In this document: piece by piece, positions 1 through 64,000 of the stretch
How the letters are laid out: the number at the start of each line of letters is the position of its first letter
Numbering within the stretch: position 1 is the stretch's first letter
Assembly: GCF_004339015.1 (NCBI RefSeq)
Contig: NZ_SMFQ01000003.1
Location: forward strand, 1,178,001 to 1,242,000
Length of the DNA: 64,000 nucleotides
Direction: 5' to 3'
Source: Cocleimonas flava
GTDB lineage: Bacteria > Pseudomonadota > Gammaproteobacteria > Thiotrichales > Thiotrichaceae
Translations under genes and position numbers: made by a program
The notes under the pieces: generated by a model
What the model was told of the DNA's origin: nothing
Databases searched by the model: none
What the model saw: the letters and a program-made list of their open reading frames with translations, nothing else

Positions 1-503
1 AAGATACTTTCAGCAATATTATTACTGCCACGCCAGTCTGTCGCACGCTCGGCGTAGGTGAACTGATCCATAAAATGACCATTCAACGACTCGGCAAGAT
101 GCTTAGCCTCGCTGGTAATTTTGGTCGGACAATCAACAAAGTGACAACGTCCACCATAACGTTCTATTTGACTGATTTTGCTTTGCGCTGTGCTATCCGG
201 CATCACCGCTATAAAAGGTACGCCAATCATTCGTGCAAAGTAAGCTTCTGAAACTGCAGTACTGCCAGAAGATGCTTCAATCACCGAAGTGTCTTGATTG
301 ATCTTGCCATTACATAAGGCATATAAAAACAGAGAACGTGCCAATCGATGCTTTAAACTTCCGGTCGGGTGAGTGCTTTCATCTTTAAGATAGATATTAA
401 TACCCTGTAACTTAGGCAGCTCCAGCTTAATCAGGTGCGTATCGGCGGAACGATTATAGTCAGCCGTAATTTTATTGATTGCTTCAGTGGTCCAGATACT
501 CAT
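1..503 (-). CDS. PLP-dependent cysteine synthase/desulfhydrase family protein (partial)
   Basis: The minus-strand reading from the ATG at 503 is open to the window edge, so the C-terminus is missing (about 167 residues visible). It contains [14 protein letters not shown], with the lysine near residue 51 as the expected Schiff-base lysine, and the SSGST phosphate-binding loop near residue 80. These are hallmarks of the fold-type II PLP family of cysteine synthase, cystathionine beta-synthase and the Cds1-type cysteine desulfhydrase. The exact reaction cannot be decided from this part. The start codon lies three bases from a C6TACTT repeat, whose complementary G-rich strand (GGGGGGTGA) sits where a Shine-Dalgarno sequence would be. 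The family is certain; synthase versus desulfhydrase is open. Confidence 0.88.
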
Positions 504-506
504 AAG

Positions 507-536
507 GTCACCCCCCTACTTTGAGGCCGTTTTTTT
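507..536 (+). repeat. C6TACTT repeat, copy 1
   Basis: Exact core CACCCCCCTACTT followed by TGAGGCCG and a run of seven T. It lies between two minus-strand genes, directly in front of the start codon of the PLP enzyme, so it terminates no plus-strand gene. Confidence 0.9.
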
Positions 537-592
537 ATCGAAAACAATATATAGAAAAATAGATATTAACCGATTTAAGAAACAGTCTGCTT

Positions 593-820
593 CTAACTAT
601 CATCAATTAGCAACGCCACCAACCGTCTAACGATTGGCCCAACGATGAGCACAGTAGGAAAGGCAACTAGAAAAGCGAAGCTCCAGGCCTTCAACCATTT
701 GATTAATATGCCATCAATAAGTCCGACATTGAAAAGGGTAATGACGAATGACATAAAGCATGACATTAAAAGTGCCATGAAAAATGAAAATACCACGGCT
801 GTATATTTTTTATGTATCAA
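593..820 (-). CDS. DUF2798 family small membrane protein
   Basis: A 75-residue protein with two hydrophobic segments (about residues 8-33 and 45-65) and the pattern MIHKKYTAVVFSFFMALLMS...FNVGLIDG...WLKAWSFAFLVAFP typical of DUF2798. Its function is unknown. It is predicted to sit in the inner membrane with a short positively charged N-terminus in the cytoplasm. It lies between two C6TACTT repeats (copies 1 and 2) as a one-gene unit. Identification comes from the whole-length pattern. Confidence 0.85.
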   Translation of the reverse strand: MIHKKYTAVVFSFFMALLMSCFMSFVITLFNVGLIDGILIKWLKAWSFAFLVAFPTVLIVGPIVRRLVALLIDDS

Positions 821-965
821 AACTGAAATCCTGTTTATTCAGATGTACTTGATCTGAGAACATGAAAAGAATGATCAAGGATTACATCTGAAGTGTATAA
901 CAAAGGCATATAAACATTTCACTGAGATGTTTAGGATGCAATGTTAATAAAATATTTTTTAGTAG

Positions 966-994
966 GTCACCCCCCTACTTAGGGGCACTTTTTT
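966..994 (+). repeat. C6TACTT repeat, copy 2
   Basis: Exact core, then AGGGGCAC and T6. CCCC and GGGG can pair. It lies between two minus-strand genes, eight bases beyond the stop of the CobT-like gene. Confidence 0.9.
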
Positions 995-1002
995 GGAGAC
1001 TA

Positions 1003-2751
1003 TCACTTCATTCGTGATTGCCACATTTTCAAAATATCATTGAAGGTGGCGTTATTCAGATTATCGTCCAAGTGTAAAATGGTGTAGTTACGATAGTAAA
1101 CACTCAGGTCTAATTCAACACCTAATCCAAAAATTTCCAGATCAGGCTGTTGTTCATAATTACTGATAACATCTTTTAAATGATTATCCAGATAGTAAGG
1201 ATCATTGGCGATATTGGTGGCAGAATCCATCGGGCTGCCATCTGAAATCACGGTTAGAATTTTCTTTTGTTCGGGACGTTTCAATAGTCTTTGTGCCGCC
1301 CATGTGATCGCTTCGCCATCCACACCTTCGCGGAATAAGTCCACTTTCATCAGTCCTGATATAGAATTACGCGCCTGTTTCCAGGTTTGTTCTGCGTCTT
1401 TGTAGATGATGTGATTGGTTTCATTGAGGCGACCAGGATTTTTCGGCCTGCCTTGTTTGATCCATTCTTTCATCGGTTTGCCACCACTCCAGTTGCCCGT
1501 GGTGAAGCCAAGGATTTCGGTTTTAATACCAGAGAGATCAGCCGCACGTGCAAACACGTCGAGCATAATCGCAACATTTGCCGCGTGCTGTTTCATCGAA
1601 CCTGAACAATCAACCAGAAAACTCAACACACAATCGGATTGTGGACGCTCGCGTCGATCTTTGAAGATGCGTTTTTCCGTGGGTGACGCGATTAACTGCG
1701 ACAAGCGTCGACCATCGATATAGCCTTGTTCTTGCGCATAATTCCAGTCATCGTATTCAGGCGTAGCAAACAGAAATTTAAGCTGACGCGCCAGCCGTGG
1801 CATATTGATGCCTTGTTTGCTAATGCTGTCATCCAGATGACTGCGCAAGGCTTTTAACTGCATTGGCCTAACCAGTTTATCTGCCTGTGAAATCTTGTCG
1901 TATTCGGTGGTGAATATTGAATAAACCGCATCATTTTCCAACCACGATTTACTCTCGCCACTGCTGATCATGAATACATGTTCATCGTTTTCGTCAAAGT
2001 TAATCAGTAGCTTGAATTCTGGCGCTTCGATTTCTTCCAGAATCGTATCGACGTCTTTTTCTTCTTCGTCCTCGTCCTGATTCTCATCACGCACCATGCT
2101 GTTAAATTGCTTCGCTAGTTGCAAAGCGTATTCGGCGAATTTCTCCTGATCGGTGAGGTTTTGCTTCATGCCGTAGAGCTGCTTACCAATCATGGGCGAG
2201 ATGCCTGCGCGCGTCGCTTCCAATAGATCTTCGGTTTCTTCGGTGACCGACACATTATTAAAGCGCGACCAGCATACCTGGGCCAGTACGTAGATAAGCA
2301 AACCGATACTGCTCTCGGTTAAACCAGAATGATGATAACGCAGTGACCATTCTTCGAAACGATGCAGCATATTGCTGCGCATGCCTTTGTAGGTTTCTGG
2401 CACTAAGGATTCGACGCGTAGCTGTTCGAGTAATTCGAACATAAAACGCTCGAGTCTTTCATCCGGTAACAGCGAATGATGCAGTGCTTCGTCAGTGAAT
2501 TGATAGCGTAAATTAATACTATCGGCTACACCTCGCAAAGCGACAAAACTGTCTTGCACAAGATCAGACTGAATATGACATGCATACAAAGGCACACGCT
2601 GTTGATTGTGGTAGAGAAATGGGCCACGGAAATACAAGCTTGCATCTTTGGTATAACCACGCACCACACCACCGCACAGTTCTATGGCTTTTTGCTGTTG
2701 CTGGCTCTTGGTTTGAGCAGTTGTTTCATCATGATCTGAAAGGTATTTCAT
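1003..2751 (-). CDS. CobT-like VWA-domain protein
   Basis: A 582-residue protein resembling the CobT subunit of aerobic cobaltochelatase. It has an alpha-helical N-terminal half, a very acidic linker (about residues 222-235), and a C-terminal von Willebrand A domain with the MIDAS motif DCSGS at 381-385 and a later SDGSP loop. It lies 50 bases downstream of a CobS-like AAA+ gene. In the known system CobS and CobT form an ATP-driven chaperone that works with CobN to insert cobalt. No cobN or other cobalamin gene is in this window, so the pair may serve another metalloenzyme or act as a MoxR/VWA-type chaperone. The family is secure; the substrate is unknown. Confidence 0.88.
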   Translation of the reverse strand: MKYLSDHDETTAQTKSQQQQKAIELCGGVVRGYTKDASLYFRGPFLYHNQQRVPLYACHIQSDLVQDSFVALRGVADSINLRYQFTDEALHHSLLPDERLERFMFELLEQLRVESLVPETYKGMRSNMLHRFEEWSLRYHHSGLTESSIGLLIYVLAQVCWSRFNNVSVTEETEDLLEATRAGISPMIGKQLYGMKQNLTDQEKFAEYALQLAKQFNSMVRDENQDEDEEEKDVDTILEEIEAPEFKLLINFDENDEHVFMISSGESKSWLENDAVYSIFTTEYDKISQADKLVRPMQLKALRSHLDDSISKQGINMPRLARQLKFLFATPEYDDWNYAQEQGYIDGRRLSQLIASPTEKRIFKDRRERPQSDCVLSFLVDCSGSMKQHAANVAIMLDVFARAADLSGIKTEILGFTTGNWSGGKPMKEWIKQGRPKNPGRLNETNHIIYKDAEQTWKQARNSISGLMKVDLFREGVDGEAITWAAQRLLKRPEQKKILTVISDGSPMDSATNIANDPYYLDNHLKDVISNYEQQPDLEIFGLGVELDLSVYYRNYTILHLDDNLNNATFNDILKMWQSRMK

Positions 2752-2801
2752 CTGGTTCTTTTCTGATTGTTTTCTTACTTTTGTCAGATTTAATCTACTT
2801 G

Positions 2802-3776
2802 TTATTTACTTGTAGGCGAAAGATGCATATACGATTCTTCCAGCTCTTCATCGAAACAACGTTGGAAATATTCAGCCACTAATGGCTTTTCATCGTCACT
2901 GCATTTATTCAAGAATGCGAAACGGAAAGCCGTTTGAATGTCTTTGAATATCTGGAAGTTTTCAGCCCAGGAGATTACCGTTCTTGGTGACATCAATGTT
3001 GATAGGTCACCCACAGCAAAACCATTACGCGTGAGCTGCGCCATGCTAACCATCGCATTCAAAAGCTTTTCATCAGTAAATTCAGGCACACGCGCTTTGA
3101 TGATATTCACTTCATCATCATGCGGTAAATAGTTTAACGAGGTAACAATATCCCAACGGTCAAGCTGTGCGTGATTGAGCATTTGCGCACCGTGATAAAG
3201 ACCGTTTAAGTTGCCTTGGCCAATGGTGTTGGATGTCGCAAACATACGGAAATTTGGATTTGGACTAATCACCTGATTTTGATCTAGCAATGTAAATTTA
3301 CCATCACGCTCAAGAATGCGTTGGATAACGAACATAATGTCTGGGCGACCCGCATCGTATTCATCAAAAATTAATGCAACCGGACGACGTAATGACCAGG
3401 GAATAATTCCTTCCTGAAATTCGGTAACCTGCTGGTTATCGCGAATCACGATGGCGTCTTTACCTACTAAATCCAGACGACTAATTTGTCCATCCAGATT
3501 TAAGCGCACGCAAGGCCAGTTTAGGCGTGCTGCGACTTGTTCGATATGCGTCGATTTACCCGTGCCGTGCAAACCCTGAATCATCACGCGACGATTAAAA
3601 GCAAAACCCGCGATAATTGCCAAAGTTACATCAGCATTAAACTGATAAGCTTCGTCAACAGCAGGAACGAACTCACAAGGTTCGCTAAACGCAGGGACTT
3701 TCAAATGGCTATCGATATTGAAAGTGTCACGAACCGATACAGAAAGACTCGGTTCTAAATCTAGAATATCACTCAT
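2802..3776 (-). CDS. CobS-like AAA+ ATPase
   Basis: A 324-residue AAA+ ATPase of the MoxR/CobS group. The Walker A motif GLHGTGKST is at residues 68-76 and Walker B LIFDEYDAG at about 135-143, followed by a sensor region (MFATSNTIGQGNLNGLYHG). The N-terminal segment before the ATPase is short, as in CobS. It is the first gene of a two-gene unit with the CobT-like VWA protein. MoxR-type ATPases act with VWA partners in metal insertion or complex maturation. No strong ribosome site is visible, but GAG lies upstream of the ATG. Confidence 0.9.
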   Translation of the reverse strand: MSDILDLEPSLSVSVRDTFNIDSHLKVPAFSEPCEFVPAVDEAYQFNADVTLAIIAGFAFNRRVMIQGLHGTGKSTHIEQVAARLNWPCVRLNLDGQISRLDLVGKDAIVIRDNQQVTEFQEGIIPWSLRRPVALIFDEYDAGRPDIMFVIQRILERDGKFTLLDQNQVISPNPNFRMFATSNTIGQGNLNGLYHGAQMLNHAQLDRWDIVTSLNYLPHDDEVNIIKARVPEFTDEKLLNAMVSMAQLTRNGFAVGDLSTLMSPRTVISWAENFQIFKDIQTAFRFAFLNKCSDDEKPLVAEYFQRCFDEELEESYMHLSPTSK

Positions 3777-3855
3777 AAAACTAACTCAAAAAAATAAATT
3801 GAAGCACTACTATAGCTCATTTTTGCGTATTGTCAGTTTAAAAAACAGAGTTAAA

Positions 3856-3883
3856 GTCACCCCCCCACTTTAGGACTATTTTT
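3856..3883 (+). repeat. C6TACTT repeat, copy 3
   Basis: One-base variant of the core (CACCCCCCCACTT, T to C), then TAGGACTA and T5. It lies between two minus-strand transcription units. Confidence 0.8.
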
Positions 3884-4069
3884 CCTATCTTTTTCTCTTT
3901 ACTCCGATAACTTTGTATCGTCAGGCATTCTGATTGTCTTTTCTCAAGCACATGATTTATTTTGATATTTTGAAAAAATAACTCTCTAGAGTATTAGGCA
4001 TTATCTAGAGAGTCATCGTTTGATGATATGTTTTAAGAGAAGATTGGGAAATTATTGAAGCTTATATAC

Positions 4070-5431
4070 TCAATCATTTTCAGGTGCTTTGTCTGGTGTA
4101 TTGCCTGGCCCATGTTCAGGTCTTGGACCTCCTGGTCTCCCATGGTTTAGCCCTCCTTGATCTGATCCTCCTTCAAAAGAACCTTTTTCACCCATAAAAC
4201 AGCCAAAGATTTCGTTCTTACCAGGAGCAGATGCATGATAATGATAGCCACGGGTGTCATCGGTTTCTCCACCACACTCATCAAGCCCTTTTGCTTCTAA
4301 GGTACTTTTATCTGTCTTTGCAAAAATGGGATAACCATCTAAGGCATAGCCAATCATTGGTGAATGCCCATCTTTTTGGATACCAATCTCAGAGCAACCA
4401 TTAGCTGCGTGGTAATGATAACCTTCATGTGGATTAGCATGCGCACCACAATCATCAAGAACACCAAGAGAATAACTACTGAGGATCATTGCTAACGGAG
4501 CAGGAGGACCGAGTAGAACGCCATTTAATGCAACCCCGGTATTGTCACGCCCTCGAACGTCAGTGGGGTTTTCAACAGGTACAGGTGTTGTTGGAATCAA
4601 GACGGTTTTCTTGATGCCACCATCAAGTTCTTTAAGTCGGCACTCTAGGCAAAAATTGTTAAATCCTGGAATTGGACGGGGATCGCCTGCAACTTCACAG
4701 CCTCTTTCTCCAGTAATAACGGTGACTTTACCTGTCTTTATATCGTACATCTGCCACTTTTTATCTTTGTAGAGAGTCGATAGGTTTTCAATAAACTTAC
4801 CATCCACATCGTAGACTGTACCTTCCCCATCAATCCATGTTCCACCCTCATCTGCGCTCGATGCAATCGATTGCGGACAGTAAGGTCCTTCTGGCGAGGT
4901 ATCGGGATCAGCAGGTGCTCCGGCAATTGTTAGCTTATAGCAAGTAGTCTTGGTGCCACCGCTCAATGTGCAATCGACAGTTTCCACATCTCCTACAATT
5001 GCGCCTTCAGCGAATAAAGATGTATCGACTGCATGACTGTTTACTACAACCTTATTTTTTTCCAAGTTATTCTTTATTAAGTTATCTTTCGCAACTGTAC
5101 CATCTAACTTTGTAGCTGCTGTCACTGTAGATGAAGATTTATTTGTAGTTGCCTCCGTTGAATGTGATTCGTTGCCATCAACTGTCTTCGGAATGACTGG
5201 CTTATTTCTTACGCACATCATACTTGATGAAATTGATTGGCAAGTACCTCTATAAAGCCCCTCATGAACGCCTTTAAACTCACAAGATTGTGACTTCGAT
5301 TTGTTATCACAAGCATCCCATGCGGCTTTGGTTGTAGAACCAGAATGCGCATAGGAGTAACTTGTGGATAGCAATAATACGAGGGACAAAAGCCCCCGGG
5401 CTTTTATCCCTAATACGTTTTTAGTTGTCAT
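4070..5431 (-). CDS. Secreted YHYH-domain protein
   Basis: A 453-residue protein with a signal peptide (hydrophobic LLSLVLLLSTSYSYA, cleavage near AHS). A Ser/Thr-rich N-terminal region is followed by a cysteine-containing domain (VDCTLSGGTKTTCYKLTIAGAPA...) and a YHYH domain in which GYHYHA occurs twice, with a conserved DGYPIFA between. It ends in a Gly/Pro-rich tail. YHYH proteins are exported proteins of unknown function; the clustered His and Cys residues suggest metal binding, which is only an inference. It starts 11 bases after the stop of a paralogous YHYH gene, so the two probably form an operon. This copy has a cleavable signal peptide rather than a lipobox. Confidence 0.85.
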   Translation of the reverse strand: MTTKNVLGIKARGLLSLVLLLSTSYSYAHSGSTTKAAWDACDNKSKSQSCEFKGVHEGLYRGTCQSISSSMMCVRNKPVIPKTVDGNESHSTEATTNKSSSTVTAATKLDGTVAKDNLIKNNLEKNKVVVNSHAVDTSLFAEGAIVGDVETVDCTLSGGTKTTCYKLTIAGAPADPDTSPEGPYCPQSIASSADEGGTWIDGEGTVYDVDGKFIENLSTLYKDKKWQMYDIKTGKVTVITGERGCEVAGDPRPIPGFNNFCLECRLKELDGGIKKTVLIPTTPVPVENPTDVRGRDNTGVALNGVLLGPPAPLAMILSSYSLGVLDDCGAHANPHEGYHYHAANGCSEIGIQKDGHSPMIGYALDGYPIFAKTDKSTLEAKGLDECGGETDDTRGYHYHASAPGKNEIFGCFMGEKGSFEGGSDQGGLNHGRPGGPRPEHGPGNTPDKAPEND

Positions 5432-5441
5432 TGTTTAAACC

Positions 5442-6585
5442 CTATTCAGGAGCTGTTCCAGTGGGTGGTCCACCTGCTGGTGGCTCTCCATCTGCAGGAC
5501 CACCCGCATCTGTAGATGCAACAGTCTTACCGTGAAAACAACCAACGAACATATTTTCACCCGGACTTGCTGCGTGATAGTGATAACCGCGAACATCGTC
5601 CGTAATGCCACGACATTCATCAAGTCCTTCAGCTTCATTTCCATCTGAATCTTTCATTGCATAGATACCATAACCATCTAGTGCGTAACCTAGTAATGCA
5701 GAGTGCCCATCATCTTGAGTACCCACTGCAGCACAGTCGGTCGCAGCATGGTAATGATATCCTTGGTGTGTATTAATGTGTCCGCCACAGTCATCAAATG
5801 CGGCAATCGTGTAGTTTGATAGAATGTCATCAACAGGGGCTGGTGCAGATAATTCAGTACCATTAAGTGCGATACCCACTTGCGAGACCGAACCTGTTAC
5901 ATCTGCAGGAATTGGAGTTACAGGTATGAGGTAGGTTGCAGATAAAACACCATCTTCAAGGTACTCCATTTCGCACTGAACACAGTAATTATTATATTCA
6001 TCGGCAACATTCGGTTGCGCCGCAGCTTCGCAGGCTATTTGAGTATCTGTGATCCTTACATTTCCTGTTGTTGGATCGTAAACCTGCCAATTAGTATCAT
6101 TGTAAGTAACAGCTAAATCCTGAATAAAATTTCCCGTTAGCTCTACTATGCCATCTACGCCATTTTCATAAAACCACATTCCGCTACTATCAGCACCATT
6201 GTCATAAATGGTTTCCGGGCAAAACGGACCAGGCGTTTGTCCTGCTGGTGCGCCAGTCGTGGTAATTTGGTAACAACTGGTTTCTGTGCCATCGCTTAAA
6301 GTACAGTCAACAATTACAGGATCTGACTTAAGCGCGCCTGTGACAAAATTATTCAGATCTATCGCTTCTGTGGCACTAGCCGTTTCTGTTGAATCTGTTG
6401 ATGAATCCGATGTTTCTGTGGAAGTATCAGCTGTTGTATCTAATGCGTCTTCTGAACTAGCGCTAGACTCAGATGATGAAGAAGAAGAAGAAGTAGATGA
6501 GGAGGATGAAGAATTACACCCCCCCCAGTACTAATAAACTAATGGCTATAGCACCGACTAAAGGCCGATAGTATTGAGTTTGCAT
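5442..6585 (-). CDS. YHYH-domain lipoprotein, frameshifted at a C8/G8 run
   Basis: The long open frame begins only at an internal Met (6179), but homology to the downstream paralogue continues upstream through PVIVDCTLSDGTETSCYQITTTGAPAG. A proper lipoprotein start lies at the ATG at 6585: MQTQYYRPLVGAIAISLLVL. As written, the eight G (minus strand, 6519-6526) put this start into a TAA stop. With seven G the frame reads LLVLGGCNSSSSS, a perfect lipobox, then a Ser/Thr linker, and runs on into the YHYH domain to 5442. The gene is therefore either phase-variable by slippage, a recent mutant, or affected by a homopolymer sequencing error. The YHYH core has GYHYHA twice, as in its neighbour. Confidence 0.8.
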
Positions 6586-6953
6586 AAAAATTCCCTTACT
6601 GCTTTATTATAATGATTCTAAGTTCGAATTTTATAATGTATTGGAAATGTGCAAAAAATATGAAAGCTAAACGTTAGGATTAATTTAATGTGATTAATCA
6701 GAGCGTGATAGGTACTTGATTAGCTAAGAAGTTGATTGGTTAGCGGTAAAAATTGAGTATTTTGTTTTGATTTTGTCACCTCCCTACTTACCAAGAGATT
6801 GCCATTTCGTTTTGTGAAATTGGCAATTCATGTATACCAAAAGCTTAATACTAGCTCGCCTGCAAAGCGACAACTAGCATGTAGCGTCATTGAGAGGGGG
6901 TTCTGCTTCTATTGACCAAAAAGCTAATGTCTCTAATCAATTGATATCGTAAA
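6586..6953. other. Intergenic region with a degenerate C6TACTT copy and a hairpin
   Basis: This stretch holds the upstream region of the YHYH lipoprotein gene, a degenerate C6TACTT copy at 6775, and an imperfect inverted repeat at about 6800-6830 (TTGCCATTTC ... GAAATTGGCAA). I see no gene in it. Confidence 0.5.
6775..6798 (+). repeat. C6TACTT repeat, copy 4 (degenerate)
   Basis: Core CACCTCCCTACTT (one C to T), with no G-arm and no T-run. It lies between two minus-strand genes. It is recognisable only by its 5' half, so it may be a decaying copy. Confidence 0.6.
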
Positions 6954-7610
6954 TTAGAAGTCTGCGTGCAAACCGACAAAGTAACCATCTGTTTTTAAAT
7001 CAAAAGACAGATCATCGAAATCTTTCGCATCAAAGCTTTGCACTCGATAACCCGCTTTCAAGCCAAGATCTACCGCGACTAAATTGAAGTCATAGCGTAA
7101 ACCTGCAATCGCGTCAGTGATCTGGTTTCCATCATAATTCAAGTAATGAATATCGGTATAAAGCGTGGTATTCAAAAACGGCAAAGCCACTTCTGCATCG
7201 AAATAAGCATGCGGTGTTGCGCCAGAAAAAGATTGTGACAGGTATTTTCCGCCTTCAAATTGTGAGATACCCAAACCGACGTCAATTGAAATCGCGTCAT
7301 TGTCTAAAATTTCGTAGTAAGCGGTGTAATCAATTTTAGTGTACTCATAAGCATCACTATTCACTTCAGACAGTGATAATTTGAAATTTGGAATCAATGG
7401 CACCGGATGTTCAATGGTTGCGCTGGCAAACACCGATTGATCGTCACCAGACACACTGCCGACGAAGCTACCAGCATCATAACTGGGTGACCAGACTCCT
7501 ACTTCTAAATCTGCCCCCAATAAGGTATCGGCATTTAACCCACCGTTGATTAAAAATGCACTGATCACAGTGCCTGAGAGTAATACCTTATTAATGTGTG
7601 TTGACTTCAT
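6954..7610 (-). CDS. TIGR04219-type outer-membrane beta-barrel protein
   Basis: About 218 residues with a signal peptide (start chosen at MKSTHINK, 7610, preceded by GGGCAAC; an upstream ATG at 7643 is less likely because it would give a poor signal peptide). The mature part has alternating hydrophobic/aromatic beta-strand patterns. It begins LLGADLEVGVW, ends DGYFVGLHADF with a terminal Phe, and so resembles the TIGR04219 family of small outer-membrane barrels. No function is known for the family. It is a single gene with its own promoter region. Confidence 0.75.
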   Translation of the reverse strand: MKSTHINKVLLSGTVISAFLINGGLNADTLLGADLEVGVWSPSYDAGSFVGSVSGDDQSVFASATIEHPVPLIPNFKLSLSEVNSDAYEYTKIDYTAYYEILDNDAISIDVGLGISQFEGGKYLSQSFSGATPHAYFDAEVALPFLNTTLYTDIHYLNYDGNQITDAIAGLRYDFNLVAVDLGLKAGYRVQSFDAKDFDDLSFDLKTDGYFVGLHADF

Positions 7611-7818
7611 GTTGCCCTTGCCCAAAATTATTATAATATTCATTCGTTTTCATGCAGTTATCGGCTATTTATTTATTGCAGATAAGCGCTAAACTTTCGC
7701 GGCATAGAATATCAGCTTTGCTCAATAAATAGCACCTCTAAAACCAAACTCACATTCAGTGTGGATAAAGGCGTTTCATACTAGAATTGCTATAACGTGC
7801 TTAGAAATAATTACTAAT

Positions 7819-7868
7819 AACAATACAGAACGATACATAACAATACATAACAATACATAACAACAGAT
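7819..7868 (+). repeat. 10-bp tandem repeat upstream of yceH-like gene
   Basis: Five consecutive 10-bp units close to AACAATACAT (the first four clear, the last degenerate) end 18 bases before the start codon of the YceH-family gene. The 10-bp period matches a helical turn. They could be slippage repeats within the leader or a binding array. Confidence 0.75.
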
Positions 7869-7886
7869 CAAAAAGGAGATATTTTC

Positions 7887-8573
7887 ATGGATGAGACTCT
7901 CGAAAACACGGATAGCAATAGCGACGACCTTCTAGACGAAACACAGGATGAGGTTTCACAAGAACCAGCTTATTTCACGGCTTTAGAAGCCCGCGTAATT
8001 GGCTCGTTGATGGAAAAACATCTAACCACGCCAAATAACTATCCGCTCACAATTAACTCACTGAGCAACGCCTGCAACCAGAAAAGCAATCGCGAACCTG
8101 TAATGAATTTGACCGAGGGTCAGGTAGGTCACACAGTAAATGCACTAGTGGAACGCAAACTGGCTGGTATTGATTACGGTGAACGTTCGAATAAAATCTC
8201 GCATCGTGTTTGCACAGAGTTGGATATTGATCGCAAACAACAGGCGATTCTCACAGTATTACTGTTACGCAAACCGCAAACACTGAATGACCTAAAAACT
8301 CGCACTGCGCGTATGGTTGATTTCGAATCTAACGATGAAATCCACGATAATCTTATCGCGATGATCGAACGTGAGATGCCATTGGTAACCTTGATTCCCA
8401 AAGGTGCTGGACGTCGTGAAGATCGTTTTGCACATACACTCTGCGGGGAAGTATCAGTAGAAGACATCGAGAAAGACGCTGTATCAATCAGCAGCATTCC
8501 TCTCGACAATGACCGCCTTGATGCGATTGAAGCCCGATTGGCTGCGATAGAAGCTAAACTCGGCATTAACTAA
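7887..8573 (+). CDS. YceH family protein (DUF480)
   Basis: A 228-residue protein. After a 28-residue acidic N-terminal extension it matches DUF480: ALEARVIGSLMEKHLTTPNNYPLTINSL, then CNQKSNREPVM, RKLAGIDYGERSNK and the second winged-helix part LLLRKPQTLNDLKTRTARM. It ends with a short coiled coil (DRLDAIEARLAAIEAKLG). The family is made of two winged-helix domains and its cellular role is poorly defined. AAAAGGAG lies a normal distance before the ATG. It is followed by C6TACTT copy 5. Confidence 0.92.
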   Translation: MDETLENTDSNSDDLLDETQDEVSQEPAYFTALEARVIGSLMEKHLTTPNNYPLTINSLSNACNQKSNREPVMNLTEGQVGHTVNALVERKLAGIDYGERSNKISHRVCTELDIDRKQQAILTVLLLRKPQTLNDLKTRTARMVDFESNDEIHDNLIAMIEREMPLVTLIPKGAGRREDRFAHTLCGEVSVEDIEKDAVSISSIPLDNDRLDAIEARLAAIEAKLGIN

Positions 8574-8991
8574 AAGAACAATTATCCAATTATGTTTTTC
8601 TGGTTCTTATGTTCTGGAAAAGCCACCTCCCCACTTTGAGGCGTTTTTTCCGTTAACGACATACTTACTGCTGTATAGCCAGCTAATACGCTTAGCTGGC
8701 TTGACAACACATTTCTAATCGATTGATTTACTTCACTTTATTTTTGTAAATATTAAAAAAGCGGCAGACTATTTGATTTAAACATTTAAAAAAAACTAAT
8801 AGCCTCATAAATACAACTTTATACTTAAATTTCAATAACTTAAATAGTATATATTAATTTACCTTCTATCCTCATAAATTAAATTTCGGTACAGGATAAA
8901 AAAAGAGGAGTACATTAAAGGAATATATACTGATTATTAACATTCAATTTTACACACATTATTAAGTACCACTCAAAGAGAGGAAGCAATA
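8574..8991. other. Intergenic region with repeat and perfect hairpin
   Basis: It holds C6TACTT copy 5 and a perfect 10-bp hairpin at 8677-8701 (AGCCAGCTAA, five-base loop, TTAGCTGGCT). The rest is very AT-rich leader of the CBS-domain gene. No gene was seen. Confidence 0.6.
8622..8649 (+). repeat. C6TACTT repeat, copy 5
   Basis: Variant core CACCTCCCCACTT, then TGAGGCG and T6. Upstream AAAAGCC can pair with GGC and the T-run. It lies 48 bases after the yceH-like stop and could end that transcript. Confidence 0.8.
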
Positions 8992-9579
8992 ATGACACAA
9001 GCAGAAAAAGGGATTCACCCGAAGCAGCTACCCAATGTAGTGAGCTTAACCACGCCAGATTCTGATGGCAAAAAATTAGTATCTGAGGATGATCCTGCGA
9101 TTAAAGTGATGACCGATTTAAAAGTCGTCAAACCTTATTCCATAAGATCCAATGCCTGCATTGAGTCGATCAATAACAAGATGATTGCCTGTGGCGTTCG
9201 CATGCTATTTGTTAATGATCCCATGGGAGACCTAGCGGGCCTAGTAACCACTTCCGATATAAACGGTAAAAAGCCGTTACAGTTCGCTAATCAAAATGGT
9301 TGCAGCAGGGATGACATTAAAGCGTCTGATCTGATGACTCCTATTAGTCGCCTTGAAGCCATTCCAATTAAAGAAGTGTTGAGTTCACATGTGTCAGATA
9401 TTGTGAGTGCATTTGAACAATGCCGAAGAAATCACATGCTGGTTATGGAAAGTAATAAAGAAGGTAAAGTTATTCGGGGGATTTTCTCAATTACGCAAGT
9501 GAGTAAACAACTCGATACCTATATCCCTTCAAGTATTGAAGACACTAACTTCGAAGAGTTAAACGAAGCTTTAGCCTGA
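8992..9579 (+). CDS. CBS-domain protein
   Basis: A 195-residue soluble protein with two CBS-like motifs. The first is around residues 38-90 (IKVMTDLKVVKPYSIRSNACIE... MLFVNDPMGDLAGLVTTSDI) and the second around 108-170 (ASDLMTPISRLEAIP... HMLVMESNKEGKVIRGIFSITQV). CBS pairs bind adenine nucleotides and usually regulate a partner; no partner domain is fused here. AGAGAGGAAGC precedes the ATG. It stands alone between AT-rich spacers, so its target is unknown. Confidence 0.8.
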   Translation: MTQAEKGIHPKQLPNVVSLTTPDSDGKKLVSEDDPAIKVMTDLKVVKPYSIRSNACIESINNKMIACGVRMLFVNDPMGDLAGLVTTSDINGKKPLQFANQNGCSRDDIKASDLMTPISRLEAIPIKEVLSSHVSDIVSAFEQCRRNHMLVMESNKEGKVIRGIFSITQVSKQLDTYIPSSIEDTNFEELNEALA

Positions 9580-9796
9580 TTACTTTGCATCCATAGCCTA
9601 TTATTCATCCATGCTTAATTGGGTGGATAATTGGAAAGTCTGAAATGATCATTTGCCAATCAACGTAGAATTATTTTTATGTTGTCTAACGGCTTTTTTC
9701 TACGACTAATCCAGACAAAATTAACAATTCACAAGCTCTCTATAATTTTACCAACATACAATCAGAGCTTTTATAACTCGTTATAGGAGTATCTAT

Positions 9797-10312
9797 ATGG
9801 CCAAACCGCTAGCCGTATCAAATATCTTATCTCAGCCTGGCTTTACTCTAAGCCTTACCTCGTTGCGAAACAGCCTTATCTTTTTAATAATTATGTGGAT
9901 CGGGAGTTCTGTTGCATACGCCGCCAATGGAATAAATATCGATTCGAGCAACGGACTTGCAATTCATGGATATGATCCTGTCGCCTACTTTAGTGACAGC
10001 AAACCTGTAGAGGGTAAACAGGAATATACGCTCGATTACAAAGGTAATAAATGGGCATTCGCCAGTGAAAAAAACAAACAGGCTTTTGTTGAAAACCCTG
10101 AGGCCTTTATCCCTCAGTATGGAGGCCATTGTGCTTATGCCGCCGGGAAAAATGCAATTGCGAATACCGATCCGTTTGCATGGACCATTCACAATAAAAA
10201 ACTGTTTTTAAATTACAGTATTGGTACACGGGAATTATGGTTGAAAGATAAAGAAGCCCATATTGCCTCAGCAGATGGTTATTGGCCTTCGTTGATGAAA
10301 CAGGTTCCTTAA
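9797..10312 (+). CDS. YHS-domain protein, exported
   Basis: A 171-residue protein with a hydrophobic segment (about residues 26-42) and a YHS domain: LAIHGYDPVAYFSDSKPVEG, then YKGNKWAFASEKNKQAFVENPEAFIPQYGGHCAYAAG. YHS domains of this form occur in small exported proteins of unknown function and may bind metal. The N-terminus before the hydrophobic segment is long, so the start could lie further in. ATAGGAG lies ahead of the ATG at 9797. It shares a bidirectional terminator with the convergent Spy/CpxP gene. Confidence 0.85.
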   Translation: MAKPLAVSNILSQPGFTLSLTSLRNSLIFLIIMWIGSSVAYAANGINIDSSNGLAIHGYDPVAYFSDSKPVEGKQEYTLDYKGNKWAFASEKNKQAFVENPEAFIPQYGGHCAYAAGKNAIANTDPFAWTIHNKKLFLNYSIGTRELWLKDKEAHIASADGYWPSLMKQVP

Positions 10313-10346
10313 ATACATATTTAGATGTAAAAAAACGCAAATAAAA

Positions 10347-10370
10347 AAAGGGCGATCTAAGTCGCCCTTT
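10347..10370. terminator. Bidirectional terminator between YHS and Spy genes
   Basis: Perfect stem AAAGGGCGA / TCGCCCTTT with a six-base loop, flanked by A-rich sequence on the left and T-rich sequence on the right. It serves the two convergent genes. Confidence 0.85.
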
Positions 10371-10393
10371 CTTTGTTTAGTGATCACCACTTA

Positions 10394-10933
10394 TTACTTT
10401 TTAAATGTTTCAAACTTAGCGTATTGCTCAGCGGTAAGAATTGACTTCATTTTTGCAGTCATTGCTTCTTTACGCTGCGAACGCATCTCTTCTTTAAGTG
10501 CCTTACGTGCATCTCTCAATTGAGTCTTTTGCTCTGCAGTAAGATTCAAGCTCTTCATCTGCTCACGCTTCATTTTACGCCCTTGCTTATGCTCGCCACG
10601 TTGTGCTTTGATTTGCTCAAGTTTCGCATTTTGCTCAGCCGTTAAAATTCCTGCCATTTCGCTTTTAAAACTTTCACGAGTCAGACTTCCATCACGCTTT
10701 TGCTTACGTAAGTCTTTGAGCTGTGTTTTCTGAGCATCCGTTAAATCTAGCTGTGCAAACACTTTCTTAAAGCCTCTGTGATGTTTATGATGACCACCTT
10801 TTTTGTGAGACTCACTTTTATTGTCTCCATGATTAGTGTTAATTTCTTTGTCACCGTCTGCAAATGCAGATAGAGAAGCTAAACTTACCGCAGTAGCGAT
10901 TGTTGAAGCGATGATTGCTGATTTGATTTTCAT
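10394..10933 (-). CDS. Spy/CpxP family periplasmic protein
   Basis: A 179-residue protein with a signal peptide (cleavage near AFA-DGD), a His/Lys-rich stretch (HKKGGHHKHHRG) and four LTxxQ-type motifs (LTDAQ, LTAEQ three times) spread over two homologous halves. The Spy/CpxP family are ATP-independent periplasmic chaperones or stress sensors; LTxxQ is their signature. The His-rich segment could bind metals, which is an inference. It is the only gene of its unit. Confidence 0.88.
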   Translation of the reverse strand: MKIKSAIIASTIATAVSLASLSAFADGDKEINTNHGDNKSESHKKGGHHKHHRGFKKVFAQLDLTDAQKTQLKDLRKQKRDGSLTRESFKSEMAGILTAEQNAKLEQIKAQRGEHKQGRKMKREQMKSLNLTAEQKTQLRDARKALKEEMRSQRKEAMTAKMKSILTAEQYAKFETFKK

Positions 10934-11300
10934 AATATTTTTCCTGTAATTTCAATTAAGTTTTTAAGTTCACAGCCGTTGTGTGACTGATGGTGAAATT
11001 GTGCAGGTATCTTGTGTAAATGTGGGTGTTAGGTGAGTAAGAAAGTGTAAAGAATCGTTATTATTTCTTTACAAAAAATGTGGGTAAACTTGGCACTTTT
11101 TCTTTTATTAGAGAAACAGACCATTAACAACCTGCTTACAAGCGAATAGTATTAAGCAATTGTTTTAAAAGAATATTTTTGCATAAAATACTGACACACA
11201 ACGCTACTAACTGAGTTTATAAAGTGCATCGAATTTACTGTATTACATAACAATTAATAAGCGATAGACTAGGCGCACCTAAAAATAAGAGACAACTACA
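10934..11300. other. Divergent promoter region
   Basis: AT-rich region between the divergent Spy-like gene and the 11301 gene. It probably holds promoters for both. I saw no repeat of the window families and no conserved site. Confidence 0.5.
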
Positions 11301-11900
11301 TTGACGATTAGAGAATATAAACCTGGTGAACATAAAGCAGGTTTTAAAGGGCTTCGTGTCGTAGTGAAAGTAGGCGATGATTATCGCCAAAAATATTTTG
11401 CATTCCGCGGCATCACGAACAAAAAAGAATTAAACAAAATTAAAAAAGAAGCGGAAGCGCTTAATGCCGAATGGAATATGGAACGGCAACTTATCCAGTC
11501 AAAGAAAGACCTTGAGTGCAAAGAGCATCGACGGATCTCGTCTGCTTATACAACGGGAGTTTCTGGGATTAAAATGAAATTTGCTCGTGGCAAAAAAGTA
11601 CGCGCAGGTGTCACTAAATATTACTATTCACCGTTATTTATTATTTCAGGCTCAACCGACGGTGTGCGTTTTGATAAGAATATTAATATCAGTAAACATG
11701 GTTTTGACATGGCGTGGCTAAAGTCAGTAATGTTCTATGCAGAGAAAAAAGGCATTGCCAATTACACTCACCTGCTTGAGCGTAAACCTCCTGTCGAGCA
11801 ATTTATTGTTATTTATAAACATCAAAAATCACTGGGACATGACATTCCACCGCATCGTATCCCAAAAGAAATTGATGAAAAACTGTTAGAAAAAATATAA
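11301..11900 (+). CDS. Hypothetical protein
   Basis: A 199-residue Lys-rich basic protein with a TTG start; AGAGAC lies just upstream and no better ATG exists. The N-terminal 60 residues (GFKGLRVVVKVGDDYRQKYFAFRGITNKKELNKIKKEAEALNAEW) have a beta-strand/helix pattern reminiscent of small DNA-binding modules such as AP2 or integrase arm-binding domains, but this is only a resemblance. There is no signal peptide or membrane segment. I do not recognise the family. Confidence 0.65.
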   Translation: MTIREYKPGEHKAGFKGLRVVVKVGDDYRQKYFAFRGITNKKELNKIKKEAEALNAEWNMERQLIQSKKDLECKEHRRISSAYTTGVSGIKMKFARGKKVRAGVTKYYYSPLFIISGSTDGVRFDKNINISKHGFDMAWLKSVMFYAEKKGIANYTHLLERKPPVEQFIVIYKHQKSLGHDIPPHRIPKEIDEKLLEKI

Positions 11901-11983
11901 ATCAATGATCAATACATCTATATCTGGTTACATTCTTTAGTAATAAATATGTAATCGTTTATGTATCGATTTATTTGTGGAGG

Positions 11984-12724
11984 TTATTCTTCTGAATAAC
12001 CTCTCATTTTTTTGCTTCTCCTGTCCCATGCGTCATACGCATCCTGACATTCTGAAATATTGTGGAACATGCGCTGAATATAATAACCGCGCGAGTTCAT
12101 TCCACCATCACCAAAATTCTCATTAATTTCTTCACAATAATCGCGAGTTTTCGAACTCATGCTGTGTTTCATTTTCATGCATGAAGCTACTGCCTCCTGT
12201 CTTAGAGGCGCAATTAGCTCTTCTCTTGCATCTTCACAGCGTTGATTATATTCCGCTATGGTGTATTCGGGTTTGGCTTTCGTATTGCGACGAGTGTTTC
12301 TGGATTTTCGTTGTATATAGGACTTAGATTTATTTATTTGGTCCAACATGATGCGATGCACATCTGAATCTTCATTGGATAAAGAATCAATCGACTCCCT
12401 ATTCTTATAAGAAGCAACGTCGCTGGATAATTTACTATTTGAATGACTCGAGCCTGTAGCGTTTGATACTTCGTTAAACGAGTTATCGTCTAATCCTGAT
12501 TCTGTTTTAGCGTTTATCTGGTCTGGTTCCACATCATCTGAGGACTCATATTCAACAAACTTGATAACTTTAGCTTTGTTTCTCGATGACTTTTTTTCTT
12601 TATTGGAATAGTGCGTCTTGCCGTTTTCATCTACCCACTTTAAAACATCTGCATGGGCATTGATGCTCAATACTGTGACACAGACACTAATAAATGCCGT
12701 AACTAAGCTCGTCGAAAAACGCAT
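11984..12724 (-). CDS. DUF4124-domain exported protein
   Basis: A 246-residue protein with a signal peptide (cleavage near AHA-DVLKW) followed at once by a DUF4124 motif, DVLKWVDENGKTHYSN. A Ser/Asn-rich low-complexity middle follows, then a C-terminal part with several cysteines (NQRCEDA, VASCMK, YCEEI, SECQDA). DUF4124 occurs at the N-terminus of many exported proteobacterial proteins of unknown function. The four spaced cysteines suggest disulfides in the periplasm. Confidence 0.78.
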   Translation of the reverse strand: MRFSTSLVTAFISVCVTVLSINAHADVLKWVDENGKTHYSNKEKKSSRNKAKVIKFVEYESSDDVEPDQINAKTESGLDDNSFNEVSNATGSSHSNSKLSSDVASYKNRESIDSLSNEDSDVHRIMLDQINKSKSYIQRKSRNTRRNTKAKPEYTIAEYNQRCEDAREELIAPLRQEAVASCMKMKHSMSSKTRDYCEEINENFGDGGMNSRGYYIQRMFHNISECQDAYDAWDRRSKKMRGYSEE

Positions 12725-12845
12725 TGGGGACTCTTGTCTATAAAAAAATCTATTATGCTTATTATGTCATTAGAATAAACTATTCAAACTCAATATGAAA
12801 CTAATGCGTAAATAGATTCAAAATCAGCTGTCCCCTAAGCAGATT

Positions 12846-13289
12846 TTATTCGAATCGATATTGCATAAGAACCAAAGCAAGAATAAATAACAGCATGGCA
12901 GGAAATGCCGCACTAATCCCTAGAGGTATCAATGCAATGAAGAACACTATGCCACCCGCTACTCCGAGATACACAAAGCGACCACCCGCACTGAGCAAGA
13001 TAGCGACTATTATTTGGCCTAAGCTAATCAAGCCTACAACCAACTGAATATGATGACTAAAGTAGCCACTGATGAAGGTTCTATAAATATTCAAAAATGC
13101 CTTATCGGCATAATAATTAAAAAATTCAGGATTCACTAAAATGGTATAGAGGTTGAATAAGCCTGCTAATAAAAAAATAAGAATGAAAATTAATCGAGTC
13201 ATTCGGTGTTTTTTAAACGCTAAAAAAACCAGAACTAATGCCAGAGCGTTAGTTAATAGATAAGGAATGTGTGAACCATATTCGATCAT
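12846..13289 (-). CDS. Small multi-pass membrane protein, unknown
   Basis: A 147-residue protein with about four transmembrane helices (near residues 10-25, 30-50, 80-98, 105-143) and basic loops such as FKKHRMTR. I do not recognise a family. It starts 325 bases from the next gene and is followed, across 121 bases, by the DUF4124 gene on the same strand, so co-transcription is possible. Confidence 0.65.
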   Translation of the reverse strand: MIEYGSHIPYLLTNALALVLVFLAFKKHRMTRLIFILIFLLAGLFNLYTILVNPEFFNYYADKAFLNIYRTFISGYFSHHIQLVVGLISLGQIIVAILLSAGGRFVYLGVAGGIVFFIALIPLGISAAFPAMLLFILALVLMQYRFE

Positions 13290-13614
13290 AAATAACTCGT
13301 ACTTTTCTAAGGTCAGGATATTATTCTATGCTAATCCCTACCTATAATGCTTAACTATCGTTCTGATATCGTTGATATATGTCTCCTCTGGTTGAATAAA
13401 TGACAAATAGATTTACTGTTTCGTCATTAAAGAAAGCTAAAGACATTCTTAACAATTATTTTTGATCAAGTTGATCATAAAATATCATTAACTTTTCTCA
13501 TTTTTCATTCCTCGTACATTCTTTAACTTTATATACTTTACTGAGATGGGTTATCCAAAGTCTAGAGACAGTTAGTCTTTAATGAAGATTACCCAATTTT
13601 CTCAGGATTAAAAA

Positions 13615-14010
13615 ATGATCAAAAAATCAGTTATCACACAATCGTTGGTATTTTTTCTTAGTGCATCATTATCGGTGGTCGCGTTGGCGCAAAATAATGA
13701 AGACACTGTTTCACTATCTGCTGCGACAGAGGCAGAAACACAGCCGATGAGTGATGAGGATTTGTCTGAGGCTGAATGTGTACCACAAGCTCAAATAGAT
13801 GCTATGTCAGATGATAATGTAGAAAAACTGGAGTTACCGGTGTGCGATGAGGGTGAATCTGCGATTGAAAATGATGATTCAACACCTCAGACTGAAACTA
13901 ATGAAAGCCAAACGATGACCGCTACAAATGAAGAATTAACAGCAGTCAATGACGTTGCCGTAGAAGAAACCACCTTCCCCAGTCCAGATGAAAAGCTTTA
14001 TGGCGATTAA
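13615..14010 (+). CDS. Small secreted acidic protein, two-cysteine motif (paralogue of 22317)
   Basis: A 131-residue protein with a signal peptide (cleavage near ALA-QNN) and a strongly acidic mature part. It carries the segment AECVPQAQIDAMSDDNVEKLELPVCDE, which matches the 72-residue protein at 22317 (MECVTEEALEAMSEEAREALETPVCED). The shared pattern is ECV, then AMS, then LE(x)PVC(D/E). The two cysteines are 22 residues apart, so they could form a disulfide after export. The ribosome site context (TTTTCTCAGGAT then A-rich before ATG) also resembles that gene. Function unknown. Confidence 0.7.
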   Translation: MIKKSVITQSLVFFLSASLSVVALAQNNEDTVSLSAATEAETQPMSDEDLSEAECVPQAQIDAMSDDNVEKLELPVCDEGESAIENDDSTPQTETNESQTMTATNEELTAVNDVAVEETTFPSPDEKLYGD

Positions 14011-14045
14011 TACGCCATAAAGCGAGATGTTCCCCATCAAATAAA

Positions 14046-14073
14046 GTCACCCCCCTACTTTAGAGGGGTTTTT
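14046..14073 (+). repeat. C6TACTT repeat, copy 6
   Basis: Exact core, then TAGAGGGG and T5; CCCC/GGGG can pair. It lies between convergent genes and could end the 13615 gene. Confidence 0.9.
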
Positions 14074-14088
14074 GGATTTTTTTCTGTA

Positions 14089-14838
14089 TTAGTTCCCTGT
14101 CAGGATTGTGTAGTTAGGTATATCAAACTCAGAATCATCGACGAATACATCAAAATGTACGCTGGTTGCTGTTTCTGTTGTAAAAGCTGTATCTGTGGAA
14201 AAAATTGATTCTAATTCTATGCCACTCCTATCAATAGCTCCTTCATTTATACATTGTGTGAAAAACTCATTAATCACATAATTGGTACAAGATGTTAATG
14301 CGATGATCTTTACGCCATCTGCAGTTAATGGTTCTACCTCATCAGGAGCAATAGCATCAACCAATGCGTCATTTGTTAATCCTGTTAAAACTGGACTAAA
14401 ATCCAACATAGTAATGGTTTCATGGTCAAAATTTACATCATAACTTTTTGGTGTATCCCATTTTCTTAAATCGTGAATAGCTTCTACTTCGGTTGTTACC
14501 GCACCTGTCACCAAGTCAGTGATAACTGAAGTTCTTTCTCCCTCATACTCTTCAATTCTGAGATTTCCCCAATCCTTAAACACAAAGCGCTTAGTCCCTT
14601 CTTCGGTTACCGTGATAAAATCACCAAGCGTAGATTCTTTTTGTACATCATAAATAATTTTACCCGTCTCATACGTGTAAATCTTAGGCCTTAATTCACC
14701 TGTTTCAGGATCTGTAGGTATATCGATATTAATATCACCAACATCGACTGAATCACCTGAGCTACTTGAGCCTCCACCACATGCCGCTAAAAAGAATGTC
14801 GAGAATAAAATCAAAGAAAAATGCTTAATTTCAATCAT
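14089..14838 (-). CDS. Hypothetical lipoprotein
   Basis: A 249-residue lipoprotein: the lipobox LAAC at about residues 17-20 is followed by GGGSSSSGDS, a linker also used by the hydrolase lipoprotein at 32164. The mature part is acidic and beta-rich, with two late cysteines (LTSCTNY, FTQCINEG). No family is recognised. The Ser-rich linker suggests an outer-membrane-anchored protein. Confidence 0.75.
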   Translation of the reverse strand: MIEIKHFSLILFSTFFLAACGGGSSSSGDSVDVGDINIDIPTDPETGELRPKIYTYETGKIIYDVQKESTLGDFITVTEEGTKRFVFKDWGNLRIEEYEGERTSVITDLVTGAVTTEVEAIHDLRKWDTPKSYDVNFDHETITMLDFSPVLTGLTNDALVDAIAPDEVEPLTADGVKIIALTSCTNYVINEFFTQCINEGAIDRSGIELESIFSTDTAFTTETATSVHFDVFVDDSEFDIPNYTILTGN

Positions 14839-14988
14839 AAGTTATATACCAAAGTGATGTTATTAATAAGATAAGGTGATAATAACATCAGACACTTACG
14901 TAAATATAGAATGATTTGCAAACAAATCTACTGAATACTTAAATACACCTAAACGTATGCTAATTTGATGTAAATATAGCTTTGTTTG

Positions 14989-15585
14989 TTACAAATAAGG
15001 TTGAATAACCGATAGACTCTTTTCGACAAACTGTTGTTGTTCACCAACGGGTGATACATAGGATAATGCGTTTTCTGCTGCATCTATCCCTGCAAGTTTT
15101 GCGATAACCCAGGTCGCTAAATATTGGGAAGACATACACCCACCTGCTGTAGCAATATTATTTTTAGCTACGAATGATTGGTTTAATACCTTAACGCCCG
15201 CTTCTATTACCCAGGGTTTTGTGGTTAGATCAGTACAGGCTGGCAAATTGTTCAGTAGTTTCAGTTTTGCCATAAGTAAGGCACCTGAACATTGAGATCC
15301 TACTAATTGTTTCTCGGTATTAAGATTGATGCGCTCTAAGATTGCCTTATCTTTCGCTACTTCGCGCGTATAGATACCGCTGCCAAAAAGTACCACATCA
15401 GAATCATCACAATATTCTAGCGGTTGTTGTGCCTGAATAGTCACACCATTCATTGAAGTAACAGAGTCTGTAGGGCTAGTAATTTGTACTTCCCAACCTT
15501 CTCCTTTTATACGATTTAAAATCCCCAAAGCAATAAATGAGTCAAGTTCATTAAACCCTTCGAAAGTGAGAATGGCTATTTTCAT
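14989..15585 (-). CDS. DJ-1/PfpI family protein
   Basis: A 198-residue protein with the DJ-1/PfpI fold: MKIAILTFEGFNELDSF at the N-terminus with an acidic residue, and the nucleophile-elbow cysteine in GSQCSGALLMA. The class includes glutamine amidotransferase-like hydrolases, chaperones and isonitrile hydratase-like proteins; the substrate cannot be told. It is a lone minus-strand gene. Confidence 0.85.
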   Translation of the reverse strand: MKIAILTFEGFNELDSFIALGILNRIKGEGWEVQITSPTDSVTSMNGVTIQAQQPLEYCDDSDVVLFGSGIYTREVAKDKAILERINLNTEKQLVGSQCSGALLMAKLKLLNNLPACTDLTTKPWVIEAGVKVLNQSFVAKNNIATAGGCMSSQYLATWVIAKLAGIDAAENALSYVSPVGEQQQFVEKSLSVIQPYL

Positions 15586-15801
15586 GGCTGCTATACCTGC
15601 TGTTTCATTGATGAGTGTGTTGACTAATTAATAGCATACAGTAAATACAACTAAGGCTTTAGAACCAGTCTCTGATTATTCATTGACCGAGTATTCTTTG
15701 ACCTTATTTCTGATTGTCCGCCTGATTGTGTCTGGTTTGAGTCTGCAGGCTGGGTAATGATAATAGCTAAGAACCGATGACAACCGTCTGTAAACGATAA
15801 A

Positions 15802-15830
15802 TACCCCCCCCTACTTTCAGCCTGTTTTTT
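15802..15830 (+). repeat. C6TACTT repeat, copy 7
   Basis: Eight C instead of six (TACCCCCCCCTACTT), then TCAGCCTG and T6. It lies between divergent genes, so no plus-strand gene ends here. Confidence 0.8.
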
Positions 15831-15998
15831 GTGTAAATATTGATAGACGCATTCTAAGATAAAAAGACGTGCACAAAAAATATCAATATAGAATTTATAA
15901 AATCCACTACAATCTTCTAAACTGATGATTAATTTAGCTTTTATTGAATAAATCTCAGAGAACAAATAAAGACCTAATTAACGACAAATGGAGGCACA

Positions 15999-16709
15999 AT
16001 GGAAGGTGCGATAGAAGCAATAAAGGCAAGTTTCTCGCTTGATGCCGGATTGCTGGTTCATATTGCAACCTTAGGTTATGTGCTAGGTTTTCTTCTAAAA
16101 AATCAACTGCTTTTGCGCTTTCTGGTTTTAGGATCGACGGTTCTGTATATCGTTTATTACTACATCTACCCTGCTCAACCCTTATGGGCAGCTATTATGG
16201 GGAGTGTGCTACTAATCATTGCCAATATCATCGGCACTCTTTCCATCATCTATGATCGGCTACCGATTAAAATTGATCCTAAGCATTTACCCATTTACCA
16301 TAGTCTTCAAGGAATACGACCCGGTGAATTTAGACGATTAATCAAAGTAGCAGAGTATCAAACCACCGAAGGGAAGTTTACCTTAACCCATGAAAACGAA
16401 GCGCCAAGCCATTTGTATTATTTAGAAAAAGGCACGGGAGAAGCGAAAAAGAAAGGAAGCACCTTTACCATTCCAGAGGGACGTTTTGTCGGAGAAATTA
16501 GTTTTATTCTAGGAGGAAATGCGACAGCCACAGTGAACCTTGCAAAAGGCAGTACCTTTTTGTCGTGGGAGAAAACTGTACTCAATAAACTTCTGGAGAA
16601 ACATCCCAACTTACAACGCGCGTTCGAAGCAAGAATCGCTCGTGATATGGCCAGCAAACTCGCCTCGGCAAATTCCATCAAAATTGATAATAGTGTAGGA
16701 CTCAACTAG
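15999..16709 (+). CDS. Popeye-like membrane protein with cyclic-nucleotide-binding fold
   Basis: A 236-residue protein. Three hydrophobic segments (about residues 17-35, 40-57, 61-82) are followed by a soluble domain with a cNMP-binding-type beta-roll (LTHENEAPSHLYYLEKGTGEAKKKGSTFTIPEGRFVGEISFILGG). Three membrane helices plus such a domain is the Popeye-domain (POPDC) layout. The canonical phosphate-binding Arg-Ala loop of CRP-type domains is replaced by NATATVNLAKG, as in diverged family members. AAATGGAGGCAC precedes the ATG. Ligand binding is unproven. Confidence 0.75.
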   Translation: MEGAIEAIKASFSLDAGLLVHIATLGYVLGFLLKNQLLLRFLVLGSTVLYIVYYYIYPAQPLWAAIMGSVLLIIANIIGTLSIIYDRLPIKIDPKHLPIYHSLQGIRPGEFRRLIKVAEYQTTEGKFTLTHENEAPSHLYYLEKGTGEAKKKGSTFTIPEGRFVGEISFILGGNATATVNLAKGSTFLSWEKTVLNKLLEKHPNLQRAFEARIARDMASKLASANSIKIDNSVGLN

Positions 16710-16819
16710 CTGAGGGTTATGATTATTTGGGTTAAAAGTTTTCAATTGAATCAGAAATTGAATTAAAAATTCGATGCTTATCTCTGCCAGCTAAAGGCTA
16801 TCTGAAAAACACTTTTCCC

Positions 16820-16933
16820 AAAAATAATGTGCCCCTTCACCGGGGTAAGTGAAAGGGCACTTGGGAGACTGGTAGTTATTTTATTTTTATATTTACTAAA
16901 CTACTCTTCGCCTCAGGGGCTTGCTAAAAATTC
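16820..16933 (-). ncRNA. Candidate small RNA 1
   Basis: Read on the minus strand: a promoter-like pair TCGTCA (16962-16967), 16-base spacer, TATAAA (16940-16945); then about 114 nt ending in the hairpin GTGCCC ... GGGCAC (16829-16860) with a U-rich tail (ATTATTTTT). The same arrangement recurs at 17386-17541 with the same spacing. The inner stem differs (TTCAC/GTGAA here, CGTT/AACG there), and the pairing is preserved in both. I infer a transcribed RNA of an unrecognised family. Confidence 0.5.
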
Positions 16934-17265
16934 ATTGTTTTTATACTTAACTATAATGCAATGACGATGCCAACTTTTCTTTAATAACGCTATCTTATTG
17001 TTTTAAATGTATTTATTTGTTTTGTTGGTTTTTTTACATCATTATCTTTATCGTCACTAGCTGACAATTTCTCTATGTTTGTGTCACACATCCACATTTT
17101 GTCAGTCCTGTGTCATTGATTTGGTCATTTATTCGATCATCATTGACTCATTAATAGTGGTAGAGAAAATTCAGCGTATTCAGAATGATCAGCTAGTGAG
17201 AAAAACTGAGTAACAATGATATGCAATATGAAGTATCAGAAGGTATTGCGAAAGATAAACGATAA

Positions 17266-17295
17266 GTCACCCCCCTACTTTGAGGCGTATTTTTT
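17266..17295 (+). repeat. C6TACTT repeat, copy 8
   Basis: Exact core, then TGAGGCGTA and T6. It lies between the two sRNA candidates, far from any plus-strand stop codon. Confidence 0.9.
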
Positions 17296-17385
17296 AAATA
17301 TGCTGTTACTTAATCATTTATGCGTCATGTGGTTTACGAATTAACAATATATAGCGAAATATAGCTAGAGAAACGCATAAGGCAG

Positions 17386-17507
17386 AAATAAGTGTGCCCC
17401 GACGTTGGGCAACGACAGGGCACTGGTGAGACTAAGTTAATCTATCCTTGATGTATTAACTCGTTAACGTCTCTCGGTTTGGGTTTGTTTCAGAATTTTA
17501 TAAATTC
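17386..17507 (-). ncRNA. Candidate small RNA 2 (paralogue of RNA 1)
   Basis: Minus strand: -35 TTGTCA (17536-17541), 16-base spacer, -10 TATAAA (17514-17519), then about 120 nt ending in GTGCCC ... GGGCAC (17394-17423) followed by ACACTTATTTCT. Shared with RNA 1: the promoter spacing, AGTCTC just before the hairpin, the GTGCCC/GGGCAC stem and TTGCATTA upstream. The middle portion is diverged. Confidence 0.5.
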
Positions 17508-17767
17508 TTTGTTTTTATAGCCGTTGCTAATGCAATGACAATGCCACTTATCCCAAAAAAACGTTAACCATTTGATAAATATAAATAATAAAATAAAAAA
17601 GGCGATTATATTATGACTGTATTAGCAGTCACTTATTGACACTTTTGTAAGGTATGTGACACATACCCAGGAATTGTCAGTCGTTTGTTAATAACAAAAC
17701 AGTTAAACGCATGGTAGTTATCGACATAATAGTTAACAGCATGGTAGCTGTAGAACTCGATTAAAAA

Positions 17768-18763
17768 TCAAAGACTATTCTTAAGAATCATGCGGCGCTC
17801 ATCTCGCGGAGACATATTAAACATATCCTTATAAGACTTACTAAAATGCGGTGAAGATTTAAACCCACAAGAAATGGCAATATCAGTCACTGGCTTATCT
17901 GTTTGCAGCAATAAGCGTCTCGCATTACGCAGACGTAATCGCAGGTAATACTGCATCGGTGTGCAATCTAAATAGACACGAAAAGAACGCTCTAATTGAC
18001 GTCTAGACAGCTCAACATAGTCCGCTAACTCTTTTGACGACAAACACTCTTCTAGGTTCGATTCCATCAAACGCACGGCTTCTGTGAGTTTCGGCTGACC
18101 CGTTCCAATCTGTTGGCGCAATGGAATCCTCTGCGGATCGCCCATGCCTCGTACATGATCAACCAATAACTTTTCACTCACTGCAGATGCCAAACGACGC
18201 CCATGTTGTAAAGATACCAGATGATGCATCATATCAATCGAAGCGGTACCACCTGCACAGGTAAAACGGTTACGATCGATTTCGTATATATCATCGGTTA
18301 AATTCAGGTGCGGGTATTTTTCACGCATCGCGGCAATATGATCCCAATGCATGGTACAGCGATAATCATTCAGTAAACCAGCCCTGCCCAACACATAAGC
18401 ACCAGTACACAAAGAACCGAGCATTACACCTTTCGCATCTTGCTGGCGTAACCACTTGCCGATAGAATCAGTCCAGTACAGTTGAATATTGTGCCCACCA
18501 CAGACAAACAAGGTTTCGTAGGTATCGACATCTTGCAGGCTTTTATCCGGTTTAAATTCCAGACCATTACTCGCCTTCACAACATCATCATTTGGGGTGA
18601 TTGTCTCCCAGCTGTAGATTTCACTTCCCTTGATATTGTTCGCCAAACGCAGCGTTTCTATCGCTGAGGCAAATGCAATCAACGAAAAATTAGGCATCAT
18701 CAAGAAGCCAAAATGTCTGGGGCTGTTGCTTTCTTGAGCTTGATGTGTCGGTTGATTATTCAA
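17768..18763 (-). CDS. GlxA/GbdR-type AraC-family regulator
   Basis: A 331-residue regulator with an N-terminal DJ-1/PfpI-like domain (FGFLMMPNFSLIAFASAIETLRLAN; elbow GSLCTGAYVLGRAG) and a C-terminal AraC helix-turn-helix (LSSKELADYVELSRRQLERSFR... TDIAISCGFKSSPHFSKSYKDMF). This is the GlxA group that includes GbdR and ArgR-type regulators of glycine betaine, carnitine and amino-acid catabolism. The start is a TTG at 18763 with GGGAA seven bases upstream; no in-frame ATG exists further out. It is divergent from an FAD amino-acid oxidase gene, its likely target. Confidence 0.88.
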   Translation of the reverse strand: MNNQPTHQAQESNSPRHFGFLMMPNFSLIAFASAIETLRLANNIKGSEIYSWETITPNDDVVKASNGLEFKPDKSLQDVDTYETLFVCGGHNIQLYWTDSIGKWLRQQDAKGVMLGSLCTGAYVLGRAGLLNDYRCTMHWDHIAAMREKYPHLNLTDDIYEIDRNRFTCAGGTASIDMMHHLVSLQHGRRLASAVSEKLLVDHVRGMGDPQRIPLRQQIGTGQPKLTEAVRLMESNLEECLSSKELADYVELSRRQLERSFRVYLDCTPMQYYLRLRLRNARRLLLQTDKPVTDIAISCGFKSSPHFSKSYKDMFNMSPRDERRMILKNSL

Positions 18764-19105
18764 GTGTTTCCCACGATAAAAACGAAAAAACAGTTAGCTT
18801 AGTGCAAGTTTATGATGAAGTAACTAATTATTGTATATTTTAATACATGACTCTGTATTATTATCTCTTTCTTAATATATTCTTTGACTGATTTTAATAT
18901 GCGATTGAATTGAATAAGTGAAACAATTAAAAACCTTACGAGAAAAAGCGCTGTATAAATAGCTATAGTAATAAAAGACAAAGACCACAAAGATAATAGT
19001 CACCCCCCTACTTTAGGGCACTTTTTTACAGGTCAATTGTAAGATTAATTTTATAAACCAGAGAATAATAACGGCACAACTTATACCACCAAAAGCACTA
19101 TAACT
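18764..19105. promoter_or_regulatory. Divergent regulator/oxidase intergenic region
   Basis: AT-rich control region between the GlxA-type regulator and the oxidase. It carries C6TACTT copy 9 near the oxidase. No clear operator palindrome was identified. Confidence 0.45.
18999..19027 (+). repeat. C6TACTT repeat, copy 9
   Basis: Exact core, then TAGGGCAC and T6. It lies between divergent genes, 79 bases upstream of the oxidase ATG, so a terminator function would act on its leader. Confidence 0.9.
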
Positions 19106-20449
19106 ATGATTACTATCGATACCCCCATCACATTCAACGACACCCTTCCTGACGAAGTCGATGCCATTATTATAGGCGGCGGCATTATTGGTGTGTTCTC
19201 GGCACTCAATATGGCTCGTAAAGGTCTCAAGGTTATGATTCTGGAAAAAGGTCGTATCGCCGGAGAGCAATCTTCACGAAATTGGGGCTGGATTCGACAG
19301 CATGGCCGTGACCCCGCTGAATTGCCGATAATGATGGAAGCTCTGCGCTTGTGGAAAGATATCGATAAAGAAGTGAAAGGCCGAACAGGGTTTAAACAAA
19401 GTGGCGTGATGTATCTTTCGAAAACCGAAAAAGATCAAGCGAAACGCGAAAAATGGCTGAGTACCGCAAAAGAGCATGGTTTAGATACCGTGGCTTTATC
19501 AGCGTCACAATTAGAAAAGTACATCGATTTCAAAACTCCTTCGGATAACAAATGGATCGGAGGCACGTATACCGCCAGCGACGGACGTGCCGAACCATGG
19601 CAAGCCATTCCAGCTGTCGCAGAGTTGGCACATAGTGAAGGGGTTTTGATAAAAGAAAATTGTGCAGTTCGCGCTCTGGATATTCAAGCGGGTCAAATTA
19701 CAGGTGTAGTGACTGAATCAGGTCACATAAAAGCATCTCAGGTAATCGTTGCTGGTGGCGCATGGTCGTCGTTGTTTTTACGTCGTCATGGTATCAATAT
19801 TCCACAATTGTCTGTACGCGCATCGGTTGCAAGAACAGCTCCGGTACAAAGTGTGTCATCGACCAATTTTGCAGATCCAGAATTAGCGATTCGTCGACGT
19901 GATGACGGAGGTTATTCGATTGCACTCACTGATTCTCATGACCATTTTATTGGCCCGGACTCTTTTCGTCTAATGACCAAGTGGATAAAAACTGGCTTAC
20001 AGAACATTCACGAAATCCGTCCCTGGATAAATGAAGTGAGTACCTCACCTGATGCCTGGAAAACACCGCGTCACTGGAAAGAAGACGAGATAAGCCCATT
20101 TGAAATAACACGTGTTTTAAATCCGAACCCTGCCAAGGGAAAAGTAAAAGTCATGCAACAGCGCTTTGCAGCTCGGTTCCCTCAAATCGGTGAGCCTAAA
20201 ATTCTTGATGCATGGGGTGGTATGATTGACGCAATGCCAGACATTGTTCCGATTGTTGATAGAGTGCCAGATGTAGAAGGGTTGATCGTTGCAACGGGCA
20301 TGAGTGGCCATGGTTTTGGTATCGGTCCCGCTTTTGGTAAAATAATCGCGCAAATAGCGAATAAAGAGAGTAGCGAGCACGATCTGAAACGTTTCCGGTT
20401 CTCACGTTTTTCTGATGGAAGCAAGTTAGATATCGGACCTAATATTTAA
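19106..20449 (+). CDS. FAD-dependent amino-acid oxidase (DAO family)
   Basis: A 447-residue flavoprotein. The dinucleotide-binding motif is DAIIIGGGIIGVFSALNMA (about residues 19-37) and the N-terminal extension is short. A DadA/sarcosine-oxidase-type fold follows (SSRNWGWIRQHGRDPAELP), ending in the FAD-contacting GLIVATGMSGHGFGIGPAFG. The family oxidises secondary or D-amino acids. Its divergent GlxA-type neighbour suggests use of N-methylated or quaternary amino compounds, which is an inference. No membrane segment is present. Confidence 0.85.
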   Translation: MITIDTPITFNDTLPDEVDAIIIGGGIIGVFSALNMARKGLKVMILEKGRIAGEQSSRNWGWIRQHGRDPAELPIMMEALRLWKDIDKEVKGRTGFKQSGVMYLSKTEKDQAKREKWLSTAKEHGLDTVALSASQLEKYIDFKTPSDNKWIGGTYTASDGRAEPWQAIPAVAELAHSEGVLIKENCAVRALDIQAGQITGVVTESGHIKASQVIVAGGAWSSLFLRRHGINIPQLSVRASVARTAPVQSVSSTNFADPELAIRRRDDGGYSIALTDSHDHFIGPDSFRLMTKWIKTGLQNIHEIRPWINEVSTSPDAWKTPRHWKEDEISPFEITRVLNPNPAKGKVKVMQQRFAARFPQIGEPKILDAWGGMIDAMPDIVPIVDRVPDVEGLIVATGMSGHGFGIGPAFGKIIAQIANKESSEHDLKRFRFSRFSDGSKLDIGPNI

Positions 20450-20510
20450 ACGGCTAATTTAATCGAGCTACTCAAAACAATTAATCTGGTAGTCATAAAA
20501 AGAGGAAGAA

Positions 20511-21089
20511 ATGAGTTATATAAAGTTCAGTCTTCTCAATCTGCTAATATTTTTTACGTTTAGTTTGAGTGTGCATGCAGAAAATAACGATGCTGCGCTG
20601 ATAAAAACGATGCAAGATGGTGGTCATATCTTGATGATTCGTCATGCAAAAGCACCAGGGTTTGGCGATCCGGATACTATTAAAATTGAAGATTGCAGCA
20701 CGCAACGCAACCTGGATGAAAATGGACGACAGCAATCTGTCAATATTGGAAACTGGTTACGAAATAATAAAATAGAAATTTCAGATATTTATTCATCCCA
20801 GTGGTGTCGATGTCTGGAGACTGCTCGTTTACTCAATCTGGGCTCAGTAAAAGAATTACCTGCTTTAAATTCTTTCTTTCAAATGCCCGAAAACCGCGAA
20901 CCAAGCCTGAGTGCGCTAAAACAATTTATTGCCGCTCAGGCAACGAATAAAAAATTGATTATTATGGTTACCCATCACGTCACGATTGCAGCTATATCGG
21001 GTCAAAACGTTGCGTCTGGCGATGGTGTGTTACTGAAGCTGAATGCTTCAGAACCGTTTGAATTTGTGGGTATTTTTAATCCCGAATAA
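20511..21089 (+). CDS. Exported histidine phosphatase family protein
   Basis: A 192-residue protein with a signal peptide (cleavage near VHA-ENN) and the RHG catalytic motif as IRHAKAPG, the second histidine in VTHHVTIAAISG, and SQWCRCLETA. This is the exported branch of the histidine phosphatase superfamily with two cysteines likely to be disulfide-bonded. The substrate is unknown. AAGAGGAAGAA precedes the ATG. It lies 61 bases after the oxidase gene, so the two may form a transcription unit. Confidence 0.83.
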   Translation: MSYIKFSLLNLLIFFTFSLSVHAENNDAALIKTMQDGGHILMIRHAKAPGFGDPDTIKIEDCSTQRNLDENGRQQSVNIGNWLRNNKIEISDIYSSQWCRCLETARLLNLGSVKELPALNSFFQMPENREPSLSALKQFIAAQATNKKLIIMVTHHVTIAAISGQNVASGDGVLLKLNASEPFEFVGIFNPE

Positions 21090-21119
21090 AAACATTAAAC
21101 GAGTAAAGAAGTTACAAAA

Positions 21120-21148
21120 GCCACCCCCCTACTTATAACGGCTTTTTT
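21120..21148 (+). repeat. C6TACTT repeat, copy 10
   Basis: Exact core, then ATAACGGC and T6. Here AAAAGCC (just upstream) pairs with GGCTTTT, giving a terminator-like stem around the core as loop. It lies between convergent genes. Confidence 0.9.
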
Positions 21149-21207
21149 AACAGAGGATTAGTATTCTGTATTCTTTAAGCCTCTGCCGTTTATCAGTGTT
21201 AGAAAAA

Positions 21208-21915
21208 CTAAGCTGCAACCGCTTCCTGATTATCGATTAACAAGCACGCTAATGTAACGATTTGAGCGGGCTCTAAAGCGATGAACTCTTCTCTTAAAAA
21301 CATTCCTTCAGGTATTCTGTTGTGATCTCTCATCAAAGCGATCACATCTTTATTAGACATGTCTGTGTTTTCACTGCTGACGAACACCGAATCAATAATG
21401 ACATCATCATCAATACGCTGTTTTCTACAGTAAGTGTGTACAAAATCAGAGAGCATGAAAGTATTTGCCTGAACATCGTAATTGTTCTGATACCCAGAAA
21501 TCATTTCAATCAAATGAGACAGTAAACCGCTGTCTTTAGTGCTAAGTATGTGATGCACTAAAAAGTTCTTAACGTTTGCGGTATTGATTTTATTGCCACC
21601 AAAAGAACTAACATAAACTTCATCTGATGATTTTTTGTAGTAGGAATAAACGAGATAAGACCTAACCACGAAGTTATATGACGGTGTTGCTCTCATCAAT
21701 CCTCTTAGTTCATCAATGCTCCTGACATAAAAATCGTCTTTTATGGTCGACAGGTCAGCATCTTTGAATATTTTGGCTTGCTCAGCTATTTTGTCTTCGT
21801 AGTCTTTTCCAATAAATACTTTTAACTGGTACAAACTATCCAGGCTGTCTTTATAAGAAATATCTGCAATTGCATGTGAAATTCTAGGTGTTTTCATAGT
21901 GACTATCATCGCCAT
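21208..21915 (-). CDS. Hypothetical protein
   Basis: A 235-residue soluble protein, predominantly helical, with no signal peptide. I do not recognise any domain. The start is uncertain: Met at codons 1, 3 and 7 are all possible and none has a strong ribosome site. It stands alone between C6TACTT copy 10 and a 401-base AT-rich upstream region. Confidence 0.6.
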   Translation of the reverse strand: MAMIVTMKTPRISHAIADISYKDSLDSLYQLKVFIGKDYEDKIAEQAKIFKDADLSTIKDDFYVRSIDELRGLMRATPSYNFVVRSYLVYSYYKKSSDEVYVSSFGGNKINTANVKNFLVHHILSTKDSGLLSHLIEMISGYQNNYDVQANTFMLSDFVHTYCRKQRIDDDVIIDSVFVSSENTDMSNKDVIALMRDHNRIPEGMFLREEFIALEPAQIVTLACLLIDNQEAVAA

Positions 21916-22316
21916 TTAATTTTTATTTCATTTGATTGTATGCAAACTGTTCTGCTTTTAAAAATAATTACGATATTCGGTATAGTCAAAAACAGACATA
22001 TTTCTATTTTTACAGTAATAACCTAAGTTCATCCCTACTCTAATGACTATGAACCACTTATTTTTATTTATTCTAATAGTTTCTGTTTTTCAGACGCTGT
22101 TTTTATCTAAAAATAGTTTTTAAAGACTTAGCACACATTTTAATGATTCATTAACAAAATATTTTCATTGGTTTAACAATAATTTTTACTCCTTATTTCG
22201 TATATAAAATGTAACTTTTACAGAAAACGGCTGGTCTAAGTTGATAGTAAAAGAGTTGATTTACCTGACTCGCTTACTTCGTTTTAACAAACAATTAACT
22301 TTTTCAGGATATAAAA
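21916..22316. other. AT-rich divergent intergenic region
   Basis: It separates the 21208 hypothetical gene from the small acidic protein gene. It contains AT-rich promoter-like sequence and a doubtful 26-codon hydrophobic frame without ribosome site (22043-22123). No repeat was seen. Confidence 0.45.
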
Positions 22317-22535
22317 ATGAACAAAACAACATTATTCGTAAGCGCTCTTGTATTAGCGATGAGCTCAGCTGTTACCACTATTAGCTATGCAGCATCTCAT
22401 GAGAACAAAGCGGAAGATGCTGAAGAAATGGAATGCGTAACGGAAGAAGCTTTAGAGGCAATGTCAGAAGAAGCGAGAGAAGCGTTGGAAACACCAGTAT
22501 GTGAAGATGAAGAAGAAAAAGCTCCAGCTGACTAA
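22317..22535 (+). CDS. Small secreted acidic protein, two-cysteine motif (paralogue of 13615)
   Basis: A 72-residue protein with a signal peptide (cleavage near SYA-ASH) and a Glu-rich mature chain. ECVTEEALEAMSEEAREALETPVCED mirrors the central segment of the protein at 13615, with the two cysteines in corresponding positions. TTTTTCAGGATATAAAA precedes the ATG, close to the leader of the paralogue. It is followed by a strong terminator. Function unknown; the pair could be small periplasmic stress or metal/peptide-binding proteins, which is a guess. Confidence 0.75.
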   Translation: MNKTTLFVSALVLAMSSAVTTISYAASHENKAEDAEEMECVTEEALEAMSEEAREALETPVCEDEEEKAPAD

Positions 22536-22574
22536 TTTCACTGCGCTAATTCAATAAGATCAGTTTGACTGGTC

Positions 22575-22606
22575 AAAAAAATGCCTACGAAAGTAGGCAT
22601 TTTTTA
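22575..22606. terminator. Bidirectional terminator
   Basis: Perfect hairpin AAAAAATGCCTAC, loop GAAA, GTAGGCATTTTTT, between the convergent acidic-protein gene and the DsrC-like gene. Confidence 0.93.
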
Positions 22607-22623
22607 TTTGAAATATAACGATA

Positions 22624-23007
22624 CTAACCTGTGCTCCATGCACGTGGTCGTTGCATTCCTGCTATTTTACACGTCTGTTTTACATAGCCATAAGGGAATA
22701 AATCAAAAATACGTTTTTTTCCTGCCTTCTTATCTACCTTATATAACTCTGCAAGATAACTGGCTACATGACGAATATCGGGCGTGACTTTATTCTCCAC
22801 CCAGAAATCTCTTACAAACGTTAAAATCGGCCAATAGTCATCGTTTAATTCAATATTTTCTTCAGCTGCTAGCTCAGCCGCTATTTCTAAGGTCCAATCT
22901 TCGGGATGTACTAAATAACCTTCTATATCGCGTTCAACACTCACTAATGCCAGGGATTGTTTCATAGACTGGCGCATTTCTTGAAGCATAGATAAGTTAC
23001 TCATCAT
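22624..23007 (-). CDS. DsrC/TusE-family sulfur-relay-like protein lacking the terminal Cys
   Basis: A 127-residue protein with the DsrC/TusE pattern: IEGYLVHPEDWTLEIAAELAAEENIEL...YWPILTFVRDFW and C-terminal FDLFPYGYVKQTCKIAGMQRPRAWSTG. In sulfur-carrying DsrC and TusE the penultimate residue is the reactive CysA; here the end is AWSTG and only the upstream cysteine (CysB position, in KQTCKIAG) is present. It is therefore probably a regulatory or otherwise diverged member rather than a TusE trans-sulfurase. No dsr or tus genes are nearby. Confidence 0.85.
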   Translation of the reverse strand: MMSNLSMLQEMRQSMKQSLALVSVERDIEGYLVHPEDWTLEIAAELAAEENIELNDDYWPILTFVRDFWVENKVTPDIRHVASYLAELYKVDKKAGKKRIFDLFPYGYVKQTCKIAGMQRPRAWSTG

Positions 23008-23102
23008 TTTCTCCTCTAATTTATTTTCAGTCTAACGGACGAGCATTACACCTGTATAACGAATTTTTTACCTAGTTAGTATCGGAAAAGTCGATATTAA
23101 AA

Positions 23103-23441
23103 ATGGTATACTTGTTTAATCTACTCAATGAATCAGATGAAATCTGTGTTATGAATCAATGGTTTTACATCAATCTCGGTGATGCGATGCTGGCAACCGA
23201 AGAGCTGTATCAACTAAAAGATGATTTTGATGATTATCTGCAAAGAGTAGACAACCCAGAAGGAATGACTCTGTTTTATCGGCATGAGGCAGAAGCGCGA
23301 TTACACTGCGAAGTGAAGGTGTATTTTTCACCGCAGTCCGCACCAATCGCAAAAAGACTAAATGCGATACCCTGTAAAACACCTCACTTAACTGGTTTGA
23401 GTTATTTAGCTGGTGATTATGCAACCCTCAAAAAAGTCTAA
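23103..23441 (+). CDS. Hypothetical protein
   Basis: A 112-residue soluble protein (96 residues if it starts at the ATG at 23151, MNQWFYINLGDAML, which looks the more natural N-terminus). No family is recognised. It ends 31 bases before a LysR gene on the same strand and may share its transcript; it is divergent from the DsrC-like gene. Confidence 0.6.
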   Translation: MVYLFNLLNESDEICVMNQWFYINLGDAMLATEELYQLKDDFDDYLQRVDNPEGMTLFYRHEAEARLHCEVKVYFSPQSAPIAKRLNAIPCKTPHLTGLSYLAGDYATLKKV

Positions 23442-23472
23442 AAGACATTAATTAGTAATAAGGTCATCTAGT

Positions 23473-24384
23473 ATGGATATTGAGCAAATACGCACCTTTC
23501 TTGCAGTAGCGTCCAATGGCAGTTTCATCGAAGCTGCTTCGCGCCTCTACATTACTCAATCAACTGTCAGTGCGCGTATCCAGAATCTGGAAAATAATCT
23601 ACAAGCCAAATTATTTATACGTAATCGATCTGGTGCAACGCTAACATCTGCAGGCAAGCGTTTTTTACGACATGCTAAAACGCTGATGCTAACCATGGAA
23701 CAGGCAAAACACGATGTCGGTCTACCCAATCGTTATCATTCCAGTTTGATAATTGGCGCACGTATAGCACTGTGGGATGGTGAATTACTCCCGCAATGGG
23801 TAGGAGAATTGCGTAATCACATGCCAGATGTATCCATCAACAGCATCATTGGGTTTGAGGAAGACTTGATGCGCAGAATGACAGAAGGAACTCTGGATAT
23901 AGCACTCATGTACACGCCACAACACAACCCGGGCTTGCAGATTGAACATTTGTTTGACGAGACATTAGTATTAGTCGGCACAAAAGCTGACAAGCCTTGG
24001 CCTGATGAAAATTACGTTTATGTCGATTGGGGACCCGGCTTTTATGCGGAGCACAGCAATCATTTTCCACAATTAGAACGGCCCGCATTACTCGCCAATA
24101 TCGGTTGGTTGGCAGTACAACTGGTTATTCAAAATGGTGGATCCTGTTTTTTACCGAAGAGAATGGCAGAACCATTAATCGCATCAGGAACGTTAGCATT
24201 AATACCCGACAGCCCAGAATTTAATCTTCCCGCTTATGTGGTCTATCCCGAAAACGTAACTGCTGTAGAAAAAAATGCAGAAAATAAAGGAGGAAATGTC
24301 GGAGAAAGTGAAGGAGAAAGTAAAGAGGATAAAAGTGTACATCAGCAGGCGATTCAAATCCTGCATCAGCTCATCAAACAGTAA
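23473..24384 (+). CDS. LysR family transcriptional regulator
   Basis: A 303-residue regulator with the N-terminal LysR helix-turn-helix (MDIEQIRTFLAVASNGSFIEAASRLYITQSTVSARIQNLE) and an effector-binding domain. The last 40 residues contain a Glu/Lys/Gly-rich insertion (EKNAENKGGNVGESEGESKEDK) unusual for the family. Its target is unclear; the next gene downstream encodes a cytochrome P460. Confidence 0.9.
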   Translation: MDIEQIRTFLAVASNGSFIEAASRLYITQSTVSARIQNLENNLQAKLFIRNRSGATLTSAGKRFLRHAKTLMLTMEQAKHDVGLPNRYHSSLIIGARIALWDGELLPQWVGELRNHMPDVSINSIIGFEEDLMRRMTEGTLDIALMYTPQHNPGLQIEHLFDETLVLVGTKADKPWPDENYVYVDWGPGFYAEHSNHFPQLERPALLANIGWLAVQLVIQNGGSCFLPKRMAEPLIASGTLALIPDSPEFNLPAYVVYPENVTAVEKNAENKGGNVGESEGESKEDKSVHQQAIQILHQLIKQ

Positions 24385-24504
24385 GTGGTCAGTTTTTTAA
24401 GAATCATAGAAAAAACAAAAATAAATGAATCCGGTTTTAATCCAGCCTGCGTAAGCCCTCCCATATCCAGCCGGATATTCAAAGCTGACAAAAGGAGATG
24501 AGAC

Positions 24505-25092
24505 ATGAAACCAGGCAATATCAAAAAGACAACAATCACAAAAACTCTCGCCATAACCACCATTGCAGGGCTTAGCGCTATAACCATAGGTTGTAGTACT
24601 GGAATGCATAAAAGCAAAACAATGACCGCCAAAAATGATGGCGACATTATGGTACCTGCCAATTATCGTAGCTGGCCAAAGTTTGTCAGTACAGTGGATA
24701 AAATGAAAACGGGTCAGGTACGTGAGATTTATATTAATAAAACAGGTATGAAAACCCAAAAAGGAAACGCATTTCCTGATGGAACCGTTTCGATTATGGA
24801 AATCTACGGCGCACAAAAATCTCCTACAGGTGAATTACTGAAAGACTCAAAAGGCAAACTCATAAAAGGTAAATTATCTAAAGTGTTTGTGATGGAAAAA
24901 GGCGCCGGCTGGGGCAGTAAACAAGCTAAAGGAACCATTAATAATGGTGACTGGTTATATGGTGCTTATCTTGCTGACGCAAAAACACCTGCGACTAAAG
25001 ATTTTACCTCATGTAGAAGTTGCCATGCTCCATTAGCCGATAAGGATTATATCTTTCGTTACGATGAGCATTTTGACACGGCGATGCATTGA
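24505..25092 (+). CDS. Cytochrome P460 family lipoprotein-like protein
   Basis: A 195-residue protein with an N-terminal export signal ending in a lipobox-like ITIGC (residues 26-30). A P460 domain follows (VPANYRSWPKFVSTVDK... GDWLYGAYLADAKTPATKDFTSCRSCHAPLADKDYIFRYDEHF) with one CxxCH haem c site, CRSCH at 170-174. P460 cytochromes oxidise hydroxylamine or related small nitrogen compounds, and cytochrome c'-beta members bind NO. No Lys cross-link residue can be assigned by eye. AAAAGGAGATGAGAC precedes the ATG. Confidence 0.85.
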   Translation: MKPGNIKKTTITKTLAITTIAGLSAITIGCSTGMHKSKTMTAKNDGDIMVPANYRSWPKFVSTVDKMKTGQVREIYINKTGMKTQKGNAFPDGTVSIMEIYGAQKSPTGELLKDSKGKLIKGKLSKVFVMEKGAGWGSKQAKGTINNGDWLYGAYLADAKTPATKDFTSCRSCHAPLADKDYIFRYDEHFDTAMH

Positions 25093-25150
25093 GGAAACTT
25101 TTTGCTGTAAATGAATAATTAGAGGGACTATCTCCCTCTTACACTTTATG

Positions 25151-25182
25151 GGCTTGCCAAATAAATTCATGGGGTGGCAAGC
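25151..25182 (+). terminator. Possible terminator after cytochrome P460 gene
   Basis: GCTTGCCA ... TGGCAAGC inverted repeat followed by TCACTTTTAAATTTG. The T-tract is weak. A second small hairpin AGAGGGA/CCCTCT lies just before it. Confidence 0.5.
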
Positions 25183-25246
25183 TCACTTTTAAATTTGTTA
25201 TTATGTTTTGATAGCTAATCAAATCTCACTTTTACAGATCGAGCAA

Positions 25247-25690
25247 TTAATCCGAAAGTGTGTTTTTAATAGGTTTTGCCAAAGATAAAATCATAAAGCT
25301 AATCACCGCCAGTACAACCGCAATTTCATATCGATGAAATGCAACTGCCGCACCTACCGCACCCGTATTCCAGATACTCGCTGCTGTAGCCGTACCCTCA
25401 ACGCTTGCACCATCTTTTAGAATTGCTCCACCACCGATAAAACCTATGCCTGTCATCAATCCATAGAGCAATTTTGACAAGGCATCAGGATCACCATCGA
25501 CGACTGAACTACCAATTAGCATATAGCCACAAGATGCTACCGCAACTAGCGGAAAAGTACGTAAGCCCATGCTCCGACTTTCTTTTTCGCGATTCCAGCC
25601 GATAGGTAGCGCAATTACAAAAGCGAATAACAATTCTTTTATATTAGATATTTGAAAGAATTCCTGAAGCATCACTGGTAGATCAGACAT
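25247..25690 (-). CDS. MgtC/SapB family membrane protein
   Basis: A 147-residue protein with four to five hydrophobic segments and the MgtC signature: LLFAFVIALPIGWNREKESRSMGLRTFPLVAVASCG, then MTGIGFIGGGAILKDGASVEGTATAASIWNTGAVGAAVA. It corresponds to the membrane domain of MgtC alone. MgtC members influence Mg2+ homeostasis and ATP synthase in pathogens; in environmental bacteria the role is uncertain. Confidence 0.9.
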   Translation of the reverse strand: MSDLPVMLQEFFQISNIKELLFAFVIALPIGWNREKESRSMGLRTFPLVAVASCGYMLIGSSVVDGDPDALSKLLYGLMTGIGFIGGGAILKDGASVEGTATAASIWNTGAVGAAVAFHRYEIAVVLAVISFMILSLAKPIKNTLSD

Positions 25691-25759
25691 ATATTTCTCT
25701 TGTGGATTTGTTTAGGTTTAAGCTTTTATACACTTAATTTTAATCGTGAGGCGTGTTAA

Positions 25760-26641
25760 TCAATCGATACGCGTTAAAAACGCATCTATATCGCTGTAAC
25801 TATCATTCAGAAAACGCAATGGCGCTGCGAGGCTTCCTATAATTCTCGTATGGTTCACACTGGGGTATATCTTCAACGTTACAGATGCGCCCGATGTGGT
25901 TAACGCTTTTGCAAAGCGTTTGCTGTGAAATGGTAAAACGCGTTCATCCTTTTCACCATGTAGCAATAAAACAGGTGGCATATCAGGACGAATATTGAAC
26001 ACAGGATTAGCCTCTTTTTCACTGACGTTTTTGAAAACAGGTTTCACTTCCGGATCATCCAGCGGTAAATCGTAAGGACCAGAGATTGCGATTAAACCAG
26101 CTATCTCGGTTTTAACGTTGCGGCTGTTTAAATATTGTGGATCCGTTGCGAGTAATGCGGCAGTGTGAGCGCCCGACGAGTGCCCCATGAGAATCACCTG
26201 CTTTAGTGGTTTTCCGAGTAAAGAAGTTGCATTCTGCTCAACAAAACTCATCGCCTCAGCCACGTCGTTTACAAATTCAGGAAATTCCGCTTCCGGGTAT
26301 AGCCGATAATCAGGAACGATCACCGTATGTCCAAGCCCGACCAGAGCGTGTGCGACAAACTCATAATCTTCCTTGCTACCTTTGCGCCATGCACCACCGT
26401 AAACAAAGACAATCGGGGTTTTATTGTTAGCTGCTTTAGTTTCTGTATTTTCTTCTATTTTAGGTTTATAAACATCCAGAGACTGCCGAGGATTACTTCC
26501 GTAATGCAATGTTGTTTTAACATAGCCGCTCGCAGGCAAAACGAAATTTAAAACGTCTGTTGATTTCATCGACGAGCACCCCGCAATAATTAAAAATATC
26601 AGAACCGTTGATAAAACTAAGAGCGCTTTAGCAATTTTCAT
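25760..26641 (-). CDS. Alpha/beta hydrolase lipoprotein
   Basis: A 293-residue lipoprotein: lipobox IAGC at residues 19-22, then an alpha/beta-hydrolase domain with the oxyanion motif VYGGAW, the nucleophile elbow GHSSGAH, an acid in LLHGEKDERVLP and His in SVNHTR. This is the carboxylesterase / kynurenine-formamidase-like type. The substrate is not determinable. It is followed by the MgtC gene 69 bases downstream. Confidence 0.88.
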   Translation of the reverse strand: MKIAKALLVLSTVLIFLIIAGCSSMKSTDVLNFVLPASGYVKTTLHYGSNPRQSLDVYKPKIEENTETKAANNKTPIVFVYGGAWRKGSKEDYEFVAHALVGLGHTVIVPDYRLYPEAEFPEFVNDVAEAMSFVEQNATSLLGKPLKQVILMGHSSGAHTAALLATDPQYLNSRNVKTEIAGLIAISGPYDLPLDDPEVKPVFKNVSEKEANPVFNIRPDMPPVLLLHGEKDERVLPFHSKRFAKALTTSGASVTLKIYPSVNHTRIIGSLAAPLRFLNDSYSDIDAFLTRID

Positions 26642-26820
26642 AGAAAAGGGCTAAGCCACACAAATTAATCGTTTTAAAAAACATCCCGATATCCTTTCAA
26701 TCATTCGTTAAAAATTGATTTTAACCAGCCAGATTTTCAATCACAAATAGCCTTGAATAAGGTCTAGGATTAATATTTGGGTTTTGCGAGAGTTTTGCTT
26801 TATTAAGACAATATATAATA

Positions 26821-26848
26821 GCCACCCCCCTACTTACAGGGGGTTTTT
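26821..26848 (+). repeat. C6TACTT repeat, copy 11
   Basis: Exact core, then ACAGGGGG and T5, so CCCCC/GGGGG can form a hairpin with a T-tail. It lies between two minus-strand genes. Confidence 0.9.
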
Positions 26849-26871
26849 GTTGTTTAAATTTACCAGGAACA

Positions 26872-27810
26872 CTACGCTTCAAATATTACGGAACGCATCG
26901 CTATCGCACTCGACCCATATCCTGTATTGAAAAAACTGATTTTGTCTTTCTCACTCTTTGCTCCTAATGTATAGATAAGCGGCAAGAAATGCTCATGTGT
27001 TGGGTGCGCTAAAGATGTGAGCTTGGGCATCGTTTGCGATATTTTGATGATGGATTGATCGTCACGATGTTCTATCCAATCCGTCATCTTTTGCTCAAAT
27101 TCCAAAGTCCAATCATACGGTTTGCTATTCGGCATGCGCTCTGCATACAGGTTGTGAACCATATTTCCACTTCCAATGATAAGCACACCGCGCTCTCTTA
27201 GAGCAGAAAGCTGTTTTGCCAAATCATAGTGAATATTGTGTGGTAAATTCCGATCCAGACTTATTTGCAGTACAGGAATATCTGCCTTGGGAAACATCGG
27301 CAACAAAACCGACCAGACACCATGATCAAAACCGCGGTCTTCATCTAAGATAATGGGTGTATTGGGCGTATGTCGCTGTGTTTGCAATAGTTGCTTGGTT
27401 ACTTCAGCCGTTGTTAAAGAACCTGGAGCAGGATAGGTCTGATCATAAAGTTTTTGCGGAAAACCACCAAAGTCATAAATAGTCTCAGGCTCTTCGCTGG
27501 CGAGAACACCAATTCCCCCAGTTGTTTGCCAGTGCGCCGAAATCACGAGGATAGCCGAAGGTTTAGTCCACTTAGCGTCAGAGCCTTCACCAAACTGCTT
27601 ACCTATTTTTCGCCAGCTTTTGTTGAACGAGTTCTCATTGATCGCATTCATCGGGCTACCGTGACCAATAAACATCACAGGCATCGTGGGCGATTTAGGC
27701 AGAGCTTTGAGTGACTCTATGGTTGAGTTGCTAAAAGTATCAGCCCAGGTCCTGGTTACCAAACCAAGGCCTGCAAGTGTGCTAAATTTTAACCACTGTC
27801 TCCTATTCAT
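26872..27810 (-). CDS. DODA-type extradiol ring-cleavage dioxygenase, exported
   Basis: A 312-residue protein of the class III extradiol (YgiD/DODA) family: MFIGHGSPMNAI, VISAHWQT and DHGVWSVLLPMFP contribute the metal-binding histidines. The N-terminus NRRQWLKFSTLAGLGLVTRTWA looks like a Tat signal (RR followed by a hydrophobic stretch), which cytoplasmic YgiD lacks. It is the last gene of a four-gene minus-strand unit (MBL hydrolase, DsbA-like, DoxX, this gene) with a divergent LysR regulator. YgiD homologues open L-DOPA and catechol-like rings. Confidence 0.88.
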   Translation of the reverse strand: MNRRQWLKFSTLAGLGLVTRTWADTFSNSTIESLKALPKSPTMPVMFIGHGSPMNAINENSFNKSWRKIGKQFGEGSDAKWTKPSAILVISAHWQTTGGIGVLASEEPETIYDFGGFPQKLYDQTYPAPGSLTTAEVTKQLLQTQRHTPNTPIILDEDRGFDHGVWSVLLPMFPKADIPVLQISLDRNLPHNIHYDLAKQLSALRERGVLIIGSGNMVHNLYAERMPNSKPYDWTLEFEQKMTDWIEHRDDQSIIKISQTMPKLTSLAHPTHEHFLPLIYTLGAKSEKDKISFFNTGYGSSAIAMRSVIFEA

Positions 27811-27851
27811 CTAAACTTCTCCGCGTGTTTCATATATCAAATCGATTACGT

Positions 27852-28349
27852 TCACTTGCTTATTATTCCATCCAATGAAAAACGACCTGCTCCACTGAAT
27901 ACCAGAGCCGCCGATGCTGCAAACAGTGCCAAAGCAAACTCATAACCTTTATTGCTGATAAACAAACCATTCGAAAAATGAACACTAAAGATCGCTACTA
28001 GCATGGTAACCGCCAAAACCAAAGCTGCTGGTCGTACCAATAATCCAAGAATCAATGCTAAACCACCAAAAAGCTCAGCGCTACCAGCCATTAGCGCCAT
28101 TAAATAGCCAGGCTCTAAACCGATAGAAGCCATCCATTTAGCCGTACCTTCAAGTCCATATCCACCGAATAGTCCAAATAACTTTTGCCCACCATGAGCG
28201 ATAAAAATCACTCCTATTGGAATTCGTAAGATAAGTGATGAAAGACTCTCATCTGTAGCAAATATTCTATTAAGTAATGGTGTTTTCATTGTCGTGTTAA
28301 GTGTTGTGTTAAGTGTTGTGTTAAGTGTTGTGTTAAGTGCAGTATTCAT
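27852..28349 (-). CDS. DoxX family membrane protein
   Basis: A DoxX protein with four helices: LILRIPIGVIFIAHGGQKLFGLFGGYG, LMALMAGSAELFGGLALILG, PAALVLAVTMLVAIF, YEFALALFAASAALVFSGAGRFSLD. The start is the ATG at 28349 (GGAG six bases upstream); a TTG start at 28361 would be worse. Codons 2-20 contain a 12-bp tandem repeat giving the peptide repeat LNTT four times before MKTPLL, so the N-terminus may have grown by slippage. DoxX members often join redox or detoxification operons, as here. Confidence 0.88.
   Translation of the reverse strand: MNTALNTTLNTTLNTTLNTTMKTPLLNRIFATDESLSSLILRIPIGVIFIAHGGQKLFGLFGGYGLEGTAKWMASIGLEPGYLMALMAGSAELFGGLALILGLLVRPAALVLAVTMLVAIFSVHFSNGLFISNKGYEFALALFAASAALVFSGAGRFSLDGIISK
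28269..28344 (-). repeat. 12-bp tandem repeat inside DoxX N-terminus
   Basis: Repeats of about 12 bp (minus strand CTTAACACAACA) encode LNTT units four times. Copy-number change would add or remove four residues without a frameshift. Confidence 0.75.
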
Positions 28350-28433
28350 TATTGTCTCCAAATTTTATTGTTAAGCTATCCAAGACATTTGCCTGTTATT
28401 TAGATTGCTTTAGTTGATTATGTAGTTGGTTGA

Positions 28434-29075
28434 TTAGGTGAATAGTTGACTATCCAGATACGCCTGCCATGCCTCAGGCTTTCCATAATAGTTAGAAATA
28501 GGATGACTGATTATTTGCGACTCTCTGACTTCAAACAACGTTGGAAAACCATTACCTTCAACCTTACTCAGTAACTCCCTACTCTGTTGAATATGTGCAT
28601 CGACCTGATTGTTTATAACGTCTTCGAACACGCGCTCAAATTCATCGACAGGGATTTCAATATCCCTAGCCAACGCTTTCAAGACTTCTACATCTGCCAC
28701 TTTTAAACCTTTTACATAATGGGCTTGTTGAATGGCATGCAACATGGCTGGCGCTTTATCCCACTGTTCTGCTGCAATAATGGCTGCGATAGGTGGGGTT
28801 GAATCCAATATGGCTGTTTCATCTTTCAATAAACCATTGTTATATTCATCACTGAATAATTGCCCTGTTAATTCTGCAATTCGCGCATCATGTGGTTGCA
28901 CAAAGTCACGTAGTTGAGAAGTAACCGCCTTAGTGTTCAAACCCGACATCATTCCTCCACCGTGCAATTTTAAAGATACATTGGGGTGTGCTTCTAGTAT
29001 CGCAATTAACGGTGCAGCGCCATAACACCAGCCACAAAGCGGGTCGAATATATACTCTAGTGTTTTCATTTTCAT
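28434..29075 (-). CDS. DsbA-family thioredoxin-fold protein
   Basis: The start is taken at the ATG at 29075 (GGAAATAAATAAT upstream); a longer TTG frame to 29105 is less likely. The protein reads MKMKTLEYIFDPLCGWCYGAAPLIAILEAHP with CGWC at about 14-17, then helical DsbA-family insert sequences. It has no signal peptide, so it resembles the cytoplasmic FrnE/DsbA-like oxidoreductases or 2-hydroxychromene isomerase relatives. It is second in the MBL-DsbA-DoxX-DODA operon. Confidence 0.85.
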   Translation of the reverse strand: MKMKTLEYIFDPLCGWCYGAAPLIAILEAHPNVSLKLHGGGMMSGLNTKAVTSQLRDFVQPHDARIAELTGQLFSDEYNNGLLKDETAILDSTPPIAAIIAAEQWDKAPAMLHAIQQAHYVKGLKVADVEVLKALARDIEIPVDEFERVFEDVINNQVDAHIQQSRELLSKVEGNGFPTLFEVRESQIISHPISNYYGKPEAWQAYLDSQLFT

Positions 29076-29117
29076 ATTATTTATTTCCGTATCCAAGCAA
29101 GACAAAATGAAGGGGAT

Positions 29118-30011
29118 TTACCACTTCATCTCGCCTGTATTTACTTTCGCACCTATCTCCAAGGCAAGGCCTAACTTATTCTCAGGATATTTAGCCTGCA
29201 TAGATTTAATCAAAGCCGCAGACGTTTTATGCGTTTCAAGGGCTTGTTCGAAATCGGCTAAATATTTAAGGTTGTATTTAACTAGAGAGCTATCCTGTAC
29301 ATCCTGATTCGCAGCATGTCCCGGAATGACCGTAGTCGGATTTAACGCCAGAATATTATCCAGCGTACTCGCCCACGCTTTGCGCGACGCTTTAGTTTGC
29401 GTATCTGCAGTCCACAAGTGCAAACCTGCAAACACATTAACGCCACCCATTACGGCTTTGAGGTCAGGTACCCAGAGAAATGTTCTGCCCGGTAAGTCAC
29501 CATCTAAACCAACGATGTTAAAACTATGCCCTTCCAAGTCGAACGATGACCCTTTGATTACCTCGGGAATCACTGGCTTTGTCGGTGCATTAGCGCCCAT
29601 TTTTGGTCCCCAGAATCCAACTTTCTTATCAACCGTTTTTTTAATCCAGTTTACTGTTGGTTCGGTGGCGAACACTTTAACGTCAGGAAATGCCTGTTTA
29701 ATCACTTCCAGTCCAAAGTAGTAATCAGGATCGCCGTGGCTGATGTATACCATCTTCAACTGCTTGCCACTGTTCAAAATCTCTGCAACCAACTGATGTG
29801 CTTTGGCTTTGGTAAATTGTGCGTCGATCAATACCGCATCCTTTTTACCGGTTACCAATACTGAATTGACGAAAAAGCTATTTTCTCCGCCGTTATATAC
29901 CTGAAATTCTAACTCAGATTCCGTTGCCGCCTGTACCGATGACATTGTCGTAAGTGTTAGTACAGCGGGTAATAAAAATTGGCTGATGCCTTTTAAAATA
30001 GTCGTTTTCAC
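29118..30011 (-). CDS. Exported MBL-fold metallo-hydrolase
   Basis: A 297-residue protein with a signal peptide (cleavage near VQA-ATE) and a metallo-beta-lactamase fold. The metal-site strand reads SHGDPDYYFG rather than the canonical HxHxDH, and later GHAANQD; so one His ligand of the first site is replaced. It is the first gene of the operon that continues through a DsbA-like protein, DoxX and a dioxygenase. Divergent LysR HTH gene at 30137. The canonical role of this branch is unknown. Confidence 0.85.
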   Translation of the reverse strand: MKTTILKGISQFLLPAVLTLTTMSSVQAATESELEFQVYNGGENSFFVNSVLVTGKKDAVLIDAQFTKAKAHQLVAEILNSGKQLKMVYISHGDPDYYFGLEVIKQAFPDVKVFATEPTVNWIKKTVDKKVGFWGPKMGANAPTKPVIPEVIKGSSFDLEGHSFNIVGLDGDLPGRTFLWVPDLKAVMGGVNVFAGLHLWTADTQTKASRKAWASTLDNILALNPTTVIPGHAANQDVQDSSLVKYNLKYLADFEQALETHKTSAALIKSMQAKYPENKLGLALEIGAKVNTGEMKW

Positions 30012-30103
30012 AGTGTTTATTCCTATATTCCTTTAATTGTTTTTCGAAGTAATGTTTCGATGTGAGAAAGTATATGTACTAAAAACGGGCAAATAAACGT
30101 GAC

Positions 30104-30136
30104 ATATCGCACTACATTGTTGCAATATACGCACTA
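30104..30136 (+). promoter_or_regulatory. Candidate LysR-binding direct repeat
   Basis: ATATCGCACTA (30104-30114) and ATATACGCACTA (30125-30136) form a direct repeat about two helical turns apart, ending at the LysR start codon. They lie in the 125-base divergent region and suit a LysR-type operator. Confidence 0.45.
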
Positions 30137-31081
30137 ATGGATAAATTAATGGCGATGAAAATCTTTACCGAAGTGGCTGATAGGGGCGGATTTACTGCTG
30201 CGGCAGAACATTTAGACTTATCACGTTCGATGGTTACGCGACATGTCACCGAACTTGAGCGCTGGTTAGGCAGCAGATTGCTGCAACGTTCCACGCGCAA
30301 AGTAAGCCTTACCGATGCGGGAGAAGCCTGCTTGAACAGCTGTCGGCAGATGCTCGCAATCAGTCAGGAATTACAGGACATCTCCGGTAAAAGAGATATT
30401 GAACCGCACGGCCAATTACGAATCACATCCAGCGTTTCATTTGGAGCCACCCATTTAACGCGGGCGATTACCGATTATTTAGAACATTACCCAAAGGTCA
30501 CTATCGATTTATTGTTACTTGATCGCAGCGTAAACCTAATCGAAGAGCGGGTCGATTTAGCCATTAGAATAGCTGGCGAGCTCGACCCCAATATCGTCGC
30601 TCGGAAAATTGCACCGTGTAAATCTATTATTTGTGCAACGCCTAAATATCTGGAACGCCATGGCGCCCCCGAACATCCGGACGATTTACAACATCATAAC
30701 TGTTTGACCTACACTAATTTTGGTAAAAGCGAATGGCGCTTGTCTCCTATAAATCCAAACAGCAATGGCGGTATTGTTGGTAGTGGTCAAGGAAACGATG
30801 AAGAAATAGTCGTCCCGGTGACAGGAAATTTAAGAGTGAATGAAGCAGCGGCTATCACACAAGCTATTCTTGATAACGCCGGTATCGCACTTCAACCGAG
30901 CTATATCGCCGGACCACTGATTCAACAGGGGAAACTGGTAAAGTTACTAAGCGATTGGGAGCCAGCGGAGCTTGGCATCTGGGGAGTTTATTTATCGCGA
31001 CATCATGTATCCGCCGCACAAAGGACGTTTTTAGATTTTCTGGTAAAACGCTTCAAGGGTATTCCAGATTGGGAAATTTAA
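30137..31081 (+). CDS. LysR family transcriptional regulator
   Basis: A 314-residue regulator with the HTH MDKLMAMKIFTEVADRGGFTAAAEHLDLSRSMVTRHVTELERWLG and the effector domain of the CrgA/DmlR-like group (FGKSEWRL). It faces the MBL-DsbA-DoxX-DODA operon with a 125-base divergent control region holding a direct repeat. It most likely controls that operon and itself. A terminator follows at 31197. Confidence 0.92.
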   Translation: MDKLMAMKIFTEVADRGGFTAAAEHLDLSRSMVTRHVTELERWLGSRLLQRSTRKVSLTDAGEACLNSCRQMLAISQELQDISGKRDIEPHGQLRITSSVSFGATHLTRAITDYLEHYPKVTIDLLLLDRSVNLIEERVDLAIRIAGELDPNIVARKIAPCKSIICATPKYLERHGAPEHPDDLQHHNCLTYTNFGKSEWRLSPINPNSNGGIVGSGQGNDEEIVVPVTGNLRVNEAAAITQAILDNAGIALQPSYIAGPLIQQGKLVKLLSDWEPAELGIWGVYLSRHHVSAAQRTFLDFLVKRFKGIPDWEI

Positions 31082-31196
31082 ACGTGTTGGTGATTACAGT
31101 TCTTTGATTACAGCTATTTGATTAATCTGACTAGATGAATATTGAGATCAAAAAAGTAGATTTAAGTGAGTTAAAACCTAGATTTATTACTTGATA

Positions 31197-31232
31197 CTTT
31201 TGGAGGCATCTTAAACACCTCCAAAAGATTTT
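31197..31232 (+). terminator. Terminator after LysR gene
   Basis: CTTTTGGAGG ... CCTCCAAAAG 10-bp stem, loop of about 11 bases, then ATTTTTACT. Confidence 0.85.
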
Positions 31233-31279
31233 TACTGTTTAAACTGTGCTGCTTAAACGATATTGCTTAACGGTGTTAC

Positions 31280-31486
31280 TTAAACTGCAGTCACTTTATT
31301 TGCACAAGGACCTTTCTGGCCTTGGCCAAGTTCATATTCTACTGCTTGTCCATCAGCAAGTGTTGCGTATTCGCCGCCTGCCTGAATTTCTGAATGATGC
31401 ACGAATAAATCCTTGCTACCGTCTTCAGGAGTAATAAAACCAAAACCTTTAGCCGCGTCGAACCACTTAACTGTACCTTTACTCAT
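31280..31486 (-). CDS. Cold-shock protein (CspA family)
   Basis: A 68-residue CSD protein: [68 protein letters not shown], with the RNP1 (KGFGFI) and RNP2 (LFVHH) motifs. The start is the ATG at 31486; the longer upstream reading is not plausible. It binds single-stranded nucleic acid. A long AT-rich leader lies upstream, as usual for cold-shock genes. Just beyond its stop are three degenerate copies of ACTTAAAC-type sequence (31241-31285). Confidence 0.93.
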
Positions 31487-31842
31487 ATTTTTCTCTTTTA
31501 TAATAATTAATCGCAGAACTCTGCAGTACCAAGTATAACCGTTTATCGTCAATAACATCGATTTATAACAAAATGAATGAAACTGACTTTATTTCTGTTT
31601 AATCCGACAACGTATTTTTATATAGGGTATATTGGTTTTTCATCCCTCCTCCGCAACTTCTTGCCGAATGGCGCCCTTGCCACAACACACTGAAGCCGGA
31701 CTACTTTTAATAATTCCTTTTGATTTCTGATCATTCCTTTTTATTTTCGTAGGTATCATTTTCATCTCAAACAGTACAGAGGCTGCCCCTATTGCCATCA
31801 GCAATAATGTAAATAACACACAATAAAAGCCAGGAGTACACT
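31487..31842. other. Leader region of csp gene and divergent small gene
   Basis: It contains the upstream region of the cold-shock gene (minus) and, toward the right, the promoter of the small Lys-rich gene. No repeat of the families above was seen in it. Confidence 0.5.
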
Positions 31843-31968
31843 ATGAGCAAAGGATTAAACAGTAAGAAAGCAACCAAGAAAGAGCCTTTAATGACAGCTA
31901 AAGAAAAGAAAGCTGCCAAGGCCGAGAAAAAAGCAGCAAAAGGACGTCGCCACAAAATTGGTGAATAA
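31843..31968 (+). CDS. Small Lys-rich protein (41 aa)
   Basis: ATG at 31843, stop at 31966-31968, with a strong ribosome site CCAGGAGTACACT. The 41 residues begin MSKGLNSKKATKKEPL and end GRRHKIGE; the rest is almost pure Lys/Ala/Glu. This resembles small, very basic gammaproteobacterial proteins of unknown function. It is short but has clear translation signals, and the strong base composition would suit a ribosome- or nucleic-acid-associated peptide, which is an inference. Confidence 0.7.
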   Translation: MSKGLNSKKATKKEPLMTAKEKKAAKAEKKAAKGRRHKIGE

Positions 31969-32033
31969 TTGGTTTAGACAACCTAAAAGTCAGTGCTCTG
32001 GAAGCAAGCATTCTGGAAACAAGGATTTTTAAA

Positions 32034-32063
32034 GTCACCCCCCTACTTTGAGGCAGTTTTTTT
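32034..32063 (+). repeat. C6TACTT repeat, copy 12
   Basis: Exact core, then TGAGGCAG and T7. A near-perfect inverted partner of its first 12 bases (TAGGGGGATGAC) lies at 32081-32092, the only such partner I saw. Confidence 0.9.
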
Positions 32064-32163
32064 ACGTTTATAAAACGTGATAGGGGGATGACTATTATTG
32101 ATTGATAATTCTATTCATTATGATCATCTGATCAGTGTCGATTAAGCTTAATCTGTCACCAGA

Positions 32164-33321
32164 TTAATCATTACGTAATCCACCAAATATCTGTACCACT
32201 AACTCTACGTATTCTGGCACACAATCTTTGTGGCCCGACGGGACTGCAGTACATTTGATTAATTCGATATCAGCACCCAAAGCCAGCATCGTACTTAGCG
32301 TACTTTCTGAGCTAATGATGGGCACCGTCTCATCATCTTCGCCGTGGAACAATGTCACTGGCACATTCGGTTTCCAGTCATGCACGTTATCCTGACGATC
32401 ATTCTCTAAAAAGCGATCAAGGAAGGTCGTTTCATATCCCACGTCGGCATCTTGAGGGATAAATGCCGACTCGATAATGCTGACAATACCATCGGCCAAA
32501 TCACCCGGAAGGTTAATCGTAGGAATTGAAAAGCCCAGATTTTCCTCTACCAATTCATTCAGCGCCAAATTCAAATTGTATGGCCCTGCTCCCATCACTG
32601 CGGTAACCACATCCATCCCTTGTTGAGGGTTAGCCTGATAATCCTGCAATGCCGCCATGGTTACATAACCACCTTGCGAATAACCCGTCATAAACAATTG
32701 GCCATTACTTTGAATGGATGTTGTGTCTAACCACGTTTTAGATGCCTTCAGCATGTCAGTCACGGTGTAGGCAGATGTATCTTTTTGCAGATAAGGATGA
32801 TCGACGCCTAGCGACGAACCAAAACCAATATAGTCCGCAGAGAAAACAATATATCCCAAAGAGGCGAGCGCAATTTCAATGCTCTTTTCACTGGGTGTTA
32901 ACTGCTCACTAGGGGCTTCATCATTAGTGAAGGTGGTGGCATGCTGATAACTAATAATAGGACTAGGTGACGATTTGGCAGGAATGGCTATCATGCCAGA
33001 TACTAAAATCAACTCACCCGATGAATCAACCGTCATATACTCTATTTTATAGGTATCAACTGCATATTGAACCGTAATATTCTGCCCACCCGCCACATTA
33101 ATCGCAGTCTGAATATCCGTTATAGAATTGGCCGTTTTACTGCTAATTGATTTAAATTCACCACGGGCTGGATCAGTCGGTATCTCTTGATCATCATCAT
33201 TTGAACTAGAACTTCCGCCACCACAGGCCACTAAAAACAGACTGGAAACCATGATAAAAATGAGTCTGTTCATTACAGAAAACAAACTACTCTTCGATTC
33301 GTTTCTTATTCCCTTAATCAC
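32164..33321 (-). CDS. Secreted alpha/beta hydrolase lipoprotein
   Basis: About 385 residues (GTG start at 33321, with GGAG five bases before it; a Met at 33273 is also possible). Lipobox LVACGGGSSSSN is followed by an alpha/beta hydrolase with elbow GYSQGGY, acid DDETVPI and His in PSGHKDC. It resembles the secreted lipase/esterase class with an N-terminal extension. Substrate unknown. The GGGSSSS linker also occurs in the lipoprotein at 14089. Confidence 0.83.
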   Translation of the reverse strand: MIKGIRNESKSSLFSVMNRLIFIMVSSLFLVACGGGSSSSNDDDQEIPTDPARGEFKSISSKTANSITDIQTAINVAGGQNITVQYAVDTYKIEYMTVDSSGELILVSGMIAIPAKSSPSPIISYQHATTFTNDEAPSEQLTPSEKSIEIALASLGYIVFSADYIGFGSSLGVDHPYLQKDTSAYTVTDMLKASKTWLDTTSIQSNGQLFMTGYSQGGYVTMAALQDYQANPQQGMDVVTAVMGAGPYNLNLALNELVEENLGFSIPTINLPGDLADGIVSIIESAFIPQDADVGYETTFLDRFLENDRQDNVHDWKPNVPVTLFHGEDDETVPIISSESTLSTMLALGADIELIKCTAVPSGHKDCVPEYVELVVQIFGGLRND

Positions 33322-33430
33322 GACCACTCCTTTTAATAATGTGAATAATTAGCCATTTACTATTCATTACAGTATAGGCGTTTTTATCGGTTAAATTTGA
33401 AAGATATAACAAAATCAAACAATTAAAAAA

Positions 33431-33658
33431 CTAATCACCCATAAATGTAAAACGTAACACAGTTTCCCCTTGCAACTCTATCTCATCATAAAACATCTCC
33501 ACGGGCCTTACCCAGGTCTCCAGTTCACCCTCTTCCAGAGGATAGAGTGGTTTATAAATGGCCATCACTTCCATCGTTTCGGAATGCCTTGCAAGGCTTA
33601 TTACTTCGTATTCACCACCTTTATAGTGTTTATATTTTCCAGGTTTTAGATGCTTCAT
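33431..33658 (-). CDS. DUF1653 family protein
   Basis: A 75-residue protein: GKYKHYKGGEYEVISLARHSETMEVMAIYKPLYPLEEGELETWVRPVEMFYDEI is the DUF1653 pattern (small beta-barrel of unknown function). It lies upstream of the hydrolase gene on the same strand, about 110 bases away, so co-transcription is possible. Confidence 0.88.
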   Translation of the reverse strand: MKHLKPGKYKHYKGGEYEVISLARHSETMEVMAIYKPLYPLEEGELETWVRPVEMFYDEIELQGETVLRFTFMGD

Positions 33659-33710
33659 GTTATAGATGTTTCATATTTAATTGATTTTGATTTCATTATT
33701 TTATACTGAT

Positions 33711-33739
33711 GACACCCCCCTACTTTGGGGCACTTTTTT
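33711..33739 (+). repeat. C6TACTT repeat, copy 13
   Basis: Exact core, then TGGGGCAC and T6; CCCC/GGGG can pair. It lies between two minus-strand genes. Confidence 0.9.
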
Positions 33740-33758
33740 ATTTCCTGTTTCTATTGCG

Positions 33759-34946
33759 TTATTTAATTGATTTCCAGATAGAACCCTTCTCCATTTTCTC
33801 TAACGCTTTTTCCTGATGTGCGCGAATTTCTCTGTTTTTATCTAGAAGCCAACGGCCATCTTCTAAATTCTGTTTATAAGCAAGAAGTTTAGTTTGGCTG
33901 GCGCATTCCTTATCAATTGCACCCTCGGCAACCAAAGTCTTTAATTTCTTTTGTAGCTCTCTATGTGGATTGGTAATTTCACGAGTCTGGCATTTAATCG
34001 CATCAAGCAAGGCATTATTATGGACGCCAACAGTATGTGACAGATTAAAGAATAAACAACGCTCATATTGCAATAAGGACATTTCAGTATCGTGCGCTGC
34101 GGTAAGTTGTTTACGCAATGCTTTGGCATCTTTTGCAGGAAAATACTTGCCACCACCCGCTTCAGAAATTTCTTCCAGCTGCTTGCGTGTCTCTTTGCCC
34201 ACATCAAATCCGATAACATTCACCACCGCACGAACACCCGACTCATGCAACGCTTTTGCAGATGCGACAGGATCACCGCCACAGGTTTCTTTACCATCGG
34301 ATAATAAATAAACAATCGGAATCGAATCTTTCTTCTTTTTAGGGATTCGCACCTTTTGTAATTCAGCCAAGGTGAAATCCAGCGCATCCCCCATAGGTGT
34401 ATAACCAACGGGCTTCAAAGCATTGATGCTATTTTTTAGTTTAGATTTTATCGCGCCAGGTCTGTGTAACCATTCGACCGAATCGCACGATTCAGCTTTA
34501 CCCTTTTTGGTGTTATCGCCTTTGTGCCCATAAACGATCATTCCCACCGGTACATCTTTTTGCAGAGCTCCGAGAAAACGTAACGACTCACGTTTTGCAA
34601 TCGACATCTTCGATTTACCACCCAGCTTACCCGCCATCGAGCCAGACGCATCCATCAATAACACGACATGAGAAGCTGGCCGTTCCCCACCACTAAACGT
34701 CTTGGGTAATGGGCATTCTTTGATTTTAGGCGCTTTGATCTGAATATCACAACGCGAGATATCACCGCTGGTTTCAGCATCGAGTTTCTCGTAAAGCGCT
34801 TGAGCATCACAGGTTTCATCGGCATTAAGAGGTACTACAAAAGCAACACTAAATATCAGAGTGCATAAAGTTACTGCCATTTGTTGCCTAGCCGTTTGTT
34901 GCTTAGCCATCTGTTGCTTAGCTTTCTGTTTCTTAACGGCTTTCAT
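33759..34946 (-). CDS. Secreted VWA-domain protein
   Basis: The start is the ATG at 34946 with GGAG five bases upstream. A basic N-region with repeated KQQMA/KQQTA/RQQMA units precedes the hydrophobic segment (VTLCTLIFSVAFVVP). Next is a VWA domain with MIDAS DASGS, then TPMGDAL and LLSDGKETCGGD. The C-terminal part is helical and charged. VWA proteins of this sort with export signals are thought to mediate metal-dependent protein contacts. The N-terminal repeat of Gln-rich units may have arisen by slippage. Confidence 0.85.
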   Translation of the reverse strand: MKAVKKQKAKQQMAKQQTARQQMAVTLCTLIFSVAFVVPLNADETCDAQALYEKLDAETSGDISRCDIQIKAPKIKECPLPKTFSGGERPASHVVLLMDASGSMAGKLGGKSKMSIAKRESLRFLGALQKDVPVGMIVYGHKGDNTKKGKAESCDSVEWLHRPGAIKSKLKNSINALKPVGYTPMGDALDFTLAELQKVRIPKKKKDSIPIVYLLSDGKETCGGDPVASAKALHESGVRAVVNVIGFDVGKETRKQLEEISEAGGGKYFPAKDAKALRKQLTAAHDTEMSLLQYERCLFFNLSHTVGVHNNALLDAIKCQTREITNPHRELQKKLKTLVAEGAIDKECASQTKLLAYKQNLEDGRWLLDKNREIRAHQEKALEKMEKGSIWKSIK

Positions 34947-35006
34947 GAGCTCTCCTGCGGTTTTCATTAAAACATAAGACTACTCACTCAATAATAGTAT
35001 AAAAAA

Positions 35007-35033
35007 CACACCCCCCTACTTATAGGGGGTTTT
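35007..35033 (+). repeat. C6TACTT repeat, copy 14
   Basis: Exact core in a perfect hairpin CCCCCTA, loop CTTA, TAGGGGG, then T4. It lies between two minus-strand genes. This is the clearest terminator-like copy. Confidence 0.92.
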
Positions 35034-35067
35034 ATGTATTTTTTATTAACTTTTTATTAACCCTTAA

Positions 35068-35661
35068 TCAAAGCTTTAGTAACTCAAAAACACTTTGACG
35101 GCTACTCTTTAAAAGGTCTGAGGTTAACGATTCATCGTTTAAGGCTCTTCCAATGGCTACGCTACCAATCATCATTGCTGTTGCGGCGTAGATATCTTCT
35201 TTACTGACTTCGGGCTTTTTCGTGTCTTCTGTCACTTTTGAAATACGTTTATGCATCGCAGTATTGAGCCCTCTGAATACCTTCGTATAGGCCTCTTTTA
35301 CTTCACTTTCGCCGTTCGCGATATCTGTCACTAAAAATGCCAATGGGCATGGAGAATGTTCCTGATTGATATGTTCCAGACTCAAATAGTCATTTACCAG
35401 ATACTTAATCCATTGCTGATCATCAAAATCATCTGGTTTCACTCTAGATATTTCAGTGCGTTTAGCACCCGCAACAACTGCTTTTGCGTAGACCGCTTGC
35501 TTACTCTCAAAATGTGCGTAAAACGCCCCACGCGTCAGACCTGCATGATTCATTAATTCATCGATAGACACTTGATCAAACCCTTTGGTCGAAAAGAGTG
35601 TAATTGCACTACTGAGGATTTTATCGTGACTCGTTTGTTTATGTTGTTTTGATAAAGGCAT
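35068..35661 (-). CDS. TetR family transcriptional regulator
   Basis: A 197-residue TetR protein: ILSSAITLFSTKGFDQVSIDELMNHAGLTRGAFYAHFESKQAVYAK is the HTH, followed by a TetR ligand domain. It is divergent from a MAPEG protein, and the 101-base gap carries the palindrome ATATGTTGTTTAACATAT, so it probably represses itself and that gene. Confidence 0.92.
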   Translation of the reverse strand: MPLSKQHKQTSHDKILSSAITLFSTKGFDQVSIDELMNHAGLTRGAFYAHFESKQAVYAKAVVAGAKRTEISRVKPDDFDDQQWIKYLVNDYLSLEHINQEHSPCPLAFLVTDIANGESEVKEAYTKVFRGLNTAMHKRISKVTEDTKKPEVSKEDIYAATAMMIGSVAIGRALNDESLTSDLLKSSRQSVFELLKL

Positions 35662-35685
35662 AAATCGATTCTAATGAAAACTATA

Positions 35686-35703
35686 ATATGTTGTTTAACA
35701 TAT
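35686..35703 (+). promoter_or_regulatory. TetR-type operator palindrome
   Basis: ATATGTT-GTTT-AACATAT, a perfect 7-bp inverted repeat, in the gap between the TetR regulator and the MAPEG gene. Confidence 0.6.
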
Positions 35704-35762
35704 CATAATTAACTTTAAGATGATGAACTCCCAAGAACCTCAACATAACAAGGAAAACCCCG

Positions 35763-36188
35763 ATGACTCAGCAAGCCGCTATGCTATTACCAATGATAGT
35801 AATGATCTTTCTAACTTTTGGCGTGATGCTATGGATGCTAAAGCTACGCTATAAAGCGGTATTGAAAGATGGTCTAGATCCACGTTATTTCAGGCTCTAT
35901 AACCATGTTGAACTCCCTGAGTATCTGCTCAAAGTTACCCAACACTTTCATAATCTATTAGAAATACCGCCGTTGTATTACACCGCGATGATTCTGTTAG
36001 TCGCGCTGAATACTAGCGATACATTCTATGTATTATTATCATGGGCATTTCTCCTTTCACGTTTAGCACATAGCTATATTCACACTACCTCGAATAAACT
36101 AAAGTGGCGAAAAAATGTATTTATTATCAGCATGTTAATACTAATGATACTCTGGGTCAGAGTAGCAATTACAGTATTATATTTGTAG
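35763..36188 (+). CDS. MAPEG family membrane protein
   Basis: A 141-residue protein with four helices (about residues 6-26, 63-80, 84-103, 116-138) and the MAPEG pattern (RLYNHVELPEYLLKVTQHFHNLLEIPPLYYTAMI... LSRLAHSYIHTTSNKLKWR). MAPEG proteins include glutathione-dependent enzymes of eicosanoid and detoxification chemistry. Regulation by the divergent TetR is inferred. Confidence 0.85.
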   Translation: MTQQAAMLLPMIVMIFLTFGVMLWMLKLRYKAVLKDGLDPRYFRLYNHVELPEYLLKVTQHFHNLLEIPPLYYTAMILLVALNTSDTFYVLLSWAFLLSRLAHSYIHTTSNKLKWRKNVFIISMLILMILWVRVAITVLYL

Positions 36189-36259
36189 TACCTTATTTCT
36201 AACCACGTATTTGTACGTTTTTTACTTATAGTTTTTTGACTTGTAGTGATTAGAACAAA

Positions 36260-36284
36260 GACACCCCCTACTTATAGGGGGGGG
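36260..36284 (+). repeat. C6TACTT repeat, copy 15
   Basis: Core with five C (CACCCCCTACTT), then ATAGGGGGGGG: CCCCCTA/TAGGGGG can pair, but there is no T-run. It lies between convergent genes. Confidence 0.75.
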
Positions 36285-36291
36285 ATTCGCT

Positions 36292-36543
36292 TCAAAAATC
36301 AAAGCCGTTATCCCAATCTTTCATCTTTTCCTTGAATGCTTTACGCTCCATATAATCCTCTACCTGACGACGTGCATGTTTACGTGATTTAGCTTTTTGC
36401 TTTTTATTGATTGCTTTTGAATTTTTAAAAATCAGATCAAAACCGTCATCCAAACTCGCGTTTATATCACTCTCTTTATATATATCATCATTTTCAAAAT
36501 CGTAATCATCGCCGTAGTTTTCATTGTTTTGCTTAATAGACAT
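36292..36543 (-). CDS. Small charged protein, PA3496-like
   Basis: An 83-residue protein with an acidic N-terminal half and a basic C-terminal segment (AKSRKHARRQVEDYMERKAFKEKMKDW) like the family labelled PA3496 putative envelope-integrity proteins. There is no signal peptide. GGAGTACAGGAA precedes the ATG. Assignment is by pattern only. Confidence 0.6.
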   Translation of the reverse strand: MSIKQNNENYGDDYDFENDDIYKESDINASLDDGFDLIFKNSKAINKKQKAKSRKHARRQVEDYMERKAFKEKMKDWDNGFDF

Positions 36544-36735
36544 TTCCTGTACTCCATATTTTTTAACCTCAAGATTTTTATCTCCTAGGCTTTTATCGTT
36601 TAAGTAGCTATCGTAATTCTTCAGATAACAGGGACAGGATATTCTGTTAATGTGACAATAAAATTAAATCTATGTGACAGTAATGTTTCAAGATTGATTA
36701 AATATCTAAAACGAATAATCTTTTTAAGAGAAAAT

Positions 36736-36764
36736 GTCACCCCCCTACTTATAGAGGTTTTTTT
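36736..36764 (+). repeat. C6TACTT repeat, copy 16
   Basis: Exact core, then ATAGAGG and T7. It lies between divergent genes, right upstream of the 36813 gene. Confidence 0.9.
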
Positions 36765-36812
36765 ATAAAGGTGTTTCATTCTAAAATACTTAAAACTAAA
36801 AGAGCTCGCTCA

Positions 36813-37613
36813 ATGCACGTATTAACAACAGAACAACAAAAATTACTTTCCATTGTTCTGATGGAATATTTCAATGTCCGCGATTGGAAAGATCTGTTTC
36901 AACAAACCGATAGCGAAACATATGCGCAACAGCACACGCATTTTTACGATGAAGAGAGTTGGGATAATGGTAGTTACGAAGACAACTTAGAAAAGGATTG
37001 TGCCAAAGCTGTGGCATTTATCTTAAATAAAGACGGCGATAATCTGAAAGTGATCTGGGAAATGCCGGGTGTAAAAACCATGAGCCTCAGAAAAGATGAA
37101 AACTTCCATGCGGAAATTGAAGCAATTATCGAGGATGCATTAGAAAAAAGTACAGACAAGCAAACTGCAGAGAATCCCGAAAAAGATACGGATTCCTACG
37201 CTAACCTTCCTGATGAAAATCAAAACCCCTATGAAACCTTAGATGCTGCTCAAGAACTTTTAGATTCAAATAGCACAGCGCAATCGATACGCTTAATCCA
37301 TGCGGCTTTAAAAAACTTTCTACAACAAACATGCAAGAAATTAGCAATCACTACGGATGATAATGACTCCATTTCTATTTTGCAGGCTAAGGTTAATGAG
37401 CATTTAAAACAACAAAATAGCATCAGCCAAAAAATTGTTAATCTAAATGATTCATCACTCTCAATGTTGCGAACTACAACTCTGCTGACAGAAACGATAG
37501 ATGATTTAAGTTATCAGAACAAAAATGAAAACCACGTCACTAACTCCGAGGTGAAATATGCGATTAATATAACCCGCTCAGTTATGATTTATATTGATGA
37601 GTTAGTGGCTTAA
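36813..37613 (+). CDS. Hypothetical protein with Abi_C/HEPN-like C-terminus
   Basis: The start is placed at the ATG at 36813 (MHVLTTEQQ, AGAG upstream); an in-frame GTG at 36771 is possible. The N-terminal third (YFNVRDWKDLF..., KVIWEMPGVKTMSLRKDENFHAEIEAIIEDAL) looks like a small adaptor domain. The C-terminal third (IRLIHAALKNFLQQTCKKLAI... DDLSYQNKNENHV... NITRSVMIYIDELV) resembles the abortive-infection C-terminal/HEPN fold; the catalytic R-N-x4-H site reads Q-N-x4-H (codons 37515-37535), so nuclease activity is doubtful. I infer a possible defence-related protein with low confidence. Confidence 0.6.
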   Translation: MHVLTTEQQKLLSIVLMEYFNVRDWKDLFQQTDSETYAQQHTHFYDEESWDNGSYEDNLEKDCAKAVAFILNKDGDNLKVIWEMPGVKTMSLRKDENFHAEIEAIIEDALEKSTDKQTAENPEKDTDSYANLPDENQNPYETLDAAQELLDSNSTAQSIRLIHAALKNFLQQTCKKLAITTDDNDSISILQAKVNEHLKQQNSISQKIVNLNDSSLSMLRTTTLLTETIDDLSYQNKNENHVTNSEVKYAINITRSVMIYIDELVA

Positions 37614-37667
37614 ACAAACGAATAAATAGTAATAGGACAATGCAACTGGGTGGTTATATTTTTATAA

Positions 37668-37696
37668 GTGCTCCCCCCTACTTTGGGGCGTTTTTT
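37668..37696 (+). repeat. C6TACTT repeat, copy 17
   Basis: Core CTCCCCCCTACTT (A to T), then TGGGGCG and T6. It lies between convergent genes. Confidence 0.85.
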
Positions 37697-37744
37697 ACAG
37701 GCATCTTATTCTCAAACTTTAATTCGAGAGCAAAGTTAAGCCAC

Positions 37745-37839
37745 AAAAGAGTTTAACGCAGTGGTATCCGACTTAAACATCTGCAATTCGCAACAGATTT
37801 CGGACGACATTCCTTATTTAACCTAGCGGGCTTATAACC
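37745..37839. repeat. REP-like palindromic element, divergent copy
   Basis: It contains AACGCAGTGGTATCCGACTTAAAC and, inverted, TCGGACGACATTCCTTATTTAACC, a pattern also found at 46031-46143 and, more distantly, in the repeats at 43869 and 45791. It is gene-free and imperfectly palindromic. Confidence 0.55.
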
Positions 37840-37849
37840 AAAAAATCTT

Positions 37850-38452
37850 TTAAAACGGACGTTGTCCTGGATAATTCCCTGGCGGATTATAATTACACAC
37901 CCAAACCTGTGATTTATTGTCACATACAGAAACTGCACAACCCACAGCCGTGGAATTCTTCCACATCACCTGCGTATAATGTCCACACATTTCACCAGCA
38001 TTACAGCTATTCGTTTTGTTATTATAATTAGCTTTCTCAGATACCCAGTCACTCACAACTTTAGATGAAGTAATATTCTGGATTTGTTTTTTGCCACTAC
38101 TCCAATTTAAAGCACTCGCATAATACAAATTCTCGCCATACAACTGTTTAAACTTTCCAGACCTGGGACGATGAACAATGTCACAACTCTTAGTCCGGTT
38201 AAGTTCTTCAGCCCATTGCTTCGAATAACGTGCAAGGTCCTCAGACCAAACCAACGCTGGTACACCCTCAGCGGCTCGCGCCCTATTATGAGCGGCCAAA
38301 AATTCTTCAGAATTAACTCGCTTTGGGGCGCTCTTCATACCTTTGGCCTTAGAGCTTGCAACACTGCCTGCATCAGAATCCTTCACTTCGCTAGTATTAC
38401 AAGCAAATAACAACACCGAGCTGGCTACCAATATTACAAAACGTTTTAGCAT
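37850..38452 (-). CDS. CAP-domain (SCP/PR-1) lipoprotein
   Basis: A 200-residue lipoprotein: LLFAC lipobox, a Ser/Lys linker, then a CAP domain (FLAAHNRARAAEGVPALVWSEDLARYSKQWAEEL, GENLYYAS, GHYTQVMWKNSTAVGCA, WVCNYNPPGNYPGQRPF) containing the His/Glu tetrad region HYTQVMW and several cysteines. CAP proteins are secreted and of diverse function. GGAG lies before the ATG. Confidence 0.9.
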   Translation of the reverse strand: MLKRFVILVASSVLLFACNTSEVKDSDAGSVASSKAKGMKSAPKRVNSEEFLAAHNRARAAEGVPALVWSEDLARYSKQWAEELNRTKSCDIVHRPRSGKFKQLYGENLYYASALNWSSGKKQIQNITSSKVVSDWVSEKANYNNKTNSCNAGEMCGHYTQVMWKNSTAVGCAVSVCDNKSQVWVCNYNPPGNYPGQRPF

Positions 38453-38527
38453 AATTAACTCACTCCTTTAAAAGCAACTTTATTAATACTTAAAATCAAC
38501 ATATATAGAAATACTATAGACTAAATA

Positions 38528-38557
38528 TCACCCCCCTACTTTGGGGGCGTTTTTTTT
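38528..38557 (+). repeat. C6TACTT repeat, copy 18
   Basis: Exact core, then TGGGGGCG and T8; C/G arms can pair. It lies between two minus-strand genes. Confidence 0.9.
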
Positions 38558-38573
38558 ATTATTGACTTGTCTA

Positions 38574-39251
38574 TTACTGATTTCTTTTCTTCATTAAAGT
38601 GATTGAGAACAATCCTAAAATCAGAAGCAGTAAAGCTAAAGGGTTATTAACAGGGATATTTTCTGCTACTGGAGCAGGTAATGCCGCAGGTGTAAAAGCA
38701 ACGTTAACTTGAATATCACCTACCGTTGGAGTATTGGTGCTATTTCCTACTAAAATATAATATGTACCTGCTGGCACCAACGCAGTCACCGTTGGATTTA
38801 TAATGCTTTGTGTGATATCTACCATTGTGTAACCCGGATCACTTGGATCAGGCACACGAACAAATGATCCTTCGCAGGCTAATTCAGTAAGGGGATGAGT
38901 GGTTCCAGAATAAATTGCCACATTCACAGCAGTTTGGTTACTCATATCAGTGGGTAATATTAACGCAGGATTTAATGACATAGCATCAGCAGTAAGCTCA
39001 CCACTTTCACTCAAAGTCACAGAATACCACCAAGTGCCATTATAAAAACCGCTAGAACATTCTAGCTCATCAGCTTCACTGGTAGCGTCATCAGAATCTG
39101 CCGCTGAAACGGTATCAGTAAATGGGAAAGCACCGATAATAGTCGCATTGCCTAACTCATCGTTAACGGGAACTGCTGCTGAAATCGAAGTTACAGCCAA
39201 TAACTGTAAAATAAAGAAAATAAATACAGTTTTAAAAACTTGCTTACTCAT
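38574..39251 (-). CDS. Secreted protein with C-terminal sorting-like membrane anchor
   Basis: A 225-residue protein with a signal peptide, a beta-rich extracellular-type domain (acidic; two cysteines at ELECSS and ELACEG), and a C-terminal NPLALLLLILGLFSITLMKKRNQ: a proline-containing motif, a hydrophobic helix and a basic tail, as in CTERM-type sorting signals. Which sorting system would process it cannot be said; none is in the window. Possible surface-anchored protein. Confidence 0.7.
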   Translation of the reverse strand: MSKQVFKTVFIFFILQLLAVTSISAAVPVNDELGNATIIGAFPFTDTVSAADSDDATSEADELECSSGFYNGTWWYSVTLSESGELTADAMSLNPALILPTDMSNQTAVNVAIYSGTTHPLTELACEGSFVRVPDPSDPGYTMVDITQSIINPTVTALVPAGTYYILVGNSTNTPTVGDIQVNVAFTPAALPAPVAENIPVNNPLALLLLILGLFSITLMKKRNQ

Positions 39252-39396
39252 ATACCCAGCCCTTATTGATTATTGATTAGTGATTTGTGAGTTGCATATT
39301 AAGCACAAACAAAGATCTCAAATGTGAATATTTCACAAAACTCTTGAATTTCCATCAAAATAGAAAATTAGATTGGTAGGCACTGAGATTAACTAT

Positions 39397-39426
39397 GTCA
39401 CCCCCCTACTTTGGGGCGTTTTTTTT
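39397..39426 (+). repeat. C6TACTT repeat, copy 19
   Basis: Exact core, then TGGGGCG and T8; CCCC/GGGG can pair. It lies between two minus-strand genes. Confidence 0.9.
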
Positions 39427-39445
39427 AACGGGGTCTATCGTTTAA

Positions 39446-40147
39446 TTAAAAATTACCAGCCTGTTTATTCATATCAGAATGTTCCAAGGCTTTAGTATCA
39501 AGCCAGTTGAGTAACTCAGCCCACTGCTCCTGATCTTTTACATTACGGCTTTTGTTGAGTTCGTGTACGCCTAATCCCTGGTCATGTGCAAAGACATAAT
39601 TCTGTGCATCATTCAGGCTGGCGACAAAGGGAATCCCTAATCGGTCTAAAAATTTATGAAGTTTGCGATAGGCAACCGTATTGGTCTTCACTCTATTTGC
39701 GATAATACCAATATTACTCATTTTTAATCCGTTCTGTTTCGCTCCACCTTGAATCAATAATTTCTCAATGAAGTGAGCGCAGGCATGGATATCAATCGGC
39801 GATGGTAAAACCGGCATCAAAAGCGTATCAGTATTTTTAACCAATGCCTGTAGCATTGCATCATCTAACGCGACACCCGCGGGTGAATCGATAATAGCAA
39901 TCTCCGAATCAGCGGGTGCTTGTTGCTCAGAATTAACCGGGGACATTTTATTATCGCTAGCAGCAAACCCGTATATTGACGGCCTACTCTCGCTGCGGCG
40001 GCTTAACCAATGCACGCTTGAACCCTGCGGGTCAAAATCAAACAAACAGGTGGAATAGCCCTTAGTCGCATAATATGCGGCTAAATTAGTAGCGATAGTC
40101 GTTTTACCGCAACCACCTTTTGAATTCATTAAAGTGATCTTATGCAT
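39446..40147 (-). CDS. ParA/MinD family ATPase
   Basis: The start is chosen at the ATG at 40147 (GCGAGAGA immediately upstream); the longer TTG reading to 40162 is less likely. The deviant Walker A KGGCGKTT and LFDFDPQGSSV identify a ParA ATPase, and IIDSPAG is the Walker B region. About 233 residues. No parB or parS-like motif is adjacent, so this is an orphan ParA that may position another cargo such as a protein cluster or a mobile element. Confidence 0.85.
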   Translation of the reverse strand: MHKITLMNSKGGCGKTTIATNLAAYYATKGYSTCLFDFDPQGSSVHWLSRRSESRPSIYGFAASDNKMSPVNSEQQAPADSEIAIIDSPAGVALDDAMLQALVKNTDTLLMPVLPSPIDIHACAHFIEKLLIQGGAKQNGLKMSNIGIIANRVKTNTVAYRKLHKFLDRLGIPFVASLNDAQNYVFAHDQGLGVHELNKSRNVKDQEQWAELLNWLDTKALEHSDMNKQAGNF

Positions 40148-40162
40148 CTCTCTCGCGCTCAA

Positions 40163-40491
40163 CTGGTATGGTTTATTTAATCACTCAGGTGATTTTTAAT
40201 TATTATGTCGGTGATAGTCTAAACATCACCTTGGGGTTTGGGTGCTTGGAATTCTATAGGATGTTGTGAAATGAAGAAACACTTTGAGGTAAATACGATC
40301 AACATTCAATCATAATCAGGAAATCATTTAAAACGACACCCCCCTACTTTGGCGCACTTTTTTATCAAATGGGGTCTTTATGCTTCAAACACTAAAGCTC
40401 TGTAGATCAGATAAAGGCAATGCAATCCAACCTACTACGCTACTTGATAAGGTGAGAACGTAACGTTTTAGGATTACTCAATTACAAAAAT
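40163..40491. other. Intergenic region with C6TACTT copy 20
   Basis: Upstream region of the parA-like gene and 3' region of the cyclase gene (both minus), with copy 20 in the middle. No other feature recognised. Confidence 0.5.
40335..40363 (+). repeat. C6TACTT repeat, copy 20
   Basis: Exact core, then TGGCGCAC and T6. It lies between two minus-strand genes. Confidence 0.88.
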
Positions 40492-42327
40492 TCAGGCTTC
40501 AAGCATTTGTGATATTTCAATGAATTTCGGGTGGTCGCGAATCAGGTCCAGATCAGAATCATTTTCTATCCATTCTTTTGAAACGTATCCTGCGCCAATG
40601 GCGAATTCAAAGTGTTTGATGGCATCTTCAATATTACCCATTAATGCGCTGAGACAAGCGGCATTGTAATATACAGATGGCTCGTCCGGATCGATCGTCA
40701 TTGACTTTTCCATCCATTTTACAGCCTCATCCTTTTCGCCAGCCCTGATGAGCACTTGTGCCCCAAGATACAGCGCACGCGAATCACCAGGGTTTAATGC
40801 AAGGTGATTATTCACCACCTTGATGCAACGCTTAATTTCTTTATCACGTTTTTCTGTTTCGTTTAAATCATCATAAGCGGCGACTAAAAAAACCGACGAT
40901 TCATAGTCATCAGGTCGTGTTTTAGATGCTGCTTCAAACAAATGGACGGCTTTCGATAGTTTGCCTTGTGCGCGACTGGCACGTGCATACTGATAATTGG
41001 CAACAAATAGATTAGGGTTGATTTGCAGCGCTTTTTCAAATTCCTGTTCCGCTTCCTGATAATCACCATTCTGCGACAATGCGATCCCGCGTGAAGAATG
41101 TGATTCTGCCAGATCGGGGTCGAGCTGGAGGGCTTTCTGGCTTAAATCGAGTGCTTTTTGTAGCGTCGATTTTTTCCTCTCAAAATACATATAATACTGC
41201 GCATAACTATCTGCAAGACCCGAGTAAGCCAAGGCATAGCTCTTATCAATATCAATCGCCTGAGTAAACAATTGAATCGCGTAATTAGTGGTATTCCTGT
41301 GAATGCGATGTAAATAAGATCGACCTTTGATGTAATGATCGTAAGCCTTAACATTCTGGGTTTTGGCTTTTTCTATTTTGCGACGATCCTTGGTACTGAG
41401 CTCAATTTCCAGAGATTCAACGATACTTTTTGAAATTTCATTTTGAATCGCAAATACATCTTCTAGCTCACGGTCATAACGGTCTGACCAAAGATGAAAA
41501 CCATCCGCCACATTAATCAGCTGTGCCGTGATACGCAATTGATTGCCTGCTTTCCTGACACTACCTTCGACGATGGTATCTACGCTCAATTGCAAACCGA
41601 TATCACGAATATCCTGATTCTTGTCTTTGTAGGCAAAACTTGAAGTTCGTGCAACCACCCGAATATCTTTCAATTGGGTAAGGTCATTGAGGATATCTTC
41701 CGTAATGCCATCGCAAAAATATTCCTGCTCGGGATCATTGCTCATATTCACAAACGGAAGCACCGCAACAGACGGTCTCATGTCTTTTGTATAAGATTGT
41801 GACTGGGCTGGCCTGTTCAGCTCAGGCAGACTGAGATCGCACCTAGCCTTGTATACTTTGATTGGCTCAACGACATTTTTAAATGATTTCTCGCCGAGAT
41901 ACTCAACCTCAATGCCTGTTTTGTTTTTGATATCATTGTAGACCGCACCAGAGATATTGATACTGCCTTTTTCAGCCAGATCCTGCAGTCGTGACGCCAC
42001 ATTTACGCCATCGCCAAGGACAGCACTGTTTTCAAAAATGACTTCGCCTTGGTGGATGCCGACACGCAGCCCGATACCGGCATTTATTGCTTCTCTCTGG
42101 ATTTCGCACGCGCAGCGAACCGCATCGGTAGGGGTAGAGAAACTGGAAAGAATTCCATCTCCCATTTCATTGAGCCATTCTCCACGGTACTTATTGACAA
42201 AAGAACGATGAAATTCCCGGTTTTTATCCAGAATTTTTATAGCATTATCTTCATCGGCACCCATAAGAGAGGTAAACCCGACAATGTCGGTGAACATAAT
42301 TGCAGCTAGTCTTCGAATTTTGGCCAT
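40492..42327 (-). CDS. Class III adenylate/guanylate cyclase with TPR repeats
   Basis: A 611-residue protein: a class III cyclase domain at residues 1-165 (FTDIVGFTSLMG with the metal Asp near 14, EMGDGILSSF near 57, LRVGIHQGEV, GDGVNVASRLQ), a TolB-type N-terminal region (SVAVLPFVNMSNDPEQEYFCDGITEDILNDLTQL, about 185-290), and a C-terminal TPR array (about 340-600). This layout is common in cyclases of environmental proteobacteria. With the Popeye-like protein at 15999 it implies nucleotide signalling. Substrate specificity (cAMP or cGMP) is not decided. Confidence 0.9.
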   Translation of the reverse strand: MAKIRRLAAIMFTDIVGFTSLMGADEDNAIKILDKNREFHRSFVNKYRGEWLNEMGDGILSSFSTPTDAVRCACEIQREAINAGIGLRVGIHQGEVIFENSAVLGDGVNVASRLQDLAEKGSINISGAVYNDIKNKTGIEVEYLGEKSFKNVVEPIKVYKARCDLSLPELNRPAQSQSYTKDMRPSVAVLPFVNMSNDPEQEYFCDGITEDILNDLTQLKDIRVVARTSSFAYKDKNQDIRDIGLQLSVDTIVEGSVRKAGNQLRITAQLINVADGFHLWSDRYDRELEDVFAIQNEISKSIVESLEIELSTKDRRKIEKAKTQNVKAYDHYIKGRSYLHRIHRNTTNYAIQLFTQAIDIDKSYALAYSGLADSYAQYYMYFERKKSTLQKALDLSQKALQLDPDLAESHSSRGIALSQNGDYQEAEQEFEKALQINPNLFVANYQYARASRAQGKLSKAVHLFEAASKTRPDDYESSVFLVAAYDDLNETEKRDKEIKRCIKVVNNHLALNPGDSRALYLGAQVLIRAGEKDEAVKWMEKSMTIDPDEPSVYYNAACLSALMGNIEDAIKHFEFAIGAGYVSKEWIENDSDLDLIRDHPKFIEISQMLEA

Positions 42328-42760
42328 ATGCTAATTATCTAAATGAAAACAAAGATGTTATTCCTAATATAAACGAATATTGTTTTAATTGTTGTTAAAT
42401 CGATTATATGCGGAAATTGCCAGTACCCTTATTAAGAAACCTCTGATCAAGTCCAATAATACTTAATTATATATGCAAAGCGGATTAGTTGAAGCACTAA
42501 CAATAAACATTGTGGATAAAACAAAACCTTAGAATTGAATCATTCATTGGTTGATAGTCTTACTATCCAAATCAGGCTAATAGATGATTAATAGGTCACT
42601 CCCCTACTTTTAGGCACTTTTTCTATTTATGTTAACACTAACCTACTTATTTCCATCTTATATCTGAATATCTGATAGTGGATCTTGGATATAGTGATTA
42701 GCTAAACTCGTAATATAATAATAAGGTTCGTAGAAATAAATTAATCAAACGAGTCTTAGT
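42328..42760. other. Divergent intergenic region with C6TACTT copy 21
   Basis: Separates the cyclase gene (minus) from the PhzF-like gene (plus). It contains copy 21 and AT-rich promoter-like sequence. No gene seen. Confidence 0.5.
42595..42622 (+). repeat. C6TACTT repeat, copy 21
   Basis: Core CACTCCCCTACTT (C to T), then TTAGGCAC and T5. It lies between divergent genes. Confidence 0.8.
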
Positions 42761-43630
42761 ATGAGTTTAATCAGAATTGCAGCATTTTCAGATGGTGATA
42801 TCGGAGGCAACCCAGCTGGTGTCCATATCAGTGATGAACACCCTTCAACTGCGGAAATGCAAAAAATTGCAGCTGAAGTGGGTTACTCCGAAACTGTTTT
42901 CGCCAAACCACTATCAAAAGATAGTTCTGAAGGCTGGCGAGTTCGTTATTTTTCACCTGAATCTGAAGTACCCTTTTGTGGACATGCAACCATCGCACTC
43001 GGTGCGGCATTAGCAATGCAACATGGCGCAGGTGTATATCCGCTACAACTCAATGAAACCAATATCACTGTCGAAGGGTTCGCGGACGGTGACACTAATT
43101 CCGTTGTAGACACTTATTCAGCCGCATTGCAATCGCCAAATACACGTTCTGAACCCGCTGATCCAGCAATGATAAATGAAGCTTTAGCATTATTTGGTTA
43201 CACCCAAGAAGACCTTGATTCAAAGATACCACCGGCATTTGCCAATGGCGGGGCAAACCATTTAATTATCGGATTAAATTCCAGAGAAGCGTTAAGTGCA
43301 ATGGATTATGATTTGGATGCTGGACGAAGCTTTATGAACAAAGCAGGTTTAGTGACGGTAATGTTTGCGTATGCAGAAACACCTCAAATATTTCATACAC
43401 GAAATCCATTTGCATCAGGTGGTGTCTTTGAAGATCCCGCCACAGGTGCAGCAACCGCAGCGTTTGCAGGTTACTTACGAGATTTAGAGTGGCCAAACTA
43501 TATTGAAAACAAGGGCGAAATTAATATTATCCAAGGTGAAGATATGGGCGCTCGTTCCTTAATTCACGCCGAGTTTACAGAACAGATTGGATCTTCCATT
43601 CGAGTATCGGGTGCAACCAGAATAATTTAG
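42761..43630 (+). CDS. PhzF family isomerase-like protein
   Basis: A 289-residue protein: FSDGDIGGNPAGVHI at the N-terminus, the active-site Glu in EVGYSETVFA, PFCGHATIALGAAL and DPATGAATAAFAGYL are PhzF hallmarks. The fold is a diaminopimelate-epimerase-like tandem. No phenazine gene is nearby, so the natural substrate is unknown. Confidence 0.9.
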   Translation: MSLIRIAAFSDGDIGGNPAGVHISDEHPSTAEMQKIAAEVGYSETVFAKPLSKDSSEGWRVRYFSPESEVPFCGHATIALGAALAMQHGAGVYPLQLNETNITVEGFADGDTNSVVDTYSAALQSPNTRSEPADPAMINEALALFGYTQEDLDSKIPPAFANGGANHLIIGLNSREALSAMDYDLDAGRSFMNKAGLVTVMFAYAETPQIFHTRNPFASGGVFEDPATGAATAAFAGYLRDLEWPNYIENKGEINIIQGEDMGARSLIHAEFTEQIGSSIRVSGATRII

Positions 43631-43637
43631 ATCAAAT

Positions 43638-43666
43638 TCACACCCCCCTACTTTTATGTGGTTTTT
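43638..43666 (+). repeat. C6TACTT repeat, copy 22
   Basis: Exact core, then TTATGTGG and T5. It starts 8 bases after the PhzF-like stop and could end that transcript. Confidence 0.9.
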
Positions 43667-43681
43667 CACTCAATAATAATG

Positions 43682-43836
43682 AAAACCACACCCTTCGGGC
43701 CGTCGTCGCAGAACTCCAACGTTGTCTATCAAGTAAATCCATGTACTTGACCTCATTTGAGGCAGTTCCGTTTAACTCACTGTTCTAATTCATTCCCGAT
43801 GAATTAGTCGACTGCGTTCGGCTAGGGTGGTTTTTG
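43682..43836. repeat. Palindromic element with nested hairpins
   Basis: The ends are near-inverted (AAAACCACACCCT and AGGGTGGTTTTT). Nested inside are CCTC-ATTT-GAGG and a perfect 9-bp hairpin CTAATTCAT-TCCCG-ATGAATTAG. There is no coding potential. It lies between convergent genes and ends in a T-run. Confidence 0.55.
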
Positions 43837-43868
43837 TTGTTTATTATCATTTTTCTAATATTGGTAGT

Positions 43869-44003
43869 TGTAGCCTAGATAAGCGATAGCGTCATCTGGG
43901 TTTCGAGAGTTTATAATCAATAGTAAAGGTTTAATTAAGTGTCAATAATCATGCGTTAGATGGCGCAAGCTTATCTAACCTACGTATGCGGGTTAACGCG
44001 TTA
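43869..44003. repeat. REPIN-like element, copy A
   Basis: About 130 bp with 5' hairpin AGATAAGCGATAGCGTCATCT and an inverted 3' hairpin around TTAGATGGCGCAAGCTTATCTAA. Nearly the same sequence recurs at 45791-45934, with divergence only in the middle. This is the two-REP inverted (REPIN/BIME) layout. Confidence 0.75.
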
Positions 44004-44018
44004 AGGAGACTTACTTTT

Positions 44019-44777
44019 CTACTTCTTCTCATTGAGTAAGGCTACCAACAAGGCTTTATAAGCTTCAACCGGATTAGCTCCTCGACGAGCTACCCGCTTA
44101 TCAAAAACCATCGTTGGAATACTGTGAACGCCTAAATCTTTCCAATATTTTTCATCATTTTTAACACGCTTTATTGCTTCAGCATCATCAAGCCTTGCTA
44201 TTCCTTCTTCTGCATCTAATCCCACTTCTTTCAGAATTGAAGATAAAACTTCCCTATTACCAATATTTTTTTTCTCGCTAAAATAGGATTCCTGCAGTCT
44301 TACTTTCAGTTCCGTTTGCTTATTAAAGGCTTTCGCATAATCAAGTAAAACATGAGCATGAAACGTATTAGGTTTTTTCATTTCATCGTAGTAATTAAAT
44401 GTAAAACCAGAATCTTTACCTGTTTTTGCAACCGATTTTCTTGTTTGTTTTAGCTTTTCGGGAGAGAGTCTATATTTGTTCATTAAATATTGATCTGCAT
44501 TAATTCCTTCTTGCGGCATATCAGGGTTAAGCTGAAACGGATGCCAATGAATATCGACTTTATCCTGAACTTCTAACTCATCAATAGCCTGGCTAAGTCT
44601 CTTATAGCCAACCGCACACCAAGGGCACACAACATCAGAGACAATATCAATTCTTATTTTATCTTCAGATTTAATCTCAACTACATTTTCTGTTTGAGCC
44701 GCCAAGGCATTAGCACTGATAAAACTTATTTTTAAAATCATTATTAATATCAGTCGTTTATTTATTTTTCTTAACAT
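44019..44777 (-). CDS. Exported DsbA/FrnE-family oxidoreductase
   Basis: A 252-residue protein with a signal peptide (cleavage near ALA-AQT) and a FrnE-type fold (DIVSDVVCPWCAVGYKRL with CPWC at 51-54; FHAHVLLDYAKAF; GVHSIPTMVFDKR with the cis-Pro). FrnE proteins are usually cytoplasmic, so an exported member is notable. It may catalyse disulfide exchange in the periplasm. AGGGAAATATAA precedes the ATG. Confidence 0.88.
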   Translation of the reverse strand: MLRKINKRLILIMILKISFISANALAAQTENVVEIKSEDKIRIDIVSDVVCPWCAVGYKRLSQAIDELEVQDKVDIHWHPFQLNPDMPQEGINADQYLMNKYRLSPEKLKQTRKSVAKTGKDSGFTFNYYDEMKKPNTFHAHVLLDYAKAFNKQTELKVRLQESYFSEKKNIGNREVLSSILKEVGLDAEEGIARLDDAEAIKRVKNDEKYWKDLGVHSIPTMVFDKRVARRGANPVEAYKALLVALLNEKK

Positions 44778-45187
44778 TTATATTTCCCTGTAAATTCGCT
44801 GTATTCAATACCCTATAAAGCTTCATAGACTTCATAAAACATCTATGACCCAATTGTATGCTTAGTATAAGCGGTTCAGATTGAATACTTTTAATCTTTA
44901 CAAAATCTTTACATAAGTGCCACTTGAAATGGTCTAGATACAAAAGAAGTTGAAGCAACGTGCTGAGTCTTCTCGCCACCTGAAAATAACTTCTTATAGG
45001 TCACCCCCCTACTTTGGGGCGTTTTTTTTACTATTAATTTTATTCGTGTTGTCGAATCGCGTTCCTTATCTGACCTAATGCGCTTGTACACACTTTTTAA
45101 TCGAGTAAGCAATTATTATCATCTCGATTACTGAAGAAATATGTAAAATATTCTAGAATCATTTTTTCTGTGATCTACGAGTTAAAC
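44778..45187. other. Divergent intergenic region with C6TACTT copy 23
   Basis: Separates the FrnE-like gene (minus) from the PhnA-like gene (plus) and includes copy 23. Open frames here are shadows without start signals. Confidence 0.5.
45000..45029 (+). repeat. C6TACTT repeat, copy 23
   Basis: Exact core, then TGGGGCG and T8. It lies between divergent genes, so no plus-strand gene ends here. Confidence 0.9.
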
Positions 45188-45751
45188 ATGTCAATTGACC
45201 CTCTTTTACTAAAACGTGCCCATTCCAAATGCGAATTCTGTGGCTCTGATGAAGAGTTAGCTACTTATGACATCCCACCAATTACGTTAAAGAGCCTGGA
45301 TAAATCTCTGTTAGTTTGCTCAACCTGTTTAGATCAAATCGAACACCCTGAAAAAATGCAGCCAAATCACTGGCGTTGTTTGAATGACACTATGTGGTCT
45401 GAAATACCCGCGATTCAAGCGATGAGTTGGCGCATGCTAGACCGCCTTAGAGATGAAGGCTGGCCAAATGATTTATTAGAAATGCTCTATATCGAAGATG
45501 ATGTAAAGAAATGGGCAATGGCTGGTCTTAGAGCAGTCGATGGACCGACCCTAGACAGCAATGGAGTGGCATTTGCCCTAGGCGACTCCGCCATTATGAT
45601 CAAAGATGTTTTTATCACTGGCGCTAATTTCACCGCGAAACGAGGAATGGTCGTAAAGAATATCGCATTAACAGATACCAATCGAAGCATCGAAGGAAAC
45701 CTCAACGGCACACGAGTCGTTCTAGGCGCTAAAACGCTAAAGAAAGTATAA
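45188..45751 (+). CDS. PhnA-family zinc-ribbon protein
   Basis: The start is taken at the ATG at 45188 (MSIDPLLLKRAHSKCEFCGS); an in-frame GTG at 45170 is weaker. 187 residues: an N-terminal zinc ribbon (CEFC and CSTC pairs) and a C-terminal PhnA-like domain (GVAFALGDSAIMIKDVFITGANFTAKRGMVVKNIALTDTN). The PhnA/YjdM family is of unsettled function; the historical link to phosphonates is weak. Confidence 0.87.
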   Translation: MSIDPLLLKRAHSKCEFCGSDEELATYDIPPITLKSLDKSLLVCSTCLDQIEHPEKMQPNHWRCLNDTMWSEIPAIQAMSWRMLDRLRDEGWPNDLLEMLYIEDDVKKWAMAGLRAVDGPTLDSNGVAFALGDSAIMIKDVFITGANFTAKRGMVVKNIALTDTNRSIEGNLNGTRVVLGAKTLKKV

Positions 45752-45756
45752 ACCAC

Positions 45757-45784
45757 TACACCCCCCTACTTTGGGGCACTTTTT
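45757..45784 (+). repeat. C6TACTT repeat, copy 24
   Basis: Exact core, then TGGGGCAC and T5. It starts 6 bases after the PhnA-like stop. Confidence 0.9.
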
Positions 45785-45790
45785 CTAGTT

Positions 45791-45934
45791 AAATATGTAG
45801 CCTAGATAAGCGATAGCGTCATCTGGGTTTCGAGAGTTAAGTATTAAGAGCATTAGAGGTTAACCAAGTGCCAATAATCATGCGTTAGATGGCGCAAGCT
45901 TATCTAACCTACGTATGCGGGTTAGCGCGTTGGG
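45791..45934. repeat. REPIN-like element, copy B
   Basis: Near-identical to copy A (43869-44003) at both ends, with an indel and substitutions in the middle. It is bracketed by C6TACTT copies 24 and 25. Confidence 0.75.
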
Positions 45935-45983
45935 GATTCAGGCGATATCTGATCGTTTTGACAGATAACTTAGTTAGGTAAAA

Positions 45984-46012
45984 GTCACCCCCCTACTTAT
46001 GGGCACTTTTTT
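45984..46012 (+). repeat. C6TACTT repeat, copy 25
   Basis: Exact core, then ATGGGCAC and T6. It lies only 200 bases from copy 24 with a REPIN-like element between, and no gene. Confidence 0.9.
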
Positions 46013-46502
46013 ATTAAATGGAGTTTTAATTCAAAAATGACCTGTAGCTCGGATAAACGTAGTGCCATCCGACATGAGCATGTTCAATTGGAAAGAAATG
46101 TGGGATGACGTTCCTTATCCGACCTAGCCCTGGTTACCGCGTTTTGACATCAATTATTCACGTGAAATAATGTAAACAAACATAACTTTTTTGATCAAAA
46201 TAAAGGAGCCTAACAATAGACTCCTTTATTTCTACTTATCGAAATAAGCTTAGCTGACCAGGATATGTTCTGCAGTGTTCACACACTCGTTCCCATCTAC
46301 CTAATCGAAACCTTAGATACGAAGAAACATGTACAGCCCTGGGAAATCTACAAATTTTCATTGCAAAGTCCTCTTCTCGTAGAACGAATTAGACAAACCA
46401 ACCGTACATGCTATATACTTTAAAGCGCCAACTAAGAAAGTAATATGTTTGGAATGGTGGATTTTGGTACGTTCTGTTTACCTTTTCACTTTCCTATTCT
46501 CT
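46013..46502. other. Gene-free region with REP-like element and hairpins
   Basis: It contains a REP-like palindrome (46031-46143: CTCGGATAAACGTAGTGCCATCCGAC and the inverted TTATCCGACC), and a terminator-like hairpin at 46202-46227 (AAAGGAG/CTCCTTT, then ATTTCT). I found no coding frame. Confidence 0.55.
46031..46143. repeat. REP-like palindromic element
   Basis: Inverted halves CTCGGATAAACGTAGTGCCATCCGAC and GGGATGACGTTCCTTATCCGACC, of the same class as the element at 37745. Confidence 0.55.
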
Positions 46503-47066
46503 TTACTTCCTATAAATGCCCCTTTTATGAAGGGGCATTTTTATAAGTCCCTCTCTTCCTAATGCGTCTCGTGCTATTTTCGAAGAAGCTCCTGAGACCC
46601 CAAACTTTTGTTCTATTTCATACATAGATATCTCTGAACTTATTTCCCTGATGTCTATCAATAACTCTTGAGCAAACTTATTAGCCTGCCACTCAGAATC
46701 TTCAAAAGTTTTATGATCCCGTGTTGAGCTTCTAGCATATGCAGTTTCTTTTCTATGCAGCATAAAATGTCCCATTTCATGAGCAATGGTAAAACGACCG
46801 AAACCATCACCTTTCACTGCTTTATCATATACATCTTCCCTTATTTTTATTAAGCCTTTTTTAGGGTAAGAAAGTCCATACTCATTAGCCATTTCCTCAA
46901 CTGCCACTATTTCCAACTCAATAATCCCTTTCTGATGTAAAAGTTCAACTACCTTAACAATAGGAAAGTAACTCTTTTTTATTTTTAGTACATCCTTGAA
47001 ACCTTGAGATATAGCTCTTATATTCTTAGTAGTTCTAGGTTTTACTTTAAAGCCTTTATTAGCCAT
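46503..47066 (-). CDS. ImmA/IrrE-family metallopeptidase
   Basis: A 187-residue protein with the zinc protease motif AHEMGHFMLH (HExxH plus a following His) in an ImmA/IrrE fold, preceded by a helical domain. It lies 26 bases downstream of an XRE repressor gene, the arrangement of ImmR/ImmA pairs of mobile elements and of many toxin-antitoxin-like modules. The last codons overlap a hairpin (ATGCCCC ... GGGGCAT, 46514-46542). It probably cleaves the neighbouring repressor in response to a signal; this is inferred from relatives. Confidence 0.9.
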   Translation of the reverse strand: MANKGFKVKPRTTKNIRAISQGFKDVLKIKKSYFPIVKVVELLHQKGIIELEIVAVEEMANEYGLSYPKKGLIKIREDVYDKAVKGDGFGRFTIAHEMGHFMLHRKETAYARSSTRDHKTFEDSEWQANKFAQELLIDIREISSEISMYEIEQKFGVSGASSKIARDALGREGLIKMPLHKRGIYRK

Positions 47067-47069
47067 ATA

Positions 47070-47106
47070 ACTTCCTTATCGATTCAACTTCCTTATCGAT
47101 TCAATA
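47070..47106 (-). repeat. Tandem duplication supplying two ribosome sites
   Basis: AATCGATAAGGAAGTT occurs twice in tandem (17-bp period) across the end of the XRE gene and the start of ImmA, so the ribosome site AAGGAAG is duplicated. It includes the XRE stop codon (TAA in CGATAA). Confidence 0.8.
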
Positions 47107-47443
47107 TTTCCCAAAAATCAGACTTATCATCCTCTGATAAATCACCTATTTTCCTTGCAAAAGCACCGACTAAAGCTCTCTCATCATCAACAGAATTACT
47201 GAGATCTATCTTGACTGAGACAGGTGAATCTAATGCAGCCTGCTTTAGCTCTTCAATCTTTTCGTTACTAAGAGAAAAGTACTCAGTTACCTTATAAATC
47301 AAATCATCAGTGATTTTCTTTTTTCCATTTTCAACGGAAGAAAGATAAGCACTAGAAAAACCTATACTTTGAGCCATTTCACCTAAAACTACATCTTTAT
47401 CAATTCTTAACTTACGAAGCATTTTTCCAAATAAAGTAATCAT
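47093..47443 (-). CDS. XRE-family transcriptional repressor
   Basis: A 116-residue protein with an N-terminal HTH (KMLRKLRIDKDVVLGEMAQSIGFSSAYLSSVENGKKKI) and a short C-terminal helical tail. AAGGAG lies before the ATG. Together with the downstream ImmA-like protease it forms an autoregulated unit: its promoter (see 47522-47550) carries operator palindromes. Confidence 0.9.
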   Translation of the reverse strand: MITLFGKMLRKLRIDKDVVLGEMAQSIGFSSAYLSSVENGKKKITDDLIYKVTEYFSLSNEKIEELKQAALDSPVSVKIDLSNSVDDERALVGAFARKIGDLSEDDKSDFWEILNR

Positions 47444-47521
47444 TATTATCTCCTTGCTACTCTCCCCTCATTTTTGCTGTCTTTGAACAAACAACAAAAC
47501 TCATCTTATTATTATGGTTAT

Positions 47522-47567
47522 ATATTAACACCTAAATATAGGTCTGTCAATAAACCTATTATTGGTT
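47522..47567 (-). promoter_or_regulatory. Promoter and operators of the XRE-ImmA unit
   Basis: Minus strand: -35 TTGACA (47545-47550), 17-base spacer, -10 TAATAT (47522-47527). The palindrome ACCTA-AATA-TAGGT (47530-47543) lies inside the spacer and a second, AACC-TATTATT-GGTT (47553-47567), just upstream. This is a near-consensus sigma-70 promoter built around repressor sites. Confidence 0.75.
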
Positions 47568-47588
47568 AATAAACTAAAAAAGACTAAA

Positions 47589-47617
47589 AAAAAGGGACAC
47601 AAATTGCGTCCCTTTTT
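47589..47617. terminator. Bidirectional terminator
   Basis: AAAAAGGGAC ... GTCCCTTTTT 10-bp perfect stem, nine-base loop, between the XRE promoter and the groEL downstream region. Confidence 0.8.
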
Positions 47618-47644
47618 AGGTAGATACTAAAATGTATCCGACAG

Positions 47645-49420
<1,776 letters not shown>

Positions 49421-49472
49421 TTACCTCTAAATTTGTTTTTTAATCAATGAAAGTTTTTAGCGTTGTGAGTGA

Positions 49473-49763
49473 TTACTCTACTACTGCTAAAATGTCTTCT
49501 TCTTTCATCATTAGTAAGTCTTCACCTTCAACTTTCACAGCTTGACCTGAGTATTGGCCGAATAGGACTTTGTCGCCTATTTTTACGTCCATTGCGCGTA
49601 CGTCACCAGAATCTGTGATTCTGCCGTTGCCTGCTGCAATGATTTCGCCTGTGTTTGGTTTTTCTCCGCTTGCGCTATCTGGAATGATAATTCCACCAGC
49701 TGACACTTTTTCTTCTTCAGTCGGACGTACTAGAACTCGGTCGTGTAGAGGACGAATCGCCAT
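49473..49763 (-). CDS. groS: Co-chaperonin GroES
   Basis: A 96-residue Gro[43 protein letters not shown] with the mobile loop (GEKP region). TAAGGAGTTACAC precedes the ATG. It is 58 bases upstream of groEL, in one operon. It caps the GroEL cavity. Confidence 0.98.
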
Positions 49764-49832
49764 GTGTAACTCCTTATAATGTAAATTTTAATTAAATTTA
49801 TGTAATGTTTAATTTGGCTCATCAAGAGTGGA

Positions 49833-49887
49833 TTAGCACTCTCGATCAGGGACTGCTAATGATAGGGTCAGATTTTAGTATTTCAAG
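49833..49887 (-). promoter_or_regulatory. CIRCE operator and sigma-32-like promoter of groES-groEL
   Basis: CIRCE-like inverted repeat TTAGCACTC-N9-GACTGCTAA at 49833-49859 (one mismatch from the consensus GAGTGCTAA arm). Just upstream on the minus strand is CTTGAAA (49881-49887), 13 bases, then CCCTATCA (49860-49867), close to the sigma-32 consensus; it also fits a sigma-70 TTGAAA/TATCAT pair. HrcA would repress and heat-shock sigma would activate. Confidence 0.8.
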
Positions 49888-49907
49888 TGAATTTTTTATT
49901 TAATTGC

Positions 49908-50450
49908 TCAAAGATCGCTATCTGACTTATTTTTATTGCTGATTACTATGGTTTCCTGGTGGACTTCTCCGTCTTTTACGACGGTGTATTCACCTTCTAC
50001 GATATCGGCATCAGCGCCATCTGAGTTGAACGGGGAACCAGCTTGCCCATTGAAGCCTGCACCGAATCCACCCATACCCCCGGTTACTTTCATTGCTGAT
50101 CGTTTGATTATATTACTCGCAATATATTGACGACTAAATGGCAACAAACATAAGAAACCAATGGTGTCAGTGACAAAACCCGGTGTCATTAAGAGTGCAC
50201 CACCAACCGCGAGGATGATGCCTTCGACCATTTCCTGTGCAGGAATTTTACCTTGAGACATGTTCTGCTGAAATCGTGCTAGTGTGGATAAACCCTGTTG
50301 GCGCAGCAGCCCTGCACCAATTACAGCGGTTAATACCACCAGTATGATGGTTGGTAGTGCGCCGATAACTTCGCCGACTTTTATTAGAAAGTAGATCTCT
50401 GTGATGGGGATGATCAAAAATAGAACGGCAAAGATGGCGGTCGAACGCAT
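49908..50450 (-). CDS. fxsA: FxsA family membrane protein
   Basis: The start is the ATG at 50450 (GTGGAG eight bases upstream), giving MRSTAIFAVLFLIIPITEIYFLIKVGEVIGALPTIILVVLTAVIGAGLLRQQG, an FxsA N-terminus. Several membrane helices follow, then a Gly-rich cytoplasmic tail (about residue 125 on). Located upstream of groES as in other gammaproteobacteria. In E. coli FxsA relieves F-exclusion of phage T7. Confidence 0.9.
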   Translation of the reverse strand: MRSTAIFAVLFLIIPITEIYFLIKVGEVIGALPTIILVVLTAVIGAGLLRQQGLSTLARFQQNMSQGKIPAQEMVEGIILAVGGALLMTPGFVTDTIGFLCLLPFSRQYIASNIIKRSAMKVTGGMGGFGAGFNGQAGSPFNSDGADADIVEGEYTVVKDGEVHQETIVISNKNKSDSDL

Positions 50451-50582
50451 AGATATACTCCACAATATTGAAGGGTAATTTTAATTAATACATTTGTTTC
50501 AATATAGTTATAAAAGGTGTTACTTCAATAGTAATATCATTTTAACCTTTTCGGGCCTTTTAAGAGCGTTTGGACATAAGTT

Positions 50583-50906
50583 ATGAAAACCATTGATTTG
50601 AGTGAGTTAAATCTTGAAGAACTGATTTTTCTTCATGGCGAATTACCCAAATATATTAACAAGGCGAGAAAGGCTGAAAAGCTTGCATTAAAGGAACAAA
50701 TGGAAGCGATGGCGGCTGAGGCCGGCTTTAGTCTGGATGAAATCGTGAATAATAAAAACAAAACCCAGATAGGATTTGTGAAAGCAAAATACAGAAACCC
50801 GGATGATTTCAATAAAACCTGGAGTGGCCGTGGCAAAAAACCCAAATGGGTTCAGGATTACATTGGAGATAAGGGCACTCTGGACGATTTATTGATTATT
50901 CTTTGA
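50583..50906 (+). CDS. H-NS family nucleoid protein
   Basis: A 107-residue protein: helical N-terminus (LEELIFLHGELPKYINKARKAEKLALKEQMEAMAAEAG), then the H-NS C-terminal DNA-binding motif KYRNPDDFNKTWSGRGKKPKWVQDYI. The family binds curved AT-rich DNA and silences genes. It is short compared with E. coli H-NS (137 aa), like the short H-NS-like proteins. It is followed by a tandem repeat and then dsbD. Confidence 0.85.
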   Translation: MKTIDLSELNLEELIFLHGELPKYINKARKAEKLALKEQMEAMAAEAGFSLDEIVNNKNKTQIGFVKAKYRNPDDFNKTWSGRGKKPKWVQDYIGDKGTLDDLLIIL

Positions 50907-50932
50907 TATATGATTTTCTAATCGTTTTTTAG

Positions 50933-51316
50933 CGACGATTCCTTACGGAATCTACGATGGACTTTAGTGAGCTTACCGTTTTGTTTTTTAAAACGAGTAA
51001 CTCAATTATTTGACTTGTCATTTCTGGCTTTTGGTAAGCGTTAAACTGATAAACCATCGAACTCCAAAATTAGTCGGCCTTGAATTTGATCATTGTACAT
51101 CGACGATTCCTTACGGAATCTACGATGGACTTTAGTGAGCTTATCGTTTTGTTGTTAAAACGAGTAACTCAATTATTTGACTTGTCATTTCTGGCTTTTG
51201 GTAAGCGTTAAACTGATAAACCATCGAACTCCAAATTAGTCAGCCTTGAATTTGATCATTGTACATCGACGATTCCTTACGGAATCTACGATGGACTTTT
51301 CTGGCTTTTGGTAAGC
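50933..51316 (+). repeat. Tandem 168-bp repeat (2.3 copies)
   Basis: Unit 1 (50933-51100), unit 2 (51101-51266, 166 bp) and a truncated third (51267-51316), starting CGACGATTCCTTACGGAATC. Each unit begins with a hairpin GATTCC-TTAC-GGAATC. The third unit lacks about 115 bases in the middle and joins straight to TCTGGCTTTTGGTAAG. Confidence 0.9.
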
Positions 51317-51324
51317 CTAGAAAA

Positions 51325-51354
51325 GCCACCCCCCTACTTTGAGCCGTTTTTTTT
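51325..51354 (+). repeat. C6TACTT repeat, copy 26
   Basis: Exact core, then TGAGCCG and T8. It directly follows the truncated tandem-repeat unit. Confidence 0.9.
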
Positions 51355-51762
51355 AGCTTGTTTTCTATTTAACTTGCATACAGCTTACTTACGTTATTAT
51401 GAGCTTACTTACATTAATTATTAGTAACGTTGGGCTTTTTGATTTTATTGATGATTATGATTGGCGTTATAATGCAGGTTTTCCTTAAGTGGTGTTACTA
51501 GTTCGCATACTTTTCTTGCATCCATGACTCTGTTATAAAACGTATTAAGCTGTGATTTTTGCCTGTACGTATTGCACGTACTGTTGATTTGCAAACGATT
51601 TGAGACAGCTACTGCTAGAGAACCGGACTTTTTAAACGTTATACATAAACGACGCAGATAAAGTTGAGATAACGGTTATTGACCCTTTTAAACAATAAAT
51701 TAGATTTTACGAGAGCGCGTAACGCCTTCGAAAGAGTCTTAAATAAATAAGATAACGCTTTT

Positions 51763-54222
51763 ATGTTAAAGAAACTTTTACATAGTGCATTTTCCCTAAA
51801 GTCACTAACATCACTTATTTTGCTGTTTGTATCATTGAATACATTTGCAGCAAACCCTGACGATTTATTACCGCCAGATGAAGCCTTCAGCCCTTCATTA
51901 TCGAGCAGTTCACCAGAGAGTTTAACCGCTACCTGGAATATCGCTGATGGTTATTATATGTACCGCAAGCGTTTCTCCTTCGAAAGTGAAACACCGGGCA
52001 TCACACTAGGCGAAGCCACATTCCCTAAGGGTAAGATTAAAGACGACCCGGGTTTTGGCAAAGTAGAAACGTATCGCAACAAAATCGCTGTGCAAATTCC
52101 GTTGATTCGAGATGCTTCTGTCTCATCGGCTACGGAACTGTCGTTAAAAACCAAGTCTCAAGGTTGTGCAGATATAGGGGTGTGTTACCCACCGCAAAAG
52201 AAAACACTAACGCTGAAACTTGCCACGTTACCTGCACCTGCAATGGACCCCATTGCCGCAGCCAAAAAACCTGGCGCACTTTCATTAACCGCGCCTGCGA
52301 ATGATGTTTTTACGCCGACGGCCTCTTCTTCTATTGCACCTATTCCTCTTTCTGACAAAGCACCCGCAGCAGGTTTAAGCCTTGCTGATGAGTTAGGCAT
52401 TACCGGACTTGATGCGCCCAATGAACCACTCCATCCCGATGAGGCGTTTGGTTTTGATCTGACTGCTGTCGACAAACAAACACTCAATGCCCGCTGGGAT
52501 ATCCTGGAAGGCCATTACCTTTATCAGCATAAATTCAAGTTTGAAATTATTGATCCTGCGTTTGGGGTGAGCTTACAAAAAGTATCGCTCCCTAAAGGAA
52601 AGGAAGAGCACGATCAGTATTTCGGCGATATCGTTATCTACAATAAACCAATCGATGTAAAACTACCTTTTACAGGCGAAACGGATGAAATAACCGTAAA
52701 GTCGAGCTACCAAGGCTGTTCTAAGTTGACTGGCATTTGTTACCCGCCTCAACATAAAACGCAAAAGGTAAGCCTTACGAATGCGCCTGCGGCTATTGCC
52801 TCTACAGATACATCGGCCAAGTCTAATGCAGGCGATAACAATTCGACAGCTACTGCAAATACTGTTGAAGCAACAAATGCAGTTGCAGCGACAACCAAAG
52901 TTTCTGCACAGGATGGATTTGTCAATAAACTACTGACTGATAGTTTTCTGGTGGTTTTGTTTACCTTCTTCCTTGCGGGTCTGGCACTGACGTTTACTCC
53001 GTGCGTATTCCCGATGATCCCTATTCTATCTGGCATTATTGCTGGACAAGGTAGCGATAACAGCACGCGTAAATCTTTCTTCTTATCGCTTTCTTATGTA
53101 TTAGCAATGGCTTCAACCTATGCCATTGTCGGCGTAATTGCGGCATTGAGTGGGGAAAATCTTCAGGTTGCCTTACAAAACCCCTGGGTGATTGGTGCAT
53201 TCGCAGGTTTGTTTGTTTTGCTATCGCTCGCCATGTTTGGCTTCTACGAATTACAAATGCCTGCGAGTATTCAGAGCAAATTAACCAATATCAGTAATAG
53301 CCAATCCGGTGGCAGTATGTTGAATGCTGGCATTATGGGCTTGTTATCTGCCTTGATTGTTGGCCCTTGTGTCACCGCCCCACTTATAGGCGCTTTAATT
53401 TATATCGCACAAACTAAAGATGTGGTGCTGGGTGGTTTGTCATTATTTGCACTCGGCCTCGGCATGGGTGTACCCCTTCTGATTATTGGTACTTCAGCAG
53501 GTAAGATTTTACCTAGAGCTGGCGCCTGGATGGATAAGGTAAAAGCTGGCTTCGGCATTATGATGCTAGCTCTCGCTATCTGGATGCTTGAGCGTATTCT
53601 TCCGATGACTGCGATTGTATTGCTTTCTGGCATTCTAGCGATCTTCACCGGTATTTACATGGGTGGCCTCGATGCACTGAATGAGACGAGTACCGGCTGG
53701 AAACGTTTCTTTAAAGCGTCTGGTTTGGTCACACTGCTCTATGGCGCAATGCTATTAATTGGCGCAGCGAGCGGCAATGGTAGTTTAATCCATCCTTTAA
53801 AAGGCAGCTTTGCAAGTGGTGGCTCATCCGTTGCAGCGGTTGAACAAAAGCTCGTCTTTAGACAAATTAAAGGCGTAGAAGGTCTTGACCAAGCATTAGC
53901 GCTAGCAAAACAGCAAGGGCAAACAGTGATGCTGGACTTCTATGCTGACTGGTGTATTTCTTGTAAAGAAATGGAGCACGGCACATTTACCGATTTAAAC
54001 GTGATTAATTCATTAAAAGAAACCGTATTGCTGCAAGCCGATGTCACACCGAATGATGACTTAGATAAAGCATTGTTGAAGAAATTCGGACTATTCGGAC
54101 CTCCGGGTATTTTATTCTTCGATAAAAACAGTAAAGAAAACCTACCATTCAGAATTGTTGGAGAGATGAAGGCTGATCCTTTTAATAATCATGTACAAGA
54201 ATTTTTAAAGACAGTTAAATAA
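51763..54222 (+). CDS. dsbD: DsbD thiol:disulfide interchange protein with duplicated N-terminal domain
   Basis: An 819-residue protein versus about 565 in E. coli. After a signal peptide come two tandem DsbD-alpha domains: the first ends SQGCADIGVCYPPQ, the second YQGCSKLTGICYPPQ, each with a Cys pair. The membrane domain (about residues 390-680) carries FTPCVFPMIP and GPCVTAPLIG cysteines, and the C-terminal thioredoxin domain DWCISCKEME has CxxC. It transfers electrons from cytoplasmic thioredoxin to periplasmic partners. The extra alpha domain is the unusual feature. A TlpA-like gene follows closely. Confidence 0.92.
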   Translation: MLKKLLHSAFSLKSLTSLILLFVSLNTFAANPDDLLPPDEAFSPSLSSSSPESLTATWNIADGYYMYRKRFSFESETPGITLGEATFPKGKIKDDPGFGKVETYRNKIAVQIPLIRDASVSSATELSLKTKSQGCADIGVCYPPQKKTLTLKLATLPAPAMDPIAAAKKPGALSLTAPANDVFTPTASSSIAPIPLSDKAPAAGLSLADELGITGLDAPNEPLHPDEAFGFDLTAVDKQTLNARWDILEGHYLYQHKFKFEIIDPAFGVSLQKVSLPKGKEEHDQYFGDIVIYNKPIDVKLPFTGETDEITVKSSYQGCSKLTGICYPPQHKTQKVSLTNAPAAIASTDTSAKSNAGDNNSTATANTVEATNAVAATTKVSAQDGFVNKLLTDSFLVVLFTFFLAGLALTFTPCVFPMIPILSGIIAGQGSDNSTRKSFFLSLSYVLAMASTYAIVGVIAALSGENLQVALQNPWVIGAFAGLFVLLSLAMFGFYELQMPASIQSKLTNISNSQSGGSMLNAGIMGLLSALIVGPCVTAPLIGALIYIAQTKDVVLGGLSLFALGLGMGVPLLIIGTSAGKILPRAGAWMDKVKAGFGIMMLALAIWMLERILPMTAIVLLSGILAIFTGIYMGGLDALNETSTGWKRFFKASGLVTLLYGAMLLIGAASGNGSLIHPLKGSFASGGSSVAAVEQKLVFRQIKGVEGLDQALALAKQQGQTVMLDFYADWCISCKEMEHGTFTDLNVINSLKETVLLQADVTPNDDLDKALLKKFGLFGPPGILFFDKNSKENLPFRIVGEMKADPFNNHVQEFLKTVK

Positions 54223-54244
54223 ATCCCCCATTCAAAGAGCAAGT

Positions 54245-54829
54245 ATGAAAAAACTACCCATTATCGTCGCAATATTTTTATTCCTAGGTTTTGCCAGTGC
54301 CTATGCCGTCAAAAATGATGTGCATAAAAAGATATTTGGTGATGATTCATCCATTGTATTCCTGATTGAAAAGACATTAGGACATAACCCACCTGCGTTA
54401 GCGAAAGACATGGTCGGTAAAAACGCACCTGCTTTTACATTAACCAGCGAAAGCGGTCCGGTAAGTCTGGCTGATTACAAAGGTCAATTAGTGCTGCTTA
54501 ACTTCTGGGCGTCATGGTGTCCGCCCTGTCGTGCGGAAATGCCGGGATTTATCAAGACGCAGGAAAAGTATAAGGACAAACCTTTTACTTTTTTAGGTGT
54601 TGCCATAGAAGATAAAGAAGATGTTTTATCTTACGCCAAAGAAATTGGGGTTAATTATCCCATCACCTATGGCACAGAAGACGCCTATAACGTTGTCAGT
54701 AGTTATGGCAACCCTGATGGTGCACTACCCTATAGTATTCTGATTAGTCCAGAGCAAAAAATCCTGCATGTTTTTTCTGGTTATTTAAGCGAAGATAAAC
54801 TCGAAGAATTAATTGCTCAGAATTTGTAA
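54245..54829 (+). CDS. TlpA-like thioredoxin-fold protein
   Basis: A 194-residue protein with an N-terminal signal/anchor (IVAIFLFLGFASAYAV) and a thioredoxin domain with WCPPC (LLNFWASWCPPCRAEMPGF) and cis-Pro loop. It starts 22 bases after dsbD, so it is a likely electron acceptor of DsbD in the periplasm. Confidence 0.9.
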   Translation: MKKLPIIVAIFLFLGFASAYAVKNDVHKKIFGDDSSIVFLIEKTLGHNPPALAKDMVGKNAPAFTLTSESGPVSLADYKGQLVLLNFWASWCPPCRAEMPGFIKTQEKYKDKPFTFLGVAIEDKEDVLSYAKEIGVNYPITYGTEDAYNVVSSYGNPDGALPYSILISPEQKILHVFSGYLSEDKLEELIAQNL

Positions 54830-54927
54830 TTTAGATTTATTTTTTACTAAAAATGACGCCTGACAACCGATCTATCAACGGTTTCTGAATTAGATTAAAT
54901 TAAATAAGAGTTTCTTAAAATTATTGC

Positions 54928-54956
54928 TTGATATTACAAATAAGTATCCCTATAAT
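54928..54956 (+). promoter_or_regulatory. Promoter of tRNA-fMet
   Basis: -35 TTGATA (54928-54933), 17-base spacer, -10 TATAAT (54951-54956), with the tRNA beginning 14 bases later. Confidence 0.75.
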
Positions 54957-54969
54957 TTCCCTCCTCTGA

Positions 54970-55046
<77 letters not shown>

Positions 55047-55084
55047 AATTCAGGAAAGTAACTATTTCGACGTTATTTTCATAA

Positions 55085-55116
55085 TAAAAAAGCCCCGTTT
55101 TAACGGGGCTTTTTTA
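55085..55116 (+). terminator. Terminator after tRNA-fMet
   Basis: Perfect hairpin AAAAAAGCCCCG-TTTTAA-CGGGGCTTTTTT. Confidence 0.93.
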
Positions 55117-55193
55117 TTATTTACACTACTAGAAAACTCAAGAAAACCGAACCAAGTAAGCTCGCGCCGACAAGGGAAACATAAGGAAGCATT

Positions 55194-55637
55194 GTGCAAA
55201 CTGCATTAAACAATTTAGTCAAAAATACAGTTGAAGGACTAGACTTCATACTTTGGGGATACGAATATCGCCCTCACAGTGAAAGCGCACTTCTTCGAGT
55301 ATTTATTGAAAAAGAAGGCGGCATTAGCGTAGATGATTGCGCAACTGTCAGCAGACAACTTGGTGCTGTACTTGATGTTGAGAATATTATTCCAGTAGCT
55401 TATATTTTGGAGATATCTTCTCCGGGCATGGATAGAGTTTTGTTTACTGCTGATCAGTACCAAGACTATATTGGTGATTCTTTAAAAATCAGAACCAGAA
55501 CACCAATTGAAGATAGAAGAAATTTTAAAGGCTCATTAGTCAGCGCTAATGAGGACTTTGTAACAATCAAAGTAGACAATACAGAATTTGAAATTCCGTT
55601 TGAATCCATTGATAGAGCCAGATTGGTTCTGGACTAA
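55194..55637 (+). CDS. rimP: Ribosome maturation factor RimP
   Basis: A 147-residue RimP with a GTG start (ATAAGGAAGCATT upstream). LDFILWGYEYRPHSESALLRVFIEKEGGISVDDCATVSRQLGAVLDVE and EISSPGMDRVL are family signatures. It acts in 30S subunit maturation, first gene of the rimP-nusA-infB-rbfA-truB operon. Confidence 0.95.
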   Translation: MQTALNNLVKNTVEGLDFILWGYEYRPHSESALLRVFIEKEGGISVDDCATVSRQLGAVLDVENIIPVAYILEISSPGMDRVLFTADQYQDYIGDSLKIRTRTPIEDRRNFKGSLVSANEDFVTIKVDNTEFEIPFESIDRARLVLD

Positions 55638-55654
55638 AGGTTGAAAAAGAAACT

Positions 55655-57187
55655 ATGAGCAAAGAAATACTATACGTTGTTGATGCTGTATCAAACGAAA
55701 AAAATCTAGAAGCAGAAGATATTTTTGAGGCGGTAGAAATTGCAATCGCAACTGCCACGCGCAAGAAGTATGGAGCAGAACAAGATTTCCGTGTAGATAT
55801 TGATCGCGAAACAGGTGATTACGATACCTTCCGTCGCTGGCAGATTATGGATGATGAAGATCCAGAATTCGAATCACCAGAAAGACACATATTAAAAAGC
55901 TACGCAGATGATAGAAAGCTTGGCTTAGAAATTGGCGAATTCCTTGAAGAGCCAGTTGAATCAATTGAATTTGGACGCATAACTGCACAAATCGCTAAGC
56001 AAGTGATCATGCAGAAAGTTCGTCACGCAGAACGCCAAAAAGTTGCTGATGCATTCCAGGAAAGCGTTGGAAAATTGGTACTTGGTACAGTTAAGCGTGT
56101 TGATAGACGCGGCATCGTATTAGACCTTGGTGAAAATAGTGAAGCTATTATCCCTCGTGAAATGATGATTCCTCGTGAGATGGCTCGAATGGGCGATCGT
56201 ATGCGCGGCATTCTTCAGGAAATTGACGAAGAAGGACGCGGTGGACCAAAGCTGATCGTTAGTCGTATTGATGATGACTTCCTGGTTGAGCTTGTAAAAT
56301 TAGAAGTCCCGGAGATTGGCCAGGAGCTAATCGATATCATGGGTGCTGCTCGTGATCCGGGATCTCGTTCGAAGATTGCAGTTAGAGCTAATGTACCAAA
56401 TCTTGACCCAGTAGGTGCTTGTGTTGGTATGAGAGGGTCTAGAATACAGACTGTAACGAATGAAATGAACAATGAGCGTGTAGACATTATCCCTTGGGAT
56501 GATGATATTGCACGTTTCGTAATCAACGCTATGCAGCCAGCTGAAGTTTTATCGATTGTTATCGACGAAGACAAGAAAAGCATGGATATCGGTGTTGACG
56601 AAGAAATGCTTGCTCAAGCCATTGGTAAAGGCGGACAAAACGTACGTCTGGCAAGTAAACTAACAGGCTGGACACTCAATGTTATGAGTGAAGAAGAAGC
56701 CGAAAGTAAAAGTAAAAGCGAACAAAGCATCATGGTTTCTCTGTTTGCAGAAAAACTTGATGTAGATGAAGAAGTGGCTAGCATACTTGTTGATGAAGGC
56801 TTCTCAAGTCTTGATGAAGTTGCTTATGTGCCGATGGAAGAATTCTTGAAGATTGAAGAATTTGATGAAGAAATTATCGAAGAGCTAAGAAGTAGAGCAC
56901 GTAACGCCCTACTCGCGCTAGCGATAACAGGAGAAGGTGGAAAACCTGCTCAGGATCTTCTAGAAATGAAAGGCATGAATAATGCACTCGCGCAACTACT
57001 CGCCAGCAAAGGCATCTGTACGATGGAAGACCTTGCGGAACAAGCAACTGACGAGTTAGTTGAAATTGAAGGTATAGATGAAGAGCAAGCTGCTAAGTTA
57101 ATCATGACCGCACGTGCACCATGGTTTGCCGAAGCTGAAGCGGAAGAAAAGTCAGACAAATCTGATGAATCTGCTTCAAATGTGTAA
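55655..57187 (+). CDS. nusA: Transcription elongation factor NusA
   Basis: A 510-residue NusA: N-terminal RNA-polymerase-binding domain, S1 domain (LGTVKRVDRRGIVLDLG), two KH domains (around PNLDPVGACVGMRGSRIQTV and GKGGQNVRLASKLTGW) and two C-terminal acidic repeats (about 370-490) including the FSSLDEVAYVPMEEFLKIEEFDEE segment. It acts in pausing, termination and antitermination. It starts 17 bases after rimP. Confidence 0.97.
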   Translation: MSKEILYVVDAVSNEKNLEAEDIFEAVEIAIATATRKKYGAEQDFRVDIDRETGDYDTFRRWQIMDDEDPEFESPERHILKSYADDRKLGLEIGEFLEEPVESIEFGRITAQIAKQVIMQKVRHAERQKVADAFQESVGKLVLGTVKRVDRRGIVLDLGENSEAIIPREMMIPREMARMGDRMRGILQEIDEEGRGGPKLIVSRIDDDFLVELVKLEVPEIGQELIDIMGAARDPGSRSKIAVRANVPNLDPVGACVGMRGSRIQTVTNEMNNERVDIIPWDDDIARFVINAMQPAEVLSIVIDEDKKSMDIGVDEEMLAQAIGKGGQNVRLASKLTGWTLNVMSEEEAESKSKSEQSIMVSLFAEKLDVDEEVASILVDEGFSSLDEVAYVPMEEFLKIEEFDEEIIEELRSRARNALLALAITGEGGKPAQDLLEMKGMNNALAQLLASKGICTMEDLAEQATDELVEIEGIDEEQAAKLIMTARAPWFAEAEAEEKSDKSDESASNV

Positions 57188-57207
57188 ACCAAATAGAGGG
57201 TTAATAA

Positions 57208-60021
57208 ATGTCAGACATAATAGTAAAACAACTCGCCGAACTCATTGGCGCTCCAGTCGAAAGTTTATTACGACAACTTAACGACGCAGGAATCAGTGTT
57301 TCAGGCGCTGAAGACAGCATTACGGATGCGCAAAAGTTAAAGCTACTTGAATTTATTCGCACAGGTCAAGCGACTACAACTGAAGCTGCACCTAAGAAAG
57401 CGGGTGGAAAAATATCACTTAAAAGACGTTCTAGCAGCGAGATCAACGTATCTGGTGCTCAAGGTAAGACTAACGTCTCTGTAGAGGTAAGACGCAAGAA
57501 AAACTTTAGTCGATCAGCAACTGAGACAAGCAATGAAAGCGAAACCTCTAGCGCTGATATCGATGATTTAAATGCATCCGCGAATCGCACTAATGATCTG
57601 GCTGAACAGCTTTCTAACGAGAGAAAAGCTCGCGAAGACGCAATAGACAAGTCTAAAGCAGAACGTCAGGCGACCAGCGAACGCAAAGCGGAAGAAAAAA
57701 TAGAGCGCGACACAGCGAAAGAAACTGCGGAAACTACAGCAGAAGCACCTCAGGAAGAAGTTACTGAGACTGCCGTTGAACCTGAAGTAACAACCGAGAC
57801 TGTAGCAGAAGAGAGTACACCTACTGCTACAGAAGAAACGGCACCAGCGGAAACACCCGTTGCTGAAAAGACTGAAGAAGCTCCTGCAGAAGTTGCTCCT
57901 GTTAAGAAGAAACTTGAACTTCCAACAGATCCAAGAGAAAGACGTGAATTCCTTGCGAAACGCGCAAGAGATGAAGCTGCGGCGAAATTTAAGAAGCGCC
58001 CTTCTCGTCCGAAGCCAGTTCCTAAGCCTACACCAGCAAAACCTGCGGCTGCTCCTGCACCCGCTCCTTCACCTACTGCTAACGCAAATAAAGGTAAGAA
58101 GAAGCCGTTCCAGGGTCGTGGTGGAACACCAGGTGGACAGCTACATGTTAAAGAGGGTCTAAGCGGTCGTCGCAAGAAGAAAGGCAAACGCACCAGAAGT
58201 GTAAAAATTGAGCAATCAACAGAGCATGGATTCGTTGCACCAACAGAACCTGTAGTGCGTAGCATAGAAATCCCAGAAACTATCGTTGTATCTGAACTTG
58301 CTCAAATGTTATCTGTTAAAGGTGGTGACGTTATAAGAGCGATGATGGATATGGGCGTAATGGCTACTATCAATCAAGTGGTTGATCAGGACACCGCGAT
58401 ACTGATTGTTGAAGAAATGGGTCATGAAGCTAAAGCAGCAACCTCAGAAGAAGAGAAATCATCGACTGAAAACTTGCTTGAAGATACTAGCCAGTATGAA
58501 ACATTCTCACGCGCTCCTGTTGTTACAATTATGGGACACGTTGACCATGGTAAAACATCGTTACTTGATTATATTCGTGAAAGTCGCGTTGCATCAGGCG
58601 AAGCAGGTGGAATTACCCAGCATATTGGTGCTTATCAAGTAGCAACAGCGAATGGCGTTATCTCTTTCTTAGATACACCGGGTCACGCGGCGTTTACACA
58701 AATGCGTGCACGTGGTGCGAAAGCGACTGATATTGTTATTTTGGTTGTTGCAGCTGACGATGGCGTTATGCCTCAGACTGAAGAAGCGATTAAACACACT
58801 CGCGAAGCGGGAGTACCATTAATTGTTGCTATCAACAAGATAGACAAAGAGTCAGCAGACCCAGAAAGAGTTAAAAGCGAACTTGCAAAGTTTGAAGTTG
58901 TTGCTGAAGAATGGGGTGGAGAAGACGTATTTGCTAATGTATCTGCTAAAACAGGTGAAGGCATCGATGGTCTTTTAGAATCTATTCTTTTAGTGGCCGA
59001 AGTAAGAGAACTTAAAGCACGTAAAGACGGCCCAGCTAAAGGCACTATTATTGAGTCTAGCGTGGTAAAAGGACGTGGTGCTGTTGCAACTGTTCTGGTA
59101 CAGGAAGGCACACTTAAGAAAGGCGATGTAGTACTAGCGGGTTCTGAATTTGGACGTGTTCGTGCAATGACAGATGACCTTGGCAAGCCTATTACAGAAG
59201 CTGGCCCATCAACTCCGATTGAAATTCTTGGTTTATCAGGAACACCATCTGCAGGCGATGATTTAGTTGTACTAAAGAATGAGCGTAAAGCACGTGAGCT
59301 TGCAACGAAACGTCACGAGAAAGAACGTGAAACACGTTTTGCTGCTCAACAAGCGGCTAAACTGGACGCGATGTTCGAGAAAATGCAGGATGGCGAGAAG
59401 AGTACGCTTAATGTATTACTTAAAGCAGACGTTCAAGGCTCTCTGGAAGCAATCAAGAGCTCTTTAAATGCCCTATCTACCGATGAAGTTGTAGTAAATA
59501 TCATCTCTTCAGGTGTGGGTGGATTGAGTGAAACTGACATCAGCCTGGCGCAATCTTCAGAAGCCGTTATTATCGGCTTTAATGTACGTGCCGATGCATC
59601 TGCAAGAAGATTCGCACAAGAGTCTGACACTGAAATTCGTTACTACAGCATCATCTACGAACTAATTGATGATGTTCGTGATGCAATGAGTGGACTACTT
59701 AAGCCTGAACTACGAGAAGAGCTTGTTGGTATTGCAGAAGTTAAGGACGTATTTACAGGTTCTGGCTTTGGTAATATCGCTGGTTGTTTGGTTATCGAAG
59801 GCAAGATCAAGAAAGACCTACCGATTCGCGTATTACGTAAAGACGTGGTTATCTATGAAGGTTACCTCGAGTCACTTCGTCGCCATCAAGATGATGTGAA
59901 AGAAGTTGCGATGGGTACTGAATGTGGTATCGGCGTTAAAAACTACGATGACGTTCAGCCGGGCGATCAAATCGAAGTATTTACACGTACTGAAATTGAA
60001 AGGAAACTAGAGTCTAGCTAA
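57208..60021 (+). CDS. infB: Translation initiation factor IF-2
   Basis: A 937-residue IF-2. The N-terminal region is long, with an IF2_N domain, an Ala/Glu/Lys-rich charged linker (about residues 110-260) and a Lys/Arg-rich Pro segment. The GTPase domain carries [16 protein letters not shown] (G1), DTPGHAAF (G3) and NKIDK (G4), followed by C-terminal beta-barrels. It places initiator tRNA on the 30S subunit; the tRNA-fMet gene is just upstream of this operon. Confidence 0.97.
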
Positions 60022-60039
60022 GTCGCTAGAGAAACCGAT

Positions 60040-60429
60040 ATGCCTTACGATTATTCACGCACCGACCGTATTGGTGAGCAAATCAAACGAGAGCTTTCCA
60101 TGCTAATTCGCAATGAGATCAAAGATCCACGCGTTAGCATGGTGAGCATTCTTGATGTTGAAATCACCAAAGACCTTTCTAAAGCCAAAGTTTATTTTGA
60201 TGCATTGAATCAAGAAGAACACGAAGCTTGCGAAAAGGGATTAAACAATGCTGCAGGTTTTCTTCGCAGAGAATTAGGTCACGCGATTAAACTGCGTAAC
60301 ACCCCTTCCCTGACGTTCATCTATGATGATACGGAACAGAAGGCAAACGACCTCTCTGTTTTGATAGACAAAGCCGTTTCATCTGATCAAAAGTCATCTG
60401 ACAAAAAATCATCAGATAAAGAAGACTAA
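60040..60429 (+). CDS. rbfA: Ribosome-binding factor A
   Basis: A 129-residue RbfA: RTDRIGEQIKRELSMLIRNEIKDPRVSMVSILDVEITKDLSKAKVYFD and TPSLTFIYDDTEQ. A Ser/Asp/Lys-rich C-terminal tail (SDQKSSDKKSSDKED) is an extension. It aids late 30S maturation at low temperature. Starts 19 bases after infB. Confidence 0.95.
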   Translation: MPYDYSRTDRIGEQIKRELSMLIRNEIKDPRVSMVSILDVEITKDLSKAKVYFDALNQEEHEACEKGLNNAAGFLRRELGHAIKLRNTPSLTFIYDDTEQKANDLSVLIDKAVSSDQKSSDKKSSDKED

Positions 60430-60431
60430 CC

Positions 60432-61364
60432 TTGGCTAGACGCAAAGGTAATGACGTCGATGGCATTCTGCTACTCGACAAACCTCTTGGTAGAAGCTCT
60501 AACAACGCACTGCAAAAAGTACGTTATCTTTTTCAGGCTAAAAAAGCCGGACACACAGGAAGCCTCGATCCTTTAGCGACTGGCGTATTACCGGTATGTT
60601 TTGGCCAGGCCAGCAAAGTCACCCCCTATCTTTTAGATGCAGATAAAAGCTATCGCTGTACCGCTCAACTGGGAGTCACCACAACCACTGGTGATAAAGA
60701 AGGCGACGTTTTACAAGAACGCGAAGTCACTGGCTTTAATGAACAAGATGTAGAAGCGGTTCTAGCAACCTTCCGAGGCGCAATCGAACAAGTTCCACCA
60801 ATGTATTCTGCGTTAAAGCATAACGGTCAGCCATTATATAAATTGGCACGACAAGGAATTGACATCAAACGCAAACCACGTGATGTAACCATTCACGAAC
60901 TCGTGTTAATCGATAAAACTGAAGATTCCATCACTCTGGATGTAAGATGCAGCAAAGGCACCTATATCCGCACACTGGCACAAGATATTGGCGAAGCGCT
61001 TGGTTTTGGCGCGCATTTAAGCATGCTTCGAAGAACTCATGTATCACCCTTTAATTGTGACAAGCTTTATACCATTGAAGATATAGAACAACTCGCAGAA
61101 ACAGGGAAACTCGAAGAAGCTCTATTACCCATCGACACGGCTCTTCAGGAATTACCTAGCTTAAACCTTAGCGAAGAAGAAACCAAACTACTGCGCAATG
61201 GCATTAAGGTAAAAAAAGCAGATACACCTGATTCCGACATGATTAGACTCTATAACCAGAACAACACATTCATCGGCATTGGCAGACAGTCAAAAAATGA
61301 TAATGACGAGATTCAAATAGCTCCTCGCAGAATGATGAACACACACGAACCTTTATCTGAGTAG
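60432..61364 (+). CDS. truB: tRNA pseudouridine-55 synthase TruB
   Basis: A 310-residue TruB with a TTG start at 60432 just after the rbfA stop (start inferred from the N-terminus MARRKGNDVDGILLLDKPLGRSSN). The catalytic Asp is D46 in HTGSLDPLATGVLP. It modifies U55 in tRNA. A PUA-type C-terminal domain follows residue 240. Translationally coupled to rbfA. Confidence 0.94.
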   Translation: MARRKGNDVDGILLLDKPLGRSSNNALQKVRYLFQAKKAGHTGSLDPLATGVLPVCFGQASKVTPYLLDADKSYRCTAQLGVTTTTGDKEGDVLQEREVTGFNEQDVEAVLATFRGAIEQVPPMYSALKHNGQPLYKLARQGIDIKRKPRDVTIHELVLIDKTEDSITLDVRCSKGTYIRTLAQDIGEALGFGAHLSMLRRTHVSPFNCDKLYTIEDIEQLAETGKLEEALLPIDTALQELPSLNLSEEETKLLRNGIKVKKADTPDSDMIRLYNQNNTFIGIGRQSKNDNDEIQIAPRRMMNTHEPLSE

Positions 61365-61681
61365 TTTTAAGTAGTTAAGTAGCCAAGTAGTAGTCAAAAC
61401 AATAGACTAATTAATCAGTCTAAAACAGCGTAAATAAGCCCTTTAAGTCACCCCCCTACTTATAGCCCTTTTTTACACAAAGAATTAAGCAGAAGTAAGA
61501 AATTAAAAGGCTTACTTTGGTGCTTAGCGCGTGTTACAATGCGCCGTTTTTAGGGTAGTCAATATACAATTGAGGCTTGTTTCACTGAGCTAATAGGATT
61601 TTGACTACTTTTTTCAACCCAATCTACCCTGATATATTCATAAAATATACTTTGTAGGTACTTATCTGGAACTTAGGAACT
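61365..61681. promoter_or_regulatory. Intergenic/leader region of rpsO
   Basis: Contains C6TACTT copy 27, a candidate promoter (TTACTT at 61512, 17-base spacer, TACAAT at 61535), and an inverted repeat GTAGTCAA (61555-61562) with TTGACTAC (61601-61608) followed by TTTTTT. This looks like a leader with an attenuator-like hairpin before rpsO. S15 autoregulation is known in E. coli, but the structure here is not shown to be the same. Confidence 0.5.
61447..61474 (+). repeat. C6TACTT repeat, copy 27
   Basis: Exact core, then ATAGCCC and T6. It lies after truB, and could terminate the operon, although the next gene is in the same direction. Confidence 0.9.
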
Positions 61682-61951
61682 ATGTCTCTGAACGCAGAAA
61701 CTAAAGCGAAAATCGTTGCTGAATATCGCTTGTCAGACACTGACACCGGGTCTTCGGAGGTGCAGGTTGCGCTTTTAACAGCGAATATCAAGCATCTTAC
61801 GGAGCACTTTAAAATTCACAAGCATGATCATCACTCACGTCGTGGTCTATTGAGAATGGTTAACTCTCGTCGTAGCTTGCTTGATTATTTAAATCGAAAA
61901 GATTCAGCTCGTTATCAAGACCTTATTAAACGTCTCGGTATTCGTCGCTAG
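61682..61951 (+). CDS. rpsO: Ribosomal protein S15
   Basis: An 89-residue S15 in full length: [72 protein letters not shown]. Binds 16S rRNA in the 30S subunit. Followed by a strong terminator and the pnp gene. Confidence 0.98.
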
Positions 61952-61965
61952 ATTTAGAATACTTT

Positions 61966-61993
61966 AAACACCGCATCCGTGCGGTGTTTTTAT
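61966..61993 (+). terminator. Terminator after rpsO
   Basis: AAACACCGCA-TCCG-TGCGGTGTTT with a T-run. A perfect 10-bp stem. Confidence 0.93.
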
Positions 61994-62031
61994 TTCTGTA
62001 TCATGACTTAAGGCTGTTTACAAAAGTTAAT

Positions 62032-62063
62032 ACCCACCCCCCTACTTTGAGGCATTAATTTTT
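62032..62063 (+). repeat. C6TACTT repeat, copy 28
   Basis: Exact core, then TGAGGCATTAA and T5. It lies between rpsO and pnp. Confidence 0.88.
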
Positions 62064-62156
62064 ATAAACATCCTTCGTGATACTAATCGATACTAAAGTC
62101 TCAACAAATATTTAAAACGCAAGAACACACAAGATTATATAAAAGGAACAAAAAAC

Positions 62157-64000
62157 ATGTTTGATGTTGTAACTACAACTTTCCCATACGGTGAACATAC
62201 TGTTGAATTAGAAATGGGCGAAATCGCTCGCCAAGCTCACGCTGCTGTAAAAGTAGATATGGGTGGAACGGTAGTATTTGTATCAGTAGTTGGAAGAAAA
62301 GAAGCAAAGCCTGGACAGGACTTCTTCCCACTAACGGTTAACTATCAAGAAAAAACATACGCTGCCGGTAAAATACCAGGTGGTTTCTTCCGTCGTGAAG
62401 GACGCCCAAGTGAAGGCGAAACATTATTAGCACGTTTGATTGACCGTCCTATTCGCCCATTATTCCCTAACGGATACATGAACGAAGTTCAGGTTATCAT
62501 CACTGTTGTATCTTTAAACCCAGAGATCCTACCTGACGTTCCTGCAATGCTAGGTACATCTGCTGCACTTGCGGCTTCAGGCATCCCATTTGCTGGCCCG
62601 ATTGGTGCTGCACAAATTGGTTATAAAGATGGCGAATACATCTTGAACCCTAGTGTTGCTCAACTGGAAGAATCAGACCTAGACCTTATGGTTGCAGGTA
62701 CTGAGCATGCTGTACTTATGGTTGAATCTGAAGCGAAAGAGCTTTCAGAAGAAGTTATGTTAGGTGCTGTTGTATACGGACACGAGCAAATGCAACCAGC
62801 TATTGCTGCAATCAAAGAGTTTGCTGCTGAAGTTGGTAACGAAACATGGGAATGGACAGCTGCAGAAAAAGATACTGCACTGGCTAAATCTGTTGCAGAT
62901 ATCTGTGAAGCAGACCTTAAAGATGCTTTTTCAACCGCTGATAAGATGGATCGTCAGGACAAAGTTGCAGCAGCTAAAGCTAAATTAATGGAAACGCTAG
63001 CAACAGGTGAAGAAGACGCACCGAGTGATAGCGACATTGGCAATGCATTCAAAGATCTTGAGAAAAGCATAGTACGTAGCCGCATCATCGCTGGTGAGCC
63101 ACGTATCGATGGACGTGATAGCTCAACTGTTCGTGGTATCGAATCACGTGTAGGTGTTTTACCACGTACTCACGGTTCTGCGTTATTCACACGTGGTGAG
63201 ACTCAGGCATTAGTAGTAACTACATTGGGTACAACACGTGACGCTCAAATCGTTGATGCATTACAAGGTTCTTACAAAGATGCATTCATGCTTCACTACA
63301 ACTTCCCTCCTTACTCTGTAGGTGAGACTGGTCGTACTGGTAGCCCGGGTCGTCGTGAGATTGGTCACGGTCGTTTAGCTAAGCGCGGTGTTCTAGCGGT
63401 TATGCCTGATCAGGAATCTTTCCCATACACTATTCGCGTCGTTTCTGAAATTACAGAATCAAACGGTTCAAGCTCAATGGCTTCTGTTTGTGGTACGTCA
63501 CTGTCTTTGATGGACGCTGGTGTTCCAATTAAAGCTCCAGTTGCTGGTATCGCAATGGGTCTTGTTAAAGAAGGCGAGAAATTTGCTGTACTAACAGACA
63601 TCCTGGGCGACGAAGATCACTTAGGTGATATGGACTTTAAAGTAGCGGGTACTAAAGACGGTATCAACGCACTTCAAATGGACATCAAGATTGACGGCAT
63701 CACTAAAGAGATTATGGAAATCGCACTTGAGCAAGCTCAAACTGCACGTTTACATATCCTTGATGAGATGAACAAAGTTATCGATAAGTCTCGTGACGAT
63801 ATTTCTGACTTTGCTCCACGTTACGTAACAATGAAAATTAACCCTGATAAGATTCGTGAAGTTATCGGTAAAGGCGGCGAGACTATTCGCGGCATTACAG
63901 AGCAAACTGGCGCACAGGTTGATATCGATGATACCGGCGCGATCAAAATCTCTGCTGTTGACGGCGCTGCTGCTAACGCTGCGAAGAAAATTATCGAAGA
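62157..64000 (+). CDS. pnp: Polyribonucleotide nucleotidyltransferase (partial)
   Basis: ATG at 62157 with AAAAGGAACAA upstream; the frame is open to the window end (614 codons, C-terminus missing). PNPase signatures: [40 protein letters not shown] in the first RNase PH domain, [34 protein letters not shown] in the second, and the start of the KH domain near the edge ([20 protein letters not shown]). 3'-to-5' phosphorolytic RNase; in E. coli its mRNA is controlled by RNase III and itself. Confidence 0.97.

Follow-up and report, generated by a model that had tools for sequence, protein, structure and literature searches.

A dispersed intergenic repeat of Cocleimonas with species dialects and features of a DNA uptake signal

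The window analysed here (the whole 64-kb stretch, positions 1178001-1242000 of contig C2 in the 4.49-Mb, 10-contig genome of the marine sulfur bacterium Cocleimonas flava) carries a repeat that proved to be a 32-bp unit, present in hundreds of copies across the genome, retained at orthologous places in a sister species and spelled differently in other members of the genus. Based on these observations, we suggest that the repeat may well be a Cocleimonas-specific double-stranded DNA recognition signal of the USS/DUS type, evolving as species dialects. As it has the structural and evolutionary features of USS and DUS and deviates from them in being intergenic and oriented, we call it uptake-signal-like rather than a proven member of that class.

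Anatomy and distribution of the repeat

Scanning the window with the core CACCCCCCTACTT at up to 2 mismatches returned 28 matches, 21 of them exact and 28/28 on the plus strand, where 0.5 would be expected by chance (Table 1). This recount agrees with the sequence-only reading, which had reported 28 copies, 21 exact, all on one strand. About 26 of the copies are convincing. The match at 53373 is a chance coding match and no element: its counterpart in the sister species is the conserved dsbD gene itself. The other match set aside, at 6777, is at best a decayed copy, or chance. The claim that every copy is intergenic therefore fails at 53373, and about 92% of copies in the genome sample are intergenic.

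Table 1. Matches to the repeat in the 64-kb window (window coordinates)
Feature	Position	Strand
Element copy, exact core 509-521	504..535	+
Element copy, exact core 968-980	963..994	+
Element copy, core variant CACCCCCCCACTT, the commonest variant genome-wide	3853..3884	+
Resembles the core but lacks the half with GGC and T-tract; a decayed copy or chance	6777..6789	+
Element copy, core with 2 mismatches, flanks full	8619..8650	+
Element copy, exact core	14043..14074	+
Element copy, core CCCCCCCCTACTT	15799..15830	+
Element copy, exact core	17263..17294	+
Element copy, exact core	18996..19027	+
Element copy, exact core	21117..21148	+
Element copy, exact core	26818..26849	+
Element copy, exact core	32031..32062	+
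Element copy, exact core	33708..33739	+
Element copy, exact core	35004..35035	+
Element copy, exact core	36733..36764	+
Element copy, core CTCCCCCCTACTT	37666..37697	+
Element copy, exact core	38524..38555	+
Element copy, exact core	39394..39425	+
Element copy, exact core; orthologous site in G007 retains a copy	40332..40363	+
Element copy, core CACTCCCCTACTT; G007 counterpart is CCCCCCCCTACTT	42592..42623	+
Element copy, exact core; second repeat B (about 43654-43740) directly after	43636..43667	+
Element copy, exact core; retained in G007	44997..45028	+
Element copy, exact core; retained in G007	45754..45785	+
Element copy, exact core; retained in G007	45981..46012	+
Element copy, exact core; retained in G007 despite unrelated 60-bp flanks (identity 0.54, 0.48)	51322..51353	+
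Not an element: 2-mismatch chance match within the dsbD ORF (51763-54222)	53373..53385	+
Element copy, truB-rpsO gap; gap also occupied in G007, G003, G008 and G006 (variant core)	61444..61475	+
Element copy (match at 62035) with a weak T-tract; occupies the apical loop of a hairpin located upstream of pnp	62030..62061	+

Genome-wide calculations used stretches that add up to about 35% of the genome, and the anatomy was read from 233 exact copies. The 13-base core described earlier is real, but the conserved unit is longer, comprising 32 bp (WAAGY-CACCCCCCTACTT-WNRGGCNN-TTTTTT), with conservation stopping sharply at -5 and +26 of the core start. In the 35% sample the T-tract was found in about 96% of exact copies, and perfect copies numbered 236 versus 87 with a single mismatch. 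No compensatory pairing was found between the arms; the strongest couplings were those of adjacent bases, a pattern expected of protein or shape readout. Folding of solo units is weak (z from about 0.3 to -1.4), unlike that of REP units, each of which is an imperfect palindrome with a GTAG-like foot, and the conserved part of the unit is the loop, not the stem. About 14% of sampled units stand in inverted pairs, tail-to-tail (mostly 40-43 bp, giving near-perfect palindromes of 60+ bp) or head-to-head (mostly 26-27 bp). Most copies are solo, and pairing is not required.

The exact core occurs 721 times in the genome (529 forward, 192 reverse), at a density of about 0.16 per kb, while the reversed word used as a control has 0 copies there. 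The constant orientation claimed for the repeat thus holds inside the window and not genome-wide, and the window, with its all-plus run, lies at the favourable extreme of a bias of ~3:1. By simple ORF calls, on which the gap figures also rest, 286 copies lay outside and 24 inside predicted ORFs (24/310, ~8%) in sequence that is 83% coding. Gene 3' ends are favoured: a copy was present in 54% of the convergent gaps of 100-200 bp, compared with 23% for tandem and 14% for divergent ones. Counts per 20 kb were under-dispersed (variance/mean 0.63); even spacing of the intergenic gaps could contribute to this regularity and may be its sole source. The motif was absent from viral contigs, the core string was not found in the literature searched, and, outside this genome, a 29-base form of the element had matches only in 'Uncultured Cocleimonas sp.'.

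Dialects and persistence in related genomes

Several dialects were distinguished in Cocleimonas: CACCCCCCTACTT in the study genome (G000) and G007, GACACCCCCC[TC]ACTT in G003 and G008, GTACACCCCCC[AT][CA]CTT in G006, CCACCCCCCCTCTTTTTCG (unit also given as CCACCCCCCCTCTTTTTCGATGATTTGTA) in G010, and ACCCATCCCCCCTGTTTTT (unit also given as ACCCATCCCCCCTGTTTTTnATATATTTTT) in G002, with a related spelling in G009. All of them share one architecture, i.e. a C6-7 box followed by two T-tracts; past the C-run these fall around +3..+6 and +13..+16, an interval of one helical turn. Since units of the ACCCATCCCCCCTGTTTTTnATATATTTTT type in G002 and G009 lack any G-rich arm, the dialects cannot have a hairpin as their common function. 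Only a handful of copies was present in G001 and G004, and none in G005. Elsewhere in the family, the architecture pattern gave 0-3 matches in 51 genomes from other genera (reversed control 0), and no comparable over-represented C-box word was seen in the stretches examined.

The sister genome G007, whose InfB is 94% identical to that of G000, was used to follow individual copies. There, every testable copy was found at the orthologous place with its orientation unchanged. Both 60-bp flanks were at the level of unrelated DNA (0.48-0.50) at five sites, where the cores were 98% identical; the unit itself is maintained by something. Between dialects, positions were not significantly retained (6/14 versus 7/31, p = 0.29). 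The best single case of a position shared across dialects is truB-rpsO, the gap after truB being occupied, in various spellings, in G000, G007, G003, G008, G006 and G002. The copies seen after truB in G002 are of the G002 dialect.

These comparisons bear on a further reading, in which the unit would be a very short, non-autonomous mobile repeat of the REP/MITE kind, mobilised in trans, often present as an inverted pair and inserted between genes with a preference for the lagging strand. REP/RAYT elements and short MITEs measure 20-70 bp, lie between genes in hundreds of copies, are species-specific and form inverted pairs. The Cocleimonas repeat resembles them in size, intergenic location, copy number and species specificity, with little positional conservation across dialects, as well as in its strand bias and in the inverted pairs of G000, G002 and G010, which are perfect over about 60-70 bp and whose variable positions agree between the arms. 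However, most copies are solo, no palindrome is obligatory, and neither insertion polymorphism nor a clean empty site was seen among the testable G007 copies. Target-site duplications showed no enrichment, which leaves no transposition footprint, and cores outlast the turnover of their flanks. The Y1/RAYT transposase (PF01797) was present in G001, G002, G004, G005, G007, G009 and G010 and was not detected in G000, G003, G006, G008 and G011, all of which hold many copies of CACCCCCC-type dialects; among carriers of these dialects it occurs only in G007, and mobilisation of the RAYT/IS200 type was rejected on this ground. We consider a mobile repeat unlikely. Directional insertion, which had been suggested from the window, found no support: target duplication was missing and every testable copy was present in the sister species.

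Orientation and replication

Of the landmarks of the replication arms, dnaA was located at 0.969 Mb of C1 and a dif-like site at 0.117 Mb of C2; contigs C3 and C4, with a single skew sign throughout, were treated as whole arm pieces. Among unpaired copies of the 35% sample, the C-rich strand was the lagging strand in a ratio of 195:59 (p = 4e-18). The majority strand flips past the origin (6:9) and the terminus (1:5), both on small counts. Between tandem genes, one element strand was preferred whichever way the genes ran (36:16 and 57:13), which bears out two earlier claims, that orientation is independent of the genes and that a simple terminator is disfavoured. In a logistic model the replication arm predicted the strand (coefficient 1.20 +/- 0.15); local GC skew was rejected as the direct cause of orientation, as the arm explains the strand better and skew adds nothing.

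Much of this bias may nevertheless be compositional. Null models gave 58% (intergenic bases), 72% (four-fold sites) and 75% (third-order Markov, core) versus 77% observed, and a global compositional pull of 58-75% may stand behind the orientation. The bias was also weaker close to the origin (26:17 versus 169:42 elsewhere, p = 0.009). The link to replication proposed by the sequence-only reading is therefore real as a correlation, though a bias and not a lock, and perhaps largely passive. The genome-wide strand check set beforehand had an intermediate outcome: the counts were unequal, no linkage to genes appeared, and the strands were biased by replication arm. In the listed contigs, strands were mixed in the sister dialect of G009 (about 600 pattern matches) and looked consistent in G006; tests of the other dialects against stretch-level skew are noisy, as local skew is governed mainly by the direction of operons.

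An orientation that tracks the replication arm, the even spacing and the G-rich leading strand could all point to a site read in an orientation-dependent way by a chromosome-organising or fork-associated protein, with the logic of KOPS or Chi in a form closer to a nucleoid-protein site. Chi and KOPS are G-rich on the leading strand, and the strand bias of Chi, about 75%, is comparable to the one observed here. On the other hand, the Cocleimonas unit is a bipartite, intergenic 32-bp motif rather than an octamer lying mostly in genes and read by FtsK or RecBCD, and its bias is largely accounted for by composition, weak near the origin and, in G009, replaced by mixed strands in the listed contigs. 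About one sampled copy in seven stands in an inverted pair, where polarity would cancel, and turnover of dialects within a genus would be unusual for such sites. A protein site of this kind is rather doubtful.

The same orientation would also follow if the repeat were a polarity-dependent uptake and recombination signal, with incoming single strands of defined polarity annealing preferentially to the exposed lagging-strand template, so that tags build up in one orientation per arm. We regard this as improbable. If true, no replication-oriented uptake signal would have been known before it, and it would add a new family to those of Neisseriaceae and Pasteurellaceae.

Unusual intrinsic terminators, built of a C-rich arm, a G-rich arm and a T-tract, to which the T-tract, the enrichment at gene 3' ends and the long hairpins possible at inverted pairs might point, are very improbable and were rejected as a general function, given the weak solo folds, a conserved loop rather than stem, arms free of compensatory change, a T-tract orientation independent of the gene and the dialects of G002 and G009 that cannot form the hairpin.

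Comparison with known uptake signals

For the uptake-signal reading we infer the following mechanism. A receptor of the type IV pilus or competence machinery would contact the C6-7 box and the bases adjacent to it, and the two T-tracts, lying on the same helix face one turn apart, would let the DNA bend or melt for entry. If conspecific DNA that carries the tag is favoured in uptake and in recombination, biased gene conversion could then spread and keep the tags at many sites, the usual ones being gene 3' ends, at which a signal of 32 bp would be cheapest. Close inverted pairs form perfect hairpins, which may have been co-opted as terminators. The orientation bias would come partly from the composition of leading and lagging strands, and what remains of it possibly from strand-specific incorporation of ssDNA at the fork.

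Competence genes are present, comEC in 11/12 genomes and dprA in 11/12, G000 included. They also occur in G001, G004 and G005, where copies are almost absent, and being present nearly everywhere they are uninformative as a discriminator.

Self-recognition uptake signals are established in two families, Neisseriaceae and Pasteurellaceae. The Cocleimonas repeat, if it is one, would be a third independent system, and its several readable dialects, next to at least 3 nearly motif-free sister species, would offer a natural experiment on the origin of such signals and on dialect switching. Known systems are neither restricted to intergenic DNA nor oriented by replication, and these two features of the repeat would put to the test whether uptake drive works through strand-specific ssDNA incorporation.

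The closest parallel is the USS of H. influenzae and other Pasteurellaceae, which has a strong core followed by two AT-rich 3' segments about a helical turn apart (PMC1626085), the AT tracts facilitating uptake (PMC7811141). USS also occur as subclade dialects, with perfect copies more numerous than near-perfect ones, a spacing more regular than random and some close inverted pairs at gene ends (PMC1626085, PMC7811141). The Cocleimonas unit is similar in each of these structural and evolutionary respects, with T-rich segments in the 3' position. However, its core, the C6-7 box, is unrelated to that of USS, nearly all of its copies are intergenic, whereas 65% of H. influenzae USS lie inside ORFs (PMC2346458), and it is replication-biased, while USS and DUS show no chromosomal orientation bias (PMC1939737, PMC1626085). 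Its density is about six-fold lower than the value of about 1 per kb for USS and DUS.

The DUS of Neisseriaceae have a known receptor, ComP. With these DUS the repeat shares dialects within one taxonomic group, which in DUS differ at few positions, and inverted pairs, which in DUS are tied to terminators (PMC3630211). Unlike the Cocleimonas motif, DUS have no flanking AT-tracts, are frequent in genes and are unoriented (PMC1626085).

Second repeat and its position in the element

A second repeat occurs in the sister genome G007 at two sites (Table), and comparison of these sites with those of G000, the genome holding the window, showed that the 32-bp element is uninterrupted at both in the latter. 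The element may be the target of this second repeat. The second repeat lies inside the element, right after CTACTT. In the related genome G006, elements are trailed by GTCGTCGTC tails resembling the second repeat.

Table. Repeats, leader and hairpin
Feature	Sequence or source	Position	Length
Second repeat	TTWTGWGGTTTTT...AAAACCWCACCCTTCRGGYCGTCGTC...CCAACGTTGTCTACG...CTTCGGCT	window 43654-43740	~90-95 bp
G007 sites with second repeat	loci L133, L135	counterparts of window 61449 and L081 18668	
Tandem copies of unit	CGACGATTCCTTACGGAATCTACGATGGACTTT...	window ~50900-51320	~200 bp (unit)
S15 (rpsO) leader	Rfam	window 61630-61738	
Conserved hairpin preceding pnp	GGCTGTTTA...TAAACATCC	window 61980-62070	

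Element copies near rpsO and pnp

The copy at 61449 is located immediately upstream of the S15 leader, and the pnp-upstream hairpin carries the copy at 62035 in its apical loop. This hairpin is kept in G003, G004 and G006, with differing loop sequences that lack the element.

Y1_Tnp genes and other repeats

The genus-wide comparison revealed Y1_Tnp (IS200/RAYT-like) genes where elements are few or spelled differently, and none were found in genomes of the CACCCCCC dialect, with the exception of G007. The tandem unit is absent from the matching G007 gap. Dozens of copies of the repeat CGGTTCATCCCCACGAGTGTGGGGAACAT form a CRISPR-like array in G009 (L170, near 9800).

Follow-up and report, generated by a model that had tools for sequence, protein, structure and literature searches.

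The genes that PilR is known to regulate, such as pilA, encode proteins. In Pseudomonas, PilR controls pilA and other genes (PMC6058289), and no small RNA (sRNA), whether as a reported target of PilR or as a PilR-controlled family, appeared in the literature searched, the coverage of which was incomplete. The Qrr RNAs of Vibrio (LuxO/sigma-54) resemble the genes described here in being multicopy sRNAs with sigma-54 promoters and an NtrC-family response regulator, but their enhancer is different, they belong to quorum sensing rather than to a pilin regulator, and they gave no Rfam match here. The enterobacterial GlmY and GlmZ RNAs (GlrR/sigma-54) have enhancer sites of the TGTC type. They likewise form a homologous sRNA pair with sigma-54 promoters, whereas their enhancers have a TGTC-N10-GACA arrangement, and neither an Rfam match nor a link to glmS was seen in the present case. 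CrcZ and CrcY of Pseudomonas (CbrB/sigma-54) share with the genes described here a sigma-54-driven noncoding RNA, A-rich motifs, and more than one copy; here, in contrast, every module has a C-rich seed that does not vary and a hairpin of the terminator type, and CbrAB is exclusive to pseudomonads (PMC6296734). In Listeria, LhrC1-5 is also a multicopy sRNA family under a single two-component system, with redundant UCCC sites in loops and in a single-stranded stretch (PMC4132741), but it is a Firmicute family controlled by LisRK, does not involve sigma-54, and had no Rfam sequence match here.

The window (the whole 64,000-nucleotide stretch of Cocleimonas flava DNA that was analyzed) contains an ORF-poor gap at 16710-17767, with no substantial ORF, flanked by a Popeye/cNMP-binding protein gene (15999-16709, plus strand) and by the gene for a GlxA-type AraC regulator (17768-18763, minus strand). 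As the first-pass annotation of this DNA had proposed, the minus strand of the gap carries two homologous blocks, ~574 bp apart, and the GTGCCC/GGGCAC end hairpins with U-rich tails that it described are present at 16829-16860 and 17394-17423; the inner pairs of these terminators do differ between copy 1 and copy 2 with pairing retained. The promoter pair (sigma-70-like, 16-base spacer) that it had assigned to each block was abandoned, since promoter-like matches occurred at the chance level (4 found versus 4.7 expected), and its span left out both enhancer regions. A perfect sigma-54 (-24/-12) promoter, TGGCAYNNNNNTTGCA, precedes each block, at 16957-16972 and 17531-17546. These are the only two sigma-54 matches in the 64-kb window, where 0.25 would be expected, and genome-wide there were 36 such sites compared to 4 for the reversed pattern. 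The motif TGGCAY-N5-TTGCW thus lies directly 5' of both sRNAs, as in a sigma-54-dependent bacterial sRNA, and transcription probably proceeds from these promoters, with starts predicted near 16946 and 17520. Elsewhere in the window, a ribosomal S15 leader (RF00114) scored barely over the gathering threshold at 61630-61738, and a tRNA lies at 54970-55043.

Copy 2, the canonical member, spans 16819-16946 on the minus strand, with a predicted start at ~16946, placed 12 nt beyond the -12 GC of its sigma-54 promoter, and a predicted end at ~16819. The promoter, TGGCATCGTCATTGCA (16957-16972, minus), is kept in the sister species, and a cluster of TGTCA/TGACA half-sites at 17053-17116 (minus) forms the predicted enhancer (UAS). 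Within the RNA, the unpaired seed AGCAAGCCCC (16916-16925, minus; mean unpaired probability, 0.81) is followed by a covarying hairpin, P1/P2, with an A-rich loop (16865-16914, minus) and by the intrinsic terminator hairpin P3 with a C-rich loop (16829-16860, minus), which was identified by terminator search and covariation. Copy 1, the divergent member, spans 17385-17520 on the minus strand (predicted start, ~17520; predicted end, ~17385). Its promoter, TGGCATTGTCATTGCA (17531-17546, minus), is also kept in the sister species, and its predicted UAS, again a TGTCA/TGACA half-site cluster, lies at 17628-17680 (minus). The equivalent of the seed is altered to AACAAACCC (17481-17489, minus; mean unpaired probability, 0.99), and it precedes a hairpin at 17428-17473 (minus) and a terminator hairpin at 17394-17423 (minus) found by folding and terminator search. 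A small hydrophobic peptide read across the copy 1 promoter was dropped by eye because it has no start codon. Two tandem 30-nt imperfect repeats (GTTAATAACAAAACAGTTAAACGCATGGTA) occupy 17687-17746, between the GlxA-type regulator and the copy 1 UAS, and a terminator-like hairpin, CGCCTCAAAGTAGGGGGGTG, at 17268-17287 (minus) between the two sRNA genes may be the remnant of another module.

Both blocks folded far better than shuffled sequences (z scores of -4.4 and -4.0, or ~4 standard deviations), and three terminator-like sites were found in the region compared to 0.6 expected. A lack of covariation in homologues, which the first-pass annotation had named among the grounds for refuting its proposal, was not what an alignment of 26 modules showed: 95.3% of cells paired, compared to 77.5% in shuffles and 41 to 48% in slid controls, two-sided changes occurred in 18 of the 23 pairs, and the covariation score was 0.64 versus 0.28. 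In the long hairpin of copy 1, the sister species has a compensatory change of A-U to G-C (GAGAC/GUCUC to GAGGC/GCCUC). The constant parts of the RNA are the unpaired ones, namely, AGCAAGCCC and the A-rich loop (AAAAAUAA or AAUAACAAUAA); the seed and this loop are near-invariant across 43 modules from eight genera, and the UUCCCC terminator loop is constant and unpaired in several genera. The U-rich tails of the window copies are interrupted, and in another genus, the terminators of single-module copies have perfect U runs. A conserved structure that ends in an intrinsic terminator is thus found behind the promoter, again as in a sigma-54-dependent bacterial sRNA. Single-module copies of ~125 nt are common, and several genera also have promoters that each drive two or three modules. 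At L081, L085, L198, L203, L208, L217, and L218, a single sigma-54 promoter is followed by two or three repeated sRNA modules, and some modules of polymodular loci are shortened or have altered seeds.

The "twin small RNAs" of the first-pass annotation are well supported by homologues, covariation, promoters, and terminators, but the multicopy family extends beyond the twins, which are just two of its members. Inspection of all sigma-54 sites in the genome brought up a third copy, on contig C1 near 798,500 (L038/L112), with a core near-identical to that of window copy 2 and with the same promoter and UAS as the window copies. The sister species, an uncultured Cocleimonas, has the same three copies. 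A DNA query consisting of the core sequence of the third copy matched every genome of the genus and most of those in a second one, frequently with the matches in tandem, while a search with copy 1 returned little outside the sister species, as follows from its divergence. A covariance model, R1, was built from 26 modules, including window copy 2, and matched in 56 of 63 genomes and in all eight genera of the bacterial family to which Cocleimonas (Thiotrichales) belongs, although some of the weaker matches are individually marginal; the usual copy number is two to four per genome. In the window, R1 scored 114 bits (E value, 5.7e-26) on copy 2 at 16818-16929, which is a training sequence, and 28 bits (E value, 7.7e-5) on copy 1 at 17383-17488, a difference that marks copy 1 as divergent; the next best match in the window had 14.8 bits. 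In other genera, the sRNA likewise stands behind a perfect sigma-54 promoter and a UAS. A broader core model of 43 modules, searched with strict filters against 369 gammaproteobacterial genomes, matched only in three that belong to this family; given those filters, weak relatives in other families could escape.

The position downstream of the GlxA-type regulator, correctly recorded at the outset, turned out to be uninformative, because this arrangement was seen in the sister species alone (the sole return of a genome scan with the regulator neighborhood), while a glyS-like gene (named by eye) adjoins, with its 3' end, the third copy as well as a copy in another genus. A functional link to the adjacent regulator was rejected on the same grounds. 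In Rfam searches, no match at the gathering level fell over either gene, only unrelated subthreshold matches were returned, and the covariance models of Qrr, CrcZ, GlmY/GlmZ, LhrC, and others did not identify the RNAs. In another genus, the region downstream of the sRNA (L197, 2176-2296) gave a subthreshold match to Rickettsia sRNA47 (RF02800; 39.7 bits; E value, 6.6e-7). The literature searched, within its incomplete coverage, contained no sRNA family described for Thiothrix, Leucothrix, or Cocleimonas and no published work on regulatory RNA in this sulfur-oxidizing group. These comparisons give good support to the reading of the two blocks as tandem genes of an uncatalogued, lineage-specific, multicopy sRNA family.

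The regions upstream of the promoters point to a particular class of activator. At 54 sRNA-linked sigma-54 promoters (one of which, L063, is probably spurious), TGTCA/TGACA half-sites between -200 and -60 averaged 4.04, compared to 0.25 for a set of 32 other sigma-54 sites from the genome (P = 2e-14) and 0.57 in shuffles. The half-sites are concentrated at -160 to -80, and those of the window copies are kept between both species; one locus, L204, has no UAS. Such a distal cluster is consistent with an enhancer for an NtrC-family activator, and an IHF-like site lies between the half-sites and the promoter in 83% of cases versus 33% of shuffles. The promoters of the pilA genes are likewise of the sigma-54 type (TGGCACGGCAAATGCA and variants), the same cluster, of three to five half-sites, lies equally far upstream of them, and two matches of a genome-wide UAS scan that predated the location of pilA fall upstream of pilA genes. 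An RNA family with a conserved structure, sigma-54 promoters, and a UAS in common with pilA is therefore well supported by comparative sequence analysis, and its sharing of both promoter and enhancer with pilA is what would be expected of a member of the PilR regulon. Two near-duplicate pilA genes (L163 and L167; G000:C1:144060-146820) each have their own sigma-54 promoter and UAS, with a third pilin gene in between, and carry a similar, potentially hairpin-forming leader right behind the start site.

In the five genomes examined, NtrC and a single response regulator are the only GAFTGA-type activators present in every one, and G029 has just these two. The second has the HTH motif TRWNRTAAAKxLGMTFRQLRYRIKKY, and its gene follows a histidine kinase gene with six predicted transmembrane (TM) segments, the number present in PilS. 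No PilR model was returned for this candidate by NCBIfam; it is so named on account of its HTH motif, the kinase encoded next to it, and the link to pilA, which together argue for the presence of PilR and PilS genes in the genome. Published PilR sites comprise TGT-N11 and GTCT-type elements (PMC6058289), to which the half-sites found here are similar but not identical. Since the promoters and enhancers of the sRNAs match those of the pilin gene, the RNAs are probably under the pilus regulator, and since NtrC and PilR are the sole activators common to the five genomes, PilR is the likely activator of the sRNAs. On contig C3 (L023, L024, and L062; near 184,000 and 605,000-608,000), two similar sigma-54 response regulators are encoded, and a kinase-like gene near one of them is preceded by a sigma-54 promoter whose TGTC repeats are arranged differently.

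That the activator is instead another sigma-54 enhancer-binding protein, most plausibly NtrC, which would place the RNAs in nitrogen control and not in the pilus regulon, seems improbable to us: NtrC is indeed the other activator common to all five genomes, but four sigma-54 promoters (L040 to L043) of a nitrate-type cluster near ntrC have no TGTC/GACA upstream, which makes NtrC unlikely, and the pilA promoters carry the same cluster as the sRNAs. The half-sites are also unlike the NtrC consensus. An untranscribed repeat or a set of chance hairpins is scarcely credible, given the covariation and phylogenetic footprint, the co-conservation of promoter, UAS, and terminator, and the position beside glyS-like genes kept in two genera.

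Two further explanations accept the RNA and assign it a different role. In the main alternative, a sponge RNA, A-rich loops (ARN/AANAANAA), repeated in polymodular transcripts, would titrate an RNA-binding protein such as Hfq, as CrcZ does, in place of pairing with mRNAs. AANAANAA occurs in all 53 transcripts, with a mean of 2.87 compared to 0.64 in shuffles (the selection of transcripts being partly circular), CrcZ is likewise driven by sigma-54, and the polymodular forms, with two or three modules behind one promoter in several genera, would also suit a protein sponge. We nevertheless regard this role as unlikely, because it leaves the invariant unpaired AGCAAGCCC and the conserved terminator loop unexplained; moreover, copies of a single ~125-nt module are common, the Rfam search gave no CrcZ match, and Hfq was not found in the genome's own assembly. 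A sponge for CsrA like CsrB/RsmZ is very improbable. Hairpins that contain GGA, such as CTGAAGGAACAG, do occur in leaders of some genera, but A(N)GGA is not enriched (1.98 versus 2.40) and is absent in 21 of the 53 transcripts, among which the many GGA motifs in hairpin loops typical of CsrB/RsmZ were not found, and the canonical window copy 2 has no GGA.

We therefore favor, with fair though far from full confidence, tandem genes for multicopy, C-rich, trans-acting sRNAs that are induced by PilSR and sigma-54 and pair with mRNAs. A PilR-type enhancer-binding protein, together with the six-TM kinase PilS, would bind the TGTCA half-sites 80 to 160 bp upstream, probably helped by IHF-assisted bending; both this binding and the role of IHF, like control by PilR and sigma-54 as such, we infer from the arrangement of the sites. 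The sigma-54 polymerase would then initiate at ~16946 and ~17520 to give an RNA of ~125 to 135 nt with an A-rich 5' part, the unpaired C-rich seed (AGCAAGCCC), a hairpin with a chaperone-type loop rich in A, and an intrinsic terminator, often with UUCCCC as its loop. Coproduced with pilin, the sRNA would most likely use its C-rich sites, much as LhrC of Listeria does, to pair with target mRNAs at their ribosome-binding regions and so form a posttranscriptional arm of the pilus regulon, in which multiple copies and fused modules may provide higher dose or seed diversification. The pairing mechanism, the chaperone, and the targets are speculative. Exact complements of the 9-nt seed occur 37 times in the genome, an excess over a reversed-pattern control that was not codon matched, and none of the 37 lies over a Shine-Dalgarno sequence or marks a convincing target; a match 33 nt into a Tat-signal gene (L260) was set aside as unconvincing. 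Hfq (PF17209) is encoded in five related genomes, which represent four other genera, and a search of the window's own assembly (G000) did not return it. The altered seed of copy 1 (AACAAACCC) suggests a shifted set of targets.

On a broader scale, we lean slightly toward the view that PilSR, via sigma-54, drives a dedicated, multicopy, partly polymodular, C-rich sRNA family throughout the bacterial family, such that pilin levels or surface contact sensed by PilS would be converted into broad posttranscriptional control. The family is new to Rfam and has a clear consensus and a testable promoter logic, and its modules, single or fused behind one promoter, offer a natural experiment on how sRNA dosage changes and seeds diverge. 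If the proposed control is true, it would make this sRNA family the first under PilR, and through an sRNA arm in common with pilin, pilus sensing would gain a fast and broad output.
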